Shown piece by piece: positions 1 to 64,000 of a DNA stretch of 64,000 bases. The position numbers and the translations under genes are program-made. The stretch is from Thermomonas paludicola (GTDB lineage Bacteria; Pseudomonadota; Gammaproteobacteria; Xanthomonadales; Xanthomonadaceae), in the NCBI RefSeq assembly GCF_024498955.1, contig NZ_CP093311.1:620001-684000 (forward strand). The letters run 5' to 3'. Within the stretch, counting starts at the first letter, position 1. Each line of letters opens with the position of its first letter. The notes under the pieces are model-generated. The model searched no databases and was not told the DNA's origin. It was given only the letters and a program-made list of their open reading frames with translations.

Positions 1-122
1 CTTGTTGCAAATTTGAAGACTTCTTGCCGTTGAAGCGAGGTCAAAAAACATCTTTCCAGATCATGAGCTGTTGCGGGTTTCAATGACTTTGAAAGGAATG
101 CGCGGCTTGTTGCTCTTCACAG
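1..122 (-). repeat. Non-coding cassette body, copy 0 (truncated by window edge)
   Basis: This is the end of the repeated non-coding body described at 830-1093. Only the part that begins the cassette in minus-strand sense is present, with the leader variant that has TTTGAAAGGAATGCG. The promoter-like part lies outside the window. Confidence 0.85.
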
Positions 123-182
123 GTCTAACACCTGAGTTAAGCCGAGCCGCGAAGCGGCTTCGGCTTGAACGAATTGTTAGAT
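123..182 (-). repeat. attC 1, type S
   Basis: Type S is a 60-bp site with arms CCTGAGTTAAGCC and GGCTTGAACGAATTG (or close variants) around a GC-rich stem with GAAG at the tip. This copy has the stem AGCCGCGAAGCGGCTT. It belongs to HNH cassette copy 1. Confidence 0.9.
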
Positions 183-709
183 TGCCGCTCGCGAATTATC
201 TTGGCAAGCTCGTCCGCCTCCGCCAGAAGCCCGAGTACCTCAGTTCTGATCTGGAGAAGCCTCTCGTACTCCGGTGAGCTGTCGGGAACCGAGTCTTGGA
301 GGGAGAGCGTGGACAGGTACGTTGCAATACGATGCTCCGCTGCCTGATGTGTAGAAGCCGGCAATCCAAGCTCTGCAAGAAAACGGCGCCAGTCTTTGTT
401 GCCTTTTGCCGAATTGCATGGCTTGCAGCACGGGAGCAAGTTGCCCAGTCGGTGCCCGTGCCCGCTAAAACGCGAGTCCTTGACCGTGGCAAAAACATGA
501 TCCCACGTTTGAGCGAGGGCTCCACAGTAAGCGCAGAGGAGGTCTTGATCTGGATCTTGGCCGAGAATGGCAACGGCCTCTCTGACGCGCTGATCGTCGT
601 AGTCGTCGCTCGGCGCGACTGCCGCAGCAAAAGCGTGATTGATCGTCGTTTTTCGCCGCGACACGATCACGTAAGGCTTGAGATGGTTCCGGACTGTCAA
701 GTAGCGCAT
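137..709 (-). CDS. HNH endonuclease family protein, cassette copy 1
   Basis: The protein has 190 residues. A CxxC pair at residues 59-62, a WDH at about 69-71, Asn90 in GNLLPCC and a second cysteine group at 94-98 followed by N-S-A-K-G-N form a zinc-stabilised HNH nuclease motif. The rest is helical with no recognised partner domain. The start at 709 (MRYLTV) lies about 12 bases inside the cassette; the frame is open further upstream but only through the neighbouring attC. The ORF has no stop of its own: it reads into attC 1 and ends with the attC-encoded tail NNSFKPKPLRGSA. A nearly identical copy lies at 15356-15928. A stand-alone cassette nuclease may act in defence or be a selfish element; the target is unknown. 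Confidence 0.75.
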   Translation of the reverse strand: MRYLTVRNHLKPYVIVSRRKTTINHAFAAAVAPSDDYDDQRVREAVAILGQDPDQDLLCAYCGALAQTWDHVFATVKDSRFSGHGHRLGNLLPCCKPCNSAKGNKDWRRFLAELGLPASTHQAAEHRIATYLSTLSLQDSVPDSSPEYERLLQIRTEVLGLLAEADELAKIIRERQSNNSFKPKPLRGSA

Positions 710-721
710 ATGCTTGGGGCA

Positions 722-829
722 ATCTAACACCTGAGTTAAGCCGTGCCACTGCACGGCCGCAAACAAGAACGAACATACCGAAAAAAATTGCGGCCGTGAA
801 GTGGCATCGGCTTGAACGAATTGTTAGAC
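722..829 (-). repeat. attC 2, type L
   Basis: Type L is a 108-bp site with the usual outer arms and a 48-bp longer loop. The loop contains CACTGCACGGCCGC and AATTGCGGCCGTGAAGTGG, which pair as a long second stem. All twelve type L sites in the window belong to non-coding cassettes. This one belongs to copy 1. Confidence 0.92.
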
Positions 830-1093
830 CTGTGCGCTCTTGCGGTGAACCGCGAAACGAACAGGCCGGAAAGCCAATTTGTACCACGAAACCAAGCGCC
901 GTGTCAGCTGCGCGAAACCCGCTCTGGCTCTTGCTCTACAAGCGAACGCAGGCTGTAGATTTTGATCTTGATCTTGTTGCAATCTTGAAAGCTTCTTGCC
1001 GTTGAAGCGAGGTCAAAAAACGTCTTGCCAGATCATGCGTTGTGCGGGTGTCAATGTCTTTGCAAAGCACGCGCGGCATGTTGCTCTTCACAG
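830..1093 (-). repeat. Non-coding cassette body, copy 1 (reference copy)
   Basis: This body of about 265 bp occurs in 22 complete copies. No ORF is conserved between copies: short minus-strand ORFs change frame and length, and longer ones exist only by reading through attC. Its ends are inverted repeats, GTTAGACCTGTG and CACAGGTCTAAC, including the core boxes. The part near its own attC (left) is nearly invariant. The part near the other end (right, 5' in cassette sense) falls into several variants: V1 (TTTGAAAGGAATGCG), V2 (TTTGCAAGAGGTGTGCG), V3 (TTTGCAAAGCACGCG) and V4 (preceded by AAAGAAATGCGTTGCCA). This copy is V3 with attC type L. The next cassette downstream in minus-strand sense is the HNH gene. 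Confidence 0.9.
878..907 (-). promoter_or_regulatory. Conserved sigma70-like promoter candidate in non-coding cassette
   Basis: On the minus strand there is CTGACA, then 18 bases, then TACAAA: 5 of 6 and 4 of 6 matches to the -35 and -10 consensus. The pair lies at bases 48-77 of every body copy. The -10-like box is present in all 22 complete copies and CTGACA in 21; the copy at 11701 has CTGACG. It points through the cassette's own attC into the next cassette, about 50 bases away. Function is inferred from sequence only. Confidence 0.4.
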
Positions 1094-1153
1094 GTCTAAC
1101 ACCTGAGTTAAGCCGCGCCGCGAAGCGGCGTCGGCTTGGACGAATTGTTAGGT
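1094..1153 (-). repeat. attC 3, type S
   Basis: A 60-bp site with right arm GGCTTGGACGAATTG. Its right core box GTTAGGT matches the start of the cassette that carries the ORFs at 1148-1694. Confidence 0.9.
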
Positions 1154-1462
1154 GCCACCGGCAGCGTCCCGCAAAACTTGCGCTTGACTGCGGATGGTGC
1201 CGAGAAGTGCGTGGCGCATCTCATGGTAGATAGCGTCAGCTCCACCAGGGAAACTGCGGTGTTTCCGATCGCTGTAGAACAGCACCGCAAGCGACGCGAT
1301 TTTGGAGGCTTTCCGCGCTGCGTAGTGGTCAATGCCTGCCATCGACGTTGCAAGGAACTGCAATCGATTCACAGCCACAGAGTTGGCAATAGAAAGATCA
1401 TTTTCCGACAGGACGTTTTCAATTTCGGCGGCAACGCCAAGAATCTGATCAGAGGCAGACAT
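1148..1462 (-). CDS. Hypothetical cassette protein
   Basis: A 104-residue soluble protein, rich in alanine and helix-forming residues, with no family I recognise. The start at 1462 (MSASDQ) has AGGTG six bases upstream. The stop TAA is supplied by the right core box of its own attC, the usual arrangement for a sense-oriented cassette gene. Its 5' end overlaps the start of an ORF on the other strand (1461), so one of the two may be spurious. This one has the expected direction. Confidence 0.5.
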   Translation of the reverse strand: MSASDQILGVAAEIENVLSENDLSIANSVAVNRLQFLATSMAGIDHYAARKASKIASLAVLFYSDRKHRSFPGGADAIYHEMRHALLGTIRSQAQVLRDAAGGT

Positions 1463-1694
1463 GAACACACCTATGCACCTAGGGCCATTGACCGTAAAGC
1501 GCGTGTCGCTAATTTTTGTCGCGGCGCTTCTTGGGAGTGGAACAAAGGAGGATCCGGAAAGGACGGCGTTCTTTTACTACAACGACGACGGCGAAATGAT
1601 GGCTTGCTATGACCCGATCTATGGACCGCCAGATTGCCCCAACCAGATGCAGAGGAAAACGGTTGTGGCACCTAACGATCAAGTTCAGCCGTGA
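1461..1694 (+). CDS. Possible small exported protein, divergent to 1148-1462
   Basis: A 77-residue ORF with AGAGG five bases before the ATG. A short basic stretch and a hydrophobic segment (VSLIFVAALLG) come first and look like a signal peptide. A small polar domain with two cysteines (CYDPIYGPPDC) follows. It ends inside attC 4 with an attC-encoded tail (NDQVQP). It runs against the cassette direction and shares its first bases with the minus-strand ORF, so it is uncertain. Confidence 0.4.
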   Translation: MNTPMHLGPLTVKRVSLIFVAALLGSGTKEDPERTAFFYYNDDGEMMACYDPIYGPPDCPNQMQRKTVVAPNDQVQP

Positions 1695-1729
1695 CGCGAA
1701 GCGGCATCGGCTGCAACGCGTTGTTAGGT
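1670..1729 (-). repeat. attC 4, type Q
   Basis: Type Q is a 60-bp site with arms AAGTTCAGCCG and CGGCTGCAACGCG. The window has three (attC 4, 9 and 47), and each belongs to a cassette whose ORF is on the plus strand. This one belongs to the DUF551-like cassette. Confidence 0.9.
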
Positions 1730-1751
1730 GCCAGGACAACAGGAGAACGAG

Positions 1752-1982
1752 ATGAGTGAGTGGCAACCGATTGAAACTGCGCCGAAAGACGGCAGCGCAA
1801 TCCTCGCGGTAGTGAGGTGGATGTGGTCGGATGAGACGCTTGGGGAAGCGCAGGACGTCGTGCATTGGCATCAAGCTGGCTTTTGGGCATGCGCAACACC
1901 GATGAATTATTTGCAGGCGCTAGATGAAGGCGTGAACCCGACGCATTGGCGACCGCTGCCCGCACCGCCAGTAAGCACCTAA
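1752..1982 (+). CDS. DUF551-like small protein (reverse-oriented cassette)
   Basis: A 76-residue protein with the pattern WQPIETAPKDG at the start and THWRPLPAPP near the end. This is the signature of DUF551-type proteins, common in phages and prophages; their function is unknown. AGGAG lies six bases before the ATG. The ORF fills the cassette from attC 4 rightward, and its stop TAA is the TAA of the next core box (1980-1982). It is antisense to the attC orientation, so the array promoter would not express it. A second DUF551-like cassette lies at 4714-4914. Confidence 0.75.
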   Translation: MSEWQPIETAPKDGSAILAVVRWMWSDETLGEAQDVVHWHQAGFWACATPMNYLQALDEGVNPTHWRPLPAPPVST

Positions 1983-2064
1983 CGCCCGAATTGAGCCGGG
2001 CCGCTGCGAGTGAATAGAACCGCCGAGGCAATGAAGCGGCCTCGGCTCAAATGAGTTGTTAGCC
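1977..2064 (-). repeat. attC 5, 88 bp, divergent
   Basis: The arms are CGAATTGAGCCG and CGGCTCAAATGAG. The loop is longer than in type S. It belongs to the cassette with the plus-strand ORF at 2088. Cassette ends: GTTAGCCGTCATG and CATGACGGCTAAC, 13 bp fully complementary. Confidence 0.85.
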
Positions 2065-2087
2065 GTCATGCGGCTACGGAGAACGAA

Positions 2088-2393
2088 ATGGGAAACTGGA
2101 ATCACACAGAAGCGCGCGGATCATCCCACGGCACGATGCGCTGCACGGCCTGCGGTAAGCAGGTTGAAAGCGGGCGCTACCGCTACCGGCAGAAGTCGAA
2201 GCGCGGCGATTGGGTATACCAGGTTCAGCACGAGGCTTGCTGCTTGGAGGATTCCGCGTGGGCGGCAATGGATGCACAGCAAGTCGCGCACGAAAAGCGC
2301 ATGGCCGAACTGTCTGCCGCGTGCGCGGCATTCAAGAAAACATGGGGCGTTAGCGAACTCGATGACTACATCTTCGATGAAGCCGGGGCATGA
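2088..2393 (+). CDS. Hypothetical cysteine-rich protein (reverse-oriented cassette)
   Basis: A 101-residue protein with a CTAC pair at about residues 19-22 and a later HEACC, a plausible single zinc site. A helical alanine-rich C-terminal half follows. GGAG lies six bases before the ATG. The stop TGA is its own, just before the next core box. I do not recognise the family. The small size, zinc-ribbon-like start and plus-strand orientation match the other phage-like reverse cassettes. Confidence 0.6.
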   Translation: MGNWNHTEARGSSHGTMRCTACGKQVESGRYRYRQKSKRGDWVYQVQHEACCLEDSAWAAMDAQQVAHEKRMAELSAACAAFKKTWGVSELDDYIFDEAGA

Positions 2394-2394
2394 C

Positions 2395-2485
2395 GGCTAA
2401 CACTTGAGTTAAGCCGCTGCGCTGCGGCTGCACACGAACCCCGACGCGACCACGAAGCGCAGTCGGCTTGAACGAATTGTTAGCC
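2395..2485 (-). repeat. attC 6, 91 bp
   Basis: The loop CGCTGCGCTGCGG followed by ACGAACCCCGA resembles attC 70 (30657), whose cassette also carries a plus-strand ORF. It belongs to the DUF4326 cassette. Confidence 0.87.
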
Positions 2486-2497
2486 AGTGAGGCGACC

Positions 2498-2806
2498 ATG
2501 CCAGAAAGAATACAACTGAGACGCGCGAAGGGCTGGCGGATGCCAGAGAACACCGTGAAGGTTGATCGCAGCACGCGCTGGGGGAATCCGTTTGCGCCAG
2601 GCAAATGCGGGCCGTTCGGACGCGATCCGATAGACGCAGAAGGTGCAGTTGGATTCTTCACCGACATGCTGCGCGACGATCAAATGCGCGCGACTGCTCG
2701 CTTCCCGTTCGATCTTTCGCCGCTGCGGGGGAAGAACCTTGCTTGCTGGTGCAAGCCGGGTGCGCTGTGCCACGCAGATGTGTTGCTTTCACTGGCTAAC
2801 ACCTGA
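2498..2806 (+). CDS. DUF4326 family protein (reverse-oriented cassette)
   Basis: A 102-residue protein. The central TRWGNPF and the C-terminal GKNLACWCKPGALCHAD are the conserved elements of DUF4326, a small family frequent in phages and phage-like islands; its function is not established. GAGG lies five bases before the ATG at 2498. The frame runs into the next attC and stops at the TGA of AACACCTGA, so the last two residues (Asn-Thr) are attC-encoded. It is antisense to the cassette direction. Confidence 0.75.
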   Translation: MPERIQLRRAKGWRMPENTVKVDRSTRWGNPFAPGKCGPFGRDPIDAEGAVGFFTDMLRDDQMRATARFPFDLSPLRGKNLACWCKPGALCHADVLLSLANT

Positions 2807-2853
2807 ATTAAGCCGCGCCGCGAAGCGGCGTCGGCTTGAATGAATTGTTAGCC
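2794..2853 (-). repeat. attC 7, type S
   Basis: Core boxes GGCTAAC and GTTAGCC; right arm GAATGAATTG. It belongs to the HhH-GPD-like cassette. Confidence 0.9.
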
Positions 2854-2855
2854 CA

Positions 2856-3533
2856 TCATATCTGACCGGGTGCCCCGCGTTGCAGCTCCCAAATGGCCAA
2901 ATCCAGCTCTCGCGGTGTCTTGCCGATATCTCTAGCTACGCTAATCAACGCGCTAATAGTGGCGTCAAAACTTGGAGAGTAGCCAATGGTAGATGACACG
3001 AAGTTGATGATATGAACGTCTGGTTTGATCGTCTCTACCCCGGCGCGCATTATTAGCCATTGAAATACCGCAGGACCAAGACCCTTGATCTTGCCTTTGA
3101 AGTCGTCCTTGAAGGTTGCAGACGTTGCCCATTGCTTTAGGGAGTCTGCGTCCACTACGCCGATGCTTATGAATTGTGCCACTAAGCCGCGCAGTTGCTC
3201 CAATCTTGTCCAGTGCTTGTAACCCCAGAGTGTGACGGCAGCGTCTGTGTTGCCTTGTTTGTCATTGGGGTAACGATCAAGAAACGCAGCCAACTGATGT
3301 ATGTCATGAATATAGTCGCCGTGAGCGCGAACGAATCTCTCGTGCGCCTTATTGACGATTGTGTTGTGCAGTTGATAGTCAAGAACAGTCAGGATGACGT
3401 TAGACAAGAAGCTCTGAACGGCGTAGTCACCTTGATGTGGCGGCAGCGTCTGGCAACGAGCCAAAAGTTTCTCGTAGTCGGTCTGAGACAACACGGCTTG
3501 GGCCGAGCTTGGTGTTGGATAACAGGACTGCAT
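2856..3533 (-). CDS. HhH-GPD-like DNA glycosylase-fold protein
   Basis: A 225-residue protein. Around residues 150-185 it has a helix-hairpin-helix-like KIKGLGPAVFQW followed by KPDVHIINF. This matches the order and spacing of the HhH-GPD fold of base-excision glycosylases, including the conserved Asp of PDVHI. The lysine that gives endonuclease III its lyase activity is absent from the hairpin, so a monofunctional glycosylase or an inactive relative is possible. The preferred start is at 3533 because AAGG lies five bases upstream; an in-frame ATG exists at 3545. Assignment is by motif only. Confidence 0.55.
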   Translation of the reverse strand: MQSCYPTPSSAQAVLSQTDYEKLLARCQTLPPHQGDYAVQSFLSNVILTVLDYQLHNTIVNKAHERFVRAHGDYIHDIHQLAAFLDRYPNDKQGNTDAAVTLWGYKHWTRLEQLRGLVAQFISIGVVDADSLKQWATSATFKDDFKGKIKGLGPAVFQWLIMRAGVETIKPDVHIINFVSSTIGYSPSFDATISALISVARDIGKTPRELDLAIWELQRGAPGQI

Positions 3534-3549
3534 CGAACCTTCCATGATG

Positions 3550-3609
3550 GGCTAACGCCTGAATTAAGCCGCGCCGCGAAGCGGCGTCGGCTTGAATGAA
3601 TTGTTAGGC
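3550..3609 (-). repeat. attC 8, type S
   Basis: Left core GGCTAAC, right core GTTAGGC. It belongs to the lipoprotein cassette 3612-3983. Confidence 0.9.
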
Positions 3610-3611
3610 CC

Positions 3612-3983
3612 TTACTGAGGGCACTTCGTATCCCATGAGGCTTGGAACTCTGCTTTACCTTCCGGCGAGCTCGAGCCATCAAACAGCGTTGCCCCGCCAG
3701 CACCAGCGCGATTGACGGTGGTGATGAAGCGTTGCTGGACGTTGTTGAGAGCAAGTGGGCCGCTACCTGGGCGATTGAGGGTGCTGAGGCCGCATACATA
3801 ATAAAATCGCTCGACCGAATCGTTGAGCTTAATGCTGGATGAGTCGATAGTGACCTCGATGTCACTTGCGACCTGTCTACGCAAGAGTTGCTCAGCCGTG
3901 GAGATTTTTTGGGCCGTGGGATCGGTACAGCCTGCTGCAAGGGTGAATGGCGCAAGAATCAAGATTTTTTTGAGAGGTCTCAT
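3612..3983 (-). CDS. Putative lipoprotein
   Basis: A 123-residue protein. A basic start and hydrophobic run end in the lipobox LAAGC at about residue 19, so it should be lipidated and attached to a membrane. The mature part is polar with two further cysteines and no recognised domain. GGAAAC precedes the ATG. It lies in cassette sense with its own stop just before attC 8. Confidence 0.65.
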   Translation of the reverse strand: MRPLKKILILAPFTLAAGCTDPTAQKISTAEQLLRRQVASDIEVTIDSSSIKLNDSVERFYYVCGLSTLNRPGSGPLALNNVQQRFITTVNRAGAGGATLFDGSSSPEGKAEFQASWDTKCPQ

Positions 3984-3998
3984 ATTGTTTCCTGAAGG

Positions 3999-4058
3999 GC
4001 CTAACGATCAAGTTCAGCCGTGACGCGAAGCGGCATCGGCTGCAACGCGTTGTTAGAT
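3999..4058 (-). repeat. attC 9, type Q
   Basis: Almost the same sequence as attC 4. It belongs to the adenine methyltransferase cassette. Cassette ends: GTTAGATGCC and GGCATCTAAC. Confidence 0.9.
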
Positions 4059-4079
4059 GCCGACCCCACAAGGAGCGAT

Positions 4080-4610
4080 ATGAAAGACGATACGAAGCCG
4101 ATGCACCAGAGTTTGCTGCCGCCAGCCGACAACAAGTTTCACGTTGGCAATGGCGAGGACGGCAAACACTACTGGCTCACGCCACCTGAATTGCTGAACC
4201 AGCTTGCGGCCGAGCATGGGCCGTTCGATTTTGACCCGTGCCCGTGCCCGTGCCCGTTTCCGAAGCCGGACAGCTTCGATGGGCTTACATGCGAATGGGG
4301 CGAGTGCAGCTATGTAAATCCGCCGTTCGGCTCGATCTTGCACCAGGGGCCGGACGACAAGAAGCCGAAGAAGAAAGGCCCGACCGCATGGGTGCGCAAG
4401 GCAATCACCGAGGCCGAGAAAGGCAAGCGCGTGGTGCTGGTCTATCCGGTGGACAAGTGGCTTCTGATGCTGCTCGCGGCAGGCGCGAAGGTTTCCAACC
4501 TGGGCGACGTGCGCTGGCACGCCACCGAGGATGGATCCGTAGGCAAGGGCACGGGCCGGCACATTGCCTGCTTTGTGCTGGACGGTGCGAAAGAGGCATC
4601 TAACACCTGA
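4080..4610 (+). CDS. Phage-type DNA N6-adenine methyltransferase (reverse-oriented cassette)
   Basis: A 176-residue protein. A WLTPPELL start (residues 32-39), DPCPCP at 52-57 and the catalytic NPPF at 80-83 give the layout of phage N-6-adenine methyltransferases, which transfer methyl groups from SAM to adenine. AGGAG lies four bases before the ATG. Codons 53-58 come from a short hexanucleotide repeat (cccgtg) near 4237-4256, which could change in copy number without a frameshift. The stop TGA lies inside the next attC, with Asn-Thr as last residues. Such methyltransferases usually protect phage DNA from restriction. It is antisense to the cassette direction. Confidence 0.8.
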   Translation: MKDDTKPMHQSLLPPADNKFHVGNGEDGKHYWLTPPELLNQLAAEHGPFDFDPCPCPCPFPKPDSFDGLTCEWGECSYVNPPFGSILHQGPDDKKPKKKGPTAWVRKAITEAEKGKRVVLVYPVDKWLLMLLAAGAKVSNLGDVRWHATEDGSVGKGTGRHIACFVLDGAKEASNT

Positions 4611-4688
4611 GTTAAGCCGGCCCGCTGCCGGTGACTTCAAACCCCGTTGAGGCTGAGAAGCGGGCTCGGCTTGAACGAATTGTTAGGC
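4598..4688 (-). repeat. attC 10, 91 bp
   Basis: Loop with GCCGGTGACTTCAAACC. It belongs to the second DUF551-like cassette. Confidence 0.87.
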
Positions 4689-4713
4689 CGATACCCGGCC
4701 GGAGGGAACGACC

Positions 4714-4914
4714 ATGTGGCAACCGATCAGCACCGCACCGATTAACAAAAGCATCCTGCTGTGGAGCAACGATCTGCAAGAAATCAGCATTGGCCACAAG
4801 CCTGAAGACGCGCCGCACGACGAATGCGTGGTGATCCATATGACGGCCTGCTACGCCGATGCCTGGCATCCGCTTCCGGAGCCGCCGGAAGCATCCGAAG
4901 ACGAAGACCAGTAG
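4714..4914 (+). CDS. DUF551-like small protein 2 (reverse-oriented cassette)
   Basis: A 66-residue protein that begins MWQPISTAPINKS and has WHPLPEPPE near its end, the same pattern as 1752-1982 but diverged. GGAGG lies eight bases before the ATG. An acidic tail (EASEDEDQ) ends at its own TAG, just before the core box. Function unknown; the family is typical of phages. Confidence 0.7.
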   Translation: MWQPISTAPINKSILLWSNDLQEISIGHKPEDAPHDECVVIHMTACYADAWHPLPEPPEASEDEDQ

Positions 4915-4916
4915 CG

Positions 4917-4976
4917 GTCTAACACCTGAGTTAAGCCGCGCCGCGAAGCGGCGTCGGCTTGAATGAATTGTTAGCG
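4917..4976 (-). repeat. attC 11, type S
   Basis: Right core GTTAGCG. It belongs to the membrane-protein cassette 4978-5295. Confidence 0.9.
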
Positions 4977-4977
4977 C

Positions 4978-5295
4978 TCAAGCTAGCAAAGCTGGACCAA
5001 CGAACACCGACAGCAACCCCAGTACGGCAGATGCAACAGCAAGCCGGACCGCGGACTTGGGACTACGCATTGCTAGTGCCAGTGGGAGAAGCCCGAAGAA
5101 GAACATGGCGAGCCCAAATGCATGGGCAGGGGATCCTTCCAGCGGGCCCGCATAGCCATAGCGGGTCCAGCGCCCGGCCGCGTGACCAGTGACTAGGGCC
5201 ATTAAGCCGAGGCCAGATATCACGCAGGTCATCACGACAGCCAGCAACCTTACGACGAGCGGGGCTGGTAGCTGGACTGCAGGAGGGTCTGCCAT
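4978..5295 (-). CDS. Small membrane protein
   Basis: A 105-residue protein with about three hydrophobic segments (near residues 15-38, 60-77 and 85-102) separated by short polar loops. No family recognised. The start is at 5295, ten bases inside the cassette. The stop TGA lies two bases from the right core of its own attC. The non-coding cassette at 5359 has its promoter-like element directly upstream. Confidence 0.6.
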   Translation of the reverse strand: MADPPAVQLPAPLVVRLLAVVMTCVISGLGLMALVTGHAAGRWTRYGYAGPLEGSPAHAFGLAMFFFGLLPLALAMRSPKSAVRLAVASAVLGLLSVFVGPALLA

Positions 5296-5298
5296 GAG

Positions 5299-5358
5299 CG
5301 CTAACACCTGAATTAAGCCGCGCCGCGAAGCGGCGTCGGCTTGAATGAATTGTTAGAC
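5299..5358 (-). repeat. attC 12, type S
   Basis: Left arm GAATTAAG, right arm GAATGAATTG. It belongs to non-coding copy 2. Confidence 0.9.
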
Positions 5359-5623
5359 CTGTGCGCTCTTGCGGTGAACCGCGAAACGAACAGGCCGGAA
5401 AGCCAATTTGTACCACGAAATCAAGTGCCGTGTCAGCTGCGCGAAACCCGCTCTGGCTCTTGCTCTACAAGCGAATGCAGGCTGTAGATTTTGACCTTGA
5501 TCTTGTTGCAAATTTGAAGACTTCTTGCCGTTGAAGCGAGGTCAAAAAACATCTTTCCAGATCATGAGCTGTTGCAGGCTTCAATGGCTTTGCAAGAGGT
5601 GTGCGGCTTGTTGCTCTTCACAG
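5359..5623 (-). repeat. Non-coding cassette body, copy 2
   Basis: Leader variant V2, attC type S, promoter-like element at 5407-5436. The next gene downstream is the membrane protein 4978-5295, in the same direction. Confidence 0.9.
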
Positions 5624-5731
5624 GTCTAACACCTGAGTTAAGCCGTGCCACTGCACGGCCGCAAACAAGAACGAACATGCCGAAAAAAATTGCGGCCGTG
5701 AAGTGGCATCGGCTTGAACGAATTGTTAGAC
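5624..5731 (-). repeat. attC 13, type L
   Basis: Loop reads CATGCCG where most type L sites read CATACCG. It belongs to non-coding copy 3. Confidence 0.92.
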
Positions 5732-5996
5732 CTGTGCGCTCTTGCGGTGAACCGCGAAACGAACAGGCCGGAAAGCCAATTTGTACCACGAAACCAAGCG
5801 CCGTGTCAGCTGCGCGAAACCCGCTCTGGCTCTTGCTCTACAAGCGAACGCAGGCTGTAGATTCTGATCTTGATCTTGTTGCAAATTTGAAAGCTTCTTG
5901 CCGTTGAAGCGAGGTCAAAAAACATCTTTCCAGATCATGAGCTGTTGCAGGCTTCAATGGCTTTGCAAGAGGTGTGCGGCTTGTTGCTCTTCACAG
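5732..5996 (-). repeat. Non-coding cassette body, copy 3
   Basis: Leader variant V2, attC type L, promoter-like element at 5780-5809. It points into copy 2. Its leader (5930-5996) is the same as that of copy 2, although the two attC types differ. Confidence 0.9.
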
Positions 5997-6108
5997 GTCT
6001 AACACCTGAGTTAAGCCGACCTGCGTAGCGCAGGTAACGGCGTGGCAAGCTTTCTCTGCCACGCCGTTGCCGGAGCGAAGTAGGTTCGGCTTGAACGAAT
6101 TGTTAGGC
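5997..6108 (-). repeat. attC 14, 112 bp
   Basis: Long loop with CGGCGTGGCAAGCTT paired to CACGCCGTTGCCG, the same subtype as attC 72. It belongs to the cassette body at 6109-6384. Confidence 0.88.
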
Positions 6109-6384
6109 ACATGGCTCTTGCGATGAACCGCCAGCCGCCACGCGCCAGAGAGCCGATTTGTATCACGAAGTCATCCGCTGCGCCCGTTGCGATGCACAAA
6201 CTACTTGCATCTGGTCGCATGGCAAGGCGACTGAAGCCCAGCACGATGTAAATTTCTCTGCCGATGAGCGTTTCTGCAGTGCTGTCATTCAATGCAACGT
6301 GGTGTCTGCGGATCGCAGATTACTAACCAGCATGCTAATCATTATAAGTGAATACCGCGAGCGCGAGTCGCTCTTGCTCTTAAA
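6109..6384 (-). other. Cassette without a convincing gene; diverged relative of the non-coding body
   Basis: The first 60 bases keep GCTCTTGCGATGAACCGC and ATTTGTATCACGAA, close to the invariant part of the repeated body. The CTGACA box is gone and the remaining 200 bases are unrelated. ORFs exist on both strands (for example a 79-codon plus-strand ORF at 6158-6397 with CxxC), but each relies on attC sequence for one end. I cannot choose between a decayed promoter cassette, a hybrid and a small gene. Confidence 0.5.
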
Positions 6385-6444
6385 GCCTAACACCTGAATT
6401 AAGCCGCGCCGCGAAGCGGCGTCGGCTTGAATGAATTGTTAGAC
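6385..6444 (-). repeat. attC 15, type S
   Basis: Left core GCCTAAC, right core GTTAGAC. It belongs to non-coding copy 4. Confidence 0.9.
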
Positions 6445-6709
6445 CTGTGCGCTCTTGCAATGAACCGTAAAGTGAACAGGCCGGAAAGCCAATTTGTACC
6501 ACGAAACCAAGCGCCGTGTCAGCCACGTGAAGCCCGCTCTGGCGCTTGCTCTACAAGCGAACGCAGGCTGTAGATTTTGATCTTGATCTTGTTGCAAATT
6601 TGAAAGCTTTTTGCCGTTGAAGCGAGGTCAAAAAACATCTTTCCAGATCATGAGCTGTTGCGAGTTTCAATGACTTTGAAAGGAATGCGCGGCATGTTGC
6701 TCTTCACAG
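6445..6709 (-). repeat. Non-coding cassette body, copy 4
   Basis: Leader variant V1, attC type S, promoter-like element at 6493-6522. The left end reads GCAATGAACCGTAAAG instead of GCGGTGAACCGCGAAA. Confidence 0.9.
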
Positions 6710-6817
6710 GTCTAACACCTGAGTTAAGCCGTGCCACTGCACGGCCGCAAACAAGAACGAACATACCGAAAAAAATTGCGGCCGTGAAGTGGCATCGGCT
6801 TGAACGAATTGTTAGAC
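6710..6817 (-). repeat. attC 16, type L
   Basis: It belongs to non-coding copy 5. Confidence 0.92.
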
Positions 6818-7082
6818 CTGTGCGCTCTTGCAATGAACCGTAAAGTGAACAGGCCGGAAAGCCAATTTGTACCACGAAACCAAGCGCCGTGTCAGCCACG
6901 TGAAGCCCGCTCTGGCGCTTGCTCTACAAGCGAACGCAGGCTGTAGATTTTGATCTTGATCTTGTTGCAAATTTGAAAGCTTTTTGCCGTTGAGGCGAGG
7001 TCAAAAAACATCTTTCCAGATCATGAGCTGTTGCGGGTTTCAATGACTTTGAAAGGAATGCGCGGCATGTTGCTCTTCACAG
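6818..7082 (-). repeat. Non-coding cassette body, copy 5
   Basis: Leader variant V1, attC type L, promoter-like element at 6866-6895. It is almost the same as copy 4 in the body, but copy 4 has a type S attC. Confidence 0.9.
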
Positions 7083-7189
7083 GTCTAACACCTGAGTTAA
7101 GCCGGACCGCTGCGCGGCACGGCGTGATGGTACACGCCACCATTTAAGCCGAGCCGCGAAGCGGTCTCGGCTTGAACGAATTGTTAGAC
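7083..7189 (-). repeat. attC 17, type D
   Basis: Type D sites are 107-108 bp long with two nested hairpins: GGACCGC pairs with GCGGTCTC outside, and inside lies a second AAGCCGAGCCGCGAAG module that itself looks like a type S arm. Sites 17, 29, 34, 42 and 49 are of this type. This one belongs to the cassette at 7144-7587. Confidence 0.9.
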
Positions 7190-7587
7190 CTGCAGTAATC
7201 AATCACAAACTCATCTCCGTCAAATGAGACAAGGCGGCCGACAAGTTCAGGTTTGATGTGGAAGGTCTTGGAAATCTTGCTGGCGTCCCAGCCGGCGTCA
7301 AGGTGAGGCGTGTTCTGTGCCGTTGCCACCACGAGCCTGATAGGAAGATCTTGGGCTTTTGCCAAAGAGATATGCTCGCGGAGCAGGTTGTTGCCAAGCG
7401 AGTTTCCTTCCCATCGCGAAAGGGTGTCCTTATAGCGGAGAGTGTCTTTGTCCGGCCGGCTGAAGTAGTTGTTCCAGCAGCTGATCACGATTGACCCGTC
7501 AGCCGCCTGTGCCGAGACAGCCCACATTGGGTTGGTCAACTTGGCGCCGTACTTGGCGAAGCATTCAGTAAACGAGAGTGTTGGCAT
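7144..7587 (-). CDS. Hypothetical cassette protein, copy 1
   Basis: A 147-residue protein; the first 133 residues are cassette-specific. It has an aromatic-rich start (MWAVSAQ, ISCWNNYF) and a basic middle, and no domain I recognise. The last 14 residues (SNNSFKPRPLRGSA) are encoded by attC 17. The ATG lies within the inverted cassette end (GTTAGACCTGCATG). The whole cassette with its attC is repeated without visible change at 12563-13078. Confidence 0.65.
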   Translation of the reverse strand: MPTLSFTECFAKYGAKLTNPMWAVSAQAADGSIVISCWNNYFSRPDKDTLRYKDTLSRWEGNSLGNNLLREHISLAKAQDLPIRLVVATAQNTPHLDAGWDASKISKTFHIKPELVGRLVSFDGDEFVIDYCRSNNSFKPRPLRGSA

Positions 7588-7591
7588 GCAG

Positions 7592-7651
7592 GTCTAACAC
7601 CTGAATTAAGCCGCGCCACGAAGTGGCGTCGGCTTGAATGAATTGTTAGGC
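7592..7651 (-). repeat. attC 18, type S
   Basis: Stem CGCCACGAAGTGGCG, a paired change relative to CGCCGCGAAGCGGCG. It belongs to 7606-8166. Confidence 0.9.
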
Positions 7652-8166
7652 GGCACTGCCGGAGTGTCGCCACCAGCATTAGGCAATGCGTGGCTAATAG
7701 GCTCGACTGTAATCCCGGCCGCTTGCAGACGATCATGCGCGATTCTGGAGCGATTGATCTTGTTGAGTCGGTCCGTTTCGGCGCGTGTGAGGAGCGCGAG
7801 CTTAAAGTGTGCCTGCACAAAGGCTGAAAAGTCTCCGTCGCTCGCGCCAGCCTCAACTTGCTCGATTGCCAGCCTAGTCAGTGCGCGATGTGGGCTGATG
7901 TGCTCAATGAAGACTTGCTCTCCGGCTCGATACGCAGCCAGCGCTTCGGCCGAGAACAAAGCGCTCGGGTGATTGCGCAAGTTGTTTATATGGTTCAAGC
8001 CTGGGTAGCAAAGTCGAAGGCCAAGAATGTTGAGAATGCGCTCCGCGCTGTGGATTGCGCCACCATTGTCGGTAAAGCCAACCTCCAGCATTTGGTTGCG
8101 AAGCGCAGCGGCCAAGCGAAACATGGCGATTAGCTTCTGCGGTTCGTATTTTCCCGGTCTTGCCAT
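7606..8166 (-). CDS. Hypothetical helical cassette protein
   Basis: A 186-residue, mostly helical soluble protein that begins MARPGKYEPQKLIAMF. No catalytic motif or family recognised. The C-terminal [13 protein letters not shown] comes from attC 18. It lies in cassette sense; the start at 8166 is the first Met of the frame. Confidence 0.6.
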   Translation of the reverse strand: MARPGKYEPQKLIAMFRLAAALRNQMLEVGFTDNGGAIHSAERILNILGLRLCYPGLNHINNLRNHPSALFSAEALAAYRAGEQVFIEHISPHRALTRLAIEQVEAGASDGDFSAFVQAHFKLALLTRAETDRLNKINRSRIAHDRLQAAGITVEPISHALPNAGGDTPAVPPNNSFKPTPLRGAA

Positions 8167-8200
8167 TGTTCTGATCCGATCGCGTAGATGCTTCTGTGCC

Positions 8201-8260
8201 GCCTAACACCTGAGTTAAGCCGCGCCGCGAAGCGGCGTCGGCTTGGACGAATTGTTAGGC
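8201..8260 (-). repeat. attC 19, type S
   Basis: Right arm GGACGAATTG. It belongs to 8255-8587. Confidence 0.9.
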
Positions 8261-8587
8261 CTCAGCATCGCGAAACACTCGCATGCTTTCCAGCCAGTGA
8301 CCCAGCAGGGCGTTCCAGACGGAGTCTACGTAATCCGGATATTCATGCTCGAACGCTACCGGCGGGACCCAGTCCATGAAAGAGCCCATGCCAGCGTGGC
8401 CAAGCAAGCGGACATGCTCGGAGACCCGCGCGACGTCTCCCTTTTCGAGAGCATCGAGGCAAGCCTCCAGCTGCGCGAGATATGTCTGGGGCAGGTAGTG
8501 ATGCCTGCAAAACGTGAGAAGGGCCCGAGTTACTTTGATTCGCCCAGGCGTGACGACCTTCCGCTGCTCTCTAGGGATCGCGACCAT
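8255..8587 (-). CDS. Hypothetical cassette protein
   Basis: A 110-residue soluble helical protein with three histidines in the middle (CRHHYL, SEHVRLLGHAG) and a tryptophan-rich C-terminal half. No family recognised. AGAGG lies four bases before the ATG at 8587. The stop TAA is provided by the right core box of attC 19. Confidence 0.6.
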   Translation of the reverse strand: MVAIPREQRKVVTPGRIKVTRALLTFCRHHYLPQTYLAQLEACLDALEKGDVARVSEHVRLLGHAGMGSFMDWVPPVAFEHEYPDYVDSVWNALLGHWLESMRVFRDAEA

Positions 8588-8599
8588 GTTTCCTCTGAG

Positions 8600-8708
8600 G
8601 CCTAACGCCTGAGTTAAGCCGGCCCGGTTTGCGGCCACGGCTGAGTGACAATCTTACGGCGCTCTGCCGAGGCCGCGAAGCGGGCTCGGCTTGAACGAAT
8701 TGTTAGGT
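8600..8708 (-). repeat. attC 20, 109 bp
   Basis: Loop with TTTGCGGCCACGGC and GCTCTGCCGAGGCCGCGAA, the same subtype as attC 60. It belongs to the membrane-protein cassette 8654-9154. Confidence 0.9.
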
Positions 8709-9154
8709 GTTGCACTGCGTAGTTGCATGACCAATGCCGCGATGTAGGCGAAAAGTCCTGAGTACGCAACGAGAGCCCCATAGCGGATAGCGTCACTGTT
8801 GTAGATCAGGTAGCTGATCTGAAATGCGCTGAATACTAGAAGCAGCGCCTCAAGTAGCATGATCGGCTTGCTGTTGGCCTTCTGGCGTGCGGTCAATGCC
8901 AGAACTTGAAACATCAGTGGCCAAGTAAAGGCGAGCAACCAAAGTGGCCAATCCTTCAGTGAGACAAGATCGTAGCCGTGGACATCAAAATACTCCTTCT
9001 CGACAAGCGTGGTTCCATCGCCTTGGACAACGGTTGTTCCGTCCTCACTTACAGGCTGATTGGAAAGGCTCGCGCAACGCGAAAGTGGCAGAAAGAAACT
9101 AGCAAGCAGAAGTAATGTTGCGATGCGCTTGGCCCAACGAGCGAATCTATTCAT
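8654..9154 (-). CDS. Membrane protein
   Basis: A 166-residue protein. The N-terminal hydrophobic segment (IATLLLLASFFLPL, followed by SRC) is a signal anchor or possible lipobox. A polar stretch with acidic residues and then three more hydrophobic segments follow (about residues 69-87, 101-120 and 125-142). The end (NNSFKPSPLRGLGRAP) is encoded by attC 20. No family recognised. Confidence 0.6.
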   Translation of the reverse strand: MNRFARWAKRIATLLLLASFFLPLSRCASLSNQPVSEDGTTVVQGDGTTLVEKEYFDVHGYDLVSLKDWPLWLLAFTWPLMFQVLALTARQKANSKPIMLLEALLLVFSAFQISYLIYNSDAIRYGALVAYSGLFAYIAALVMQLRSATPNNSFKPSPLRGLGRAP

Positions 9155-9161
9155 TGGCAAC

Positions 9162-9221
9162 ACCTAACACCTGAATTAAGCCGCGCCGCGAAGCGGCGTC
9201 GGCTTGAATGAATTGTTAGGG
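9162..9221 (-). repeat. attC 21, type S
   Basis: Right core GTTAGGG. It belongs to the plus-strand ORF cassette 9249-9506. Confidence 0.9.
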
Positions 9222-9248
9222 CGCGGCCCAACAACACGCGAGGAACAG

Positions 9249-9506
9249 ATGAGCGCAAATATCCGCCGACTCGGTAGCAAAAACAACCTGGCCAATGTCC
9301 CGCACATGCTCCGCAATCTTGCGTCACAGATTGAGGCCGGCGAAGAGCCCGATCCACTGACCATGCTGGTCATTTCCGTGACCGATGAGAACACCCCGCC
9401 GACCATGTACGGCTTCGGTAAGGGCGAGAGCAGGCTGCGTGACGTTGGGGCACTGCAATCATGCATGGCCGTCATGCTGCAAATGGTGCTGGACGATGGC
9501 GACTGA
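9249..9506 (+). CDS. Hypothetical small protein (reverse-oriented cassette)
   Basis: An 85-residue protein: a basic start, a central ELPDPLTM-like helix, PPTMYGFGKGE, then a helix rich in Met and Leu with an acidic end. GAGGA precedes the ATG. It stops at its own TGA just before the core box. This type of small helical protein is common among phage accessory genes, but I do not recognise the family. Confidence 0.6.
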   Translation: MSANIRRLGSKNNLANVPHMLRNLASQIEAGEEPDPLTMLVISVTDENTPPTMYGFGKGESRLRDVGALQSCMAVMLQMVLDDGD

Positions 9507-9509
9507 GCG

Positions 9510-9569
9510 CCCTAACACCTGAATTAAGCCGAGCCGCGAAGCGGCTTCGGCTTGAATGAATTGTTAGGT
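9510..9569 (-). repeat. attC 22, type S
   Basis: Stem AGCCGCGAAGCGGCTT. It belongs to the DUF2726 cassette. Confidence 0.9.
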
Positions 9570-10094
9570 GCCAACCGAAGCACCTACTTGAGGTGGAGAA
9601 ATAGCTGCCAAGAACTGCGACCGAATGTCTTGTGGCGAGTATGCCTGCTTAGCTGGAACCGTTAGTAGTGGCAGATTGATGGCTTGGCACACTTTGAGCA
9701 GCAAGTCGTCGCGGGACTGCGCCCGCTGGCTGGAGTGTGACTTGTCGTTGAGTTCGACGGCGCAGACCACGGCCAAATCGCTTGCCCGACACACAACAAA
9801 ATCAAAGTGCTTGGCCGCAATGCGATTGAGTGCACCCTGACGAGCGGAGTTGCCAAGGCCGGGTTTGACTGTTGCAACGTCAGCGACACGAACCTTGCCA
9901 AAGACGCGGTGCTCTGAACCAACAGCCTGATCCAAAACGCCAAGGAACGAACGCTCCGCGGCCGAAAAGAGCGTCTTTGCAGGTTGGTAAGGGAAGCCGA
10001 CTGAGCCAGAGCCGCCGCCTTGCTTGTTCTTGAGCGCTGCAAGAACGATAAAAACAACAAATGCGAGAACAGCCAGCAGAACCAATGACGACAT
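9564..10094 (-). CDS. DUF2726 domain protein with N-terminal membrane anchor
   Basis: A 176-residue protein. The first 20 residues form one transmembrane segment (LVLLAVLAFVVFIVLAAL), followed by a glycine-rich linker. From about residue 38 it has the DUF2726 pattern: FSAAERSFLGVLDQ, then a basic/hydrophobic strand, then FDFVVCRASDLAVVCAVELNDKSH and a final helix. This fold resembles restriction-endonuclease-like nucleases; activity is unproven. GGGAG lies eight bases before the ATG at 10094. The stop TAA is in the core box of attC 22. The promoter-like element of the non-coding cassette at 10174 lies upstream. Confidence 0.75.
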   Translation of the reverse strand: MSSLVLLAVLAFVVFIVLAALKNKQGGGSGSVGFPYQPAKTLFSAAERSFLGVLDQAVGSEHRVFGKVRVADVATVKPGLGNSARQGALNRIAAKHFDFVVCRASDLAVVCAVELNDKSHSSQRAQSRDDLLLKVCQAINLPLLTVPAKQAYSPQDIRSQFLAAISPPQVGASVGT

Positions 10095-10113
10095 GCGATT
10101 CACTCCCATTGGC

Positions 10114-10173
10114 ACCTAACACCTGAATTAAGCCGCGCCGCGAAGCGGCGTCGGCTTGAATGAATTGTTAGAC
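10114..10173 (-). repeat. attC 23, type S
   Basis: It belongs to non-coding copy 6. Confidence 0.9.
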
Positions 10174-10438
10174 CTGTGCGCTCTTGCGGTGAACCGCGAA
10201 ACGAACAGGCCGGAAAGCCAATTTGTACCACGAAATCAAGTGCCGTGTCAGCTGCGCGAAACCCGCTCTGGCTCTTGCTCTACAAGCGAATGCAGGCTGT
10301 AGATTTTGACCTTGATCTTGTTGCAAATTTGAAGACTTCTTGCCGTTGAAGCGAGGTCAAAAAACATCTTTCCAGATCATGAGCTGTTGCAGGCTTCAAT
10401 GGCTTTGCAAGAGGTGTGCGGCTTGTTGCTCTTCACAG
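10174..10438 (-). repeat. Non-coding cassette body, copy 6
   Basis: Leader variant V2, attC type S, promoter-like element at 10222-10251. The gene downstream is DUF2726 (9564-10094). With its attC it appears the same as copy 2. Confidence 0.9.
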
Positions 10439-10498
10439 GTCTAACACCTGAATTAAGCCGCGCCGCGAAGCGGCGTCGGCTTGAATGAATTGTTAGGG
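10439..10498 (-). repeat. attC 24, type S
   Basis: Left core GTCTAAC and right core GTTAGGG do not pair fully with each other. The right core pairs instead with the far end of its own cassette (GGGCCCTAAC). Confidence 0.9.
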
Positions 10499-10504
10499 CC
10501 CAAG

Positions 10505-10891
10505 CTAGTCAACGCAAATACCCGCGACCACCGTGCCACTCTCAATCTTGTCATAGCAGCCATAGATGTCATGGGTGTCCTTTTGGCAGGTGCCCGTTGA
10601 GCTAGAACCAACGACGCTGCTCTCTGGCGCCATGCACAGCCCTTGGCACTCAGCTTTGTCTGAGCAAATCTTACCCGCATCTTGAAATGGCTTGACGCAT
10701 GCAGGGGTACCGAACATCCCGACGCCACGAACGACGCCACCCTCAGCCTTACATTGCTCTTGGTCGATCTTGTCAAGAGCAGCAGCGCGAGAGCGCTCCA
10801 CGCTTTTCTGCATCCGCCAATCACGCCAGGAACTACAGCCGCACACAAGACACACGGCAATCAGAACTGTGAGTGCGCGAATGCTGGACAT
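10505..10891 (-). CDS. Cysteine-rich lipoprotein
   Basis: A 128-residue protein. The signal peptide ends in VCLVCGC, a lipobox. The mature part has about eight cysteines in pairs (EQCKAEGG, PACVKP, ICSDKAECQGLC, TCQK, GCYDK, GICVD), which suggests a disulfide-stabilised exported domain. No family recognised. The start is at 10891, inside the inverted cassette end. The cassette at 10955 supplies a promoter-like element upstream. Confidence 0.65.
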   Translation of the reverse strand: MSSIRALTVLIAVCLVCGCSSWRDWRMQKSVERSRAAALDKIDQEQCKAEGGVVRGVGMFGTPACVKPFQDAGKICSDKAECQGLCMAPESSVVGSSSTGTCQKDTHDIYGCYDKIESGTVVAGICVD

Positions 10892-10894
10892 GGG

Positions 10895-10954
10895 CCCTAA
10901 CACCTGAATTAAGCCGCGCCGCGAAGCGGCGTCGGCTTGAATGAATTGTTAGAC
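10895..10954 (-). repeat. attC 25, type S
   Basis: It belongs to non-coding copy 7. Confidence 0.9.
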
Positions 10955-11218
10955 CTGTGCGCTCTTGCGGTGAGCCGTGAAACGAACAGGCCGGAAAGCC
11001 AATTTGTACCACGAAATCAAGCGTCGTGTCAGCCACGTGAAGCCCGCTCTGGCTCTTGCTCTACAAGCGAATGCAGGCTGTAGATTTTGACCTTGATCTT
11101 GTTGCAAATTTGAAAGCTTCTTGCCGTTGAAGCGAGGTCAAAAAATGTCTTATCAGATCATGCGTTGTGCGGGTGTCAATGTCTTTGCAAAGCACGCGCG
11201 GCTTGTTGCTCTTCACAG
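10955..11218 (-). repeat. Non-coding cassette body, copy 7
   Basis: Leader variant V3 with TGTCTTATCAGATCATGCG, attC type S, promoter-like element at 11003-11032. Copies 11 and 20 read the same at the diagnostic positions. Confidence 0.9.
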
Positions 11219-11326
11219 GTCTAACACCTGAGTTAAGCCGTGCCACTGCACGGCCGCAAACAAGAACGAACATACCGAAAAAAATTGCGGCCGTGAAGTG
11301 GCATCGGCTTGAACGAATTGTTAGAC
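11219..11326 (-). repeat. attC 26, type L
   Basis: It belongs to non-coding copy 8. Confidence 0.92.
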
Positions 11327-11592
11327 CTGTGCGCTCTTGCAATAAGCCATAAAGCGAACAGGCCGGAACGCCAATTTGTACCACGAAATCAAGCGCCGTG
11401 TCAGTTGCGCGAAACCCGCTCTGGCTCTTGCTCTACAAGCGAATGCAGGCTGTAGATTCTGATCTTGATCTTGTTGCAAATTTGAAAGCTTCTTGCCGTT
11501 CAAGCGAGGTCAAAGAAATGCGTTGCCAGGTAGTGCGCTGTCGCGGGTTTCAATGACTTTGCAGAGAATGCGCGGCCTGTTGCTCTTCACAG
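11327..11592 (-). repeat. Non-coding cassette body, copy 8
   Basis: Leader variant V4, attC type L, promoter-like element at 11375-11404. The left end reads GCAATAAGCCATAAAG, unlike copy 10, although the rest matches it. Confidence 0.9.
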
Positions 11593-11700
11593 GTCTAACA
11601 CCTGAGTTAAGCCGTGCCACTGCACGGCCGCAAACAAGAACGAACATACCGAAAAAAATTGCGGCCGTGAAGTGGCATCGGCTTGAACGAATTGTTAGAC
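11593..11700 (-). repeat. attC 27, type L
   Basis: It belongs to non-coding copy 9. Confidence 0.92.
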
Positions 11701-11965
11701 CTGTGCGCTCTTGCGGTGAACCGCGAAACGAACAGGCTGGAAAGCGAATTTGTACCACGAAATCAAGTGCCGCGTCAGCTGCGCGAAACCCGCTCTGGCT
11801 CTTGCTCTACAAGCGAATGCAGGCTGTAGATTTTGACCTTGATCTTGTTGCAAATTTGAAAGCTTTTTGCCATTGAAGCGAGGTCAAAAAACATCTTTCC
11901 AGGTCATGAGCTGTTGTGGGTTTCAATGGCTTTGTAAGGAAAGCGCGGCTTGTTGCTCTTCACAG
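11701..11965 (-). repeat. Non-coding cassette body, copy 9
   Basis: Leader related to V1 (TTTGTAAGGAAAGCG), attC type L. Promoter-like element at 11749-11778; it is the only complete copy with CTGACG instead of CTGACA. Confidence 0.9.
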
Positions 11966-12025
11966 GTCTAACACCTGAGTTAAGCCGCGCCGCGAAGCGG
12001 CGACGGCTTGAATGAATTGTTAGAT
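11966..12025 (-). repeat. attC 28, type S
   Basis: Stem tip CGGCGACGG instead of CGGCGTCGG. It belongs to 12020-12547. Confidence 0.9.
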
Positions 12026-12547
12026 CTGGTTAAGGCCTAGGTTGGGAATTACGCTTTTAACAAACCAGCCTTGCAAGTCATCAAAGTGGTCGACGCGCAC
12101 TTGGCGTCCGCCATAATTGACGACATAGTGCATCCCAAACAGGAATCCTTTGGACTCAATGCTGCCACCAACCGTGGCCAACAGGTCGGCGTAGGTCTCA
12201 AAAGTGGCGCGCCCGTTTTGAATAGCTTCGGCACAGCGTGTTGCGACGGATTTGTCGCGTACAGGCCCGGGGCGAATTGAATCAGGTCTGGCAGGTGGCG
12301 CTGGATCTGGGTGCAGCTCTGCGACCCTAGTAGCCAAGTAATGCTCGTCCCGTAATGCAACTACCAGAAGCCTAAGATAGGCAACCTTTGCTCTTACCTC
12401 GTCTCCACCGCTCTCGATGATAGCTTTGGCCCATAGGCCATCTCGCCTCTGGCCGGAGCTGATTTCATCAACGGCAGCGGCGTGATACGCCTCGTCCTGA
12501 AGGCGGTCTAGCGCTGCTCTGTCTTTGATGCTTTTCCAAAGAGTCAT
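12020..12547 (-). CDS. Hypothetical cassette protein
   Basis: A 175-residue protein. The first 70 residues are helical and contain RDGLWAKAIIESGGDEVRAKVAYLR. That resembles a short N-terminal module found in many unrelated small proteins of proteobacteria. A proline-rich linker and an alpha/beta end (GRQVRVDHFDDLQGWF) follow. Function unknown. The start at 12547 is chosen because upstream codons fall in attC 29. The stop TAG lies at the core box of attC 28. Confidence 0.55.
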   Translation of the reverse strand: MTLWKSIKDRAALDRLQDEAYHAAAVDEISSGQRRDGLWAKAIIESGGDEVRAKVAYLRLLVVALRDEHYLATRVAELHPDPAPPARPDSIRPGPVRDKSVATRCAEAIQNGRATFETYADLLATVGGSIESKGFLFGMHYVVNYGGRQVRVDHFDDLQGWFVKSVIPNLGLNQI

Positions 12548-12562
12548 GAAGAATCGTTCCAG

Positions 12563-12669
12563 ATCTAACACCTGAGTTAAGCCGGACCGCTGCGCGGCAC
12601 GGCGTGATGGTACACGCCACCATTTAAGCCGAGCCGCGAAGCGGTCTCGGCTTGAACGAATTGTTAGAC
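12563..12669 (-). repeat. attC 29, type D
   Basis: Same sequence as attC 17 apart from the left core, ATCTAAC instead of GTCTAAC, which belongs to the neighbour. It belongs to cassette copy 2 at 12624-13067. Confidence 0.9.
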
Positions 12670-13067
12670 CTGCAGTAATCAATCACAAACTCATCTCCGT
12701 CAAATGAGACAAGGCGGCCGACAAGTTCAGGTTTGATGTGGAAGGTCTTGGAAATCTTGCTGGCGTCCCAGCCGGCGTCAAGGTGAGGCGTGTTCTGTGC
12801 CGTTGCCACCACGAGCCTGATAGGAAGATCTTGGGCTTTTGCCAAAGAGATATGCTCGCGGAGCAGGTTGTTGCCAAGCGAGTTTCCTTCCCATCGCGAA
12901 AGGGTGTCCTTATAGCGGAGAGTGTCTTTGTCCGGCCGGCTGAAGTAGTTGTTCCAGCAGCTGATCACGATTGACCCGTCAGCCGCCTGTGCCGAGACAG
13001 CCCACATTGGGTTGGTCAACTTGGCGCCGTACTTGGCGAAGCATTCAGTAAACGAGAGTGTTGGCAT
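12624..13067 (-). CDS. Hypothetical cassette protein, copy 2
   Basis: The same 147-residue protein as at 7144-7587, with no residue difference. The two cassettes lie 5.5 kb apart with different neighbours on both sides. This indicates recent duplication or re-insertion by the integrase rather than tandem duplication. The promoter-like element of the cassette at 13180 lies directly upstream. Confidence 0.65.
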   Translation of the reverse strand: MPTLSFTECFAKYGAKLTNPMWAVSAQAADGSIVISCWNNYFSRPDKDTLRYKDTLSRWEGNSLGNNLLREHISLAKAQDLPIRLVVATAQNTPHLDAGWDASKISKTFHIKPELVGRLVSFDGDEFVIDYCRSNNSFKPRPLRGSA

Positions 13068-13071
13068 GCAG

Positions 13072-13179
13072 GTCTAACACCTGAGTTAAGCCGTGCCACT
13101 GCACGGCCGCAAACAAGAACGAACATACCGAAAAAAATTGCGGCCGTGAAGTGGCATCGGCTTGAACGAATTGTTAGAC
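13072..13179 (-). repeat. attC 30, type L
   Basis: It belongs to non-coding copy 10. Confidence 0.92.
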
Positions 13180-13445
13180 CTGTGCGCTCTTGCGGTGAAC
13201 CGCGAAACGAACAGGCCGGAACGCCAATTTGTACCACGAAATCAAGCGCCGTGTCAGTTGCGCGAAACCCGCTCTGGCTCTTGCTCTACAAGCGAATGCA
13301 GGCTGTAGATTCTGATCTTGATCTTGTTGCAAATTTGAAAGCTTCTTGCCGTTCAAGCGAGGTCAAAGAAATGCGTTGCCAGGTAGTGCGCTGTCGCGGG
13401 TTTCAATGACTTTGCAGAGAATGCGCGGCCTGTTGCTCTTCGCAG
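13180..13445 (-). repeat. Non-coding cassette body, copy 10
   Basis: Leader variant V4, attC type L, promoter-like element at 13228-13257. It ends TTCGCAGG instead of TTCACAGG at 13439-13446. Confidence 0.9.
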
Positions 13446-13505
13446 GTCTAACACCTGAATTAAGGCGCGCCGCGAAGCGGCGTCGGCTTGAATGAATTGT
13501 TAGAC
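13446..13505 (-). repeat. attC 31, type S with stem mutation
   Basis: Left arm TTAAGGCGCG instead of TTAAGCCGCG. The change breaks one pair with GGCTT, so this site may recombine less well. It belongs to non-coding copy 11. Confidence 0.88.
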
Positions 13506-13769
13506 CTGTGCGCTCTTGCGGTGAGCCGTGAAACGAACAGGCCGGAAAGCCAATTTGTACCACGAAATCAAGCGTCGTGTCAGCCACGTGAAGCCCGCTC
13601 TGGCTCTTGCTCTACAAGCGAATGCAGGCTGTAGATTTTGACCTTGATCTTGTTGCAAATTTGAAAGCTTCTTGCCGTTGAAGCGAGGTCAAAAAATGTC
13701 TTATCAGATCATGCGTTGTGCGGGTGTCAATGTCTTTGCAAAGCACGCGCGGCTTGTTGCTCTTCACAG
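13506..13769 (-). repeat. Non-coding cassette body, copy 11
   Basis: Leader variant V3, attC type S, promoter-like element at 13554-13583. Confidence 0.9.
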
Positions 13770-13829
13770 GTCTAACACCTGAATTAAGCCGCGCCGCGAA
13801 GCGGCGTCGGCTTGAATGAATTGTTAGAC
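13770..13829 (-). repeat. attC 32, type S
   Basis: It belongs to non-coding copy 12. Confidence 0.9.
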
Positions 13830-14094
13830 CTGTGCGCTCTTGCAATGAACCGTAAAGTGAACAGGCCGGAAAGCCAATTTGTACCACGAAACCAAGCGCC
13901 GTGTCAGCCACGTGAAGCCCGCTCTGGCGCTTGCTCTACAAGCGAACGCAGGCTGTAGATTTTGATCTTGATCTTGTTGCAAATTTGAAAGCTTTTTGCC
14001 GTTGAAGCGAGGTCAAAAAACATCTTTCCAGATCATGAGCTGTTGCGAGTTTCAATGACTTTGAAAGGAATGCGCGGCATGTTGCTCTTCACAG
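13830..14094 (-). repeat. Non-coding cassette body, copy 12
   Basis: Leader variant V1, attC type S, promoter-like element at 13878-13907. It matches copy 4. Confidence 0.9.
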
Positions 14095-14154
14095 GTCTAA
14101 CACCTGAGTTAAGCCGTGCCGCGAAGCGGCATCGGCTTGGACGAATTGTTAGGT
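14095..14154 (-). repeat. attC 33, type S
   Basis: Stem TGCCGCGAAGCGGCAT, right arm GGACGAATTG. It belongs to 14149-14511. Confidence 0.9.
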
Positions 14155-14511
14155 GCCACCCGACAGTCTGTCTATGGCATCTAGCTGTTCTTTGCACTGA
14201 TCATGCAGTGTTGGTTCTATGAGCATGAGTCGCTGAATGTAGCCTCTGGCGCTGTCATGTAGGCCGCTTGCAGCCAAGGCCTTGGCGCCGAAGTAGAGCG
14301 CAGAGATGTCGTGAGGATGCTCTTGTAAACGAAGCCGTGTTTTGGCTATCAAGTCATCAATCTGGCCTTTTTGCCAAAGGTCACCGAATTTTTCGCTTCG
14401 CGGTTGGCCACAGTTGAAGATACGGCAAAGGATGTTGGACGCGATGAAGAAAAGCAGGAGGCAGAGAATAATCCACAAGAGAACTTTGATTTGAGCGATG
14501 TCAGCTTCCAT
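14149..14511 (-). CDS. Membrane-anchored TPR-like protein
   Basis: A 120-residue protein. One transmembrane segment (about residues 9-26, VLLWIILCLLLFFIA) is followed by a cytoplasmic-type helical region. There, DDLIAKTRLRLQEHPHDISALYFGAKAL and the next helix have the spacing of a tetratricopeptide pair. GGGGGAG lies four bases before the ATG at 14511. The stop TAA is provided by the core box. Confidence 0.55.
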   Translation of the reverse strand: MEADIAQIKVLLWIILCLLLFFIASNILCRIFNCGQPRSEKFGDLWQKGQIDDLIAKTRLRLQEHPHDISALYFGAKALAASGLHDSARGYIQRLMLIEPTLHDQCKEQLDAIDRLSGGT

Positions 14512-14526
14512 GATCTCCCCCGTGGC

Positions 14527-14634
14527 ACCTAACACCTGAGTTAAGCCGGACCGCTGCGCGGCACGGCGGTGTGGTACACGTTACCGCACTAAGCCGAGCC
14601 GCGAAGCGGTCTCGGCTTGAACGAATTGTTAGGC
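14527..14634 (-). repeat. attC 34, type D
   Basis: Inner loop GTGTGGTACACGTTACCGC. It belongs to DUF3024 copy 1. Confidence 0.9.
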
Positions 14635-14642
14635 GCCAATTG

Positions 14643-14993
14643 CTAGCCGAAAAAGCATGCGTGCTTGTCTTCACCGACCAGCGCCAGGAACTTCTCGATG
14701 GTACCGACCCGAGGCATTGGCGGATAGCTGTGCCACTTTAGATCGGCTCGCATCCAGAAGACCTTCCAGAGTGCTTGGGTCTTGACGTACGTGGCCTTTG
14801 CAACAGGATGCTCCATGGTTTCGCCGGGTTCTCCCCTCCAGCGGGGGCGAACCTCAAATATTTCAACGCTTTGCCCGTTGATACGAAAGGCAAGATCAAG
14901 CTCTGCTCGGATATGCGGAGGCGGACGATGCTTTTCGATGAAACTGCCAATGACCTTCTCAAGTCGCTTGGTCTCGAATTCGCTGATGGCCAT
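14643..14993 (-). CDS. DUF3024 family protein, copy 1
   Basis: A 116-residue protein that covers the whole DUF3024 family: a helical start (ISEFETKRLEKVIGSF), RPPPHIRAELDLAFRI, VEIFEVRPRWRGEPG, then KATYVKTQALWKVFWMRADLKWH and the typical end EDKHACFFG. The role of the family is not known. The start MAISEFE at 14993 is favoured over upstream in-frame Met codons because the family begins there. A second copy lies at 18815-19165. Confidence 0.8.
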   Translation of the reverse strand: MAISEFETKRLEKVIGSFIEKHRPPPHIRAELDLAFRINGQSVEIFEVRPRWRGEPGETMEHPVAKATYVKTQALWKVFWMRADLKWHSYPPMPRVGTIEKFLALVGEDKHACFFG

Positions 14994-15020
14994 GTCAGTT
15001 GCAATGATGGTTGATTTGGC

Positions 15021-15080
15021 GCCTAACACCTGAGTTAAGCCGCGCCGCGAAGCGGCGTCGGCTTGAATGAATTGTTAGGC
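15021..15080 (-). repeat. attC 35, type S
   Basis: It belongs to the membrane-protein cassette 15075-15338. Confidence 0.9.
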
Positions 15081-15338
15081 CGCAGCATGCCCGCCGAATG
15101 CGACCGAGCGCAAGAATATGGCGAGAAGGGCTAACGCAAGGCACGCAACGCCGAAGCGGACAGCAAAGTCATTGGGGGTTCCGCGCTTGCGCCACCACAG
15201 GAATGCGAACCAGATGCACGAGATCGCAAGCGCGTAAGGAACAAGTGCGTTTGCGAAAGCGCCAATGGCCCAAGCCCCAAGAAGCGCCGAGAAAAGTGCG
15301 GCAAGGGTCTTGAATTCGTTCATTGAGGACTTGCCCAT
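15075..15338 (-). CDS. Small membrane protein
   Basis: An 87-residue protein with three hydrophobic segments and a basic loop (WWRKRG), consistent with three membrane passes. The start at 15338 lies in the cassette end GTTAGGCCGCATG, where AGG of the core could serve as a weak ribosome site. An alternative ATG is at 15323. The stop TAA is in the core box. No family recognised. Confidence 0.55.
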   Translation of the reverse strand: MGKSSMNEFKTLAALFSALLGAWAIGAFANALVPYALAISCIWFAFLWWRKRGTPNDFAVRFGVACLALALLAIFLRSVAFGGHAAA

Positions 15339-15341
15339 GCG

Positions 15342-15401
15342 GCCTAACACCTGAGTTAAGCCGAGCCGCGAAGCGGCTTCGGCTTGAACGAATTGTTAAA
15401 T
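15342..15401 (-). repeat. attC 36, type S
   Basis: Right core GTTAAAT, one base different from the GTTAGAT of attC 1. It belongs to HNH copy 2. Confidence 0.9.
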
Positions 15402-15928
15402 TGCCGCTCGCGAATTATCTTGGCAAGCTCGTCCGCCTCCGCCAGAAGCCCGAGTACCTCAGTTCTGATCTGGAGAAGCCTCTCGTACTCCGGTGAGCTG
15501 TCGGGAACCGAGTCTTGGAGGGAGAGCGTGGACAGGTACGTTGCAATACGATGCTCCGCTGCCTGATGTGTAGAAGCCGGCAATCCAAGCTCTGCAAGAA
15601 AACGGCGCCAGTCTTTGTTGCCTTTTGCCGAATTGCATGGCTTGCAGCACGGGAGCAAGTTGCCCAGTCGGTGCCCGTGCCCGCTAAAACGCGAGTCCTT
15701 GACCGTGGCAAAAACATGATCCCACGTTTGAGCGAGGGCTCCACAGTAAGCGCAGAGGAGGTCTTGATCTGGATCTTGGCCGAGAATGGCAACGGCCTCT
15801 CTGACGCGCTGATCGTCGTAGTCGTCGCTCGGCGCGACTGCCGCAGCAAAAGCGTGATTGATCGTCGTTTTTCGCCGCGACACGATCACGTAAGGCTTGA
15901 GATGGTTCCGGACTGTCAAGTAGCGCAT
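15356..15928 (-). CDS. HNH endonuclease family protein, cassette copy 2
   Basis: The same protein as 137-709 with a single difference in the attC-encoded tail (Phe for Ser before NNSF, caused by the GTTAAAT core). The cassettes are 15 kb apart, and the attC on the promoter side differs (type S here, type L at copy 1). The motif cysteines, WDH and Asn of the HNH module are unchanged, so both copies should be functional. Confidence 0.75.
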   Translation of the reverse strand: MRYLTVRNHLKPYVIVSRRKTTINHAFAAAVAPSDDYDDQRVREAVAILGQDPDQDLLCAYCGALAQTWDHVFATVKDSRFSGHGHRLGNLLPCCKPCNSAKGNKDWRRFLAELGLPASTHQAAEHRIATYLSTLSLQDSVPDSSPEYERLLQIRTEVLGLLAEADELAKIIRERQFNNSFKPKPLRGSA

Positions 15929-15940
15929 ATGCTTGGGGCA

Positions 15941-16000
15941 ATCTAACACCTGAATTAAGCCGCGCCGCGAAGCGGCGTCGGCTTGAATGAATTGTTAGAC
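15941..16000 (-). repeat. attC 37, type S
   Basis: Left core ATCTAAC. It belongs to the GIY-YIG cassette. Confidence 0.9.
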
Positions 16001-16001
16001 C

Positions 16002-16796
16002 TCACATCTTTTCAATTGCTGCTTCGAGAGAGGCCTTAACCCGTTTCTTTTGAATCTCCGGATCTTCGCGTTGGATGAACTCAACGGCCGACAAGTCATC
16101 GCCACGTTTTCGATTTTGGCGAGGCTCAAGCGCCTCAATCAGGATTGCTTCTAGCGCAGGAATCATCTTTGCCGCCTCATATGTGGCTGGCAAAGGTCCG
16201 AGTTGACCAGACTCTGAGACGGGTAGAAGCCCAAACCAAGAAAACCGGTCCCAGCGGGCGGCCAAGCGATCAAGGGTGTGCTCAAAGAGACGGCGCCCCA
16301 ATGGACGATCAGTTGTGCGACCAATGTAGATGACCTCGCGGCCGTCATATAGCAAATAAATCCCGAGCTGCTTATTGAAATCTACAGGCGTAGCGCCCAA
16401 TTGCTGCATCCCGAGCAGTTTTGGCGTTGCAACCCACTGAATCGCGTCTCTGCGCCAAAACATCCCGAATGAGCTAACAATGTCATATTGCTCTTCCGAC
16501 TCATCGGACTCTTCGATGGTGGGAGTTAGCTTGTCTTTGATCGGGGAGGCTGCGGCAGCTGAGGATTTAGCTAGCGCGAACGTGCCCTTTGCCACACGAA
16601 CATAAGGCGATGACGCGCCATCGCGCTTGATCGATGAACTGATTTGAGCATTGACCGTTGCAGCGGGCGTTGCTCCAAGGCTGATGCGTAATCCGTCAGC
16701 GATAATTTTCTCAGCGATCTCTTTATAGTGCAGCGGCGTAGTTGCCGCTCCCAGCACCTTGTCGATGGCTTCACGCCAGGTAAGTTCCTTTGCCAT
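16002..16796 (-). CDS. HARE-HTH and GIY-YIG nuclease fusion
   Basis: A 264-residue protein. Residues 5-75 (TWREAIDKVLGAA, LHYKEIAEKI, then SSPYVRVAKGTFAL) match the HARE helix-turn-helix domain found in restriction endonucleases and chromatin proteins. A linker and about 35 residues of unknown type follow. Then comes a GIY-YIG nuclease core: GIY at 145-147, YIG at 157-159, Arg160, and a glutamate in the helix ALEAILIEAL (about 214-223). This fusion suggests DNA recognition plus cleavage, as in restriction or anti-phage systems; no partner gene lies in the cassette. The stop TGA is next to the core box. Confidence 0.8.
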   Translation of the reverse strand: MAKELTWREAIDKVLGAATTPLHYKEIAEKIIADGLRISLGATPAATVNAQISSSIKRDGASSPYVRVAKGTFALAKSSAAAASPIKDKLTPTIEESDESEEQYDIVSSFGMFWRRDAIQWVATPKLLGMQQLGATPVDFNKQLGIYLLYDGREVIYIGRTTDRPLGRRLFEHTLDRLAARWDRFSWFGLLPVSESGQLGPLPATYEAAKMIPALEAILIEALEPRQNRKRGDDLSAVEFIQREDPEIQKKRVKASLEAAIEKM

Positions 16797-16823
16797 GCTC
16801 TACTCGATGAAGGTGGGAGTGAG

Positions 16824-16883
16824 GTCTAACACAAAAGTTTAGCCGAGCGGCGCAGCCGCTTCGGCTAGAACGCCTAGTTAGGC
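16824..16883 (-). repeat. attC 38, 60 bp, divergent
   Basis: Arms AAAAGTTTAGCCG and CGGCTAGAACGCC. It belongs to the plus-strand cassette 16901-17122. Confidence 0.87.
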
Positions 16884-16900
16884 GTCAACGAGAGAGAACA

Positions 16901-17122
16901 ATGAAGCCAACACTGAGACAGTTTGCCGAAGATGCTGGGGTAATTGTTATCCCGTGCGGCCCCGGCTGGGGCGGCAAGTATGGATACAAAACCAGAGATT
17001 GCCCAGACGTGACGTTCAACGGTTACAAGACTAAGCAAGAGGCCTACAGGGCTTGGGCGAGCGACACATTCGGTGAGAAGGCTGGCGAGGCGCTGACCCG
17101 TCTTTTGACGCCTAACACCTGA
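16901..17122 (+). CDS. Hypothetical small protein (reverse-oriented cassette)
   Basis: A 73-residue protein that begins MKPTLRQFAEDAGV, with a glycine-rich turn (PCGPGWGGKYGYK) and FNGYKTKQEAYRAW, a small alpha/beta unit. GAGAGA lies five bases before the ATG. The stop TGA and the last two residues (Asn-Thr) are from attC 39. I do not recognise the family. It is antisense to the cassette direction. Confidence 0.6.
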   Translation: MKPTLRQFAEDAGVIVIPCGPGWGGKYGYKTRDCPDVTFNGYKTKQEAYRAWASDTFGEKAGEALTRLLTPNT

Positions 17123-17169
17123 GTTAAGCCGCGCCGCGAAGCGGCGTCGGCTTGAATGAATTGTTAGCC
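17110..17169 (-). repeat. attC 39, type S
   Basis: Right core GTTAGCC. It belongs to the plus-strand cassette 17192-17539. Confidence 0.9.
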
Positions 17170-17191
17170 TGCGCAGACTTGGAAAGCAAGC

Positions 17192-17539
17192 ATGATCGTT
17201 TTGGAGCGCAAGAGACAGCCGAAATACACATCACCAAACGTGCAACGTGCGCATGTGAAGAAGGCTTTGCCTTTCGCCGCATCTGATGCAGGGTTGTATG
17301 CACATCGCGTGAGATTCGTTGAAATGATTACGATTCTCGGGAAGTCTCACCTGGCTGTTTCTTGCTGGTGCGACATGACGCTACTCGTGAGTAAGCGCAA
17401 GAAAACGCGTCTGATGGATGCGGCACCGCCGGACAGACCAATTTGCGCTACTTGCGAAGGGCGCGCGATTGGGAAGGACGGCGGAAAAATCAATGGAATT
17501 GACGTGCGATATATGCCGCATGTGCAGGCTAACACCTGA
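17192..17539 (+). CDS. Hypothetical protein (reverse-oriented cassette)
   Basis: A 115-residue basic protein. Four cysteines (SCWCDM in the middle, ICATCEGRA near the end) could bind one zinc ion. GGAAAG lies a few bases before the ATG. The frame ends at the TGA of attC 40 with Asn-Thr. No family recognised. Confidence 0.5.
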   Translation: MIVLERKRQPKYTSPNVQRAHVKKALPFAASDAGLYAHRVRFVEMITILGKSHLAVSCWCDMTLLVSKRKKTRLMDAAPPDRPICATCEGRAIGKDGGKINGIDVRYMPHVQANT

Positions 17540-17586
17540 ATTAAGCCGCGCCGCGAAGCGGCGTCGGCTTGAATGAATTGTTAGAC
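17527..17586 (-). repeat. attC 40, type S
   Basis: Left core GGCTAAC, right core GTTAGAC. It belongs to the SGNH hydrolase cassette. Confidence 0.9.
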
Positions 17587-18128
17587 TTCTTCTCCGATAA
17601 CTCTTGATATGCTTTGCGGAGAGCGGCAATCCAAATTGCGTAACCTTTATCGTTTGGGTGTACGCCGTCACGGAATAGATTGGCGCCGCCTGCCGAAAGC
17701 AGTCTTTGGGTGTCTACGTAAATGCAATTGCCGCGTGCAGCACATTCCTCTTTTACGACGCGATTTGCGGACGCAATTTGAAAAGGGTCAATCTTTGAGG
17801 AGTATGCGGGCATGATGCCACTCCAAACTAACGGAAGATCTTTTGGCATTGCGGCTGATACCGCTCGGAGCTGAGAAGCCAGGTGCTGTGTTTTTCCGTG
17901 CGAGATGTCATTAATTCCGATCATTAAGAAGGCGACAGAGGCGCGTTCTAGTGATTGATATTTTGGAATGTTGGCAAGAAGTTCTGAAGTTGTCTCCGAG
18001 CCGATGCCGTAGTTCACTGACGATGGCGAAACCGCTGCTGTGGCTAAGCCTTGTGTGATGCTGTCACCAAGAAAAATTGTTGCTCCTGCCGGAACTGAAG
18101 CATCCATTGCTTGATGATAAACAATCAT
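17541..18128 (-). CDS. SGNH/GDSL hydrolase, with out-of-frame leader
   Basis: A 195-residue reading from MIVYHQ. Block I FLGDSITQG holds the catalytic Ser (about 23). GINDIS at 71-76 is block III, and DGVHPND at 154-160 contains the catalytic Asp and His. The family consists of esterases and lipases that act on acyl or acetyl esters. Upstream in the same frame, without a start codon, lies a basic and then hydrophobic stretch (LCLVYIIGVHLLVAVLIF) that looks like a membrane anchor. An ATG at 18319 is out of frame with it by 29 bases of repeat. Removing one repeat unit joins them (see the tract at 18273-18301). As it stands, the gene would make only the shorter soluble form, if any. The C-terminal [13 protein letters not shown] is attC-encoded. 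Confidence 0.75.
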   Translation of the reverse strand: MIVYHQAMDASVPAGATIFLGDSITQGLATAAVSPSSVNYGIGSETTSELLANIPKYQSLERASVAFLMIGINDISHGKTQHLASQLRAVSAAMPKDLPLVWSGIMPAYSSKIDPFQIASANRVVKEECAARGNCIYVDTQRLLSAGGANLFRDGVHPNDKGYAIWIAALRKAYQELSEKKSNNSFKPTPLRGAA

Positions 18129-18272
18129 TCTCTCGCCATGAGGGTTGATCGCCGTTGCTGTGGCGAGAAACTTTGCTTTGAACTTTGGAATGAAATCGGT
18201 CTTGAAGATTAAAACCGCAACCAGTAGATGTACGCCAATAATGTAGACAAGGCACAGTCTGCGTTTTAGTTT

Positions 18273-18301
18273 GCTGTGCTGTGCTGTGCTGTGCTGTGCT
18301 G
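18273..18301 (-). repeat. Pentanucleotide tract in the SGNH hydrolase leader
   Basis: Five full units of GCTGT (AGCAC in coding sense) plus a partial sixth. The ATG at 18319 is followed by 15 bases of coding sequence and then this tract. With 29 bases the frame does not continue into the membrane anchor and hydrolase; with 24 (four units) or 39 (seven units) it does. Confidence 0.85.
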
Positions 18302-18325
18302 GTCACGACTATGTTCCATAAAGAA

Positions 18326-18433
18326 GTCTAACACCTGAGTTAAGCCGTGCCACTGCACGGCCGCAAACAAGAACGAACATACCGAAAAAAATTGCGGCCG
18401 TGAAGTGGCATCGGCTTGAACGAATTGTTAGAC
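18326..18433 (-). repeat. attC 41, type L
   Basis: It belongs to non-coding copy 13, directly upstream of the SGNH leader. Confidence 0.92.
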
Positions 18434-18698
18434 CTGTGCGCTCTTGCGGTGAACCGCGAAACGAACAGGCTGGAAAGCGAATTTGTACCACGAAACCAAG
18501 CGCCGTGTCAGCCACGTGAAGCCCGCTCTGGCTTTTGCTCTACAAGCGAATGCAGGCTGTAGATTTTGATCTTGATCTTGTTGCAAATTTGAAGACTTCT
18601 TGCCGTTGAAGCGAGGTCAAAAAACACCTTGCCAGATCATGAGCTGTTGCAGGCTTCAATGGCTTTGCAAGAGGTGTGCGGCTTTTTGCTCTTCACAG
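18434..18698 (-). repeat. Non-coding cassette body, copy 13
   Basis: Leader variant V2, attC type L, promoter-like element at 18482-18511. It points into the SGNH hydrolase cassette. Confidence 0.9.
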
Positions 18699-18806
18699 GT
18701 CTAACACCTGAGTTAAGCCGGACCGCTGCGCGGCACGGCGGTGTGGTACACGTTACCGCACTAAGCCGAGCCGCGAAGCGGTCTCGGCTTGAACGAATTG
18801 TTAGGC
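18699..18806 (-). repeat. attC 42, type D
   Basis: Same sequence as attC 34 apart from the left core. It belongs to DUF3024 copy 2. Confidence 0.9.
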
Positions 18807-18814
18807 GCCAATTG

Positions 18815-19165
18815 CTAGCCGAAAAAGCATGCGTGCTTGTCTTCACCGACCAGCGCCAGGAACTTCTCGATGGTACCGACCCGAGGCATTGGCGGATAGC
18901 TGTGCCACTTTAGATCGGCTCGCATCCAGAAGACCTTCCAGAGTGCTTGGGTCTTGACGTACGTGGCCTTTGCAACAGGATGCTCCATGGTTTCGCCGGG
19001 TTCTCCCCTCCAGCGGGGGCGAACCTCAAATATTTCAACGCTTTGCCCGTTGATACGAAAGGCAAGATCAAGCTCTGCTCGGATATGCGGAGGCGGACGA
19101 TGCTTTTCGATGAAACTGCCAATGACCTTCTCAAGTCGCTTGGTCTCGAATTCGCTGATGGCCAT
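18815..19165 (-). CDS. DUF3024 family protein, copy 2
   Basis: Same 116-residue protein as at 14643-14993, again behind a type D attC. The two cassettes are 4.2 kb apart with different neighbours. No residue differs over the whole protein, so the duplication is recent. Confidence 0.8.
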   Translation of the reverse strand: MAISEFETKRLEKVIGSFIEKHRPPPHIRAELDLAFRINGQSVEIFEVRPRWRGEPGETMEHPVAKATYVKTQALWKVFWMRADLKWHSYPPMPRVGTIEKFLALVGEDKHACFFG

Positions 19166-19192
19166 GTCAGTTGCAATGATGGTTGATTTGGC

Positions 19193-19252
19193 GCCTAACG
19201 CCTGAGTTCAGCGGAGCCGTGAAACGGCTTCCGCTGCAACGAATTGTTAGGT
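19193..19252 (-). repeat. attC 43, 60 bp, divergent
   Basis: Arms GAGTTCAGCGG and CCGCTGCAACG, a relative of type Q. Like the type Q sites, it belongs to a plus-strand ORF cassette (19270). Confidence 0.87.
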
Positions 19253-19269
19253 TGTAACTGGAGAATACG

Positions 19270-19593
19270 ATGACAGAGCAACATGCGGTTCGATGGGCAA
19301 AAAGAGAAATCAAGCGCCGTTTGAGTGAGGTCGAGTACACGCGCTGGCACTGGACGCGCGACGCTCAAACAACGCTGTGCAACCGTCGGATCTGCTTAAT
19401 TTCCGATGAATCACCGATGCTTCCGGAAACATCCGACAACGCTGATCGGGTGACATGCAAGCGATGTAGATCGCTCTTGCAACCTAACGTAGAGGTAACC
19501 GGGGCGGCGCGGCAGGACGGCCGGGCCGTGCGGCCGACGATGAACCAAGGCGGTCGCACGGCCCGGCTGGCCTGCCGTGGCGCCTCCGGTTGA
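19270..19593 (+). CDS. Hypothetical zinc-ribbon-like protein (reverse-oriented cassette)
   Basis: A 107-residue ORF. The first 74 residues are cassette-encoded: a basic helical start (RWAKREIKRRLSEVE), then LCNRRICL and VTCKRCRSLL, two cysteine pairs that could form one zinc ribbon. The last 33 residues are attC 44 sequence and probably have no function. The start at 19270 follows GGAGA. Family not recognised. Confidence 0.5.
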   Translation: MTEQHAVRWAKREIKRRLSEVEYTRWHWTRDAQTTLCNRRICLISDESPMLPETSDNADRVTCKRCRSLLQPNVEVTGAARQDGRAVRPTMNQGGRTARLACRGASG

Positions 19594-19607
19594 CCGACAT
19601 GTTAGGC
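19492..19607 (-). repeat. attC 44, 116 bp, divergent
   Basis: Arms AGGTAACCGGGGCGGCG and CGCCTCCGGTTGACC with a GC-rich loop. It is the least similar to the others and likely a recent arrival from another integron. It belongs to the GNAT cassette. Confidence 0.85.
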
Positions 19608-19608
19608 C

Positions 19609-20100
19609 TCACGGCTTCAGTAGCCGCATCTGGAGCGCGTTGAAGTAGATGCCGTCATACCTCAATGCTTTCTGCATCAGCGCTTCCGTCTTGAACCCCA
19701 TCTTTTCGTACAGAGCTATGGCTCGACTGTTGTCTTCGCGCACTTCAAGGACGATTCGGGTGATGCCCTTGATCCAGGCCTTGTCGATGCAGGCTCGCAG
19801 GAGACGAGTTCCGAGGCCCTTTGCGCGATAGTCAGGATGCACTCCCATTCCAAGGGTTCCGCAGTGGCTGACTGCGTGTGCCCACGCGGGAAAGATATCT
19901 GCCCATCCAACTACGCGATTCCCATCAAGCGCGAAGAACTGAATCGCGTCGTTGACCACGCTCTCTCGGACAAACCCGGCGATCCGTTCAAGTGGAAGCG
20001 CCTCAATCTGGGCGAGGTACTTCCTTTCTTTCGCAACGAGGTCAAGGCACTCGCGATAGCTCGCGGCGAATTCCTCTTGGGCTGGGGCGATCGTGATCAT
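19609..20100 (-). CDS. GNAT family N-acetyltransferase
   Basis: A 163-residue protein that spans one GNAT domain. VVGWADIFPAW is the central strand pair. TLGMGVHPDYRAKGLGTRLL is motif A with the acetyl-CoA pyrophosphate loop (R-x-K-G-L-G). IVLEVREDNSRAIALYEKMGF is motif B. The substrate is unknown; such cassette enzymes often acetylate small molecules, amino groups of antibiotics or proteins. The stop TGA is directly inside the right core of its attC. Confidence 0.85.
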   Translation of the reverse strand: MITIAPAQEEFAASYRECLDLVAKERKYLAQIEALPLERIAGFVRESVVNDAIQFFALDGNRVVGWADIFPAWAHAVSHCGTLGMGVHPDYRAKGLGTRLLRACIDKAWIKGITRIVLEVREDNSRAIALYEKMGFKTEALMQKALRYDGIYFNALQMRLLKP

Positions 20101-20115
20101 CTGGTGAATTGTGAG

Positions 20116-20227
20116 GCCTAACGCCTGAGTTAAGCCGCACTACGAAATGGCGGCGAATGCGTGTTAGCGTAGCGTAAACACGCATGAGTTGCCATGAAGT
20201 AGTGTCGGCTTGAACGAATTGTTAGAT
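20116..20227 (-). repeat. attC 45, 112 bp
   Basis: Arms CCTGAGTTAAGCC and GGCTTGAACG with loop CACTACGAAATGGCGGCG; right core GTTAGAT. It belongs to 20222-20653. Confidence 0.87.
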
Positions 20228-20653
20228 GCCAGACTCACCGTGGCCTAGTAGCTCTTGCAACGAGGGCACTGGAAGGAATGGCATGTAATCGTGCCAGCCA
20301 AGTAGGAGAGAGAAAGCCACATGAATGGCTGGCGCAGACAGGAATGCTAACACCAGATAACGCCAAAGCTCTTGCCTTGAGAAGTGGAAGGAAACTGGCG
20401 GAAGAAGAAGCGTAACCATAGCTGGAACGGTGTAATAGATCCACCAAGGCCAGCCAGCGTTTTGAGTGATTTTGGCAAAGAGCATGCCGCCAACAACAAC
20501 TATTGCAGCAATGATTAGTACCGAGAGAGAGGTTGGTCGGGTAGGTCGTCGACGAGTGATGAAGCACAAGATCAGCACGAAGACGATCAGCGACACGATG
20601 ATAAGTATTGGGAAGCGCCATGCTTCAGGTATCACTGATATCTCCACTGGCAT
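20222..20653 (-). CDS. Membrane protein
   Basis: A 143-residue protein with four predicted hydrophobic segments (about residues 13-32, 42-60, 70-86 and 98-118). A strongly basic loop (TRRRPTRPT) follows the first. The ATG overlaps the core site (GTTAGATG), so no ribosome site precedes it; a GTG at about codon 7 has GGAG before it and could be the real start. No family recognised. Confidence 0.55.
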   Translation of the reverse strand: MPVEISVIPEAWRFPILIIVSLIVFVLILCFITRRRPTRPTSLSVLIIAAIVVVGGMLFAKITQNAGWPWWIYYTVPAMVTLLLPPVSFHFSRQELWRYLVLAFLSAPAIHVAFSLLLGWHDYMPFLPVPSLQELLGHGESGI

Positions 20654-20711
20654 CTAACACCTGAATTAAGCCGCGCCGCGAAGCGGCGTCGGCTTGAATG
20701 AATTGTTAGAC
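20652..20711 (-). repeat. attC 46, type S
   Basis: It belongs to non-coding copy 14. Confidence 0.9.
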
Positions 20712-20977
20712 CTGTGCGCTCTTGCGGTGAGCCGTGAAACGAACAGGCCGGAAAGCCAATTTGTACCACGAAATCAAGCGTCGTGTCAGCCACGTGAAGC
20801 CCGCTCTGGCTCTTGCTCTACAAGCGAATGCAGGCTGTAGATTTTGACCTTGATCTTGTTGCAAATTTGAAGGCTTCTTGCCGTTCAAGCGAGGTCAAAG
20901 AAATGCGTTGCCAGGTAGTGTGCTGTCGCGGGTTTCAATGACTTTGCAAAGTGTGCGCGGCAGGTTGCTCTTCACAG
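20712..20977 (-). repeat. Non-coding cassette body, copy 14
   Basis: Leader V4-like with TTTGCAAAGTGTGCG, attC type S, promoter-like element at 20760-20789. Confidence 0.9.
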
Positions 20978-21037
20978 GTCTAACGACCAAGTTCAGCCGT
21001 GACGCGAAGCGGCATCGGCTGCAACGCGTTGTTAGAC
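20978..21037 (-). repeat. attC 47, type Q
   Basis: Third type Q site (GACCAAGTTCAGCCG). It belongs to the plus-strand cassette 21058-21339. Confidence 0.9.
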
Positions 21038-21057
21038 CTCACTGATTGGAGACTCAC

Positions 21058-21339
21058 ATGCAAGGCTTTTGGATCACATTCACGGACGGGACGAAGGGCT
21101 ACTGCCAGGGCGAAAATGCTTATGACGCGGTGCAGATTGCCGAGAAGTTGACAGGCAAGACGGCCGAGGTTGGCGGCAATAAGTGGAAGCCTGAACTGAA
21201 AACGCTGCCGTACCCGGCAAGCCCGGTTATCTGGCAGCTAGACCACCCGGTTCACGGCAAATTTCCGCCTTTCTGCTTCCGCCCGGAGCAGTGCTGCGGC
21301 AGAACGTCATGCCCGCAGAATCGAAGCTGCACGGAGTGA
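21058..21339 (+). CDS. Hypothetical protein (reverse-oriented cassette)
   Basis: A 93-residue protein. The start MQGFWITFTDGTKGYCQGENAYDAVQIAEKLTG resembles small beta-beta-alpha phage proteins. The C-terminal third holds five cysteines (FCFRPEQCCGRTSCPQNRSC). GGAGA lies five bases before the ATG at 21058. It has its own TGA one base before the next core box. Function unknown. Confidence 0.6.
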   Translation: MQGFWITFTDGTKGYCQGENAYDAVQIAEKLTGKTAEVGGNKWKPELKTLPYPASPVIWQLDHPVHGKFPPFCFRPEQCCGRTSCPQNRSCTE

Positions 21340-21340
21340 G

Positions 21341-21400
21341 GTCTAACACCTGAATTAAGCCGACCCGCGAAGCGGGTTCGGCTTGAATGAATTGTTAGGC
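21341..21400 (-). repeat. attC 48, type S
   Basis: Stem ACCCGCGAAGCGGGT, a fully paired variant. It belongs to 21395-21760. Confidence 0.9.
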
Positions 21401-21760
21401 CGTGAAGTGCGAGCCACCGCCATCCCAGTCCTTTCGAGCCCAGCCCGGTGTGGGCACAAAACATTCATAGCCTAGCTCCGCAAGCACCATAGCTGACTGA
21501 TTGGCGTACGTGTCCGCAGACATCGAGTTTGCCGAGATGGGTAGCCAAAAACGGTACTCGGAGAGTCTCTCGTCATCTGAGTAGCAGATTTCTAACTCGG
21601 GGTCTTGGCCGACCGAACAGAAGTAGAGCCCCTCAACATAGTTACCACTCTCGCGCTCTTCGTGCTCAAGAACCCCAAGCGCCTGAAAAGCTCGCGCGGA
21701 GAACTCAGCGAGAGCGGTTGAGTCCGGTGCTTTAATGAAAATGTCGCTATGTGTGGTCAC
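21395..21760 (-). CDS. Hypothetical acidic protein
   Basis: A 121-residue acidic soluble protein. Its pattern DIFIKAPDSTALAEFSARAFQALG, then GNYVEGLYFCSVGQDPELEICYSDDERL and a final GYECFVP, suggests a compact alpha/beta fold of the kind found in contact-dependent immunity proteins. That is only an impression. GTG start, preceded by the core AGG. The stop TAA is in the core box. Confidence 0.55.
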   Translation of the reverse strand: MTTHSDIFIKAPDSTALAEFSARAFQALGVLEHEERESGNYVEGLYFCSVGQDPELEICYSDDERLSEYRFWLPISANSMSADTYANQSAMVLAELGYECFVPTPGWARKDWDGGGSHFTA

Positions 21761-21761
21761 G

Positions 21762-21868
21762 GCCTAACACCTGAGTTAAGCCGGACCGCTGCGCGGCTTG
21801 GCGTAATGGTACAAATTACCATTTAAGCCGAGCCGCGAAGCGGTCTCGGCTTGAACGACTTGTTAGGG
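21762..21868 (-). repeat. attC 49, type D
   Basis: Inner loop GGCGTAATGGTACAAATTACC; right arm GAACGACTTG. It belongs to the lipoprotein cassette 21863-22288. Confidence 0.9.
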
Positions 21869-22288
21869 CGCAGACCCAGAGCACCCAAGAACATAAGCTT
21901 CCTGATGAGCCCACTCAAAGTTGCCGGCACATGGCTCAACCGTAACGCGTGGATCCAAGCTTGGGCCGCCGGCGGGATTTGAGTCGTAGCTCAATACATA
22001 CCGATTGCCACTTCTGTCGCGGCCAATTGCACGCCAAGCATCTGAGTCAATGCCTTGAGTTTGAACGGCGAGCCAGAAGGGACGTGCAGCTGCGTCATTC
22101 TCCACAGCGCATTTCCAGCCGGACTCAAGATCAGCGTCTAGATAAAGAATGCCGCAATCGTTGGCCGATGGACCAGATATTTCGGCGAGATTACTAGTGA
22201 TGGGACTCGCAGCAGGCTGATGCGCCGACTTTGCGCACGCACACAACAAGCAGCATGAAATCACCATACCAATGGCGACAATCTTCAT
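21863..22288 (-). CDS. Putative lipoprotein
   Basis: A 141-residue protein. The signal ends with LLCACAK, a lipobox with Cys at about 16 or 18. The mature part has NDCGILYLDADLESGWKCAVEN, a further region with YVLSYDSNPAGG, and EPCAGNFEWAHQEAYVLGC: four cysteines, likely two disulfides. No family recognised. The stop TAG/TAA is at the core box. Confidence 0.65.
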   Translation of the reverse strand: MKIVAIGMVISCCLLCACAKSAHQPAASPITSNLAEISGPSANDCGILYLDADLESGWKCAVENDAAARPFWLAVQTQGIDSDAWRAIGRDRSGNRYVLSYDSNPAGGPSLDPRVTVEPCAGNFEWAHQEAYVLGCSGSAP

Positions 22289-22293
22289 ATGCG

Positions 22294-22353
22294 CCCTAAC
22301 GCCTGAATTAAGCCGCGCCGCGAAGCGGCGTCGGCTTGAATGAATTGTTAGGC
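22294..22353 (-). repeat. attC 50, type S
   Basis: Left core CCCTAAC. It belongs to 22348-22815. Confidence 0.9.
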
Positions 22354-22815
22354 CCGCAGTTCATAGGCGCCTAGTAGCCCGTAAAGCTTTCGTAGCAGCG
22401 CCTCAAACTGTGGGTCACCCTCAAGGGCGTCTACCCGATAGCGGACGAGGTAAAATTCAGATTCAGTTCTGATCTTGCCGCGGGTCAATACTTTGTCAAG
22501 GCGTTTCTCGTCCCTGCTTTGGAACTCAGGGTATTCCGTGGAAATTGCTGAATTGAAAGCCTTTGCCACAGCGGGACGGCACTGAGCCCCGACTGCAGCA
22601 ATAATGTCGGGCATCTCTCTAAGCCCTTGCTCCAAGCCGGATGCGATCTCGCTGGGTCTAGGAGCTGAATCTTTGGCGAGAAGGCCGGCTACCCAGCTAC
22701 CGGTGTCGACGGAGTTGCGATGGAGTTTTTGTGCCCAAGGATCAGGAATAGCTTCGATCTCAGCACCGAAACGTTCATACACAGCAACCAGCTTCTGAAG
22801 TTTCGTCAGTTTCAT
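22348..22815 (-). CDS. Hypothetical helical protein
   Basis: A 155-residue soluble helical protein that begins MKLTKLQKLVAVYERFGAEIEAIPDPW. No motif or family recognised. GGAAG lies six bases before the ATG at 22815; an upstream in-frame ATG at 22827 lies in the cassette end. The promoter-like element of the cassette at 22940 lies upstream, the last of five consecutive non-coding cassettes that all point this way. Confidence 0.55.
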   Translation of the reverse strand: MKLTKLQKLVAVYERFGAEIEAIPDPWAQKLHRNSVDTGSWVAGLLAKDSAPRPSEIASGLEQGLREMPDIIAAVGAQCRPAVAKAFNSAISTEYPEFQSRDEKRLDKVLTRGKIRTESEFYLVRYRVDALEGDPQFEALLRKLYGLLGAYELRA

Positions 22816-22831
22816 CGGAACTTCCATGCGG

Positions 22832-22939
22832 GCCTAACACCTGAGTTAAGCCGTGCCACTGCACGGCCGCAAACAAGAACGAACATACCGAAAAAAATTG
22901 CGGCCGTGAAGTGGCATCGGCTTGAACGAATTGTTAGAC
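22832..22939 (-). repeat. attC 51, type L
   Basis: It belongs to non-coding copy 15. Confidence 0.92.
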
Positions 22940-23204
22940 CTGTGCGCTCTTGCGGTGAACCGCGAAACGAACAGGCCGGAAAGCCAATTTGTACCACGAA
23001 ACCAAGCGCCGTGTCAGCTGCGCGAAACCCGCTCTGGCTCTTGCTCTACAAGCGAGCGCAGGCTGTAGATTCTGATCTTGATCTTGTTGCAAATTTGAAA
23101 GCTTCTTGCCGTTGAAGCGAGGTCAAAAAACATCTTGCCAGATCATGGGCTGTTGCGGGTTTCAATGACTTTGAAAGGAATGCGCGGCATGTTGCTCTTC
23201 ACAG
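22940..23204 (-). repeat. Non-coding cassette body, copy 15
   Basis: Leader variant V1, attC type L, promoter-like element at 22988-23017. First of a run of five copies (15-19). Confidence 0.9.
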
Positions 23205-23312
23205 GTCTAACACCTGAGTTAAGCCGTGCCACTGCACGGCCGCAAACAAGAACGAACATGCCGAAAAAAATTGCGGCCGTGAAGTGGCATCGGCTTGAAC
23301 GAATTGTTAGAC
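23205..23312 (-). repeat. attC 52, type L
   Basis: CATGCCG variant in the loop, as in attC 13. It belongs to non-coding copy 16. Confidence 0.92.
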
Positions 23313-23577
23313 CTGTGCGCTCTTGCGGTGAACCGCGAAACGAACAGGCTGGAAAGCGAATTTGTACCACGAAACCAAGCGCCGTGTCAGCCACGTGAAG
23401 CCCGCTCTGGCTTTTGCTCTACAAGCGAATGCAGGCTGTAGATTTTGATCTTGATCTTGTTGCAAATTTGAAGACTTCTTGCCGTTGAAGCGAGGTCAAA
23501 AAACATCTTTCCAGATCATGAGCTGTTGCGAGCTTCAATGACTTTGAAAGGAATGCGCGGCATGTTGCTCTTCACAG
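23313..23577 (-). repeat. Non-coding cassette body, copy 16
   Basis: Leader variant V1, attC type L, promoter-like element at 23361-23390. Confidence 0.9.
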
Positions 23578-23685
23578 GTCTAACACCTGAGTTAAGCCGT
23601 GCCACTGCACGGCCGCAAACAAGAACGAACATACCGAAAAAAATTGCGGCCGTGAAGTGGCATCGGCTTGAACGAATTGTTAGAC
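23578..23685 (-). repeat. attC 53, type L
   Basis: It belongs to non-coding copy 17. Confidence 0.92.
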
Positions 23686-23950
23686 CTGTGCGCTCTTGCA
23701 ATGAACCGTAAAGTGAACAGGCCCGAAAACCCATTTGTACCACGAAATCAAGCGCCGTGTCAGTCACGTGAAGCCCGCTCTGGCTCTTGCTCTACAAGCG
23801 AATGCAGGCTGTAGATTTTGATCTTGATCTTGTTGCAAATTTGAAAGCTTCTTGCCGTTGAAGCGAGGTCAAAAAACACCTTGCCAGATCATGATCTGTT
23901 GCGAGCTTCAATGACTTTGAAAGGAATGCGCGGCTTGTTGCTCTTCACAG
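23686..23950 (-). repeat. Non-coding cassette body, copy 17
   Basis: Leader variant V1, attC type L. Promoter-like element at 23734-23763 is intact although flanking bases differ (GGCCCGAAAACCC). Confidence 0.9.
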
Positions 23951-24010
23951 GTCTAACACCTGAATTAAGCCGCGCCGCGAAGCGGCGTCGGCTTGAATGA
24001 ATTGTTAGAC
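23951..24010 (-). repeat. attC 54, type S
   Basis: It belongs to non-coding copy 18. Confidence 0.9.
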
Positions 24011-24274
24011 CTGTGCGCTCTTGCGGTGAGCCGTGAAACGAACAGGCCGGAAAGCCAATTTGTACCACGAAACCAAGCGCCGTGTCAGCTGCGTGAAACC
24101 CGCTCTGGCTCTTGCTCTACAAGCGAACGCAGGCTGTAGATTTTGATCTTGATCCTGTTGCAAATTTGAAAGCTTCTTGCCGTTGAAGCGAGGTCAAAAA
24201 TATCTTTCCAGATCATGAGCTGTTGCAGGCTTTAATGGCTTTGCAAGAAGTGTGCGGCTTGTTGCTCTTCACGG
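24011..24274 (-). repeat. Non-coding cassette body, copy 18
   Basis: Leader variant V2, attC type S, promoter-like element at 24059-24088. Ends TTCACGGG instead of TTCACAGG. Confidence 0.9.
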
Positions 24275-24334
24275 GTCTAACACCTGAATTAAGCCGCGCC
24301 GCGAAGCGGCGTCGGCTTGAATGAATTGTTAGAC
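24275..24334 (-). repeat. attC 55, type S
   Basis: It belongs to non-coding copy 19. Confidence 0.9.
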
Positions 24335-24598
24335 CTGTGCGCTCTTGCGGTGAACCGCGAAACGAACAGGCCGGAAAGCCAATTTGTACCACGAAACCAA
24401 GCGCCGTGTCAGCTGCGCGAAACCCGCTCTGGCTCTTGCTCTACAAGCGAACGCAGGCTGTAGATTTTGATCTTGATCTTGTTGCAATCTTGAAAGCTTC
24501 TTGCCGTTGAAGCGAGGTCAAAAAACGTCTTGCCAGATCATGCGTTGTGCGGGTGTCAATGTCTTTGCAAAGCACGCGCGGCATGTTGCTCTTCACAG
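24335..24598 (-). repeat. Non-coding cassette body, copy 19
   Basis: Leader variant V3, attC type S, promoter-like element at 24383-24412. The body matches copy 1, which has a type L attC. Confidence 0.9.
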
Positions 24599-24686
24599 GT
24601 CTAACACCTGAGCTAACCCGCGCCGCCGTGAGCGCGTGATTTCACCGTGAACCCGAAGCGGCGTCGGGTTGAGCGAATTGTTAGGG
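24599..24686 (-). repeat. attC 56, 88 bp, divergent
   Basis: Arms CTGAGCTAACCCG and CGGGTTGAGCG. It belongs to the Lar cassette (plus-strand ORF). Confidence 0.87.
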
Positions 24687-24701
24687 CGCGGAGGCCCGAA
24701 T

Positions 24702-25025
24702 ATGAAGCCAATCAAGATGCTGCCATGCCCCTTCTGCGAAGGCCCGCCATCCGTGATTGTGCAAAACGATCACCCGGACTATGGCCTTGCACTGCGACTA
24801 GATGGCTATGGGGAAATAGGAAAGGAAGTACGGGCGTTTGTTTTCTGCCACGAATGCGGCGCACGAAGCGAAACCGAAGAAGATTGCATTTATACGGGTG
24901 ATGAGTACGACGATTTAGAGGCTCGCGCCTGCGTGCGATGGAACCAGCGCGATAGCCGCCATCGCTCCATGTACGACGAAGGCGATGCACGAGGCTTGAA
25001 CCTTCACCCGCGCCCTAACACCTGA
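24702..25025 (+). CDS. Lar-like restriction alleviation protein (reverse-oriented cassette)
   Basis: A 107-residue protein. MLPCPFCEGPP at the start, FCHECGARSETEED in the middle and ACVRWNQR at the end are the signature of the Lar (restriction alleviation) zinc-ribbon family, known from lambdoid phages and prophages. The Rac Lar protein reduces type I restriction; many relatives are of unproven function. The last residues (Asn-Thr-stop) are from attC 57. It is antisense to the cassette direction and lies directly opposite the promoter-like element of 25073. Confidence 0.75.
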   Translation: MKPIKMLPCPFCEGPPSVIVQNDHPDYGLALRLDGYGEIGKEVRAFVFCHECGARSETEEDCIYTGDEYDDLEARACVRWNQRDSRHRSMYDEGDARGLNLHPRPNT

Positions 25026-25072
25026 ATTAAGCCGCGCCGCGAAGCGGCGTCGGCTTGAATGAATTGTTAGAC
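25013..25072 (-). repeat. attC 57, type S
   Basis: It belongs to non-coding copy 20. Confidence 0.9.
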
Positions 25073-25336
25073 CTGTGCGCTCTTGCGGTGAGCCGTGAAA
25101 CGAACAGGCCGGAAAGCCAATTTGTACCACGAAATCAAGCGTCGTGTCAGCCACGTGAAGCCCGCTCTGGCTCTTGCTCTACAAGCGAATGCAGGCTGTA
25201 GATTTTGACCTTGATCTTGTTGCAAATTTGAAAGCTTCTTGCCGTTGAAGCGAGGTCAAAAAATGTCTTATCAGATCATGCGTTGTGCGGGTGTCAATGT
25301 CTTTGCAAAGCACGCGCGGCTTGTTGCTCTTCACAG
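25073..25336 (-). repeat. Non-coding cassette body, copy 20
   Basis: Leader variant V3, attC type S, promoter-like element at 25121-25150. Its downstream neighbour (Lar) is on the opposite strand, so transcription from here would be antisense to it. Confidence 0.9.
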
Positions 25337-25396
25337 GTCTAACACCTGAGTTAAGCCGCGCCGCGAAGCGGCGTCGGCTTGAACGAATTGTTAGAA
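25337..25396 (-). repeat. attC 58, type S
   Basis: Right core GTTAGAA. It belongs to 25391-25705. Confidence 0.9.
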
Positions 25397-25705
25397 CTCA
25401 CGAAGCATGTCCTCAGCGCATCCGTCGCGATATTCCTCCAAGTCAAGCATTGTATTGTGAACGGCAGCCGCATCGACTTTGTCTCTAACGATCAGGTGCA
25501 CTGCCTCAATAAATGCAATCGCTTTTCTTTGTTCAAAATTTTTGCCGTGGACATAGGAGTTGCATGCAAGAGTTGTGCTTCTGTAAGCGTCAGAAGCGCG
25601 GATTGTGTCCGGCCAAGGAACAAGCTTGACATTGGCTGTTCCAGGGGTCCAACAAAGCATAGCGTTCGTGCAATCGAAGCGCGGATCTTCTAGCTTTTTG
25701 TGCAT
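25391..25705 (-). CDS. Hypothetical cassette protein
   Basis: A 104-residue soluble protein that begins MHKKLEDPRFDCTNAMLCWTPG, with a central SDAYRSTTLACNSYVHG and an acidic helical end (LDLEEYRDGCAEDMLREF). No family recognised. The start is at 25705 with GGGAG about ten bases upstream. The stop TAG/TAA is in the core box of attC 58. Confidence 0.55.
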   Translation of the reverse strand: MHKKLEDPRFDCTNAMLCWTPGTANVKLVPWPDTIRASDAYRSTTLACNSYVHGKNFEQRKAIAFIEAVHLIVRDKVDAAAVHNTMLDLEEYRDGCAEDMLREF

Positions 25706-25726
25706 GATCGAAATTCTCCCAGTGAG

Positions 25727-25786
25727 TTCTAACACCTGAGTTAAGCCGCGCCGCGAAGCGGCGTCGGCTTGAACGAATTGTTAGGC
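25727..25786 (-). repeat. attC 59, type S
   Basis: Left core TTCTAAC, which departs from RYYYAAC but pairs with the GTTAGAA of its left neighbour's cassette. It belongs to 25781-26059. Confidence 0.9.
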
Positions 25787-26059
25787 GCGTCGCGATAAAG
25801 CCGGGCGCAGCACCTTGGCAGCCAAGCCTGCCACAACCGCCACAATGAAGCCAAAGCCGGCGAAGAGTGCGAATGCCTTTGCCCCAGTTGGCTCAGGTGG
25901 CCCGGCTTGGAGGAAGCAGGCCACGTAAAACACAACAAATGTGGCAACGCCGCTTGCCACGGACGCAAGCCAGAAATTCCGGATGCGCCAATGCGTGACA
26001 ACGGCCATCACGATTGCGATAACAAACAGCACGATCACGCCTTGAGGAAGTTGCGGCAT
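25781..26059 (-). CDS. Small membrane protein
   Basis: A 92-residue protein with three hydrophobic segments (VIVLFVIAIVMAVVTH, ASVASGVATFVVFYVACFL, ALFAGFGFIVAVVAGLA) and a basic C-terminus. AAGGAG lies eight bases before the ATG at 26059, a good ribosome site within the cassette. No family recognised. Confidence 0.6.
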   Translation of the reverse strand: MPQLPQGVIVLFVIAIVMAVVTHWRIRNFWLASVASGVATFVVFYVACFLQAGPPEPTGAKAFALFAGFGFIVAVVAGLAAKVLRPALSRRA

Positions 26060-26081
26060 TTGCAAGACTCCTTGGTTAAGC

Positions 26082-26190
26082 GCCTAACACCTGAGTTAAG
26101 CCGGACCGATTTGCGGCCACGGCAGAGTGACAATCTTACGTTGCTCTGCCGAGGCCGCGAAACGGTCTCGGCTTGAACGAATTGTTAGGC
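26082..26190 (-). repeat. attC 60, 109 bp
   Basis: Same subtype as attC 20. It belongs to the DUF3147 cassette. Confidence 0.9.
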
Positions 26191-26194
26191 CTGT

Positions 26195-26548
26195 TTACGG
26201 CAGTAGGTGTATGCCAAACGGGCGAAGCACTACTGCGAACAAACCAAAACAGACAAAGGTGATGACGGCGGACGCCAGCATGCTTGGCCAGAAGCCGATA
26301 CGAGCGAGTAGCCAAGGAAAGGCGAGGAACATCGGCAGCGTGGGAACTACGTACCAGAATGTATACCAGGCGTGGTTGGCGATTTTTGCCTGAGGCTGCT
26401 TGTCGACGTACAGCCAGATCAGGGCGAGAAACGTGACAAGCGGCAGTGCAGCGAGAAAGCCGCCGAGCTTGTCGCTTCGCTTTGCCACCTCCGAGACGAT
26501 CACAACGACTGCTGCAGTCAGCAAGTACTTGGAGATCAGCCAGCCCAT
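26195..26548 (-). CDS. DUF3147 family membrane protein
   Basis: A 117-residue protein that covers the whole DUF3147 pattern: a first helix, then VSEVAKRSDKLGGFLAALPLVTFLALIWLY, a short polar loop, FWYVVPTLPMFLAFPWLL, and a final hydrophobic helix, giving four membrane passes. The family is widespread and of unknown role. GGAGAG lies directly before the ATG. The promoter-like element of 26673 lies upstream. Confidence 0.75.
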   Translation of the reverse strand: MGWLISKYLLTAAVVVIVSEVAKRSDKLGGFLAALPLVTFLALIWLYVDKQPQAKIANHAWYTFWYVVPTLPMFLAFPWLLARIGFWPSMLASAVITFVCFGLFAVVLRPFGIHLLP

Positions 26549-26564
26549 GAACTCTCCAGAACAG

Positions 26565-26672
26565 GCCTAACACCTGAGTTAAGCCGTGCCACTGCACGGC
26601 CGCAAACAAGAACGAACATACCGAAAAAAATTGCGGCCGTGAAGTGGCATCGGCTTGAACGAATTGTTAGAC
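26565..26672 (-). repeat. attC 61, type L
   Basis: It belongs to non-coding copy 21. Confidence 0.92.
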
Positions 26673-26936
26673 CTGTGCGCTCTTGCGGTGAACCGCGAAA
26701 CGAACAGGCTGGAAAGCGAATTTGTACCACGAAACCAAGCGCCGTGTCAGCTGCGCGAAACTCGCTCTGGCTCTTGCTCTACAAGCGAACGCAGGCTGTA
26801 GATTTTGACTTTGATCTTGTTGCAAATTTGAAAGCTTCTTGCCGTTGAAGCGAGGTCAAAAACATCTTTCCAGATCATGAGCTGTTGCGAGTTTCAATGG
26901 CTTCGCAAGGAAAGCGCGGCTTGTTGCTCTTCACAG
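26673..26936 (-). repeat. Non-coding cassette body, copy 21
   Basis: Leader related to V1 (CTTCGCAAGGAAAGCG), attC type L, promoter-like element at 26721-26750. Confidence 0.9.
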
Positions 26937-26996
26937 GTCTAACACCTGAGTTAAGCCGCGCCGCGAAGCGGCGTCGGCTTGAACGAATTGTTAGGT
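26937..26996 (-). repeat. attC 62, type S
   Basis: Right core GTTAGGT, whose AGGTGG extension serves as ribosome site for the plus-strand ORF at 27002. Confidence 0.9.
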
Positions 26997-27001
26997 GGCA
27001 C

Positions 27002-27274
27002 ATGGAACCGACACGGATCAACAAGGCAGTCGCCAAGGTGCAAATCGACGCGGAAAGCCTGCGCGAGCAGAACATCGCTCGCCGCATGCTCGGCGAGCCG
27101 GTGCTGCACGAATGCAGCATTTGCGGGCATTGCGCGGAGTGGAACGATTCGTGGACGTGGTACGGCAGCGAGCTTGATGCCGATTCTGGAAAGGTGGCGA
27201 AGTTTTGCAGCGCGGAGTGCATGGGCAAAGAGCCTGGCGCGAAAGTGCTGCAACGGGTGCGACGTGCCACCTAA
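27002..27274 (+). CDS. Hypothetical zinc-binding protein (reverse-oriented cassette)
   Basis: A 90-residue protein. A basic helical start (RINKAVAKVQIDAESLREQNIARRMLG) is followed by ECSICGHCAEW and, 30 residues on, KFCSAECMG: two cysteine groups that form a likely zinc finger. The ATG lies six bases from the core box, and AGGTGG of the core region is the only ribosome site. The stop TAA is the TAA of the next core box. Family not recognised. Confidence 0.6.
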   Translation: MEPTRINKAVAKVQIDAESLREQNIARRMLGEPVLHECSICGHCAEWNDSWTWYGSELDADSGKVAKFCSAECMGKEPGAKVLQRVRRAT

Positions 27275-27380
27275 CGCCTGAGTTAAGCCGACCTGCGTAG
27301 TGGCGGCGGCGGAGTGCTAGCGTACCGCAAGCACGCAGGCGCCGCCACGAAGTAGGGTCGGCTTGAACGAATTGTTAGGC
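27269..27380 (-). repeat. attC 63, 112 bp
   Basis: Loop with GTGGCGGCGGCGGAG and GCGCCGCCACGAAG. It belongs to the DUF6869-like cassette. Confidence 0.88.
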
Positions 27381-27384
27381 GGCA

Positions 27385-27762
27385 CTACCACGTGCCACCG
27401 CGAGCCGCTTCAACACGAGCCCATACGCTTGGTGTGCTGCTGGTCCACACACCGCCAAGTAGGTGATGAAATGCCGGATCACGCCGAGCATGAAGTTCAA
27501 TACGCTCGATAAAGTTGGGGCCAGCGTAATCAATTAGATCCTCAAGCGGTCCAGCGGCGAGGCTGCCAATGACAGAATCGGGTGGATTGCGCGACAGAAT
27601 CTCCAAAATTGCAGCCCAGCAATCCTCAGCGCTTGCCGCATCGGAGGGAAGCATGAAGCGCTCTGCCGCCCAAAAGAGTGGGTGGCCATCAAGCGAGCGT
27701 TCGCTGTCTTGCTGCAGAGCGATGTAAGCGGTTGCCCAGTCTCTAATGGCTTGCGAATCCAT
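27385..27762 (-). CDS. DUF6869-like protein
   Basis: A 125-residue protein. The order IRDWATAYIALQ, HPLFWAAERFM, EDCWAAILEILSRNP, AAGPLEDLIDYAGPNFIERIE and DPAFHHLLGGVW matches the DUF6869 family, which is found in variable cassettes and toxin-immunity neighbourhoods. The role is unknown. The start at 27762 (MDSQAIRD) is preferred, as it is where the family begins. It has its own stop four bases from the core box. Confidence 0.6.
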   Translation of the reverse strand: MDSQAIRDWATAYIALQQDSERSLDGHPLFWAAERFMLPSDAASAEDCWAAILEILSRNPPDSVIGSLAAGPLEDLIDYAGPNFIERIELHARRDPAFHHLLGGVWTSSTPSVWARVEAARGGTW

Positions 27763-27771
27763 GCATGTGCC

Positions 27772-27831
27772 GCCTAACACCTGAATTAAGCCGCGCCACG
27801 AAGTGGCGTCGGCTTGAATGAATTGTTAGGC
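27772..27831 (-). repeat. attC 64, type S
   Basis: Stem CGCCACGAAGTGGCG as in attC 18. It belongs to 27847-28107. Confidence 0.9.
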
Positions 27832-27846
27832 ACCAACCGCGAACCG

Positions 27847-28107
27847 TTATCCACGACTGGTGCCTTGAACCAAGGCAAGCGCCTCACCAAGCACGCCTTG
27901 ACCCATTGTGTCTCGAACGGTGTCGTTGAGCGAGCCGGCTAGGAACTCCTCCCAAGAGCAGGTCCGAGAGCCGGAAGAATGCGCGAAGCGGCCAACGGCA
28001 ATGCACACCGTGCGATTGTCTAATGCCATGAGCTGATACAACTCGCCGCCAGAGATGTCTAGGGTCCACTCGCGAATCTTTTGTGGCGGTTTGTAGGGAG
28101 CTGTCAT
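27847..28107 (-). CDS. Hypothetical cassette protein
   Basis: An 86-residue soluble protein that begins MTAPYKPPQKIREWTLDISGGELYQLMALDN, with two cysteines (VCIAVG, RTCSW) and a C-terminal helix. No family recognised. The ATG follows GGGAG-like bases in the plus sequence only weakly, so the start is uncertain. It has its own stop before the attC. Confidence 0.5.
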   Translation of the reverse strand: MTAPYKPPQKIREWTLDISGGELYQLMALDNRTVCIAVGRFAHSSGSRTCSWEEFLAGSLNDTVRDTMGQGVLGEALALVQGTSRG

Positions 28108-28111
28108 TGGT

Positions 28112-28171
28112 GCCTAACACCAGAATTAAGCCGAGCCGCGAAGCGGCTTCGGCTTGAATGAATTGTTAGGC
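28112..28171 (-). repeat. attC 65, type S
   Basis: Left arm CCAGAATTAAGCC. It belongs to 28182-28553. Confidence 0.9.
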
Positions 28172-28181
28172 TGCGGCCCCA

Positions 28182-28553
28182 TTAATGCGTGCGGCTAAAG
28201 AACAGCACAAGGAGAAGGGCGACCACTAGCCCGGCTTGGACACAGCGATCAATAAATTTGTCCTGGTTGATCTCCCACCACGTTGGTGTTGGCACTCCTG
28301 AAAGAAGTAGGCGGAATCCTTGGTCATCATCAGCAGCGATGGTTATTGGGAGCCCATCTCTATCTGACTTGGTTGTCAAGATTGAGCCATCTGGAAGTAG
28401 GTACAACATCGCGTCACCTGCAGGGATTATGCGTCGTGACGGATGGCGTAAGTCAAGCGTGTCTTTAGGACTGTCAGAGAGCCTAAGTGTGTAACCTGCA
28501 TGTAAGAGGATCGACAATCTCCAATTACATGGGTTCTCTGCTTGGGGTTGCAT
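28182..28553 (-). CDS. Tail-anchored membrane protein
   Basis: A 123-residue protein. A polar domain (about 95 residues, with MLYLLPDGSILTTKSDRDG) is followed by one transmembrane segment at the C-terminus (AGLVVALLLVLFF) and five more residues, a tail-anchor layout. GGAGAG lies seven bases before the ATG. No family recognised. Confidence 0.6.
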   Translation of the reverse strand: MQPQAENPCNWRLSILLHAGYTLRLSDSPKDTLDLRHPSRRIIPAGDAMLYLLPDGSILTTKSDRDGLPITIAADDDQGFRLLLSGVPTPTWWEINQDKFIDRCVQAGLVVALLLVLFFSRTH

Positions 28554-28568
28554 TAATGTCTCTCCGCA

Positions 28569-28632
28569 GCCTAACGTTTGAGCTCAGGGCGCGGCCCGTC
28601 AGGGCCGTCGACCCTGCAGCGAATGGTTAGAC
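28569..28632 (-). repeat. attC 66, 64 bp, divergent
   Basis: Arms GAGCTCAGGGC and GACCCTGCAGCG. It belongs to the DUF805 cassette. Confidence 0.85.
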
Positions 28633-28677
28633 GCGCCAGCACTGATTTGCATTAACGCGGCCGGAACAACCCGGTTT

Positions 28678-29139
28678 CTATACCAGATTGCCGTAGTCAT
28701 TCTCCCGGTCGTCTCCCTTACTTGCGAGCCAATATATCAAGGGGATCAACCCAATCACAGTAAACGCGATTAGCTGCCACCAGCCGCTGTGATTCGTGTC
28801 ATGAAGCCTGCGAGAGCCCGCTGCGAGAACAGGGATCAGAACGGCAAGGTTAATAACCAGAGATAGAATTTGCGTACTGTCTACCAAGATGGCGCCCCAA
28901 CTTAGAAGCACTGTAAATAGATAAAACCACCAGTACTCTGGCCTGGCAGACCTGCCATTGAAGTCTGCGTATTTAGAAAAACACGTTGATATCGCTTTCC
29001 CGAATGTCATCTGACTTACAGCGCCGCTATCCATGGAAACCACACCGACTTCGACGCTGGTTGCACCAAGGCTCTTGCCGCAACCAGAGCAGAACTTTGA
29101 ATCGTTTGAGTTTTCAACTCCACACTTTTGACAGAACAT
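28678..29139 (-). CDS. Zinc-ribbon DUF805 membrane protein
   Basis: A 153-residue protein. The start MFCQKCGVENSNDSKFCSGCG is a classical zinc ribbon (two CxxC). After a linker comes DUF805: FNGRSARPEYWWFYLF, two hydrophobic helices, then AGSRRLHDTNHSGWWQLI and a last helix. DUF805 proteins are inner-membrane proteins of unclear role. AAGGAG lies seven bases before the ATG, one of the best ribosome sites in the array. The promoter-like element of 29284 lies upstream. About 45 bases between its stop and attC 66 hold nothing I recognise. Confidence 0.8.
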   Translation of the reverse strand: MFCQKCGVENSNDSKFCSGCGKSLGATSVEVGVVSMDSGAVSQMTFGKAISTCFSKYADFNGRSARPEYWWFYLFTVLLSWGAILVDSTQILSLVINLAVLIPVLAAGSRRLHDTNHSGWWQLIAFTVIGLIPLIYWLASKGDDRENDYGNLV

Positions 29140-29175
29140 GTCTTTCTCCTTGTGATGATTGACTATTCAGAGCGC

Positions 29176-29283
29176 GTCTAACACCTGAGTTAAGCCGTGC
29201 CACTGCACGGCCGCAAATAAGAACGAACATACCGAAAAAAATTGCGGCCGTGAAGTGGCATCGGCTTGAACGAATTGTTAGAC
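29176..29283 (-). repeat. attC 67, type L
   Basis: AAATAAG where other type L loops have AAACAAG. It belongs to non-coding copy 22. Confidence 0.92.
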
Positions 29284-29549
29284 CTGTGCGCTCTTGCGGT
29301 GAACCGTGAAACGAACAGGCCGGAACGCCAATTTGTACCACGAAATCAAGCGCCGTGTCAGCCACGTGAAGCCCGCTCTGGCTCTTGCTCTACAAACGAA
29401 CGCAGGCTGTAGATCTTGACCTTGATCTTGTTGCAAATTCGAAAGCTTCTTGCTGTTCAAGCGAGATCAAAGAAATGCGTTGCCAAGTAGTGTGCTGTCG
29501 CGGATTTCAATGACTTTGCAAGCACTGCGCGGCATGTTGCTCTTCACAG
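29284..29549 (-). repeat. Non-coding cassette body, copy 22 (closest to attI)
   Basis: Leader V4-like with TTTGCAAGCACTGCG, attC type L, promoter-like element at 29332-29361. No further copy lies in the last 2.5 kb before attI. Confidence 0.9.
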
Positions 29550-29609
29550 GTCTAACACCTGAATTAAGCCGCGCCGCGAAGCGGCGTCGGCTTGAATGAA
29601 TTGTTATGA
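29550..29609 (-). repeat. attC 68, type S with unusual core
   Basis: Right core GTTATGA instead of GTTAGRY. It pairs with TCATAAC at the other end of the same cassette (12 bp in all) and contains the start codon of the ORF at 29606. Confidence 0.88.
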
Positions 29610-30226
29610 CTCACGTTGCCGCAATTTTTGTACAGCCGGATGGATGCTATGCAGGACTGCCGGGAATTGACGCTTGGCCGGAACAGAGAGACGCCCGCAA
29701 ATATCGTGGGCCGTGGCCGGTCGTTGCGCACCCGCCGTGCCAGTTGTGGGGCGCGTTTGCGCCGATCAATTACAAGCGGTGGGGCGGCGAACACAACCGA
29801 CCCGGAAACGACGGCGGATGCTTTGCCCACGCGCTTGAATCCGTGTGCAGATTTGGCGGCGTGCTGGAACACCCGGCAAAAACTCGGGCATGGGCGGCGC
29901 ACGGGCTTGCAGCGCCCGCAGGCATTGGCTGGCAGCGGTGCATCGATGGCGGATGGGTTTGTGAGGTGTGGCAAAGCGCCTACGGACACCGTGCGGCGAA
30001 AGCAACGTGGCTCTACTACCACGGGACCGAGCCGCCGCTGCAATTGCGATGGGGAAGGCCGAAAGGCACGCACCAGATTGGATTCCATGACCAGCGAGGA
30101 AAAGCGGCGAACAAGCCGACGCTGGGGAGATGCGAAGCGAACGCAACGCCAATTGAGTTTCGGGACGCGCTTATTGCTTTGGCACGACACGCGGCGGGGA
30201 TGCCTGCTGTGAGTCATAACACCTGA
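29606..30226 (+). CDS. Unknown phage-like protein with HPPCQLWG motif (reverse-oriented cassette)
   Basis: A 206-residue protein. VVAHPPCQLWGAFAP (about residues 35-49) resembles the PPC/NPP-type catalytic loop of DNA methyltransferases. GGVLEHPAKTRAW and KATWLYYHG further on also fit phage proteins annotated as methyltransferase-like. A SAM-binding GxG motif is not evident. The ATG overlaps the core box GTTATGA and no ribosome site is visible. The stop TGA is in attC 69. It is antisense to the cassette direction. Confidence 0.6.
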   Translation: MTHVAAIFVQPDGCYAGLPGIDAWPEQRDARKYRGPWPVVAHPPCQLWGAFAPINYKRWGGEHNRPGNDGGCFAHALESVCRFGGVLEHPAKTRAWAAHGLAAPAGIGWQRCIDGGWVCEVWQSAYGHRAAKATWLYYHGTEPPLQLRWGRPKGTHQIGFHDQRGKAANKPTLGRCEANATPIEFRDALIALARHAAGMPAVSHNT

Positions 30227-30323
30227 GTTAAGCCGCACCGCTGCACGGCCGCGACCAAGAAACGCAACATACCGAAAAAATTCGCGGCCGTGAAGCGGTG
30301 TCGGCTTGAACGAATTGTTAGGT
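30214..30323 (-). repeat. attC 69, 110 bp
   Basis: Loop like type L (CACTGCACGG replaced by CCGCTGCACGGCCGC) but with ATTCGCGGCCGTGAAGCGG. It belongs to 30318-30653, the only coding cassette with a type-L-like site. Confidence 0.88.
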
Positions 30324-30653
30324 TGCATGCTTGCGGACGGTGAATGCAAGCAGCCAGCACAGCATGGCAACCAGCGCGGCATTGGCTAAATACAAATGTG
30401 CGAGCGGAACATTGGCGATTTGGCTATGCATAAGTTCTAACGCAGCCGGGTGACCAGCATGCAACCAACGACTAAGTGCTTGGGAAATTATGGGGCCGGC
30501 AAGCAGCCAAAATGTAACGACAACAAGCGCTGGCAGCTTGGAGTTGCTACGCAACTTTTGTCGAAGTTTTACAAAGGCGGGGATACCAGAAACAGCAATA
30601 GTAGCGAGCGCAATCTGCATGGCTGTAAACACAGTGGCGAGATCATTTCCCAT
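30318..30653 (-). CDS. Small membrane protein
   Basis: A 111-residue protein with three hydrophobic segments (ALATIAVSGIPAFV, ALVVVTFWLLAGPII, LANAALVAMLCWLLAF) and a basic loop after the first. The ATG is part of the cassette end GTTAGGTTGCATG, whose reverse complement forms the other end (13 bp). AGG of the core is the only ribosome site. The stop TAA is in the core box. Confidence 0.6.
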   Translation of the reverse strand: MGNDLATVFTAMQIALATIAVSGIPAFVKLRQKLRSNSKLPALVVVTFWLLAGPIISQALSRWLHAGHPAALELMHSQIANVPLAHLYLANAALVAMLCWLLAFTVRKHAT

Positions 30654-30656
30654 GCA

Positions 30657-30746
30657 ACCTAACGGTTGAATTAAGCCGCTGCGCTGCGGCAGAACACAAA
30701 CCCCGAGCCGGATCGAAGCGCAGTCGGCTTGAATGAATTGTTAGGG
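30657..30746 (-). repeat. attC 70, 90 bp
   Basis: Loop CGCTGCGCTGCGGCAG as in attC 6. It belongs to the plus-strand cassette 30770-31081. Confidence 0.88.
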
Positions 30747-30769
30747 CGCAACCACAGCGGAGCGATGAA

Positions 30770-31081
30770 ATGACCACCATTGACCGATACAAGATCGAAG
30801 CAGAGCAGGACTGGCGCGGATGGATCGACAAGATTCCCGCGATCAAGTTTGACGCCGGATGGAAGGTGCAGGTGATCCCGCCGTTCTCCGGCGCGTTGGC
30901 ACGCTTCCGCGTGACCGAGGGCGACAAGACCGCAAGCGTTTACTTGGACGGGTACGAAGAAATTGGCTGTTTTGGGGAGCCGTATTGGGAGGTTTATCCA
31001 GTGGGCGATGACGTAGGCCGCTGCGCGATGGCGGACACCGACGAATTGCTTTCACTTATCCGCCAGTCGATTGCGCCCTAA
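30770..31081 (+). CDS. Hypothetical protein (reverse-oriented cassette)
   Basis: A 103-residue protein with an aromatic-rich alpha/beta pattern: YKIEAEQDWRGWIDKIP, FDAGWKVQVIPPFSGALARFRV, ASVYLDGYEEIGCFGEPYWEVYP. GGAG lies eight bases before the ATG. The stop TAA is the TAA of the next core box. Phage-like in size and layout; family not recognised. Confidence 0.6.
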   Translation: MTTIDRYKIEAEQDWRGWIDKIPAIKFDAGWKVQVIPPFSGALARFRVTEGDKTASVYLDGYEEIGCFGEPYWEVYPVGDDVGRCAMADTDELLSLIRQSIAP

Positions 31082-31183
31082 CGCCTGAGTTAAGCCGACC
31101 GGCGTAGCGGCGGCAAATAAGAACGAACCAACCTTAGCACATTGCCGCCGCGAAGCTGGGTCGGCTTGAACGAATTGTTAGCT
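31076..31183 (-). repeat. attC 71, 108 bp
   Basis: Loop with GGCGGCAAATAAGAACG and TTGCCGCCGCGAAG; right core GTTAGCT. It belongs to 31178-31534. Confidence 0.88.
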
Positions 31184-31534
31184 GCCAGCCTGCTCACTCT
31201 CGCGGGCCCCGAGTGAAGCTGCGGACAACAGGATAGATACTGTGAGCCACAGTAGGAATAAGTCCCAGAAGGCTTGAATGAAGGCAAGTGGCGTGAGTAA
31301 AAGTCCGGTGGCACTTTGATAATAGGAGACTCTCTCTGAGATATTGATGCCGATAAAGCTACAGTCTGGTACGAGCTGAACATAGGAGTCTTGGACATGC
31401 ATGCAACCAGTAAGCTCGGCCAGACGGTTGGCCAAGACGGTTCCAATGAACGGAATGCTTAGCGCGATCGTCACTGATACCAGTGCCACCCAAGAAGATA
31501 TGGCAGCTAATCCGTAAGCGAGCGAAGATTTCAT
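31178..31534 (-). CDS. Membrane protein
   Basis: A 118-residue protein. The first hydrophobic segment is at about 4-32. A polar loop with two cysteines (TGCMHVQDSYVQLVPDCS) follows, possibly disulfide-linked outside, then a second hydrophobic region at 73-107 (two passes). No family recognised. The ATG lies in the cassette end (GTTAGCTGCCATG). The stop TAG/TAA is in the core box. Confidence 0.6.
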   Translation of the reverse strand: MKSSLAYGLAAISSWVALVSVTIALSIPFIGTVLANRLAELTGCMHVQDSYVQLVPDCSFIGINISERVSYYQSATGLLLTPLAFIQAFWDLFLLWLTVSILLSAASLGARESEQAGS

Positions 31535-31537
31535 GGC

Positions 31538-31649
31538 AGCTAACGCTTGAGTTAAGCCGATCTGCGTAGCGCAGGCAACGGCGTGGCAAGCTTAACCTGC
31601 CACGCCGTTGCCGGAGCGAAGCGGAGTCGGCTTGAACGAATTGTTAGGT
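31538..31649 (-). repeat. attC 72, 112 bp (attI-proximal)
   Basis: Same subtype as attC 14 (GGCGTGGCAAGCTT loop). It belongs to the first cassette of the array. Confidence 0.9.
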
Positions 31650-32080
31650 GCGTAACGATGATGCCTAAGCACAGAGCCAAACGCGGTAGATAGCTGAAAT
31701 AGGAATAAAGTTTCCAAGAATCTGAGCAAGTCATCTGTAAGTGTCGGCGCGAGAAAATGGCTTGCGGTATAGCGAGGAAAGCCTGTGTGAACAAAGCTGA
31801 TCGTAATCGCCGCAATAGAAAATGCCAATCCAAGCTGTAATCCTCTTTGGATTGGAGGGCGTTCTGAAAACAGGCCAAAAATGATGCCTGGGATTAGCCA
31901 GTAGAGGTTGGTCACAGCACGGAGTGCGAAGATTTTAGGAGCTTGGATCGGCGCGTAAATTTGCACTAGAGGCCCGCCGCCCCATTGAGCAATCTCTATC
32001 TTGTGAGCAACTAATGGTTCTGCTAGACCAAGTGAAATGGCTAGCACAAGACATCCAATCAGTAGCCATAAATTCTTCAT
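31592..32080 (-). CDS. Membrane protein in the first cassette
   Basis: A 162-residue protein with four hydrophobic segments (about 4-20, 52-70, 84-101 and 118-135) and no recognised family. The ATG at 32080 follows AGGTG of the attI core (TTAGGTGCTTATG), so the core acts as ribosome site. The tail [17 protein letters not shown] is from attC 72. As the cassette next to attI, it is the most recently inserted and the one most directly exposed to an array promoter. Confidence 0.65.
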
Positions 32081-32084
32081 AAGC

Positions 32085-32116
32085 ACCTAACACCTAGTCG
32101 ATCCCAAAAGCGGGAT
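32085..32116 (-). promoter_or_regulatory. attI: attI recombination site
   Basis: The last core box ACCTAAC (32085-32091) has no attC partner to its right. The following CACCTAGTCGATC could be the second integrase-binding arm, and GATCCC...GGGATG (32100-32117) is a short inverted repeat. Position between the first cassette and the intI start is as expected for attI; its exact right limit is not known. Confidence 0.75.
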
Positions 32117-32125
32117 GTCGCCAAG

Positions 32126-32155
32126 AGTATGCATGCGAGGGTGGGTCTTTGCCAA
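32126..32155 (-). promoter_or_regulatory. Candidate array promoter (Pc)
   Basis: On the minus strand TTGGCA, 18 bases and CATACT (5 of 6 and 4 of 6 matches) point toward attI, with a predicted start about 30 bases before the core. This is the expected location for a promoter that reads the cassettes. It is a sequence match only. Confidence 0.4.
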
Positions 32156-32251
32156 CCAGAAAAATCCTACCTTAAAACAAAGCGTTACCTTGTAGTCGCT
32201 GGCCATGAATCGACGGATGCTGGGGTGGGAAATCCAGCAAAAGTGGGATGT

Positions 32252-33262
32252 ATGACAAATCCAACGATGTGGCGCGGCAAGCAGGGGGTTTCTGGAAATC
32301 CGGCGCATACGCCTGGGCTGCTCCAGAAGGTGCGGCAGCGGTGTCGCCTTTGCCATTACAGCATTCGCACGGAGCAGGCCTATGTTGCATGGATCTGGCG
32401 CTTCATTCGTGCCAATGGCGGCAAGCATCCGCGAGGGATGGGCAAGGCAGAGGTTGAAGCCTTTTTGACTGGTTTGGCGACCGAGGGGCAGGTAGCGGCA
32501 TCGACGCAGAATCAGGCGCTGTCGGCACTGCTGTTCCTGTATCAGAAGGTGCTTGAAATGCAGTTGCGCTGGTTGGACGACGTTGTGCGGGCAAAGCGGC
32601 CACGAAGGCTTCCGGTTGTGCTGTCCCGGAGTGAGGTTGATCGCCTCATGGCGATGCTGGACGGGCAGGCATGGCTGCAAGCGGGGCTGTTGTATGGAAC
32701 CGGGATGCGCTTGATGGAATGCATCCGCATGCGCGTGAAGGATGTCGATTTCGAGCGTCGTGAGATTACCGTTCGCGCCGGCAAGGGAGGCGGAGACCGG
32801 CGTGTGCCGCTGCCGCAGCGGCTGCAGGACCCGCTGCGACTGGCGGTTGAGCGCGCCGGACTGTTGGGTGCGCAGGATCGTTTGGCAGGCATTGGCGGGG
32901 TCTGGCTGCCGCATGCATTGGCGCGGAAATATCCGAACGCTGGCAACGAACCGGGCTGGCAGTATGTGTTCCCGGCGGCATCTCCCTCTCTGGATCCAAG
33001 TAGCGGGGTTGTTCGGCGGCATCATGTCGATGAAGCCACCTTGCAGCGCGCAGTGCAGCGTGCGCGGCAGCGAGCTGGCATCATCAAGCCCGCGACGTGT
33101 CACACCCTGCGCCACTCCTTCGCCACCCACCTGCTGGAGGCGGGTTATGACATCCGCACCATTCAGGAGCTGCTTGGGCACAAGGATGTCGCCACGACGC
33201 AGATTTACACGCATGTGCTCAATCGTGGTGGTCTGGGTGTGCGCAGTCCGCTGGATGGGTGA
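32252..33262 (+). CDS. intI: Integron integrase IntI
   Basis: A 336-residue tyrosine recombinase. An N-terminal SAM-like domain ([20 protein letters not shown]) is followed by the catalytic domain: Arg153 in GTGMRLME, Lys178, His284 and Arg287 in CHTLRHSF, His310 in LLGHKD and the nucleophile Tyr319. The segment [20 protein letters not shown] (about 224-242) is the extra patch that distinguishes IntI from XerC/D. All catalytic residues are present and the frame is intact. I chose 32252 (MTNPTM) because upstream codons fall in the attI/promoter region; the frame is open back to 32129. It is transcribed away from the array. I see no LexA-type operator before it. Confidence 0.93.
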
Positions 33263-33266
33263 GGCG

Positions 33267-33698
33267 TTACGGCGTGGCAGGCGTGATGCTCAGGGTGGCC
33301 GCCGGGGCGATGCCGCGTGCCAGCGATTCCAGTTTGATGCGATAAACGCCCAGCGTTACGTCGGTTTGTGCGCCGCGCATCGGGCTGGTATGCAGCGACA
33401 CCTCCCTCGCGCCGCCCTGCGTCGGTTGCCAGCGCAGCTGGATCTCGGCATCGCCGGCCCAGACGCATTGCACATCGGGCGGGCAGCGGGAGTCGTTGAC
33501 CAGGCTGAGGTAGGTCAGGCGGCTGTTGTCGGCCAAGGTGGCCTGTTCCCCGATGTTCAGCGTGATCATGTGCGCATGTGCCTGTGCGGTGGTCCCCGGG
33601 CCGGGGTGGGCGGTTGGCGTTGCGGTGCCGGGATCCTGCGCGGCGCTGGCGCAGCTTGTCAGCAGGAGCAGTGCAAGAAGGCTGGGGATGCGGGTCAT
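33267..33698 (-). CDS. Putative lipoprotein
   Basis: A 143-residue protein. The signal ends in LLTSCAS, a lipobox with Cys at 16. A proline/threonine/histidine-rich linker is followed by a beta-rich domain (MITLNIGEQATLADNSRLTYLSLVNDSRCPPDVQCVWAGDAEIQL, where two cysteines may pair). Such domains occur in small exported proteins of this family of bacteria. It converges with intI; the stop codons are four bases apart. Confidence 0.7.
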   Translation of the reverse strand: MTRIPSLLALLLLTSCASAAQDPGTATPTAHPGPGTTAQAHAHMITLNIGEQATLADNSRLTYLSLVNDSRCPPDVQCVWAGDAEIQLRWQPTQGGAREVSLHTSPMRGAQTDVTLGVYRIKLESLARGIAPAATLSITPATP

Positions 33699-33769
33699 GT
33701 GCGGGCTCGCGTGAACGGTCAGGCTTCTTCATACACCAACCCGGGTGAATGCGGCGTGCTGCGTTTGCG

Positions 33770-34465
33770 TCAGCCTGATGCAGGCGGCTTGTGGTCGCGC
33801 CGAGAGGCGATGCGGTCGGCAAGCCGGGTGGGTTCGGGCAGCCGATAGGTGGTGACGAAGCGCATCACCAGTTCCGGCGCGGAGGCCATGGCCACGCGAT
33901 GGCCGGGCGACACCACCAGTGGCAGGCAGCCGGGCTTGCTGCGCAGCAGCCAGCCGATTTGTTCGCGGCCGTCGCGCAGCGGCGTGAACGCGCCACGCAT
34001 CTCATGCAGGGCCAGGCTTGCGCTGCCTACGAGGATTTTCTTGGCAACGCCAATGCTGGGCAGGCCGCTGGCGACGCCGAAATGCGCGGCAATGCCCAGC
34101 CTGCGGGGATGGGCGATGCCGTGGCCATCCACGAACACCAGGTCAGGCGGCTGTTTCAGCATCGCCAGCGCCTCCAGCAGCGCCGGCAATTCGCGGAAGC
34201 TGAGCAGGCCGGGGATATAGGGCATGCGGGTGGGCAGTCGCGCCACTTGCTGGTCGATGACCTGCAGCGTGCACGCATCCAGCAGCACGGCGGCGGCGCG
34301 GGTGGTGGTGCCGTCGTCCTCGAACCCGACGTCGAAGCCGGCGATGGTGGCCAACTGTTTCGGAAAGCCGTCGCGCAGCGCAACCCGGGTTGCCAGCGTC
34401 TGTTGCAGTTCGCGCATGGCGGCACCATTGCCGCTCCATTCCGGTAGAGGTGACTGCGTCGCCAT
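33770..34465 (-). CDS. nfi: Endonuclease V
   Basis: A 231-residue protein. Endonuclease V cleaves DNA one base 3' of deaminated bases, chiefly inosine, in the first step of alternative excision repair. FDVGFEDDG holds the first metal-binding Asp. [18 protein letters not shown] is the family signature. [20 protein letters not shown] holds further metal ligands, followed by IGVAKKIL. The start at 34465 (MATQSP) overlaps the stop of the upstream gene by one base (TGATG), which implies translational coupling with the histidine-phosphatase lipoprotein. Confidence 0.92.
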
Positions 34466-34965
34466 CAGTCGTGGTCCTCGCGCAGTTGGGCATGGCCGCT
34501 GCGGTCGAAACGCACGGTGTAGCGGATGCCATAGAGGCGCTCGTCCATGTCGCTGACGTCGCAGCGGCACAAAATGCGCGCCAGCGGCGGCAGGGTGTCG
34601 CTGTGCCCCACGATGAGCACGGTGCCAACGGGATGGGCCTTGCGCAGGCGGACGGCAAACGCGGCGGCATCGGCAGCATCGTAGTCTTCGATCGGCAGGC
34701 CATGCGACTGCGCCGTGGGCGTTGCGGTTTCCCGCGTGCGGCGAGTGGGCGTGCTGTAGATCGCTGACAGCGGCGTCCTGGCCAGCTGCGAGGCAAGGCG
34801 CGTGGCGCGCGCCTGGCCGGCGGTGGTGAGCGGTGGGTCTTTCGCCACCGTGGTGTCTTTCTCCGCATGCCGAACCAGCAGATAGGTGGCCGGCGCCGCG
34901 GGTTCGGCAGGCACGCCGGCGCAGGCAGCCAGCAGCAAACAGGCAAGCAACAACGGTGTGCGCAT
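34465..34965 (-). CDS. Histidine phosphatase superfamily lipoprotein
   Basis: A 166-residue protein. The signal peptide ends in LLAACAG (lipobox). The mature start [11 protein letters not shown] carries the phosphohistidine RHG-type motif with catalytic His, and [11 protein letters not shown] holds the second active-site His. This layout fits small SixA-like or phosphoglycerate-mutase-like phosphatases, here exported. The substrate is unknown. The start at 34965 is chosen for the signal peptide; the frame is open to 35025. It precedes and overlaps nfi. Confidence 0.8.
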
Positions 34966-35034
34966 GGCGAATCGGGGTCCTGCTGGATAGCGGAAGGGGC
35001 GAGGGGTTGAATGGTGGTTCTGCATGATCGCCGG

Positions 35035-38000
35035 CTAGCTCGGCCGCAGCGCGGCCAGCAGGCCGCGTGCGGCGTTGAAGCGGGTGGCCGCGTCGGGCAG
35101 TTCCAGGGTGATGCGCAGTTTGTCCGGGCCGTCCATTCGGTAGTGCTTGGGCTGGCCCTGGATCAGGCGGATCACCGCCATCGGATCGACATTGGGTTTC
35201 TCCACGAACTGGATGCGGCCGCCGTTGCCGCCCAGATCCAGTTTGCGGATGCCGAGCGCCGTGGCCTGAAGCTTCATGTCCGCAGTGGCGAACAGATGCT
35301 TGGTGGCCTCGTGCAGCAGGCCGAAACGGTCGATCATCTCCACTTGCAGCTCGCGCAGCGCATCGGCATCGCGCGCGGCGCTGATGCGTTTGTAAAGCGT
35401 CAGGCGCGCGTGCGGATCCGGCAGGTAGTCATCGGGGATCAGCGCCGGCACGTGCAGGTCCACGTCGGCGCCGAAGCGGTCGCTGTCGTCGGTATCGGGC
35501 AGCTTGCCTTGCTTGATGCTGCGCACCGCGCGCTCCAGCAGTTCGGTGTAGAGGCTGAAGCCCACTTCCGCCATCTGCCCGCTCTGGTCTTCGCCCAGCA
35601 GTTCGCCGGCGCCGCGGATTTCCAGATCGTGGGTGGCCAGGGTGAAGCCGGCACCGAGTTCGTCCATCGAGGAAATCGCGTCCAGCCGCTTGCGTGCATC
35701 GGCGCTGATGCTGCGGTGATCGGGCACCAGCAGGTAGGCGTAGGCGCGATGGTGGCTGCGGCCGACGCGGCCGCGCAGCTGGTGCAGCTGGGCCAGGCCG
35801 AACTTGTCGGCGCGGTTGATGACGATGGTGTTGGCGTTGGGGATGTCGATGCCGGATTCGATGATGGTGGAGCACAGCAGCACGTTGAAACGTTGCTTCT
35901 GGAAATCGAGCATCACCCGTTCCAGTTCGCGCTCCGGCATCTGCCCGTGGGCGATGCCGATGCGGGCATCGGGGACGAGGGCCTGCAGTTCGTCGCGCAT
36001 GCGGCCGATGCTTTCCACGTCGTTGTGCAGGAAATACACCTGGCCGCCACGTGCCAGCTCGCGCTGGAAGGCTTCGTTCAGCAGCGCCTCGTCCCAGGCG
36101 TGGACGAAGGTTTGCACCGCCAGGCGGTTGGCTGGCGGGGTGGCGATGATGGACAGGTCGCGCAGTCCGCTCATCGCCATGTTCAGCGTGCGCGGGATCG
36201 GCGTCGCGGTCAGCGTCAGCAGGTGCACGTTGGCGCGCAGCTTCTTCAGGCTTTCCTTTTGGCGCACGCCGAAACGCTGCTCTTCGTCGACGATGACCAG
36301 CCCGAGATCGGTGAATTTCACGTCCGGTTGCAGCAGGCGATGGGTGCCGACGATGACGTCGAGCTTTCCGTCGGCCAGCTTTTCGAGTTCCGCCGCAATC
36401 TCTTTCTTGCTCTTGAAGCGCGACAGCACTTCCACCCGCAGCGGCCAATCGGCGAAACGGTCGCGGAAGTTGCGATAGTGCTGCTCGGCCAGCAGCGTGG
36501 TGGGCACCAGCACCGCCACTTGTTTGCCGGCGCTGGCGGTTGCGAACGCGGCGCGCACGGCCACTTCGGTCTTGCCGAAGCCGACGTCGCCGCAGACCAC
36601 CCGGTCCATCGGTTGCGAGGACGCCAGGTCGCGCAAGACCGCTTCGATGGCGGCGTGCTGGTCGGGCGTTTCCTCGAACGGGAAGGTGGCGGCGAACGGT
36701 TCGTACATCGCCCGGTCCACGTCGATGGCCAGGCCCCGCCGTGCCTGTCGTTTCGCCTGGATCTCCAGCAGCTCGGCGGCGACGTCGCGGACCTTGTCGG
36801 CGGCTTTTTTCTTCGCCTTCGCCCACTGCTCGCCACCCAGGTTATGCAGTGGCGCGGTGTCGGGGTTGGCGCCGGAGTAGCGGCTGATGCGGTCCAGCTG
36901 CGCCACCGGCACGTACAGGCGATCGCCCTTGGCGTATTCGATGTCGAGGAATTCGCCGGGCATGCCGCCGACGTCCATCGCCACCAGCCCGCGATAGCGG
37001 CCCACGCCATGGTCTTCGTGGACGATGGGCGCACCCAGGGTGAGTTCGCCCAGGTCGCGGATGATCGCTTCCGGCTCGCGACCGGCGCGTTTGCGGCGAC
37101 GCGGTGAGGCGGCGCGTTCGGGGAACAGCTGGCGCTCGGTGAGGACGCAGAGCGCAGGCGCGTCCAGCGCGAAGCCGTCGTCGAAGGGGGCGACGGAGAT
37201 GGCAAATGTCGCGCTGTCATTCCCGCGAAAGCGGGAATCTTCCAAGCCGTCATTCCCGCCTTCGCGGGAATGACGAGCAAGGGCGAAAGCAGCCCAGCTC
37301 TCAAACACTTCAGGCTGCAGTCCCGCCGCCTGCAGTACTTCCAGCAGTGCTTCGCGGCGGCCGGCGGAGTCGGTGGCGATCAGTACCCGGCCCGGGTAGC
37401 TGCGCAGGAAATCGCGCATGGCCTGGCCGGGAGGCTGATCCTTCGCCACCAGCGGCAGCGCGGGCGCGGGCTGTACCGGCAGGGCGCGCGCATCGCCGTG
37501 GCGCGGATGCGCCGCGCCGCAGACCTCGATGCGGTCGCCGCGATTGAGCACTTCACGCAGCGCATCCGGCGCCAGCCACAGGTCGGTGGGCGGCAGCAGC
37601 GGGCGTTCCACGTCGTGGCGCAGTTGTTCGTAGCGTTGGCCGGTGTGCGCCCAGGCGCTGTCGGCGGCCTCCAATGCGCCGTCGCACAGCAGCGGCAGCG
37701 CGTCGGGCGCAAGGTAGTCGAACAGCGTTTCGGTGCTGCTGCCTGCGCCACGGCGTGGCGCGAAGAACAGCGGCAGGTAGTACTCGATGCCGGCCGGTGC
37801 CAGCCCGGCTTTCAGGTCCTGCACCAGTGCGCTGCGGCGCGTGTCGATGTCGAAGCGCTCGCGCAGCGCATCCAATGCGCGCTGCACGTTGGCATCGTCC
37901 AGCGGAACCTCGCGCCCCGGCAGCAGTTCGATGGACTGGATCTTCTCCAGCGACCGCTGGCTCTCCGGATCGAAGGCGCGGATGCTGTCGATCTCGTCGT

Positions 38001-38580
38001 CCAGCAGTTCCAGCCGGAACGGCGCGTCGGCACCCATCGGATACACGTCCAGCAGCCCGCCACGCACGGCGAAATCGCCGGGGTCGTACACCTGCGGCAC
38101 GTTGCGATAGCCGGCCGACTCCAGGCGCCGCTTCTCGGCGTCCATGTCCATCCGCTGGCCCACGCGCACGCTGAAGCGGTTGCCCAGCACGTGCGTGCGC
38201 GGGGCGAGGCGCTGCATCAGCGTGGTGACCGGCACCACCACGATCCCGCGGGCGAGTTCGGGCAGCCGGGCCAGCGTCGCCAACCGCTGGCTGACGATCT
38301 CCGGATGCGGGCTGAAGCGGTCGTAGGGCAGGGTTTCCCAGTCCGGGAAGCCCAGCACCGGCAAGGCGTCGCCGCCTGCGGCGAGCGTGCGCAGGTCGGA
38401 TTCCAGCTGGTGTGCGGCGTGATTGTCGCGCGCGATCGCCAGCACTGGCCCGGCGTGGCGCCGCGCGGCGGCAAGCAGGGCGCAGGCCAGCGCGGTGGTG
38501 GAGGCCGGCTGGCGCCAGTAGGCGCGGGTCTGGCCGGCGCGCGGCAACGGGATATCGAAAGACAGGGCGGAATCAGGCAT
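35035..38580 (-). CDS. mfd: Transcription-repair coupling factor Mfd
   Basis: An 1181-residue ATP-dependent translocase that removes RNA polymerase stalled at lesions and recruits UvrA. The order is UvrB-like N-terminal region, the RNA-polymerase-interacting segment ([12 protein letters not shown], about residue 510-520), the helicase motor with [16 protein letters not shown] (Walker A, about 660) and VDEEQRFG (motif II), then motif VI ([16 protein letters not shown]) and the C-terminal UvrA-inhibitory domain. At 37216-37274 a palindromic repeat is inserted in frame and adds about 20 residues (REGGNDG, FRGND). The rest is well conserved, so the protein is probably active. Confidence 0.95.
37216..37274. 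repeat. Palindromic ATTCCCGC repeat pair inside mfd
   Basis: ATTCCCGCGAAAGCGGGAAT (37219-37238) and ATTCCCGCCTTCGCGGGAAT (37252-37271) are each near-perfect 20-bp palindromes. The whole 59-bp unit is bounded by GTCATTCCCGC and GCGGGAATGAC, an outer inverted repeat. Similar ATTCCC...GGGAAT units are dispersed repeats in several proteobacteria. Here it keeps the mfd frame open. Confidence 0.85.
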
Positions 38581-38645
38581 CGAAAAGAACACCGGCGCCG
38601 GACGCGGCGCGCCAGCGCTTCAAGGGTCGGATTGAGGCGTGCAGT

Positions 38646-39236
38646 TTACCGGCTGGCGGATAACGGCATCGACGGCAACGGCGGGTGTCTGGGTTTGGGC
38701 GGTGGAATATCCAGCACCACGCGCACCAGGCCGGCTTCGCCGGTGGCTTCGCGGTGGAAGCCCAGCGACTGCGCCAACGCCTGCATCGGCAGGTTGCTTT
38801 CCAGCACGTCGCCGTACACGCGTTGCACCTTGCGCCCCTTGGCCCAGCGCACCAGCCGCCGCATCAGGTGGCGACCCAGGCCCATGCCGTTGACGTAGTG
38901 GCTGACCAGAATGGCGAATTCGGCGTCCTTGCCGTTGTTGTCGATGCAGATGCGCGCCACTGCGCCGACCAGCGCTTCGCCTGGCGGCAGCGGCTCGGCA
39001 GCCACCAGCGCGAAGTCGCGGCGCGGGTCGGGCCGGGTCAGCACGTCGGCCTGCTGCGCGCTCAGCTCTTTCATCGGATGCAGGAAGCGCTGGCGGATTT
39101 CGCCGGGTTCCAGCAGGGTGAAGGATGCCTGCATCGGGCCGGCATCTTCCGGCCGGATGGGGCGGATCAGGATGTCGCGCCCGTTGGCGAGGCGGATATG
39201 TTCGTGCCACGGGGGCATGCGGTTGCGGGCGGCCAT
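38646..39236 (-). CDS. GNAT family acetyltransferase
   Basis: A 196-residue protein. After LANGRDILIRPIRPEDAGPMQASFTLLEPGEIRQRFLHP comes the GNAT core: ARICIDNNGKDAEFAILVSHYVNGMGLGRHLMRRLVRWA (motif A, with G-M-G-L-G), VYGDVLESNLPMQALAQSLGF (motif B). The N-terminal pattern is like the acetyltransferase domain of protein lysine acetyltransferases of the Pat/YfiQ type, here without the large CoA-ligase part. The partner protein is not known. It lies upstream of mfd on the same strand, 66 bases apart. Confidence 0.8.
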   Translation of the reverse strand: MAARNRMPPWHEHIRLANGRDILIRPIRPEDAGPMQASFTLLEPGEIRQRFLHPMKELSAQQADVLTRPDPRRDFALVAAEPLPPGEALVGAVARICIDNNGKDAEFAILVSHYVNGMGLGRHLMRRLVRWAKGRKVQRVYGDVLESNLPMQALAQSLGFHREATGEAGLVRVVLDIPPPKPRHPPLPSMPLSASR

Positions 39237-39315
39237 GGCTGCATCATCGCGTGGACGGGGTTAAGAAAATGAATGCTGCGTGTCTGCCGCACCATGAACC
39301 CATTCCGGTGCCGGT

Positions 39316-40254
39316 TCAATGTGCCGAAAGACCCTTGCCGCGCAAGCGCGACAGCAGCGTCAGCGCGCCCAGCAGCAGGGTGCCGGCCACGATTCCGAAG
39401 GCGCCGTTGAGCAGGCTTCCCCACAGCCAGGCCAGTGAGCCTTGCGTCCACGCGCTGATGGCATGATGCAGCGGCGGCAGGCCATGCACCAGAATGCCGC
39501 CGCCGACCAGGAACATGGCGGCGGTGCCGGCCACCGACAGGAACTTCATCAGCCGTGGGGCGAAGGCAAGAATCGCGCGGCCCAGCGCGGCGCGCGCGCG
39601 ACCGGCGCCCTCGCGCGCCAGGTGCAGGCCGATGTCGTCGAGCTTGACGATGCCGCCGACCAGTCCATACACGCCCAGCGTCATCAGCAAGGCGATGGCG
39701 ACCAGCACGCCGAGCTGGGTCAGCAGCGGTTGCGACGCCACGGTGCCCAGCGAGATCACGATGATTTCGGCAGACAGCACGAAATCGGTGCGAATTGCGC
39801 CCTTGATCTTGCCCTGCTCGAAGGCCAGCAGGTCCACGGAGGCGTCGCTGACGGCGTGCGCCAGTTCGACGTGGTGCTGGGTGTCTTCCTGTGCGTGCAG
39901 GAGCTTGTGCGCCAGTTTCTCCACGCCTTCAAAGCACAGGTAGCCGCCGCCGATCATCAACAACGGCAGGATCAGCGGGACGCCGATGCCGCGCGATGTC
40001 AGCCACGCCTCCAGCGCCGCAATGGCCAACGCGGCCGGCACCAGGATGGCCTTGTTGACCAGTGACCCCTTGGCCACGGCCCAGACCACCGGCAATTCGC
40101 GCTCGGCGCGGATGCCGCTGACCTGCTGCGCATTCAAGGCCAGGTCGTCGCCCAGCACGCCGGCGGTCTTGCCGCTGGCCACCTTGGTCATCGCCGAAAT
40201 ATCGTCCAGCAGGCTGGCGATGTCGTCGAACAGGGCGAAAAAGCTGGAGGGCAT
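39316..40254 (-). CDS. DUF808 family membrane protein
   Basis: A 312-residue protein with the DUF808 (YedI-like) layout: FFALFDDIASLLDDISAMTKVASGKTAGVLGDDLALN at the start, then several hydrophobic segments, KLAHKLLH, VELAHAVSDASVDLLAFEQGKIKGAIRTDFVLSAEIIVI and a membrane-rich end. The family is widespread and of unknown function. The ATG at 40254 is the family start; longer frames are chance. Confidence 0.85.
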   Translation of the reverse strand: MPSSFFALFDDIASLLDDISAMTKVASGKTAGVLGDDLALNAQQVSGIRAERELPVVWAVAKGSLVNKAILVPAALAIAALEAWLTSRGIGVPLILPLLMIGGGYLCFEGVEKLAHKLLHAQEDTQHHVELAHAVSDASVDLLAFEQGKIKGAIRTDFVLSAEIIVISLGTVASQPLLTQLGVLVAIALLMTLGVYGLVGGIVKLDDIGLHLAREGAGRARAALGRAILAFAPRLMKFLSVAGTAAMFLVGGGILVHGLPPLHHAISAWTQGSLAWLWGSLLNGAFGIVAGTLLLGALTLLSRLRGKGLSAH

Positions 40255-40313
40255 GGCTGGTATGTTGGAGAAGGGCGCAGGATTCTCGCACAGGAGGCGT
40301 GTCGCCCATCGGT

Positions 40314-41171
40314 TCAGGCGGGCTGGCGCAGCCACTCCACCCGTGCGCTGGCGCCGCTCTCGCCCAGCGCGCGGCGCAGGGCGTCCAGCGTGGGCTGCAT
40401 CGCGGCATCGAACTGCCACGGGGCGTTCAGCAGCAGCATGCCGCTGCCGTTCATGCGCAGCGGCGAATCGTCGGCGCGCACCAGCAGTTCCAGCAGCAGC
40501 GCGGATTTCGCCGGCAGCTTGGCGGCGGCGCGCCGGAACGGATGCAGGACGCGGCCCTGCTTGATGGGATACCAGAGCGCGAACATCCCCTGCGGCCAGC
40601 GCGCCAGCCCTTCGCGCAGGCTGGCAAGGGCGGTGTCGAATTCGTCCAACTGCGCCTCATAGGGCGGGTCGATCAGCACCAGCCCGCGCGCGAATTTGGT
40701 ATCGCCCTGCCTGGGCGGCAGCAGCGCCTTGATTGCCGCATAGCCGTCGCGCTGGTGTACCGCCACCCGCGCGTCGCCGGCAACATTGGCTTTCAGCGCA
40801 GCGGCTTCTTCCGGCAGCAACTCGCAGGCAGCGATGCGATCCTGCGCGCGCAGCGCATGCGCCAGCAGCCAGGGCGAGCCCGGATAAGTGTGGGCGCCGT
40901 GCACTTGGCGACAGGCGCGCACGGCGGCCAGATAGCGTTGCAGCAGGGCATCCTTGGGTGTTTCGGCTTGCAGGCGGGCGATGCCGTCCTGCGCTTCGCC
41001 GGTTTTCTGCGCCGATTCGCCGTCCAGCCGGTACAGGCCGCGCCCGCCGTGGGTGTCCAGCGCGAAGCAGGGCGCTGGCTTGGCGGTCAGGGTGTCGCAC
41101 AGCGCCAGCAGGACGACGTGCTTGAGCACATCCGCGTGGTTGCCGGCATGGAACGCGTGGCGGTAATTCAT
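40314..41171 (-). CDS. rlmJ: 23S rRNA (adenine-N6)-methyltransferase RlmJ
   Basis: A 285-residue protein. RlmJ methylates N6 of A2030 in 23S rRNA. The start MNYRHAFHAGNHADVLKHV is invariant in the family. YPGSPWLLAHAL, the SAM-binding strand before ELLPEE, and LVLIDPPYE (catalytic motif IV, D-P-P-Y) are in order, followed by FALWYPIK. The start at 41171 is fixed by the family. It is divergent to creB; 76 bases separate them. Confidence 0.93.
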   Translation of the reverse strand: MNYRHAFHAGNHADVLKHVVLLALCDTLTAKPAPCFALDTHGGRGLYRLDGESAQKTGEAQDGIARLQAETPKDALLQRYLAAVRACRQVHGAHTYPGSPWLLAHALRAQDRIAACELLPEEAAALKANVAGDARVAVHQRDGYAAIKALLPPRQGDTKFARGLVLIDPPYEAQLDEFDTALASLREGLARWPQGMFALWYPIKQGRVLHPFRRAAAKLPAKSALLLELLVRADDSPLRMNGSGMLLLNAPWQFDAAMQPTLDALRRALGESGASARVEWLRQPA

Positions 41172-41247
41172 CGCCGCATTGTCGCATTGCACTGGACTTC
41201 ACACTGGCCACTCAAAGCGGGGCACGCAGTCGGCTAGGATGCCGGCC

Positions 41248-41916
41248 ATGCCCACCATCCTGCTGGCCGAAGACGAAAGTGCCATCGCCGAAACCGTGCT
41301 GTATGCGCTGCGCGCCGACGGTTACGCGGTCGAGCACGTGTTGCTGGGCGGGGCCGTGTTGCCGCGCCTGGCGCGTGGCGGCATCGATCTGGTGATTCTG
41401 GATGTGGGTCTGCCGGATTGCAGCGGCTTCGAGGTGTGCCGGGAGTTGCGCGCGGTCAGTGCGGTGCCGGTGGTCTTCCTGACCGCGCGCAGCGACGAGA
41501 TCGACCGCGTGCTGGGGCTGGAACTGGGCGCTGACGACTACATGGCGAAGCCGTTCTCGCTGCGCGAACTGGTGGCGCGGGTGCGCGCGCGCCTGCGCCG
41601 GCACGAGGGCGGGCAGGCGCAGCGCAAGGGGCGCTTCGAGGTGGATGCGGCGGCCTGCCGCATTTCCTATGCCGGGCATGCGCTGGACATGACCCGTTAC
41701 GAGCATGCATTGCTGACCGAGCTGCTACGCCGGCCGGGTGCGATTCTCAGCCGCGCGCAGCTGCTGGACCGGGTTTGGCAGGCTGCGCTGGAGTCCGGCG
41801 AGCGCACCGTGGACACCCATGTGAAGACGCTGCGCGCCAAGCTGCGCGCTGTGACCCCGGAGCGCGACCCGATCCGCACCCATCGCGGGCTGGGCTATTC
41901 CATCGACGTGGATTGA
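41248..41916 (+). CDS. creB: Response regulator CreB
   Basis: A 222-residue OmpR/PhoB-type regulator. The receiver domain has LLAEDES, the phosphorylation site Asp in LVILDVGLPD (about residue 52) and KPFSLREL. The winged-helix domain ends with RTVDTHVKTLRAKLR and RTHRGLGYS. The pairing with creC and creD identifies it as CreB, which responds to carbon source and cell-wall stress in other bacteria. AGGA lies eight bases before the ATG at 41248. creC follows after six bases. Confidence 0.88.
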   Translation: MPTILLAEDESAIAETVLYALRADGYAVEHVLLGGAVLPRLARGGIDLVILDVGLPDCSGFEVCRELRAVSAVPVVFLTARSDEIDRVLGLELGADDYMAKPFSLRELVARVRARLRRHEGGQAQRKGRFEVDAAACRISYAGHALDMTRYEHALLTELLRRPGAILSRAQLLDRVWQAALESGERTVDTHVKTLRAKLRAVTPERDPIRTHRGLGYSIDVD

Positions 41917-41922
41917 ATCGGC

Positions 41923-43368
41923 TTGAAGATCGCGCTGCGCGTGCTGTTGGGGTATTTCCTGATCGTGGCTCTGGCCGCGTTGCTGCTGGGCAACGTGTTC
42001 GTGCAGCAGGTCAAGCCCGGGGTGCGGCAATCGATGGAAGACACGCTGGCCGATACCGCCAACGTGCTGGCGGAACTGGCCAGCGACGACCTGCTGGCCG
42101 GGCACATGGCCGATGGCCGGTTTGCCGAGCGGATGCGGGCAATGCCGCAACGCGAGCTGGGCGCGCGGATCTGGGGCGAAACCAAGCATCACGCCAGCTA
42201 CCGGATCACCGTGACTGACGCGCGCGGGATCGTCCTCTACGATTCGGCGGGCCGCGACGTGGGGCGCGACAATTCGCACTGGAATGATGTCTATCGGACC
42301 CTGCGCGGGCAGTACGGCGCACGCTCCACCCGCGATGATCCGGCGGATGACGCCAGCACGGTGATGTATGTAGCCGCGCCCATCTTTGACAAGCGCGATG
42401 GCGATGCAAAGGGGCGCATCGCCGGCGTGCTCACCGTGTCCAAGCCGAACCGCAGCATCCAGCCGTTCATCGCGCGCAGCCAGCAGGTGATCCTGCGTTG
42501 GGGCGCGGTGCTGTTGGGCAGCGCGTTGCTGGTCGGCTTGCTGATGGCGTGGTGGCTGTCGCGGCAGCTGGCCGCCCTGCGCCGCTATGCCGATGCGGTA
42601 AGCGCTGGCGAACGCGCCAGCCTGCCGGCCGCTGCGGGCGAGTTTGCCGATTTGGGGCGCGCGCTGGAGAGCATGCGCGCGCAGCTGGAGGGCAAACAGT
42701 ATGTCGAGCATTACGTGCATACCCTGACCCACGAGCTGAAGAGCCCGTTGGCGGCCATTCGCGGCGCCGCCGAGCTGCTCGAAGGGCCGCTGCCGGAGCC
42801 AGATCGGCAGCGTTTCGTGGCCCATGTCGGCGCGCAGAGCCGGCGCATGGCGGACCTGGTGGATCGGCTGCTGGAGCTGGCGGCACTGGAACACCGGCAG
42901 CACATCGCGCATGTCGAACGGGTGGAGCTGCAGCCGCTTCTGGAGGCCGCGGCGGAGGATGCAGCGCCGCGCGCGCAGGCGGCGCAGGTGGCGCTGCGTG
43001 TGCGGCCGGCCGCCGGCTTGCCGCCGCTGCCGGGCGATCCTTTCCTGCTGCGGCAACTGCTGGCCAACCTGCTGGACAACGCGATCGCGTTTTCCGAGCG
43101 GGGCGCCGAGGTGGAACTGCGTGCCGGATGCGAGGATGGGCGCGCATGGGTCGAAGTGGCCGATCGCGGGTCGGGCGTGCCCGCGTTCGCGCTGGCGCGC
43201 GTGTTCGAGCGCTTCTATTCGCTGCCGCGTCCGCGCGGAGGTTTGCGCAGCAGCGGCCTTGGCCTGAACTTCGTGGCCGAAATCGCCAAGCTGCATGGCG
43301 GCACGGTGCGGCTGGACAATCGTGCCGGCGGTGGTGCCGTGGCCCGGGTCGAGCTTCCTGCCAGTTGA
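41923..43368 (+). CDS. creC: Sensor histidine kinase CreC
   Basis: A 481-residue kinase with a TTG start. The first membrane segment is at 5-25, then a periplasmic sensor of about 155 residues, a second segment at 184-206 (LGSALLVGLLMAWWL) and HAMP. HTLTHELKSPLAAIRGAAELL carries the phosphoacceptor His. The ATPase domain has NLLDNAIAFS, DRGSGVP and GLGLNFVAEI. CreC phosphorylates CreB. The TTG start is supported by the spacing to creB. Confidence 0.88.
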   Translation: MKIALRVLLGYFLIVALAALLLGNVFVQQVKPGVRQSMEDTLADTANVLAELASDDLLAGHMADGRFAERMRAMPQRELGARIWGETKHHASYRITVTDARGIVLYDSAGRDVGRDNSHWNDVYRTLRGQYGARSTRDDPADDASTVMYVAAPIFDKRDGDAKGRIAGVLTVSKPNRSIQPFIARSQQVILRWGAVLLGSALLVGLLMAWWLSRQLAALRRYADAVSAGERASLPAAAGEFADLGRALESMRAQLEGKQYVEHYVHTLTHELKSPLAAIRGAAELLEGPLPEPDRQRFVAHVGAQSRRMADLVDRLLELAALEHRQHIAHVERVELQPLLEAAAEDAAPRAQAAQVALRVRPAAGLPPLPGDPFLLRQLLANLLDNAIAFSERGAEVELRAGCEDGRAWVEVADRGSGVPAFALARVFERFYSLPRPRGGLRSSGLGLNFVAEIAKLHGGTVRLDNRAGGGAVARVELPAS

Positions 43369-43372
43369 GCAC

Positions 43373-43388
43373 TTCACCCACGCTTCAC
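43373..43388 (+). promoter_or_regulatory. CreB-binding site (cre tag) upstream of creD
   Basis: TTCAC, six bases (CCACGC), TTCAC: an exact match to the TTCAC-N6-TTCAC direct repeat described for CreB. It lies 68 bases before the creD ATG and directly after the creC stop, so creD is probably induced by CreB apart from readthrough. Confidence 0.75.
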
Positions 43389-43455
43389 CGTCGCCCCATC
43401 GTGACCTCAACCGCGCGCAGCAACCTGTCCGCACGATTCGGACAGGAGCACGGCG

Positions 43456-44838
43456 ATGCGATTGGCGTTCAAGGCTGCGTTGATGGCGATGCTGACATTG
43501 GCGATTTTGATCCCGCTGCAGATGATTCGCGGCACCATTCACGAGCGGCAGCAATACCGCGAGGCGGCGGTGCGCGAGATTGGTGCCAGTTTTGGTGGGC
43601 GCCAGGTGTTGGCGGGGCCGGTACTGGTGGTGCCGTATGAAGAGCGCGTGGTTGAGACCGAGGGTGACGAGAACGGCGCGCGCAAGACGGTGCGCAGGAA
43701 ATCCGGGCAGTGGACGTTCTTCCCCGACACCCTGGCCATCGACGGCACGTTGAAGCCGGATGTGCGCCGGCGCGGGCTGCATCAGGTGCGCGTGTATGAA
43801 TGGGACGGCCAGGCGGTGGCGCGGTTCGACGTGCAGCTGCCGAGTGAGGAGGGCAACGTGCAGCGCACCATCGGGCAGCCGTGGCTGAGCCTGGGGATCG
43901 CCGATGTCGGCGGCATGCGCGGCGCGCCGCAGCTGACCGTCAACGGCGTGGCGGTGAAGGTCGAGCAGGGCATCGGCCATGCCGATGGCCCGGGCGTGCA
44001 TGCGCGGCTGGCGGTGCCGGCGGCTGGCGCGCGGCTGCGTCTGGATGCGCGCGCCGCGCTGCAGCTGCGCGGTACGGAAACCTTCGCGATGGTGCCGCTG
44101 GGTGCCAACAACGATCTGCGCCTGCAGTCCTCATGGCCGCATCCGAAATTCGACGGAAAATCACCGCAGCAGGACATCGACGCCCGCGGATTCCATGCGC
44201 GCTGGCAGATCGCCGCGGTGGGAAGCAATGCCCAGCGCCGCTACTTGCAAACCCCCGTGCTGGCCCCGGGGCAGCAACTCGCCGAGTCGGCGGAGCAGGC
44301 GCTGGAGCGCGGAATGCCGTGGGCGGCGCCGGGCGATGCGGTCAGCGTGTCGCTGATCGACCCGGTCAATCCGTACCTGCAGGCGGACCGCGCCACCAAA
44401 TACGGGCTGCTGTTCGTGCTGCTGACCTTCGTCGGCTTCTTCATGTTCGAGCTGATCAAGCAGGTGCGCGTGCACCCGATCCAGTACTTGCTGGTGGGCA
44501 TGGCCATCGCGATTTTCTTCCTGTTGCTGGTCAGCCTGTCGGAGCACATCGCTTTCGGCCTGTCCTATCTGCTGGCGGCGCTGGCCTGCATCGGCCTGAT
44601 CGGCGTCTATCTGGCGGCCGTGTTGCGCAGTACCGCCCGCGGCCTGGGCTTCGCCGCCATGCTGGGCACGCTGTACGCCGCGCTGTATGGCCTGTTGCTG
44701 TCGGAAGACAACGCGCTGGCGCTGGGCGCCGGCCTGCTGTTCGTGATTCTTGCCGCGATCATGTTGATCACCCGCAAGGTGGATTGGTACCAGGTCGCCA
44801 TGCACCAGCCGGGCGCGGCGGACGGCGCGCGTTCTTGA
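43456..44838 (+). CDS. creD: Inner-membrane protein CreD
   Basis: A 460-residue protein. The N-terminal membrane segment (AALMAMLTLAILIPLQMI) is followed by GTIHERQQYREAAVREI and the large periplasmic domain with GGRQVLAGPVLVVPYEER. At the C-terminus there are five membrane segments with TFVGFFMFELIKQVRVHPIQYLLVG, the family hallmark. CreD is part of the CreBC regulon and linked to envelope stress and beta-lactam response; its activity is unknown. It ends with a polar tail at 44838. Confidence 0.9.
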   Translation: MRLAFKAALMAMLTLAILIPLQMIRGTIHERQQYREAAVREIGASFGGRQVLAGPVLVVPYEERVVETEGDENGARKTVRRKSGQWTFFPDTLAIDGTLKPDVRRRGLHQVRVYEWDGQAVARFDVQLPSEEGNVQRTIGQPWLSLGIADVGGMRGAPQLTVNGVAVKVEQGIGHADGPGVHARLAVPAAGARLRLDARAALQLRGTETFAMVPLGANNDLRLQSSWPHPKFDGKSPQQDIDARGFHARWQIAAVGSNAQRRYLQTPVLAPGQQLAESAEQALERGMPWAAPGDAVSVSLIDPVNPYLQADRATKYGLLFVLLTFVGFFMFELIKQVRVHPIQYLLVGMAIAIFFLLLVSLSEHIAFGLSYLLAALACIGLIGVYLAAVLRSTARGLGFAAMLGTLYAALYGLLLSEDNALALGAGLLFVILAAIMLITRKVDWYQVAMHQPGAADGARS

Positions 44839-44970
44839 CCGAGACGGCGGGCAGAACGTGCATCGCGTCACGCCCGGTCGGGTAAAGGTGGCCGGGCATG
44901 ACCGATGGCCCACGGCAGCGGGGCATGGCGCTCCTAGACTCGGGTATTCGATACCTGCATGGGGAATGCA

Positions 44971-46572
44971 ATGAAACGAGGATTGCTGCTGACTGCGCTG
45001 TTGGCCGTGGGGATGGCGGGCGCACACGGGGTGGCCGCGCAAGAACGGGTCGACCTGGACATGACCGGGCGCATCCGCGCGGAAGCCTTCAACCATTCGC
45101 AGGTCATGGCAACCCTGGGCGAACTGACCGAAGGCATCGGTCCGCGGCTGACCAATTCGCCGTCGATGGCCAAGGCCAACGGCTGGGCGCGCGGCAAGCT
45201 CACCGGCTGGGGGCTGGCGAATGCACACGACGAGAGCATCGGCGTCTTTGGTCGCGGCTGGGAATTCACCGGCGCCAGCGCCGAGTTGGTGTCGCCGCGC
45301 GGCTTTCCGTTGCACGTGATTCCGTTGGCCTGGACGCCGGCCACGCCGGGCTTGGTGGAAGGCGAGGTCATCGCCGCCAAGCTCGAATCCAAGGCGGACC
45401 TGGAAAAATTCCGGGGCAAGCTGCGCGGCAAGATCCTGCTGGTCAGCGACGCGCGTCCGTATAAATTCGGCGAGAAGGCCGACTCCAGCCGTTATTCGGA
45501 GCAGGAACTGTCCGACCTGGTCGGCGTGGACGTACCGGCCGATCGCGACGGGCGTTCGCGCGACGAGATGATGAAGCGCTACCTTGCCCGGATGGCCTTC
45601 GGCCCGACACTCAACCAGTTTTTGGTGGATGAGGGCGTGCTGGCCACGGTCAGCATGAGCCGTTGGGACAACGGCATCCTGGTGCTGGGCGGTGGCGGGT
45701 CGCGCAAGGCCGGCGAGTCGGTCGGCGTGCCGGCGGTGGTGATGGGCGCCGAACACTACAACACGCTGCTGCGTGCGCTGGATCGCAAGGAAACGCCGCG
45801 GATGAAGCTCGATGTCGCCGCGCGCTTCACCGATGACGCCGACCAGCCCGGCTACAACACGATTGCGGAAATCCCCGGCAGCGGCCCGCATCGCGACGAG
45901 ATCGTGATGCTGGGCGCGCACATGGATTCCTGGCATGCCGGCGCCGGCGCGTCCGACAACGGCGCCGGCGTGGCCGTGGTGATGGAAGCGGTGCGCATCC
46001 TCAAGGCGGTTGGCGCCAAGCCGGACCGCACCATCCGCGTGGCGTTGTGGAGCGGCGAAGAGCAGGGCCTGATCGGTTCGGCGAAATACGTCGAGGAGCA
46101 TTTCGGCCATTACCCGGAACCGACCGACCCGGACGAGAAGGCGATCCCGGCGTTCTTCCGGCAAAGCAAGGGCGCGCTGGTGCGGGGCAAGGAATACGGC
46201 AAGCTGGCCGCGTACTTCAACCTGGACAACGGCAGCGGCAAGATCCGCGGCATCTACGCCCAGGAGAACATGGCGGTGGCGCCGATCTTCGAGGAATGGA
46301 TGAAGCCGTGGCATGACGTGGGCGCGACCATCGTGACCCAGCGCAACACCGGCAGCACCGACCACATCAGTTTCGATGCGGTTGGCCTGCCGGGCTTCCA
46401 GTTCGTGCAGGACGGGCTGGACTACTTCACCAATGTCCACCACACCGACCTGGATACCTACGACCACGCATCGGCGCAGGACCTGAAGCAGGCGTCGGCG
46501 ATCATGGCCTCGTTCGTGTACAACGCCGCCATGCGCCCGGCCATGCTGCCGCGCAAGCCGTTGGCGCACTGA
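44971..46572 (+). CDS. Secreted M28 family peptidase
   Basis: A 533-residue protein. The signal peptide (MKRGLLLTALLAVGMAGAHGVAAQ) is cleaved near residue 24. A PA-like insertion follows, then the M28 zinc peptidase core: MLGAHMDSWHAGAGASDNGAG (first zinc ligands His and Asp), WSGEEQGLIGS (Glu base and ligand), FNLDNGSG (Asp) and the distal HHTDLDTYDH (His). M28 enzymes are aminopeptidases or carboxypeptidases; here likely periplasmic. The start at 44971 was chosen for the signal peptide; MGNAMKR at 44959 is the upstream option. Confidence 0.88.
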   Translation: MKRGLLLTALLAVGMAGAHGVAAQERVDLDMTGRIRAEAFNHSQVMATLGELTEGIGPRLTNSPSMAKANGWARGKLTGWGLANAHDESIGVFGRGWEFTGASAELVSPRGFPLHVIPLAWTPATPGLVEGEVIAAKLESKADLEKFRGKLRGKILLVSDARPYKFGEKADSSRYSEQELSDLVGVDVPADRDGRSRDEMMKRYLARMAFGPTLNQFLVDEGVLATVSMSRWDNGILVLGGGGSRKAGESVGVPAVVMGAEHYNTLLRALDRKETPRMKLDVAARFTDDADQPGYNTIAEIPGSGPHRDEIVMLGAHMDSWHAGAGASDNGAGVAVVMEAVRILKAVGAKPDRTIRVALWSGEEQGLIGSAKYVEEHFGHYPEPTDPDEKAIPAFFRQSKGALVRGKEYGKLAAYFNLDNGSGKIRGIYAQENMAVAPIFEEWMKPWHDVGATIVTQRNTGSTDHISFDAVGLPGFQFVQDGLDYFTNVHHTDLDTYDHASAQDLKQASAIMASFVYNAAMRPAMLPRKPLAH

Positions 46573-46635
46573 AGCGCCGTGATGTCGTGATTGGAGACGG
46601 GCTGGCGTTCGCGCCGGCCCGTTTCTGTTGGTGCC

Positions 46636-48198
46636 TCATTCGCCGGCCAATTGCAGCTGCAGGCCCAGTCCAAGCATGTCTTCCGGCTCGGCTTGCAGGT
46701 CGGCGCGCAGCAGCGGGCGCGATTGCAGCCAGTGGCGTTCCACCTGCAGACACAACGTTTCCCCATTGGCCTGCAGGTGCATGTCGGGAACCGGCTGGTT
46801 GCTTCGCGAACGATGCAGCAGCACGGCCAGCCGCAGCAGTGCGGCGCTGTGGCGGGCATTGGCCTGCAACCGGTCCGGGATCATCTCGAATGCCGATTTC
46901 GGCACGCTGCGGCGATGGCTGCGCACCAGTGCGGCCAGGAAGCTTTGCCCCTGCCGCGAGAAGCCGGCGATGTCGGAATTCTGCAGGACGTAGGCGCCGT
47001 GGGTGTGATAGCCGCTGTGCGCGATGGCCAGCCCGAGTTCGTGCAGGCGCGCGGCGCGCGACAGCATCGCGCGGTCGTCGGCGCTCAGCGACCAGGCGTC
47101 TGCCACCTGATCGAACAGCTGCATCGCGCTGGCATTGACCCGCTCTGCCTGCGCCACATCGACGCCGTAACGCTGCATCAGCGCGGCCACCGACACATCG
47201 CGCGGGTCGTCGGCGCCGCCGCGGCCCAGCAGGTCGTACAGCACGCCCTCGCGCAGGGCGGCCTTGCTGACCTGCAGGCGGGTCAGGTCAAGCGCGGAAA
47301 ACACCGCCTCCAGCACCAGTACGCCACCCGCGATGATCGGGCGGCGCTCGTCGGTGAGACCGGGCAGGCTGATGGCCTCGATCCTTCCGCAGGCCAGCAT
47401 GCGGTCGCGGATCTCGGCCAGTGCCTCGCGGGTAATCGCGCCCTTGGTCAGCTTCAGCGACGCGCATATGTTGCCGATCGCCTTGTGGGTTCCGGATGTG
47501 CCGATGGCCTCGTCCCACCCCAATGCGCGGTAGGTGGCGGCGAATTGCTGCAGCTGCGCGGTGATTTCGGTCAGCGCCGTGTTCCAGCGCTTGCGGGTGA
47601 GCTTGCCGCCGGCGAAGAAGCGGCGCGTGCTGGCGATGCAGCCGACCTGCAGGCTCTCGCGCTCCAATGGCGTGAAGCCGCGGCCGATGATGCATTCGGT
47701 GGAGCCGCCGCCGATGTCGATGACCAGTCGCTTCTGGTCGGGGTGCGGGGGTTGTTCGTGGGCCACGCCCAGATAGACCAGGCGGGCCTCCTCGCGCCCC
47801 GAGATCACGTCGATGGCGTGCCCCAGCGCCGCCTCGGCAGGCACCAGGAAGGATTCAGGCGCGCGCAGCTGGCGCACCGTATTGGTGGCGACGGCGCGCA
47901 CGTGTTCCGGCGGAATGTCCGCGATGCGCTGGCCGAAGCGCGCAAGGCAATCCAATGCGCGGCCGCGTACCTCCGGCGCCAGCCCGCCCAGCGCGTTCAG
48001 GCCCTCGGCCATGCGCACGGTTTCACGCAGCCGGTCCACCACCCGCAGCTGGCCCAGCACGGACTGCGCGACCACGATGTGGAAGCTGTTCGAGCCCAGG
48101 TCCAGCGCGGCCAGCAAGTCGCCTTCGCGCAGCGTCGTGGGGCTTCGGTTGGCGGGCGGATTCATGCGGGACGGCGCTGGGTACGGTTCATTCGGCAT
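46636..48198 (-). CDS. ppx: Exopolyphosphatase Ppx
   Basis: A 520-residue protein. Ppx removes terminal phosphate from polyphosphate. AALDLGSNSFHIVVA is the phosphate-1 motif of the ASKHA fold. ERETVRMAEGL-type and TNTVRQLRAPESF elements follow. VIDIGGGSTECIIG is phosphate-2. HD-like helical sequence in the last third (RLHELGLAIAHSGYHTHGAY) is typical. AGGG precedes the ATG at 48198; a later ATG at 48165 lacks one. It follows ppk1 by 22 bases. Confidence 0.92.
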   Translation of the reverse strand: MPNEPYPAPSRMNPPANRSPTTLREGDLLAALDLGSNSFHIVVAQSVLGQLRVVDRLRETVRMAEGLNALGGLAPEVRGRALDCLARFGQRIADIPPEHVRAVATNTVRQLRAPESFLVPAEAALGHAIDVISGREEARLVYLGVAHEQPPHPDQKRLVIDIGGGSTECIIGRGFTPLERESLQVGCIASTRRFFAGGKLTRKRWNTALTEITAQLQQFAATYRALGWDEAIGTSGTHKAIGNICASLKLTKGAITREALAEIRDRMLACGRIEAISLPGLTDERRPIIAGGVLVLEAVFSALDLTRLQVSKAALREGVLYDLLGRGGADDPRDVSVAALMQRYGVDVAQAERVNASAMQLFDQVADAWSLSADDRAMLSRAARLHELGLAIAHSGYHTHGAYVLQNSDIAGFSRQGQSFLAALVRSHRRSVPKSAFEMIPDRLQANARHSAALLRLAVLLHRSRSNQPVPDMHLQANGETLCLQVERHWLQSRPLLRADLQAEPEDMLGLGLQLQLAGE

Positions 48199-48220
48199 TA
48201 TCCCTGATCGCGCGCCATGC

Positions 48221-50295
48221 TCAGATATACAGCCCTTCAAGCATGGACTGCTGCGCCGAAAACGGGGCTTCACCCTTGCCCGGCGTGCATTTCAGGTACT
48301 GGCCGTCGGCTTGCAGCTGCCAGGCGTTCTGGTTGTCGGCCAGATAGTTCAGCAGGCCTTCGCGATGGACGCGATGGGCGATCACCGGGTCCAGGATCGG
48401 GAATGCGGTTTCCACCCGGCGCAGCAGATTGCGTTCCAGCCAGTCGGCCGAGGAGCAGAACAACTCGGGCTGCCCGTCGTTGGCGAACCACCAGATGCGG
48501 TGATGTTCCAGGAAGCGGCCCACCACCGAGCGCACGCGGATATTGTCCGAAACGCCGGCAATGCCCGGGCGCAGCGCGCAGGCGCCACGCACGATCAGGT
48601 CGATCTCCGCGCCCGCCTGCGAGGCTTCGTACAGGGCGCGCATCACCTGCGGCTCGTTGAGCGCATTGATCTTGGCGATGATGCGTGCGTGCTTGCCGGC
48701 GCCGGCGTTGGCGGCTTCGCGCGCGATGCGCGTCAGCACGCCGTCATGCAGGGTGAACGGCGATTGCAGCAGGCGTCGCAGCTGCAGCGGTGCGGCGAGG
48801 CCCGACAGCTGCTGGAAGATCAGGTGCACGTCGTTGCCGATGTCGGCATTGGCGGTCATCAAGCTGAAATCGGTATAGGCGCGCGCGGTGCCGCTGTGGT
48901 AGTTGCCGGTGCCCAGGTGCACGTAGCGGCGCAGCGCGCTGCCCTCGCGGCGCACGATCAACAGCATCTTGGCGTGGGTCTTGTAGCCCACCACGCCGTA
49001 CACCACCTGCACGCCGGCATCCTGCAGGCGGTCGGCCAGGCGCAGGTTGGCCTCCTCGTCGAAGCGCGCGCGCAGCTCCACCACCACGGTCACGTCCTTG
49101 CCGTTGCGCGCGGCCTGGACCAGGTGTTCGACGATGGGCGAGTTGTTGCCGGTGCGATACAGGGTTTGCTTGATCGCCAGCACGTCGGGATCGTGCGCGG
49201 CTTGGCGGATCAATTCCAGCACCGGCGCGAAGCTGTCGAACGGATGGTGCAGCAACACGTCGCCCTGCTGGATCAGGTCGAACATGGCCTCCTCGCCGTG
49301 CGGCAGGCGCGGCTGGAACGGGCGAAATTTCAGGTCCGGCCGCTTGACCAGGTCATACACCTGGATCACGCGGTTGAGGTTGACCGGGCCGTTGATCTTG
49401 TAGACCGCATTTTCCGCGAGGTCGAAGTTGGTCAGCAGCGCGTTGACCACATCCTGCGGACAGCGCTCGTCGATCTCCAGCCGCACTGCGCGCAGGTAGC
49501 CGCGCCCGATCAGCTCGTCGCGCAGCGCCAGTGCGAGGTTGTCCATGTCGTCCTCGTCGACGATCAACTCGGAGTTGCGGGTGACCCGGAACTGGTGCGC
49601 GCCGTTGACCTTCATGCCCGGGAACATCTCGTGCACGAACGCAGACAGCACCGTACTGAGGAACACGAAGTCGTGGAAGGCATCGCCATCGCCATCGGCA
49701 TCGGGCAGGCGGATGATGCGCGGCAACGAGCGCGGCGCGCGCACGATGGCCAGGTGGCCCTCGCGACCGAACGCATCCTTGCCCTCCAGCAGCACCACCA
49801 CGTTCAGCGATTTGTTGAGGATCTTCGGGAATGGGTGAACCGGATCCAGCCCCAGCGGCGACAGCACCGGCAGGATTTCGTTGAGGAAATAGGCGCGCAG
49901 CCACTCCGACTGCTCTTGCGTCCATTGCTCGCGCTGCAGCAAGCGGATGCCTTCGTCGGCCAGTGCCGGGCGCAGTTCGTCGTAGAAGCAGCGGTATTGC
50001 GCGTTCACCAATTCGGCCGCGCGATCATGGATGCGGCCCAACAGCACCGAAGGGTCCAGCCCGTCCATGCCGGCGGGCAAGTCCAGCTCCACGGCATGGC
50101 GCACCGCGCCGCCGCGGATTTCGAAGAATTCGTCGAGATTGGTGCAGGAAATGCACAGGTAGCGCAGCCGCTCCAGCAACGGCACCGACGCGTCCCGCGC
50201 TTGCGCAAGGACGCGAAAATTGAAGTCGAGCTGCGACAGTTCACGATTTGCGTACAGCGCCGGATCGCGCAGCGGGGATGGCGTGGTTTCTGCGT

Positions 50296-50299
<4 letters not shown>
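48221..50299 (-). CDS. ppk1: Polyphosphate kinase Ppk1
   Basis: A 692-residue protein. Ppk1 transfers the ATP gamma-phosphate to polyphosphate. The N-terminal domain (NRELSQLDFNFRVLAQA, LRYLCISCTNLDEFFEIR) is followed by the head domain (HPFPKILNKSLNVVVLLE). The two PLD-like domains hold the autophosphorylated His in VGYKTHAKMLLIVRREG and the second His in the PPK-C2 region with RVRSVVGRFLEHHRIWWFANDG. The start overlaps the stop of phoR by four bases (ATGA). Confidence 0.95.
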
Positions 50300-51627
<1,328 letters not shown>

Positions 51628-51722
51628 GCGTGGGGCGGGCCAAGGAGGAGGCGCGTTTCAGCGTAGCGCAAAACCTGCGGTACGCCGCACTCCGGGCGGT
51701 GGCGCGGCGTGCGTGGGGGCAT

Positions 51723-52424
51723 TCAGCTCGCGGCGGAGAACCGGTAACCGGCGCCGCGTACGGTCTGCACCATCTCGTCCAGGTGATGCGGTTCCAGGCA
51801 CTTGCGCAGGCGACGGATATGCACGTCCACGGTGCGCTCTTCCACATAGACGCTGCCGCCCCAGACGTGATCCAGCAGCTGCGTGCGGGTATAGACGCGC
51901 TCCGGGTGGGTCATGAAGAAATGCAGCAGCCGGTATTCGGTGGGCCCGACCTGCAGTGTCGTCGAATCGCCGTCGATCCCGGCAAACACGCGATGGGCAG
52001 CGCCATCGATGCGCAATGCGCCGATTTGCACGCTGCCGTCTTCGTCGTCCTCGCGCGAGCGCCGCAACACCGCGCGGATCCGCGCCAGCAGTTCGCGCGC
52101 GGAGAACGGTTTCACCACGTAGTCGTCCACGCCGGCTTCCAGCCCGCCGACGCGGTCGTTCTCTTCACCGCGCGCGGTCAACATGATGATCGGAATGTCG
52201 CGGGTCAAGGCTTCGCGCCGCCAGCGCCGGGCCAGCTCCAGGCCGCTGCTGCCGGGCAGCATCCAGTCCAGCAGGATCAGGTCGGGCACGCGCTCGGCGA
52301 TTTGCGCCTGCGCCTGGCGCCCATCGCACGCCGGCATGGGCACGAAGTCGCCCTTGCGCAGCGCAAAGGCCAGCATGTCGCGGATAGCGGGCTCGTCTTC
52401 GACGATCAGGATGTGTTTTTGCAT
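51723..52424 (-). CDS. phoB: Phosphate response regulator PhoB
   Basis: A 233-residue regulator. The receiver has [13 protein letters not shown], the phosphorylated Asp in [16 protein letters not shown], and [19 protein letters not shown]. The DNA-binding winged helix ends with [17 protein letters not shown] and VRGAGYRFS. PhoB activates the pho regulon when phosphate is short. The start at 52424 ([10 protein letters not shown]) is the family start. A Pho box lies about 56 bases upstream. Confidence 0.95.
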
Positions 52425-52479
52425 GTCATCGACAGGTCGCGCCACGGAAGCGGCGATTGCGTCATTACACGTCGATTGG

Positions 52480-52497
52480 GTGACAGTTTCGTGACTG
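52480..52497 (-). promoter_or_regulatory. Pho box upstream of phoB
   Basis: On the minus strand CAGTCAC, four bases (GAAA), CTGTCAC: two seven-base PhoB half-sites in direct repeat with 11-bp periodicity, close to the CTGTCAT-N4-CTGTCAT consensus. This suggests that PhoB controls its own operon, including ppk1 and ppx. Confidence 0.75.
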
Positions 52498-52499
52498 TG

Positions 52500-54119
52500 T
52501 CAACGTTCGTCGTGCAGGCCGAGGCTGAGGCGGCCATTGGCCTCTTCGTCGTGCACGCCCTGGCGGCGCAGCTCCAGCACGGTGGGCGTGATGGCGGCAA
52601 TGCGTGCATCGACACGGGCGCGGGCGTAGTAGTCCAGGTCCTCGCGCCGTTTCAGGTTGTTGAGCTGGACCAGTGCCTGCTCGGGCCGCCCTGACAGGTA
52701 GGCCGATTCGGCCCAGGCTTCGCCGGCGCGCACCGAGTCGCCGGCGATTTCGCAGGCGCGTGCATAGGCCTGCTGGAACGGCAGGTCGTTGCTGGCGTTG
52801 CCCAGCAACGGGCGCAGCACGGCCACGGCGCGCGTGCCAGCGTCGCGCGTATCGCGTTCGCCCAGCAGGCGCGCATAGGCCAGCGCCAGTGCGCGATGGG
52901 TGGGCATGCGGGTGAGCAGGGTTTCGAAACGGCGGTCGGCCTCGGCCACCCGGCCGGTGTGTGCCTCGGCCTCGCCGGTCGCGATCTGCACCCACAGGTT
53001 GTCGGGGTGCGCCTGTGCCAACGGCGCCAGTTCCTGCAGCGCTTCGGCATTCTGCCCCGCCTGCTGGTGGGCCAGCGCCAGCCCGTAGCGGCCGGCGGCG
53101 TCCAGCGGCTGCTTCGCCCGCATCTGCTGGTATTCGCGGATCGCCTGCGCGGGGGTGCTTGCGCTGAACACGCGCAGGCGTTCGCGCGCCCAGCTGAAAT
53201 CGCCGCTGTCGCCCTGTCCCTGGCGGCTGTGGACACTGGTGGCGATTTGCAGGCCGGGCGGCAGCAGTGGATTGCTGCTGGGGGTAATGGCTGCGGTGCT
53301 GCCCAGCGCGGGCTCCAGCCTGGCGGCGCGCTCGCGCGCTTCGCTGATCCGGGCCAGGGTGAGCGGGTGCGTCTGCAGGTAGCCGGGGACGGCGCTGCGC
53401 TCGTCTCCCTGGTTCATCCGCACGGTGGATTGCAGGGTCTGGAAGAAATCCGCCATCGCCTCGGGGTCGTAGCCGGCATGGGCCATCAGCCGGATGCCGA
53501 TGCGATCGGCCTCGGATTCGTTGTCGCGGGTGTAGTCGATCTGGCGTTGCTGCAGCAGTCCCAAGCCGGTCATCACCGCCGCCGACGAGGCGTCGCCGCT
53601 GGACGTGCCGCCGGCGTGCTGCGCGGCAATGATCGCGCCCAGCATGCCGAGCAGGATCGGCAGGCTGTCGCGCTGCGCTTTTTCGGCGCCTCGCAACACG
53701 TGCTGCTGGGTGACGTGGGAAATCTCATGCGCCAGTACGCCGGCCACTTCGTCCTCGCGGCTGGCCGCCAGCACCAGCCCGGAGTTGACCGCGACGTAGC
53801 CGCCGAGGGTGGCGAAGGCGTTGATCTGGCGTTCGCGCAGCAAAAAGAAGGTGAAGGGCTGTTGCGAGCGGCCGCTGGCCGACGCCAGACGCTGGCCCAC
53901 GCCGTCCAGCCAGCCGTCCAGCAGCGGGTCATCCAGCACATAGCCTTCGTGGCGCAGCTGCGCCAGTACCATGGCGCCGTACTCGGCCTGCTTGGCCGGT
54001 GACAGGAGGTTGCCGGCAGACGAGCCAATGTCGGGCAAGCCGCGATCCTGGGCGATGGCGGCGCCGGTGCAAGCGGTCAGGGCAAGGGCAATGGCGGCGT
54101 TGAGCAGGAGGGGATTCAT
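52500..54119 (-). CDS. Periplasmic M48 metalloprotease with TPR domain (BepA-like)
   Basis: A 539-residue protein. The signal peptide (LLLNAAIALALTACTGAAIAQ) precedes the peptidase core: NAFATLGGYVAVNSGL, the zinc motif HEISHVTQQH (HExxH, about residue 135-144) and ESEADRIGIRLMAHAGYDPEAM with the third zinc ligand. A C-terminal half of helical repeats (ALAHQQAGQNAEALQELAPLA and similar) gives a TPR cap. BepA quality-controls outer-membrane assembly. The start at 54119 was chosen for the signal peptide. Confidence 0.9.
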   Translation of the reverse strand: MNPLLLNAAIALALTACTGAAIAQDRGLPDIGSSAGNLLSPAKQAEYGAMVLAQLRHEGYVLDDPLLDGWLDGVGQRLASASGRSQQPFTFFLLRERQINAFATLGGYVAVNSGLVLAASREDEVAGVLAHEISHVTQQHVLRGAEKAQRDSLPILLGMLGAIIAAQHAGGTSSGDASSAAVMTGLGLLQQRQIDYTRDNESEADRIGIRLMAHAGYDPEAMADFFQTLQSTVRMNQGDERSAVPGYLQTHPLTLARISEARERAARLEPALGSTAAITPSSNPLLPPGLQIATSVHSRQGQGDSGDFSWARERLRVFSASTPAQAIREYQQMRAKQPLDAAGRYGLALAHQQAGQNAEALQELAPLAQAHPDNLWVQIATGEAEAHTGRVAEADRRFETLLTRMPTHRALALAYARLLGERDTRDAGTRAVAVLRPLLGNASNDLPFQQAYARACEIAGDSVRAGEAWAESAYLSGRPEQALVQLNNLKRREDLDYYARARVDARIAAITPTVLELRRQGVHDEEANGRLSLGLHDER

Positions 54120-54236
54120 GCGGGCAGAATGGGCCTTGTAGGGCGACGTGGCGTGAATGGGGCTTGAGCGGCTGGAAAAATACGGGTACAGCCCCATATT
54201 CGACCAGCATTCCATCATTACGTTCAGGAGCCTACC

Positions 54237-54515
54237 GTGAGCGACACCGCCCAGCCCGTCATCACCCTCTACAGCACCGCCACATGCTCCTATTGCGTGA
54301 TGGCCAAGAACTTCCTGAAAAGCAAGGGCCAGACGTGGACCGAAGTACGCATCGACACCGACCCCGCCGCGCGCGAAAAAATGATGGCGCTCACCAAGCG
54401 CACCAGCGTGCCGCAGATTTTCATCGGCGACGTCCACGTGGGCGGCTACGACGACCTGATGGCCCTGCATCGCGCCGGCAAGCTTGAACCCTTGCTGGAA
54501 GGGGCATCGGCATGA
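54237..54515 (+). CDS. grxC: Glutaredoxin (GrxC type)
   Basis: A 92-residue dithiol glutaredoxin: active site CSYC (about 17-20) in STATCSYCVMAKNFL, then the cis-proline SVPQIFIGD and GGYDDLMALHRAGKL, which contact glutathione. It starts with GTG and has AGGAG six bases upstream. It overlaps the next gene by four bases (ATGA). Confidence 0.93.
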   Translation: MSDTAQPVITLYSTATCSYCVMAKNFLKSKGQTWTEVRIDTDPAAREKMMALTKRTSVPQIFIGDVHVGGYDDLMALHRAGKLEPLLEGASA

Positions 54516-54898
54516 GCAATGAACAGGATCGCCTCAAGGAATTCACCGAATTCCGCCAGCGCATGAACAAGCGCATCCTGGACGAGCCAAACCAGGTCGT
54601 GCGGCGGTTCTTTGCGCTGGATACGCAGACCTATCAGGCCGGTGCGCTGGACGTGAAGACCAAGGAGTTGATGGGGCTGACGGCTTCGATGGTGCTGCGT
54701 TGCGATGACTGCATCAGCTACCACGTGGCCCAGTGCAAGGAGGCCGGCGTGACCCGCGAGGAGATGTTCGAGGCGTTTTCGGTCGGGCTGGTGGTGGGTG
54801 GCTCCATCGTCATCCCGCACCTGCGCCGCGCGGTGGATTTTCTGGATCGGCTGGAACAGGGCGAGGCCGAAGCGCCGGCCACCCACGACCATGGCTGA
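54512..54898 (+). CDS. Carboxymuconolactone decarboxylase/AhpD-like protein
   Basis: A 128-residue protein. MVLRCDDCISYHVAQCKEAGVTREEMFEAF is the CMD/AhpD motif with CxxC and a histidine three residues later, the peroxidase-like redox centre of AhpD. Its translational coupling to a glutaredoxin supports a thiol-redox role rather than decarboxylation. HDHG ends the protein. Confidence 0.85.
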   Translation: MSNEQDRLKEFTEFRQRMNKRILDEPNQVVRRFFALDTQTYQAGALDVKTKELMGLTASMVLRCDDCISYHVAQCKEAGVTREEMFEAFSVGLVVGGSIVIPHLRRAVDFLDRLEQGEAEAPATHDHG

Positions 54899-55006
54899 AG
54901 GTCGGCGGACATACGCCGTCGCACGGCATCTGCGATAATCGCGGGCTAATTGCCCCCACCCCGGCATCGCGCGGCGCGCGGCGCCGGCCTGTCTGGAAAC
55001 TTGAAA

Positions 55007-56011
55007 ATGACAACGATCACGGTCATCCGCGGCGACGGTATCGGCCCGGAAATCATGGATGCTGCCCTGTATGTGCTCGATGCCATGCAGCTTGGCCTGA
55101 CCTACGACTACGCCGACGCCGGCATGGCGGCGCTGGAGAAGCACGGCGAATTGCTGCCGGCGGCGACCATGGAGTCGATCCGCAAGAACAGGATCGCGCT
55201 GAAGTCGCCGCTGACCACGCCGGTGGGCGGCGGGTTCAGCTCGATCAACGTCGAGTTGCGCAAGCGCTTCGACCTGTACGCCAACGTGCGCCCGGCCAAG
55301 AGCTTCCCCAATACCAAGTCGCGCTTCCCCAGCGGCGTGGATCTGATCACCGTGCGCGAAAACACCGAGGGTGCCTACATCGGTGAAGGCCAGGAAGTCT
55401 CGGCCGACGGCGAGACCGCGGTGCTGACCCAGAAGGTCACCCGCAAGGGCTCCGAGCGCATCGTGCGCTATGCCTTCGAACTGGCGCGCAAGACCGGCCG
55501 CAGGAAGATCACCGTGGTGCACAAGGCCAACATCCTGAAGTCCACCTCGGGGCTGTTCCTGAAGACCGCGCGCGAAGTGGCCGCGCAGTACCCGGACATC
55601 GAGTGCAACGAAATGATCGTGGACAACACCTGCATGCAGCTGGTGATGCGTCCCGAGCAATTCGACATCATCGTGACCACCAACCTGTTCGGCGACATCA
55701 TTTCCGACCTGTGTGCCGGCCTGGTGGGCGGCTTGGGCCTGGCGCCGGGTGCGAACATCGGTCACGACGTGGCGATCTTCGAAGCGGTGCACGGCTCCGC
55801 GCCGGATATCGCCGGCAATGGCATTGCAAACCCGTGCGCGCTGCTGCTGGGTGCGGTGCAGATGCTCGACCACCTGGGTCAGCCCGAGAAGGCGGCCAAG
55901 CTGCGCGATGCCATCATCGCCACGCTGGAAGCCAAGGACAGCCTGACGCCCGATCTGGGCGGCGAAGGCAACACGATGTCGTTTGCCAGGGCGATCGCGT
56001 CGCGGGTTTGA
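55007..56011 (+). CDS. NAD-dependent isocitrate dehydrogenase
   Basis: A 334-residue decarboxylating dehydrogenase of the isocitrate/isopropylmalate family. [13 protein letters not shown] starts the fold. [21 protein letters not shown] is the substrate loop of NAD-type isocitrate dehydrogenase. [16 protein letters not shown] and [27 protein letters not shown] hold the Lys and Asp residues that bind substrate and metal. [23 protein letters not shown] is the cofactor region. Its length fits the homodimeric NAD-IDH known from Xanthomonas. The start at 55007 is the family start; the upstream 57 bases of open frame are not. Confidence 0.92.
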
Positions 56012-56055
56012 ACGATGCGTCGGGGGCGGGGCTGGTTCTCGCGCCCCGTCGAGTC

Positions 56056-56086
56056 GAAAAAAAGGGCACCGCGAGGTGCCCTTTTC
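56056..56086 (+). terminator. Rho-independent terminator, probably bidirectional
   Basis: Stem GGGCACC (56064-56070), loop GCGA, GGTGCCC (56075-56081) with AAAAAAA before and TTTT after. It lies between the convergent isocitrate dehydrogenase and YccA-type genes. Confidence 0.85.
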
Positions 56087-56105
56087 CGTGCCCGGGCAAT
56101 GCCGG

Positions 56106-56873
56106 TCAGTTGCGCGATTGCAGCTTGCTGAGCAGGCGCAGGATTTCCAGATACAGCCAGACCAGCGTGACCAGCAGGCCGAACGCGGCGTACCACTCCA
56201 TGTACTTCGGCGCGCCGTGCTCGACGCCCTGTTCGATGAAGTCGAAATCCAGCACCAGGTTCAGTGCGGCCACGATCACCACGCCCACGCTGAACAGGAT
56301 GCCGATGGTGCTGGAGCCATTGATGAAGCTCATCCCGCCGAAGCCGAAGAATTGCAGGGCCATTTGCGCCAGGTACAGCAGCGCGATGCCGCCGGTGGCT
56401 GCCACCACGCCCAGCTTGAAGTTCTCGGTGGCCTTGATCAGGCCGCTGCGATAAGCCAGCAGCAGGGCGCCCAGGGTGCCGAAGGTGAGGCCGACCGCCT
56501 GCACCACGATGCCGGGGAAGCGCAGCTCGAACATGCCCGATGCCGCGCCGAGGAACATGCCTTCAAGGACGGCATACAGTGGTGCGGTGTAAGGCGACCA
56601 GGTCTTCTTGAAGATGGTGACCATGGCCACGATGAAGCCGCCAATCGCGCCGCCCCACACGTAGGGCATGATCGCGCCGGGGTTGCCTGCGGCCATGGCC
56701 GAGGTGAATTGCGCCCAGCTGAACAGCGCGCCGGCCAGGGTCAGCACCAGCAGCAGCGCCGTTTTGTTGACGGTGCCGTTGAGCGTCATCGCATCGGCGT
56801 TGCCGCGCACCAGGGTGCCGCTGCCGAGGTCGAGGAAGGTGTTTTCGGAAAGTGCGGGGTTGCCGCTGCGCAT
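56106..56873 (-). CDS. Bax inhibitor-1/YccA family membrane protein
   Basis: A 255-residue protein. A short polar start (MRSGNPALSENTF) is followed by seven hydrophobic segments with YVWGGAIGGFIVAMVTIFKKTWSPYTAPLYAVLEGMFLGAASGMFE, the signature of the Bax inhibitor-1-like YccA/YbhL branch. The last helices (YAAFGLLVTLVWLYLEILRLLSKL) end in QSRN. The family modulates membrane proteolysis (FtsH) in E. coli. AGGA precedes the ATG at 56873. Longer frames start at TTG and lack support. Confidence 0.88.
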   Translation of the reverse strand: MRSGNPALSENTFLDLGSGTLVRGNADAMTLNGTVNKTALLLVLTLAGALFSWAQFTSAMAAGNPGAIMPYVWGGAIGGFIVAMVTIFKKTWSPYTAPLYAVLEGMFLGAASGMFELRFPGIVVQAVGLTFGTLGALLLAYRSGLIKATENFKLGVVAATGGIALLYLAQMALQFFGFGGMSFINGSSTIGILFSVGVVIVAALNLVLDFDFIEQGVEHGAPKYMEWYAAFGLLVTLVWLYLEILRLLSKLQSRN

Positions 56874-56956
56874 GGCGTCGATCCTGTCGCGATCCGGCGA
56901 AATGCCGTCCCGCAAGGATAGCCCGGCACGCGGGCCGCGTCACCGCCAAGCTGGAC

Positions 56957-57041
56957 TGGTGCGAAAGGCGGGACTCGAACCCGCACGCCTTGCGGCACTG
57001 GAACCTAAATCCAGGGCGTCTGCCAATTCCGCCACTTTCGC
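56957..57041 (-). tRNA. tRNA-Leu (anticodon TAG)
   Basis: The 85-nt minus-strand sequence has the acceptor stem GCGAAAG/CTTTCGC, A-C-C-A encoded at the 3' end, the T-arm GGGTTCGAGTCCC, an anticodon arm CTGGATTTAGGTTCCAG whose loop shows TAG, and a long variable arm typical of class II tRNAs. It decodes CUA/CUG-type leucine codons. Confidence 0.95.
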
Positions 57042-57173
57042 GCGCATGCATTGTATGCGCGCGCGCACTTGCATGGCACCGCTGGCTGCGACAATGATCG
57101 GATTCGCTGCTGCGCCGGTGGTTGCATGTCGGCTGGCACAGCATGACCTTAGTCAGGAATGGGGGGAGCCGGG

Positions 57174-57683
57174 ATGAAGGGACACCAACGCCAGTTGACC
57201 ATGCGCTTCCTCGCCGAGCCTGCCGACGTCAATTTCGGGGGCAAGGTGCATGGCGGGCAGGTCATGAAGTGGATCGACCAGGCCGGCTATGCCGCGGCAG
57301 TCGGCTGGAGCGGGCACTACAGCGTGACCGTGGCGGTGGGCGGCATTCGCTTCGTCGCGCCGATTCGCATCGGGGATCTGGTCAGCGTGGAAGCCATGCT
57401 GATCCATACCGGCAACACGTCGATGCATTTTGCGGTGGATGTGCGCGCCCGCGATCCGCGCGAGGACGAAGCCGAGGCCCGCCTGTGCACCCATTGCGTG
57501 ATCGTGTTCGTGGCGATGGATGCCCCGGAGGGGGCGCCGGTGGTCGTGCCGGCATGGGAGCCACGCAACGACGAAGATCGTCGGTTGACCGAATACGCCA
57601 TGCAGGTGATGGCGCTGGGCAAGGGCGTGGAGCAGACCGTGGCGCGCTATCGGCAGGCGACGGACGCGGCGCGAAAACAATGA
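57174..57683 (+). CDS. Acyl-CoA thioesterase (YciA-like)
   Basis: A 169-residue hotdog-fold protein: FLAEPADVNFGGKVHGGQVMKWIDQAGYAAA (catalytic Asn/Asp and the hotdog helix), VTVAVGGIRFVAPIRIGDLVSVEA and a final strand with HCVIVFVAMD. It hydrolyses acyl-CoA esters. GGGAG lies upstream of the ATG at 57174, so the five in-frame codons before it were left out. Confidence 0.88.
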   Translation: MKGHQRQLTMRFLAEPADVNFGGKVHGGQVMKWIDQAGYAAAVGWSGHYSVTVAVGGIRFVAPIRIGDLVSVEAMLIHTGNTSMHFAVDVRARDPREDEAEARLCTHCVIVFVAMDAPEGAPVVVPAWEPRNDEDRRLTEYAMQVMALGKGVEQTVARYRQATDAARKQ

Positions 57684-57725
57684 CGCCGCCCACGGGCGGC
57701 GTTCATGCGGCAGGTTGTGGCGACC

Positions 57726-58379
57726 TCAGCTGCCAGCGGCCAAACGCCGCGCTTCCAGGTATTTCTGCGACCAGTAGCCGCTGGTGAGGCTGGATACGGT
57801 GACATCGCGGCCAGTGCGCGGTGCGTGCAGGAACTGCCCGTTGCCGATATAGATGCCGACGTGATCCACGTGCCCGCGGCGGCCGAAGAACACCAGATCG
57901 CCTTCGGTCAGCGCCTCGCGGCTGTCCACCCGGGTGCCTTCGTTGGCCATCGAGCGGGACACGCGTGGCAGGTCGATGCCGATGGTGCGGAACACGTAAC
58001 CGACCAGGCCGCTGCAGTCGAAGCCGTTCTCCGGCGAACTGCCGCCCCAGCGGTAGGGCGTGCCCAACAGGGCGAACGCGCGCTGCAGGACGGTCTTCAC
58101 CACGGACGAACTGCCGGGGGCGTCCTTGGCCTGCTGCAGGGCTTCAAGCTGGGCCGCCAGCGGCGCGGTGTCGGGAGTGGCGATCGATGCGGGGGCTGGC
58201 AACGTCACGCTGGCAGCTGCGGTGACGGTTGCGGACGGTGCTGCCTCGGGCTTTGCGGCCGGCGGATTCATGGCCAGTGCCGGCAGGCTGCAGGCAGCCA
58301 GCGCCAGGACGAGGAAGATCCGGAATCCGCTGCGAACGCGCAGTGCGGAATGGCCGTGGGGCAGGTTCGCTGTCTTCAC
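57726..58379 (-). CDS. NlpC/P60 family peptidase, copy A
   Basis: A 217-residue exported protein. The signal ends near LALAACSLPALA, with a possible lipobox Cys at about residue 30. An alanine/proline-rich linker leads to NlpC/P60: GTPYRWGGSSPENGFDCSGLVGYVF with the catalytic Cys, GDLVFFGRRGHVDHVGIYIGNGQFLHAP with the catalytic His. It cleaves peptidoglycan stem peptides. Paralogous to the next gene on the minus strand (58531). Confidence 0.9.
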   Translation of the reverse strand: MKTANLPHGHSALRVRSGFRIFLVLALAACSLPALAMNPPAAKPEAAPSATVTAAASVTLPAPASIATPDTAPLAAQLEALQQAKDAPGSSSVVKTVLQRAFALLGTPYRWGGSSPENGFDCSGLVGYVFRTIGIDLPRVSRSMANEGTRVDSREALTEGDLVFFGRRGHVDHVGIYIGNGQFLHAPRTGRDVTVSSLTSGYWSQKYLEARRLAAGS

Positions 58380-58530
58380 GCGGTCATCACGATGCCAAAA
58401 CAGGGGCGACTATGCCCCGGATGGCCGGTTGAAGGGTTCAAAAAACGTTAGGGCGGCCAACATGAATGGGGAGAACGGCGGCGGATGCCTGTTCATGTTT
58501 GTGAAATCGGGCGGGATAGGCTGCCCTGGA

Positions 58531-59082
58531 TCACAGCAGCAGCCGCCGCGCGCCGCTGTAGTGCTGCTTCCACCAGTGGCCGTCCAGCCGGTCCAGGCGC
58601 ACGGTTCCTCCCGTGCTTGGCGCGTGGACAAAGCGGCCTTCGCCCACGTAGATGCCGACGTGACTGACCGTGCCGTCATTGCCGAAAAACACCAGGTCAC
58701 CGCCGGCCAGCTTGTCGGGCCGGATACGTGGCCCTTCCATGGCCGCCAATTCATGGGTGGTGCGCGGCAGGCGCAGGTTCAACATGTCGCGGAACACGTA
58801 ACCCACCAGCCCGCTGCAGTCGAAGCCGCCTTCCGGGGTGTTGCCGCCATAACGGTAGGGCGTGCCCACCAGGCTGATGGCGCGCATCAGCACGGCATTG
58901 GCGCGCACCGGATCGGCCGGCGCCAGCACCGGCCAGTCATGCCCGGGAACGCTGCGCGGTGGCGGCTGGCGGGCGACATTGCCGCCTCCGCAGCCGGCGA
59001 GTGCGGCCACCAATGGCGCTAGCAGGGCATAGCGTCGATAATGCGCGCCCGGTCGCTGGTTGCAGTCGGCTGGTTTCATCAT
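58531..59082 (-). CDS. NlpC/P60 family lipoprotein, copy B
   Basis: A 183-residue protein. The signal ends in LAALAGCGGG (lipobox). The core is the same as in copy A: GTPYRYGGNTPEGGFDCSGLVGYVF (catalytic Cys) and GDLVFFGNDGTVSHVGIYVGEGRFVHAP (catalytic His). The two genes are about 150 bases apart and in the same direction, so they derive from a duplication. The start at 59082 (MMKPADC) was chosen for the signal peptide. Confidence 0.9.
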   Translation of the reverse strand: MMKPADCNQRPGAHYRRYALLAPLVAALAGCGGGNVARQPPPRSVPGHDWPVLAPADPVRANAVLMRAISLVGTPYRYGGNTPEGGFDCSGLVGYVFRDMLNLRLPRTTHELAAMEGPRIRPDKLAGGDLVFFGNDGTVSHVGIYVGEGRFVHAPSTGGTVRLDRLDGHWWKQHYSGARRLLL

Positions 59083-59141
59083 CGCGCAGTGTTGCCGGAT
59101 CCGCATGCGGCGGCAAGCGCCCAACCGAAAGCAGGCATGTC

Positions 59142-59624
59142 ATGAAGATCGAAAAAGACCGCGTTGTTCGCTTCCACTACGCCGTGGCCGAAGCCGGCAA
59201 GGAGGCGCTGGAGAACTCGAAAGACGTTGGCGAGCCACTGACCATCCTGTTCGGGCGCGGCCAGATCATCCCCGGTCTGGAGAACGCGATGGACGGCCAT
59301 GAAGCCGGCGACACCTTCAAGGCGGCGGTGACTGCTGCCGAGGCCTATGGCGAACGCCGCGAAGGCCTGACCCAGCGCATCCCCAAGAAGCATTTCGGGG
59401 AACAGAAGCTGTCCCCCGGCATGCAGGTCGTGCTGAACACCAACTTCGGCCCGCGCGCAGTCACCGTTGAAAAGGTGGGCATGAGCGTGGTGGACGTGGA
59501 CCTGAACCACCCGATGGCGGGCAAGGATCTGGAGTTCGACATCGAGATCGTTGAAGTCCGCGAGGCCAGCGAGGAAGAAATCGCCCACGGCCACGTGCAT
59601 GGCGAGGGCGGTCACCAGCACTGA
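59142..59624 (+). CDS. slyD: FKBP-type peptidyl-prolyl isomerase SlyD
   Basis: A 160-residue protein. FHYAVAEAGKEALENS and PLTILFGRGQIIPGLENAMDGHEAGD form the FKBP half. The insert-in-flap domain follows (AEAYGERREGLTQRIPKKHF), then VDLNHPMAGKDLEFDIEIVEVREA. A C-terminal histidine-rich tail (HGHVHGEGGHQH) binds metals, a hallmark of SlyD. It starts 59 bases from the divergent NlpC/P60 gene. Confidence 0.93.
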   Translation: MKIEKDRVVRFHYAVAEAGKEALENSKDVGEPLTILFGRGQIIPGLENAMDGHEAGDTFKAAVTAAEAYGERREGLTQRIPKKHFGEQKLSPGMQVVLNTNFGPRAVTVEKVGMSVVDVDLNHPMAGKDLEFDIEIVEVREASEEEIAHGHVHGEGGHQH

Positions 59625-59647
59625 GCCATCGGACGCACGCGTGACAA

Positions 59648-59677
59648 GCAAACGGCCCGCATTGCGGGCCGTTTGCT
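59648..59677 (+). terminator. Rho-independent terminator after slyD
   Basis: AAACGGCCCGC, three bases (ATT), GCGGGCCGTTT. A strong GC stem with a short T-tract lies 26 bases after the slyD stop. About 150 bases from here to the next gene hold no feature I recognise. Confidence 0.8.
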
Positions 59678-59824
59678 AATGGCGGGATTGAGTGCCAGCG
59701 CCAGTAATCAGGTGGTCGTCAGGCCATTGTGTGGGTGCAGCGTGCGTGCTGCACCCACTGTGAAAGCGTTCCTCAACGGCCCCACGCAAATCGAAGGCGG
59801 CTGGCGCCGCCTTCGAATGGTCGT

Positions 59825-61786
59825 TCAGTGCTTGTCTGGCCCGATGTACTTGCCGAGGAAAGCTTCCATGCGTTTATAGAGTTCAGCTCGGTTTTCCGGC
59901 TTGTAATAGCCGTGTCCTTCTCCCGAGGCGACCATCGTTTCAATCGGCACGCCATTGCTCTTGAATGCATCTCGCAGCGAGTCAAACTGTTCCATCGGCA
60001 CGCGCCGGTCAATCATTCCCTGCGCAATAAAGACCGGGATCTTGATTTTCCCGACGTTCTGCGACGGTGACCAAGCCCTGAGTTGCGCCACGTCGGTACC
60101 GAGCACGCGATCAAGGTAGCGTCTGCCTGATGCGGAATCCTTGACGTCGCCAGCCTTCTTCATGACCAGCAGGTCATACACGCCGACGTATCCAATTGCA
60201 CACTTGTACAGGTCCGGGTAGCGAATGGGCTGCATCAGCGCGGCATAGCCGCCATAGCTTGCGCCATACGTGCAGATCCTGCTTGGATCGGCAAGTTTGT
60301 TGGAAATGGCCCAGTTCACGCTGTCGGCCAAATCATCCTGCATGCTGCCGCCCCATTGCTGGTAGCCGCGCTCAATGAACTCCCTGCCGCGGCCCCCGGA
60401 GCCACGATAGTTGACCTGCAGGACCGCATAGCCGCGGCTGGCGAAGAATTGTGCGTCGCTGTTGTAGCCCCAGGTATCATAGATGCCGTGCGGGCCGCCA
60501 TGCGGCATGACCAGCATCGGGCGCGGGCCAGCGCCTGCAGGTGCGGTAAAGAAGCCGTGCAGCGTCAGGCCATCCCTTGACTTGAAACTGACGGGAATCG
60601 TGGAGGCAAGCGATTCAGGCTTGATCCACGGCATTGCCCTGTCGATCAGTTGAATCTTGTTGCCGGCTGCAATGTCCAGGGTGTACCAAGCTCCCGGATT
60701 ACGGTCGCTCCATACATAGAACAAAAGCTTGTCGTCGCTCTTGCTCCAGTTGATGAACGACAGCATCTGCCCCGGGAAAGCCTTCATCAAGCCAGCATGC
60801 AAGCCTGCCCATTTCGATCCCGGATCAAGATACTCGATGGAGGGCTTGGCCTCGTCGTAGATCACGCCAAATGGGGGGCCATCGTGGCCAGAGTAGAGGA
60901 TGCGGGAAATTTCTTCGTCGCCGCGTCCTGCCAGCCTGATGCGTGTGCCTAGGGCCAGATTGACCTTGTACAGCTGCGCCGGTTCAGCCTTGTCAACGAT
61001 CGTTGCATAGGCGGTATTGCCATCCGGCTCCACGTAAAGGAGGTTCATGTCGTAGCCTGCCAGCGATTTCGGCACGGGCTGCCAGTCACTTGCGGCGACC
61101 GGGCGGTACATCAGGACGGGGAGGTCGTTGTCGTCTTTCGTGGCTCTCAGGCGCGCGTGCCCGTCATGATCGAATTGGAATGTGGCGCTGTCTTTGCTGT
61201 ACTCAATCTGCTCGCGGCTACCTGTGCGGGTGTCGACCTTGTAGATGGTCGTGCTTTGGTCCTCATCCCCTTCCCGCTCGGGCCAGGCGGTGAATTCGAC
61301 CAGCACCTTGCCAGGTTCCTGATCAAGCGTCATGGCAACGGAAGCAAAGCCATGATCCTTGCGCCGCCCGCTGATCGTTCCGGAGTCCCGGATGAAGGCG
61401 AACAATGTGTTCTGCGTCTTGCCCCGGATGTCCGAACTCATCAGCTCGCCGTAGCTGACCGGCTGTGTCTTCAGCGGGTCGCGCTTGGCGCGGGATACCA
61501 CGACCTGATCATCGGAGCTCCAGATGATGTTGCCAACGTGCTGTTGGCGGCCAAACCGGAGCGCTTGTACGTCCTTCCCGCCATCCAATGGAATGATATG
61601 GAGCTGGGTTTCCATTCCATCCGCTGAGGGGACGGCTATTGCAATGTGTTTGCCGTCCGGCGACATTGCAACCTGGTCGATTGCAGCGTGCTTTGCGAAG
61701 TCCATGTAGCCAAGTGCTTGGGCGGGAGCGATGTTCGGGACAGCACAAGCCAATACCGCAGTTAGAAGCGGTGCAGCAAGTTTCAT
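59825..61786 (-). CDS. S9 family prolyl oligopeptidase
   Basis: A 653-residue exported protein. The signal peptide (KLAAPLLTAVLACAVPNIAPAQ) is followed by a beta-propeller-like half of about 390 residues with lower sequence conservation. The alpha/beta-hydrolase half begins at FFTAPAGAGPRPMLVMPHGGPHGI. TYGASYGGYAALMQ holds the catalytic Ser, FIAQGMIDRRVPMEQ the Asp and VASGEGHGYY the His. It cleaves short peptides, probably in the periplasm. The start at 61786 is preferred; MGKSIMKL at 61801 is possible. Its GC is visibly lower than that of its neighbours. Confidence 0.88.
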   Translation of the reverse strand: MKLAAPLLTAVLACAVPNIAPAQALGYMDFAKHAAIDQVAMSPDGKHIAIAVPSADGMETQLHIIPLDGGKDVQALRFGRQQHVGNIIWSSDDQVVVSRAKRDPLKTQPVSYGELMSSDIRGKTQNTLFAFIRDSGTISGRRKDHGFASVAMTLDQEPGKVLVEFTAWPEREGDEDQSTTIYKVDTRTGSREQIEYSKDSATFQFDHDGHARLRATKDDNDLPVLMYRPVAASDWQPVPKSLAGYDMNLLYVEPDGNTAYATIVDKAEPAQLYKVNLALGTRIRLAGRGDEEISRILYSGHDGPPFGVIYDEAKPSIEYLDPGSKWAGLHAGLMKAFPGQMLSFINWSKSDDKLLFYVWSDRNPGAWYTLDIAAGNKIQLIDRAMPWIKPESLASTIPVSFKSRDGLTLHGFFTAPAGAGPRPMLVMPHGGPHGIYDTWGYNSDAQFFASRGYAVLQVNYRGSGGRGREFIERGYQQWGGSMQDDLADSVNWAISNKLADPSRICTYGASYGGYAALMQPIRYPDLYKCAIGYVGVYDLLVMKKAGDVKDSASGRRYLDRVLGTDVAQLRAWSPSQNVGKIKIPVFIAQGMIDRRVPMEQFDSLRDAFKSNGVPIETMVASGEGHGYYKPENRAELYKRMEAFLGKYIGPDKH

Positions 61787-61871
61787 TATCGATTTCCCCA
61801 TGTGACCGAGAGTTTCGGTAGGGCGGAATATTACTTCAAGCACGTTGTGCCGAGAAAGCTCGGGATCGCCT

Positions 61872-63761
61872 TCACACCTCCAGCGTCGCCAGGTCGCCCT
61901 TTTGCTCCAGCCAGGCCTTGCGGTCGCCGGCGCGCTTCTTGGCCAGCAGCATGTCCATCAGGCCGCGGGTGGCGTGGTCGTCGTCCACGGTGAGTTGCAC
62001 CAGTCGGCGGGTGTCGATATGCATGGTGGATTCGCGCAGCTGCTGCGGGTTCATTTCACCCAGCCCCTTGAAGCGGGTGACATTGACCTGGCCCTTGAGC
62101 TTTTCCCGCGCGATTTTTTCCAGCAGCAAGCGCTTTTCTTCTTCGTCCAGCGCGTAGAACACTTGCTTGCCGACGTCCACCCGGAACAGCGGCGGCATCG
62201 CCACGAACACATGGCCGGCGGCCACCAGCATGGGGAAATGCTTGAGGAACAGGGCCGTCAGCAGGGTGGCGATATGCAGGCCGTCGGAGTCGGCGTCGGC
62301 CAGGATCACGATCTTGCCGTAGCGCAGGCCGTCGATCGCGTCCTTGCCCGGGTCGCAGCCGATGGCCACGGCCAGGTCGTGCACTTCCTGCGAGGCCAGC
62401 ACCTGCCCGGAGGCCACTTCCCAGGTGTTCAGGATCTTGCCGCGCAACGGCAGGATGGCCTGGAAATCCTTGTCGCGGGCCTGCCTGGCGCTGCCACCGG
62501 CGGAGTCGCCTTCGACCAGGAACAGTTCGGTGCGGGAGAGGTCCTGTGAAATGCAGTCGGCCAGCTTGCCGGGCAGGGCCGGGCCTTGCGTCACCTTTTT
62601 GCGGACGATCTGCTTTTCGGTCTTCAGGCGGGCCGAGGCGCGTTCGATCGCGAGCTGGGCGATCCTCTCGCCGAACTCGGTGTTGGAATTCAGCCACAGG
62701 CTGAAGGCATCGTGCGCCGCCCCTTCCACGAAGCCTGCGGCCTGCCGCGAAGACAGGCGTTCTTTTGTTTGCCCGGAAAACTGCGGGTCGGTCATTTTCA
62801 ATGACAGCACGAAGGCGACCCGATCCCATACGTCTTCCGGCGCCAGCTTCACGCCGCGCGGCAGCAGGTTGCGGAAATCGCAGAACTCGCGCAGCGCGTC
62901 GGTGAAGCCCGTGCGCAGGCCGTTGACGTGCGTGCCGTGTTGCGCGGTGGGAATCAGGTTGACGTAGCTTTCCTGCACGAGCTCGCCGTCGGGAACCCAG
63001 GCCACCGCCCAATCGACGATTTCGGTGTCCTTCTTCAAGGTGCCGACGAACAGCTCCGGCGGCAGCAATTCGCGTTCCGCCAATTCGCCGCGCAGGTAAT
63101 CGCGCAGGCCATCCTCGTAATGCCACTGCACCCGCTCGCCGCTGGCTTCGTCGAACAGCGAGACGGTAAGGCCCGGGCACAGCACGGCCTTGGCGCGCAG
63201 CAGGTGCTTGAGCGCGCGCAGGTTGAACCTGGGCGTGTCGAAGTAGGTGGGGTTGGGCCAGAAGCGCAGGCGGGTGCCGGTGTTCTTCCTGCCCACGCTG
63301 CCAATCGTGTTCAGCGGCGACGTGCGGTCGCCGTTGGCAAAGGCCATGTGGTATTCGCTGCCGTCGCGCTTGATGAACACATCGACCTTGGTCGACAGCG
63401 CGTTGACCACGCTCACGCCGACGCCGTGCAGGCCGCCGCTGAAGGTGTAGTTCTTGTTGCTGAATTTTCCGCCGGCATGCAGGCGGGTCAGGATCAGCTC
63501 CACGCCGGGGATTTTCTCCTCGGGATGGATGTCCACCGGCATGCCACGACCGTCGTCGGCCACCTCGCAGCTGCCGTCGGCGAACAGGATGACCTCGATG
63601 CCGCGCGCATGCCCCGCCAGCGCTTCATCGACGCCGTTGTCGATGACCTCCTGCGCGAGGTGGTTCGGTCGCGAGGTATCGGTGTACATGCCGGGCCGGC
63701 GCTTGACCGGGTCCAGGCCAGAGAGGACTTCGATGTCGGCGGCGTTGTAGCGGGTATTCAT
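61872..63761 (-). CDS. parE: DNA topoisomerase IV subunit B ParE
   Basis: A 629-residue protein. YNAADIEVLSGLDPVKRRPGMYTDTSRPNHLAQEVIDN is the ParE start. The ATPase has EVADDGRGMPVDIH and the loop with GGLHGVGVSVVNALS. The Toprim domain starts at LVEGDSAGGSARQARD, and the C-terminal end has FKGLGEMNPQQLRESTM. Length and NHLAQEVIDNGVDEA indicate ParE rather than GyrB. It decatenates chromosomes together with ParC. The ATG at 63761 is the family start. Confidence 0.94.
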   Translation of the reverse strand: MNTRYNAADIEVLSGLDPVKRRPGMYTDTSRPNHLAQEVIDNGVDEALAGHARGIEVILFADGSCEVADDGRGMPVDIHPEEKIPGVELILTRLHAGGKFSNKNYTFSGGLHGVGVSVVNALSTKVDVFIKRDGSEYHMAFANGDRTSPLNTIGSVGRKNTGTRLRFWPNPTYFDTPRFNLRALKHLLRAKAVLCPGLTVSLFDEASGERVQWHYEDGLRDYLRGELAERELLPPELFVGTLKKDTEIVDWAVAWVPDGELVQESYVNLIPTAQHGTHVNGLRTGFTDALREFCDFRNLLPRGVKLAPEDVWDRVAFVLSLKMTDPQFSGQTKERLSSRQAAGFVEGAAHDAFSLWLNSNTEFGERIAQLAIERASARLKTEKQIVRKKVTQGPALPGKLADCISQDLSRTELFLVEGDSAGGSARQARDKDFQAILPLRGKILNTWEVASGQVLASQEVHDLAVAIGCDPGKDAIDGLRYGKIVILADADSDGLHIATLLTALFLKHFPMLVAAGHVFVAMPPLFRVDVGKQVFYALDEEEKRLLLEKIAREKLKGQVNVTRFKGLGEMNPQQLRESTMHIDTRRLVQLTVDDDHATRGLMDMLLAKKRAGDRKAWLEQKGDLATLEV

Positions 63762-63915
63762 TTTCTGTCTATCGGATTTTGCGTGGCGTCTCGGGGCGCC
63801 AGTGTGTGGCCTTGCGCAGGGTTTTGCACGCATGCGGGACTCCCTGCCGCTGCCCGTACAATGGCGCCGCAGGGAATGGCTTGGCGTTGCCCGAATGGTT
63901 TGCGAGGGGGTTTCA

Positions 63916-64000
63916 GTGGTGGATGTCATGGGTCGTGCCGAGGCGCGCACGGCCGCACAGCAGTTGTTGGCGGCAGACGTCGGTGGCACCTATGCCCGGC
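63916..64000 (+). CDS. glk: Glucokinase, N-terminal fragment (runs off the window)
   Basis: Only 28 codons are visible. LLAADVGGTYAR is the phosphate-binding start of the ROK/glucokinase fold (D-V-G-G-T). GAGGGGG lies five bases before the GTG at 63916; GTG at 63919 and ATG at 63928 are in the same frame. It is divergent to parE with about 150 bases between, which should hold both promoters. The product name is inferred from this short stretch. Confidence 0.55.
   Translation, partial: MVDVMGRAEARTAAQQLLAADVGGTYAR

Follow-up and report, generated by a model that had tools for sequence, protein, structure and literature searches.

A multicopy gene-less integron cassette family in Thermomonas paludicola: a predicted portable promoter whose copies exchange sequence

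The window analysed here, a 64,000-nt stretch of Thermomonas paludicola DNA, carries an integron in which one gene-less cassette family would most likely serve as a portable promoter on the sense strand, a predicted role, argued from sequence and from analogy with Vibrio, in which we place middling confidence. The variation among the copies also indicates that they recombine with each other.

The family belongs to integron cassettes by its setting: every body has an attC site on either side and lies in an array with an integron integrase at its head, the unit being body plus attC. The intI gene is transcribed away from the array, which starts at the attI junction and first cassette and runs leftward from there, with 75 attC sites from -1620 to 31647 (negative positions lie left of the window start) and 74 cassettes between them (Table 1). 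A sequence-only reading of the window had counted 22 complete copies and one cut at position 1; we reproduce both figures and add a copy to the left, giving 24 full copies in the genome, with bodies of 267-270 bp. The 22 window-complete copies span 828-29551. The share of the array first put at roughly a quarter holds when the attC sites of the copies are included (about 24% of 1-31647), the bodies alone making up about 19%; similarly, the proposed 12 or so runs of copies apply to the window-complete copies, and the whole array has 13. There are 19 distinct bodies among the 24 copies, and identical ones sit far apart in the array.

Table 1. Integron features in the window and immediately to its left (element, position of CTGACA-N18-TACAAA; attC, length of the attC site of that copy)
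Feature	Coordinates	Strand	Element	attC (nt)	Remarks
Family copy, outside window	-515..-249				88-aa frame across body
Family copy, cut by window start	1..124 (full -144..124)	-		104	own attC outside window
Cassette array inside window	1..31647	-			cassette sense is the minus strand
Family copy	828..1095	-	878-907	104	attC at 724-827; body identical to 24333-24600
Family copy	5357..5625	-	5407-5436	56	body identical to 10172-10440
Family copy	5730..5998	-	5780-5809	104	
Distant relative	6107..6386	-			only last ~77 bp related; nhmmer E 6.7e-8
Family copy	6443..6711	-	6493-6522	56	body identical to 13828-14096
Family copy	6816..7084	-	6866-6895	104	
Family copy	10172..10440	-	10222-10251	56	
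Family copy	10953..11220	-	11003-11032	56	identical to copies at 13504 and 25071
Family copy	11325..11594	-	11375-11404	104	
Family copy	11699..11967	-	11749-11778 (by offset)	104	CTGACG replaces CTGACA; TACAAA kept
Family copy	13178..13447	-	13228-13257	104	75-aa antisense frame
Family copy	13504..13771	-	13554-13583	56	
Family copy	13828..14096	-	13878-13907	56	
Family copy	18432..18700	-	18482-18511	104	
Family copy	20710..20979	-	20760-20789	56	
Family copy	22938..23206	-	22988-23017	104	
Family copy	23311..23579	-	23361-23390	104	
Family copy	23684..23952	-	23734-23763	104	stop within its 52-codon frame
Family copy	24009..24276	-	24059-24088	56	
Family copy	24333..24600	-	24383-24412	56	
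Family copy	25071..25338	-	25121-25150	56	
Family copy	26671..26938	-	26721-26750	104	
Family copy closest to attI	29282..29551	-	29332-29361	104	
attI junction and first cassette	31540..32091	-			junction GTTAGGTGC at 32083-32091, read by eye; attC 31540-31647
intI, integron integrase	32129..33262	+			TIGR02249 integrase_gron, 476.7 bits (cut-off 265); Pfam Phage_integrase

The candidate promoter is CTGACA-N18-TACAAA, found at a constant offset in the sense strand of the cassettes and exact in 21 of the 22 window-complete copies; its plus-strand form, TTTGTA-N18-TGTCAG, has 21 exact matches in the window and none in 100 shuffles. This confirms the earlier count of a -10-like box in all 22 copies and a -35-like box in 21, the exception being 11699-11967. 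The invariant run TTTCGTGGTACAAAT is present in all 24 bodies. By lowest-diversity windows, two stretches of the body stand out as most conserved, and the element falls in one of them, also when the 19 distinct bodies are used; a second block, from column 135 on, is conserved at least as strongly. Five of 240 30-column windows, the element's own included, are as conserved as the element block (3 of 181 among non-overlapping windows), as are 15-16 of 240 pairs of hexamers spaced in the same way; the block is thus among the most conserved parts of the body, though not unique in this.

Scored with promoter matrices of E. coli frequencies, the element is the top sense-strand sigma70-like site in 20 of the 24 bodies (attC excluded), and the mean best score of the bodies is 9.2 on the sense strand versus 5.8 on the antisense strand. 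In the same array, 3 of 50 non-family cassettes have an equally good sense site. The score is also reached by 4 of 100 dinucleotide-shuffled versions of one member (this null took one member per family, 100 shuffles) and by 14.7% of 300 mononucleotide shuffles, and for no other multicopy family, of 12 scored, did the sense site exceed shuffles at p<0.05. The sense strand is slightly favoured in general: across 409 non-family cassettes the scores are 6.5 sense versus 6.2 antisense (p 0.008). When attC is included, the top site is TTCACG-N17-TATGTT within the 104-nt attC in 12 of the 24 copies, TTGACA-N16-TCTGAT within the body in 3 and the element in 9; a strict promoter scan of 22300-25100 returned no site. 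The hexamers of the element are weak, TACAAA matching four of the six -10 positions and lacking the last T; a TG precedes this box, as in an extended -10, and the site reads CTGACA-N18-TACAAAT. In silico identification of such cassette promoters is described as not possible by Blanco et al. (2024; PMC11014356).

We suggest that the integrase would excise and reinsert units of body plus attC, that RNA polymerase may start at or near CTGACA-N18-TACAAAT, about 50 bases before the end of the body, and that transcription would continue through attC into the next cassette; because it would read through attC, genes far from attI could be transcribed. A precedent comes from the Vibrio superintegrons, where Blanco et al. 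(2024; PMC11014356) give sense promoter activity for 8 of 10 gene-less cassettes of V. cholerae, 3 of 4 of V. parahaemolyticus, 11 of 13 of V. vulnificus and all those tested of V. fischeri. Together with the conserved block and the top sense site in most bodies, this precedent makes the mobile-promoter reading, as first put forward, plausible; the weak hexamers and the shuffles that score as high count against it, as does the distant relative at 6107-6386, which retains TGATACAAAT, the -10 half, and has no -35-like hexamer. Nor do the genes downstream lend support. After 10 of the 13 runs, the cassette that follows is close and in sense orientation; the same holds for 27 of 37 cassettes outside the family (p=0.55). 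Direction was called by the longer ORF only, with the gene-less-looking 6107-6386 (93 codons) counted as sense. The 10 of 12 counted in the sequence-only reading is recovered as 10 of 13, a proportion no different from the base rate, and we reject downstream-gene enrichment as an argument for a promoter.

The evidence for exchange between copies is of two kinds. Firstly, linkage between variable sites decays with distance (r2 from 0.44 to about 0.07), a linkage-distance correlation reached in none of 1000 permutations, and all four gametes occur at 399 of 630 site pairs. Secondly, each body is joined to one of two unlike attC types, of 56 or 104 nt, and the type is independent of body similarity (24.9 versus 25.0 mean differences). 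Homologous recombination between copies would produce such mosaics, and because the copies also exchange sequence in this way, dispersal by the integrase would be at most part of the story.

The main rival to the promoter reading, which we consider possible yet somewhat unlikely, is a neutral or selfish cassette with no role in expression, common through frequent recombination while its runs grow and shrink, the conserved blocks then reflecting recent descent, exchange or the needs of recombination. Extensive exchange and the wide separation of identical copies are consistent with it, as are a clustering somewhat beyond random (13 runs versus 16.5 expected, P 0.05), the unbiased orientation of the genes after family copies and a narrow range (2 of 395 genomes of the bacterial family, its own included); Boucher et al. 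(2006; PMC1382264) give two options for the multicopy non-coding cassettes of Vibrio, of which selfish elements are one. Against it, body diversity is uneven, one 15-column stretch averaging 0.24 while four runs of 11-16 bases are invariant, and nothing found marks the body ends as special: their terminal complementarity of 7 bases recurs in 26 of 50 other cassettes (at least 6 bases in 40 of 50), and we reject the idea of special cassette ends.

That the body instead gives rise to a multicopy small RNA or structured RNA appears very unlikely. The most conserved window does contain an inverted repeat, TCTACAGC...GCTTGTAGA, predicted to form a helix, and several gene-less families in other Thermomonas arrays have a hairpin with compensatory changes. 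That covarying hairpin, however, is absent from the present array, the pairs of the body helix hardly vary and so give no covariation support, and one pair is lost, as read from the sequence, in the half copy of another species. The one body folded was no more stable than its shuffles (z -0.45 and -0.40 for the two strands), so that unusual RNA stability was not seen, and 22300-25100 holds no terminator-like site. At gathering thresholds the only Rfam family in the window is a tRNA (56960-57041); under permissive settings, a scan of 22300-25400 turned up a single miRNA family, at E 0.51, within an attC. The alternative raised at the outset, sRNA-Xcc1, likewise integron-cassette-borne and non-coding as described in PMC12444791, fails as an identity: RF02221 has no match at gathering in the window, nor any in this genome, whereas it is present (78.5 bits) in another genome of the genus (G013).

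As to coding capacity, the original statement that the copies share no conserved ORF needs qualifying, since a sense frame of 52-60 codons ending in attC is open in 23 of the 24 copies. This frame bears no coding signature: the 35 variants among the 24 copies fall 11/11/13 on the codon positions, with a synonymous fraction of 0.314 versus 0.322 expected, so that synonymous changes are not favoured. At -515..-249 the frame is part of one of 88 aa running from a GTG at body base 5 to a stop in attC. We regard it as highly improbable that the family descends from a cassette for a small protein of about 88 aa that has decayed in every copy but this one. In the half copy of a related Thermomonas genome this frame stays open over 62 codons, with differences of 9/11/18 at codon positions 1/2/3; yet by chi-square this split is not significant (p about 0.17), the two frames can be matched only where single-base gaps compensate each other, and relative to the 88-aa frame 23 of the 24 copies are frameshifted or stopped. 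A protein search with the 88-aa frame gave two candidates, none at E<=0.1, and there was no Pfam match. Two of the 24 copies exceed the 210-bp ORF limit of Blanco et al. (2024), one with the 88-aa sense frame at -515 and one with a 75-aa antisense frame at 13178; the 150-bp limit of Boucher et al. (2006) is just passed by the 52-60 codon frame in 22 of 24 and by the 88-aa frame in one.

The family is repeated, with 24 copies, in one array and found elsewhere among the 395 genomes only as the half copy in one other Thermomonas genome (G014). Identity to this sole outside relative is only 77%, over the half present. A scan of genome contigs for the element pattern gave one stretch, in Thermomonas sp. 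MAG DF_7_1.31, which we take to be the same half copy; a candidate locus in G010 had no further likeness to the body beyond the initial match. Relatives of the body were not found in plasmids and phages, and viral contigs, searched by pattern only, had no match to the exact element. Other Thermomonas arrays carry multicopy gene-less families of their own, several sharing the covarying hairpin; this survey covered the present array and chosen stretches of G001 (whose array begins before the stretch surveyed, with matches from 761778), G002, G010, G016, G017, G020 and G022, from which wrong-strand attC matches were removed and G020, with fewer than four attC sites, was dropped. It is conceivable, though distinctly unlikely, that the copies form a recombining population of promoter modules in one chromosome, scattered by the integrase and reshuffled in bodies and attC sites by recombination into an array-wide expression network, and that other arrays of the genus arrived independently at gene-less families with the same function; promoter variants would then be redistributed over the array as a set.

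Multicopy non-coding Vibrio cassettes have been known since 2006, promoter activity since 2019-2024 and a repeated 'empty' Xanthomonas cassette since 2025; what is new is the exchange between copies, the independence of attC type from body similarity and the separate gene-less families in other Thermomonas arrays. Like the present family, the Vibrio promoter cassettes are attC-bounded, gene-less and set in a long chromosomal array; their sense-strand promoter was measured whereas ours is predicted, their bodies are longer (335-515 bp without attC), the likeness drawn is one of features, and exchange between copies was not found described in the accessible part of PMC11014356. The Xanthomonas cassette, from the same bacterial family, is likewise gene-less, present several times in one array and credited with a possible promoter role (PMC12444791); it is likened by description. 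The Thermomonas body has no relative outside one genus in the 395 genomes. The paralogous non-coding Vibrio cassettes of Boucher et al. (2006; PMC1382264) are also highly repeated within an array (two strains of V. vulnificus have 45 and 34 copies) and narrow in host range; gene conversion was suggested for them, and promoter/RNA or selfish roles were proposed. Here the host belongs to the Lysobacteraceae, and exchange is supported by linkage decay and attC types: the decay indicates that gene-less cassettes exchange sequence within an array, which that paper suggested and which we did not find demonstrated in the part available. The expression of genes distant from attI, and the reason why gene-less cassettes become numerous, have been in question since at least 2006 (PMC1382264); 24 copies with natural variants in a single-contig genome make this testable.

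Our analyses place the repeated body of this array in an already known class, that of multicopy gene-less integron cassettes, and a predicted promoter function appears to be its likeliest working, with about an even chance of being correct. The genome (2.72 Mb, one contig) carries a cassette array that extends leftward from the integrase gene, with cassette sense on the minus strand, and in which 74 cassettes lie between 75 attC sites, next to a first cassette adjoining attI. The repeated-cassette structure is real and had been described well by the sequence-only reading: a body of 267–270 bp makes up 24 of the 74 cassettes (19 distinct sequences) in 13 runs, against 16.5 runs under random placement (P 0.05), so that the copies are scattered and mildly clustered. 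For Vibrio, a 2006 study described multicopy non-coding cassettes, as many as 45 in one array, and raised gene conversion along with promoter, RNA or selfish roles for them (PMC1382264), and a 2025 Xanthomonas survey reports a recurring empty cassette, several per array, as possibly a promoter (PMC12444791). The present family is unreported in the titles and abstract openings of literature on integrons together with Thermomonas or with repeated or gene-less cassettes.

Features of the array and of other Thermomonas genomes (window coordinates unless a genome is named; negative values lie left of the window start)
Feature	Coordinates	Strand	Remark
Integron integrase gene	32129-33262	+	TIGR02249
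attC sites	-1620 to 31647		n=75, scan for attC arms
Identical bodies	828-1095; 24333-24600		End in unlike attC types
104-nt attC	724-827		And on 13 other copies; sense-strand promoter-like site TTCACG-N17-TATGTT
Cassette related to the body	6107-6386		93-codon frame, probably not a gene
Next cassette with late ORF	17585-18327		ORF begins at base 205
Duplicate coding cassette	7188-7593; 12668-13073		99-100% identical over 300 bp compared
Duplicate coding cassette	14633-15022; 18805-19194		99-100% identical over 300 bp compared
Duplicate coding cassette	181-723; 15400-15942		99-100% identical over 300 bp compared
Cassettes with longer ORF opposing the array	1152-4599; -1564 to -620		Clustered at the distal end, where the last 14 of the 74 cassettes include 7 of the 12
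Hairpin with TCC/TCC loop (example)	G001:C1:775637-775681		In gene-less cassettes of G001, G016 and G022 (L078-L087)
sRNA-Xcc1 (RF02221)	G013:C1:12066-12151		L044, another Thermomonas genome; 78.5 bits

The 104-nt attC is carried by 14 of the 24 copies and by no other cassette among the attC sites of the scan; the other 10 copies have a 56-nt attC of a type frequent in the array. Since mean body differences are 24.9 within and 25.0 between attC types, body similarity is independent of attC type. Among the 19 distinct bodies, r2 over 36 two-state sites declines from 0.44 (<10 bases) to about 0.07 (>60 bases), all four gametes occur at 399 of 630 site pairs, and the correlation was matched by none of 1000 permutations; we read this pattern as recombination between body copies.

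Diversity averages 0.092 across the whole body and falls to 0.037 in the 30-column block of the element CTGACA-N18-TACAAA and to 0.007 in its two hexamers. The block, noted earlier as a conserved outward promoter-like element, is thus indeed more conserved than the body average, and is not unique, given that 5 of 240 windows, its own among them, are as conserved. On distinct bodies the lowest-diversity windows begin at columns 135–137 and 189–190, which indicates two conserved stretches, the element being one. The related cassette retains TGATACAAAT and 45/60 of roughly the last 60 bases, without the −35-like hexamer. Relatives of the body occur in two of 395 genomes of the bacterial family, the genome itself and another Thermomonas (G014), and a conserved 27-base pattern (≤3 mismatches) recovered the same two; neither plasmids and phages searched for the body nor viral contigs searched for an exact pattern gave a match. 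The G014 relative is a half copy that stops at a contig edge, with identity of 10 to 18 per 20 bases; its bins over the first conserved stretch have 18 and 15/20, and the second stretch is cut after CTGAC.

Scored against a matrix of E. coli sigma70 frequencies, the element reaches 9.05 and in 20 of the 24 copies outranks every other sense-strand site in the body, the mean best scores being 9.2 for sense and 5.8 for antisense. Its score was reached by 4 of 100 dinucleotide shuffles and 14.7% of 300 mononucleotide shuffles, and an equally good sense site occurs in 3 of the 50 other cassettes of the array; 409 other cassettes likewise score slightly better in sense than antisense (6.5 vs 6.2, p 0.008). 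With the attC scored as well, the element ranks first in nine of the 24 copies, the 104-nt attC site in 12 and TTGACA-N16-TCTGAT within the body in three. A strict scan of 22300–25100, which requires T at the last −10 position, gave no site; one Vibrio study states that promoters of gene-less cassettes were not identifiable in silico, and demonstrates promoter activity for such cassettes (PMC11014356, 2024), as had a 2019 report (PMC6557892). Additionally, cassette transcription from internal promoters was reported in 2010 to be widespread in a Vibrio array (PMC2945992).

After 10 of the 13 runs the next cassette has a sense ORF that starts within 150 bases (the sequence-only reading had counted 10 of about 12), and so do 27 of the 37 further cassettes that are not copies (Fisher p 0.55), so that enrichment is not borne out; direction was taken from the longer ORF, and the ten include the related cassette and exclude the late-ORF one. 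Neutral or selfish spread of the body ranks next after promoter function. Among ten next-cassette ORFs searched against Pfam (the late-ORF cassette in, the related one out), a DUF805 zinc-ribbon protein, a GDSL lipase and a DUF2726 protein lay above cut-off, three had sub-threshold matches only (one HNH), and four had none at 0.01.

As to a product of the body itself, a frame of 52–60 codons is open in 23 of the 24 copies, within an 88-aa frame in one. The copies bear no codon signature (variants 11/11/13 by codon position, synonymous fraction as expected), and a protein search with the 88-aa frame gave two candidates, none at E<=0.1. One body, when folded, was no more stable than shuffles. 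Identity with sRNA-Xcc1 fails, as RF02221 was not found in the genome, and Rfam at gathering gave only a tRNA in the window.

Finally, 566 cassettes from seven Thermomonas genomes contain 13 families with at least four copies, of which F11 alone has a long ORF whose length stays constant (121–122 aa, 5/5 members); the other 12 are short, without ORFs or with ORFs of short or varying length. Such families, F11 included, account for 24/74 cassettes in the present genome, 27/120 in G001, 23/92 in G016 and 53/205 in G022, and in smaller arrays for 5/41 (G010) and 0/25 (G002). The four large arrays each hold their own gene-less families (L078-L092). Profile searches join F3-F5-F10, F7-F8 and F9-F12, and join the present family (F1) only to the related cassette. 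Members of F3 (14/15), F5 (13/13) and F10 (6/6) share a hairpin whose internal loop is symmetric, TCC/TCC; it also occurs in some F7 and F8 members and, more loosely, in some F2 members. Rfam at gathering gave no match in 140 kb from the G001, G016 and G022 arrays, and the hairpin's covariance model did not find it in the present genome, with chance-level matches only in the window and L009 (E 0.24 to 0.68). In 22 rows picked by a finder that requires pairing, which biases these figures, pairing in the inner stem reaches 97%, a level matched by 0/1000 shuffles, and 7 of its 8 pairs show changes on both sides; the outer stem is 74% paired, above all shuffles, with both-side changes not above shuffles. 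The covariance model found the hairpin in three of 60 related genomes, all Thermomonas.
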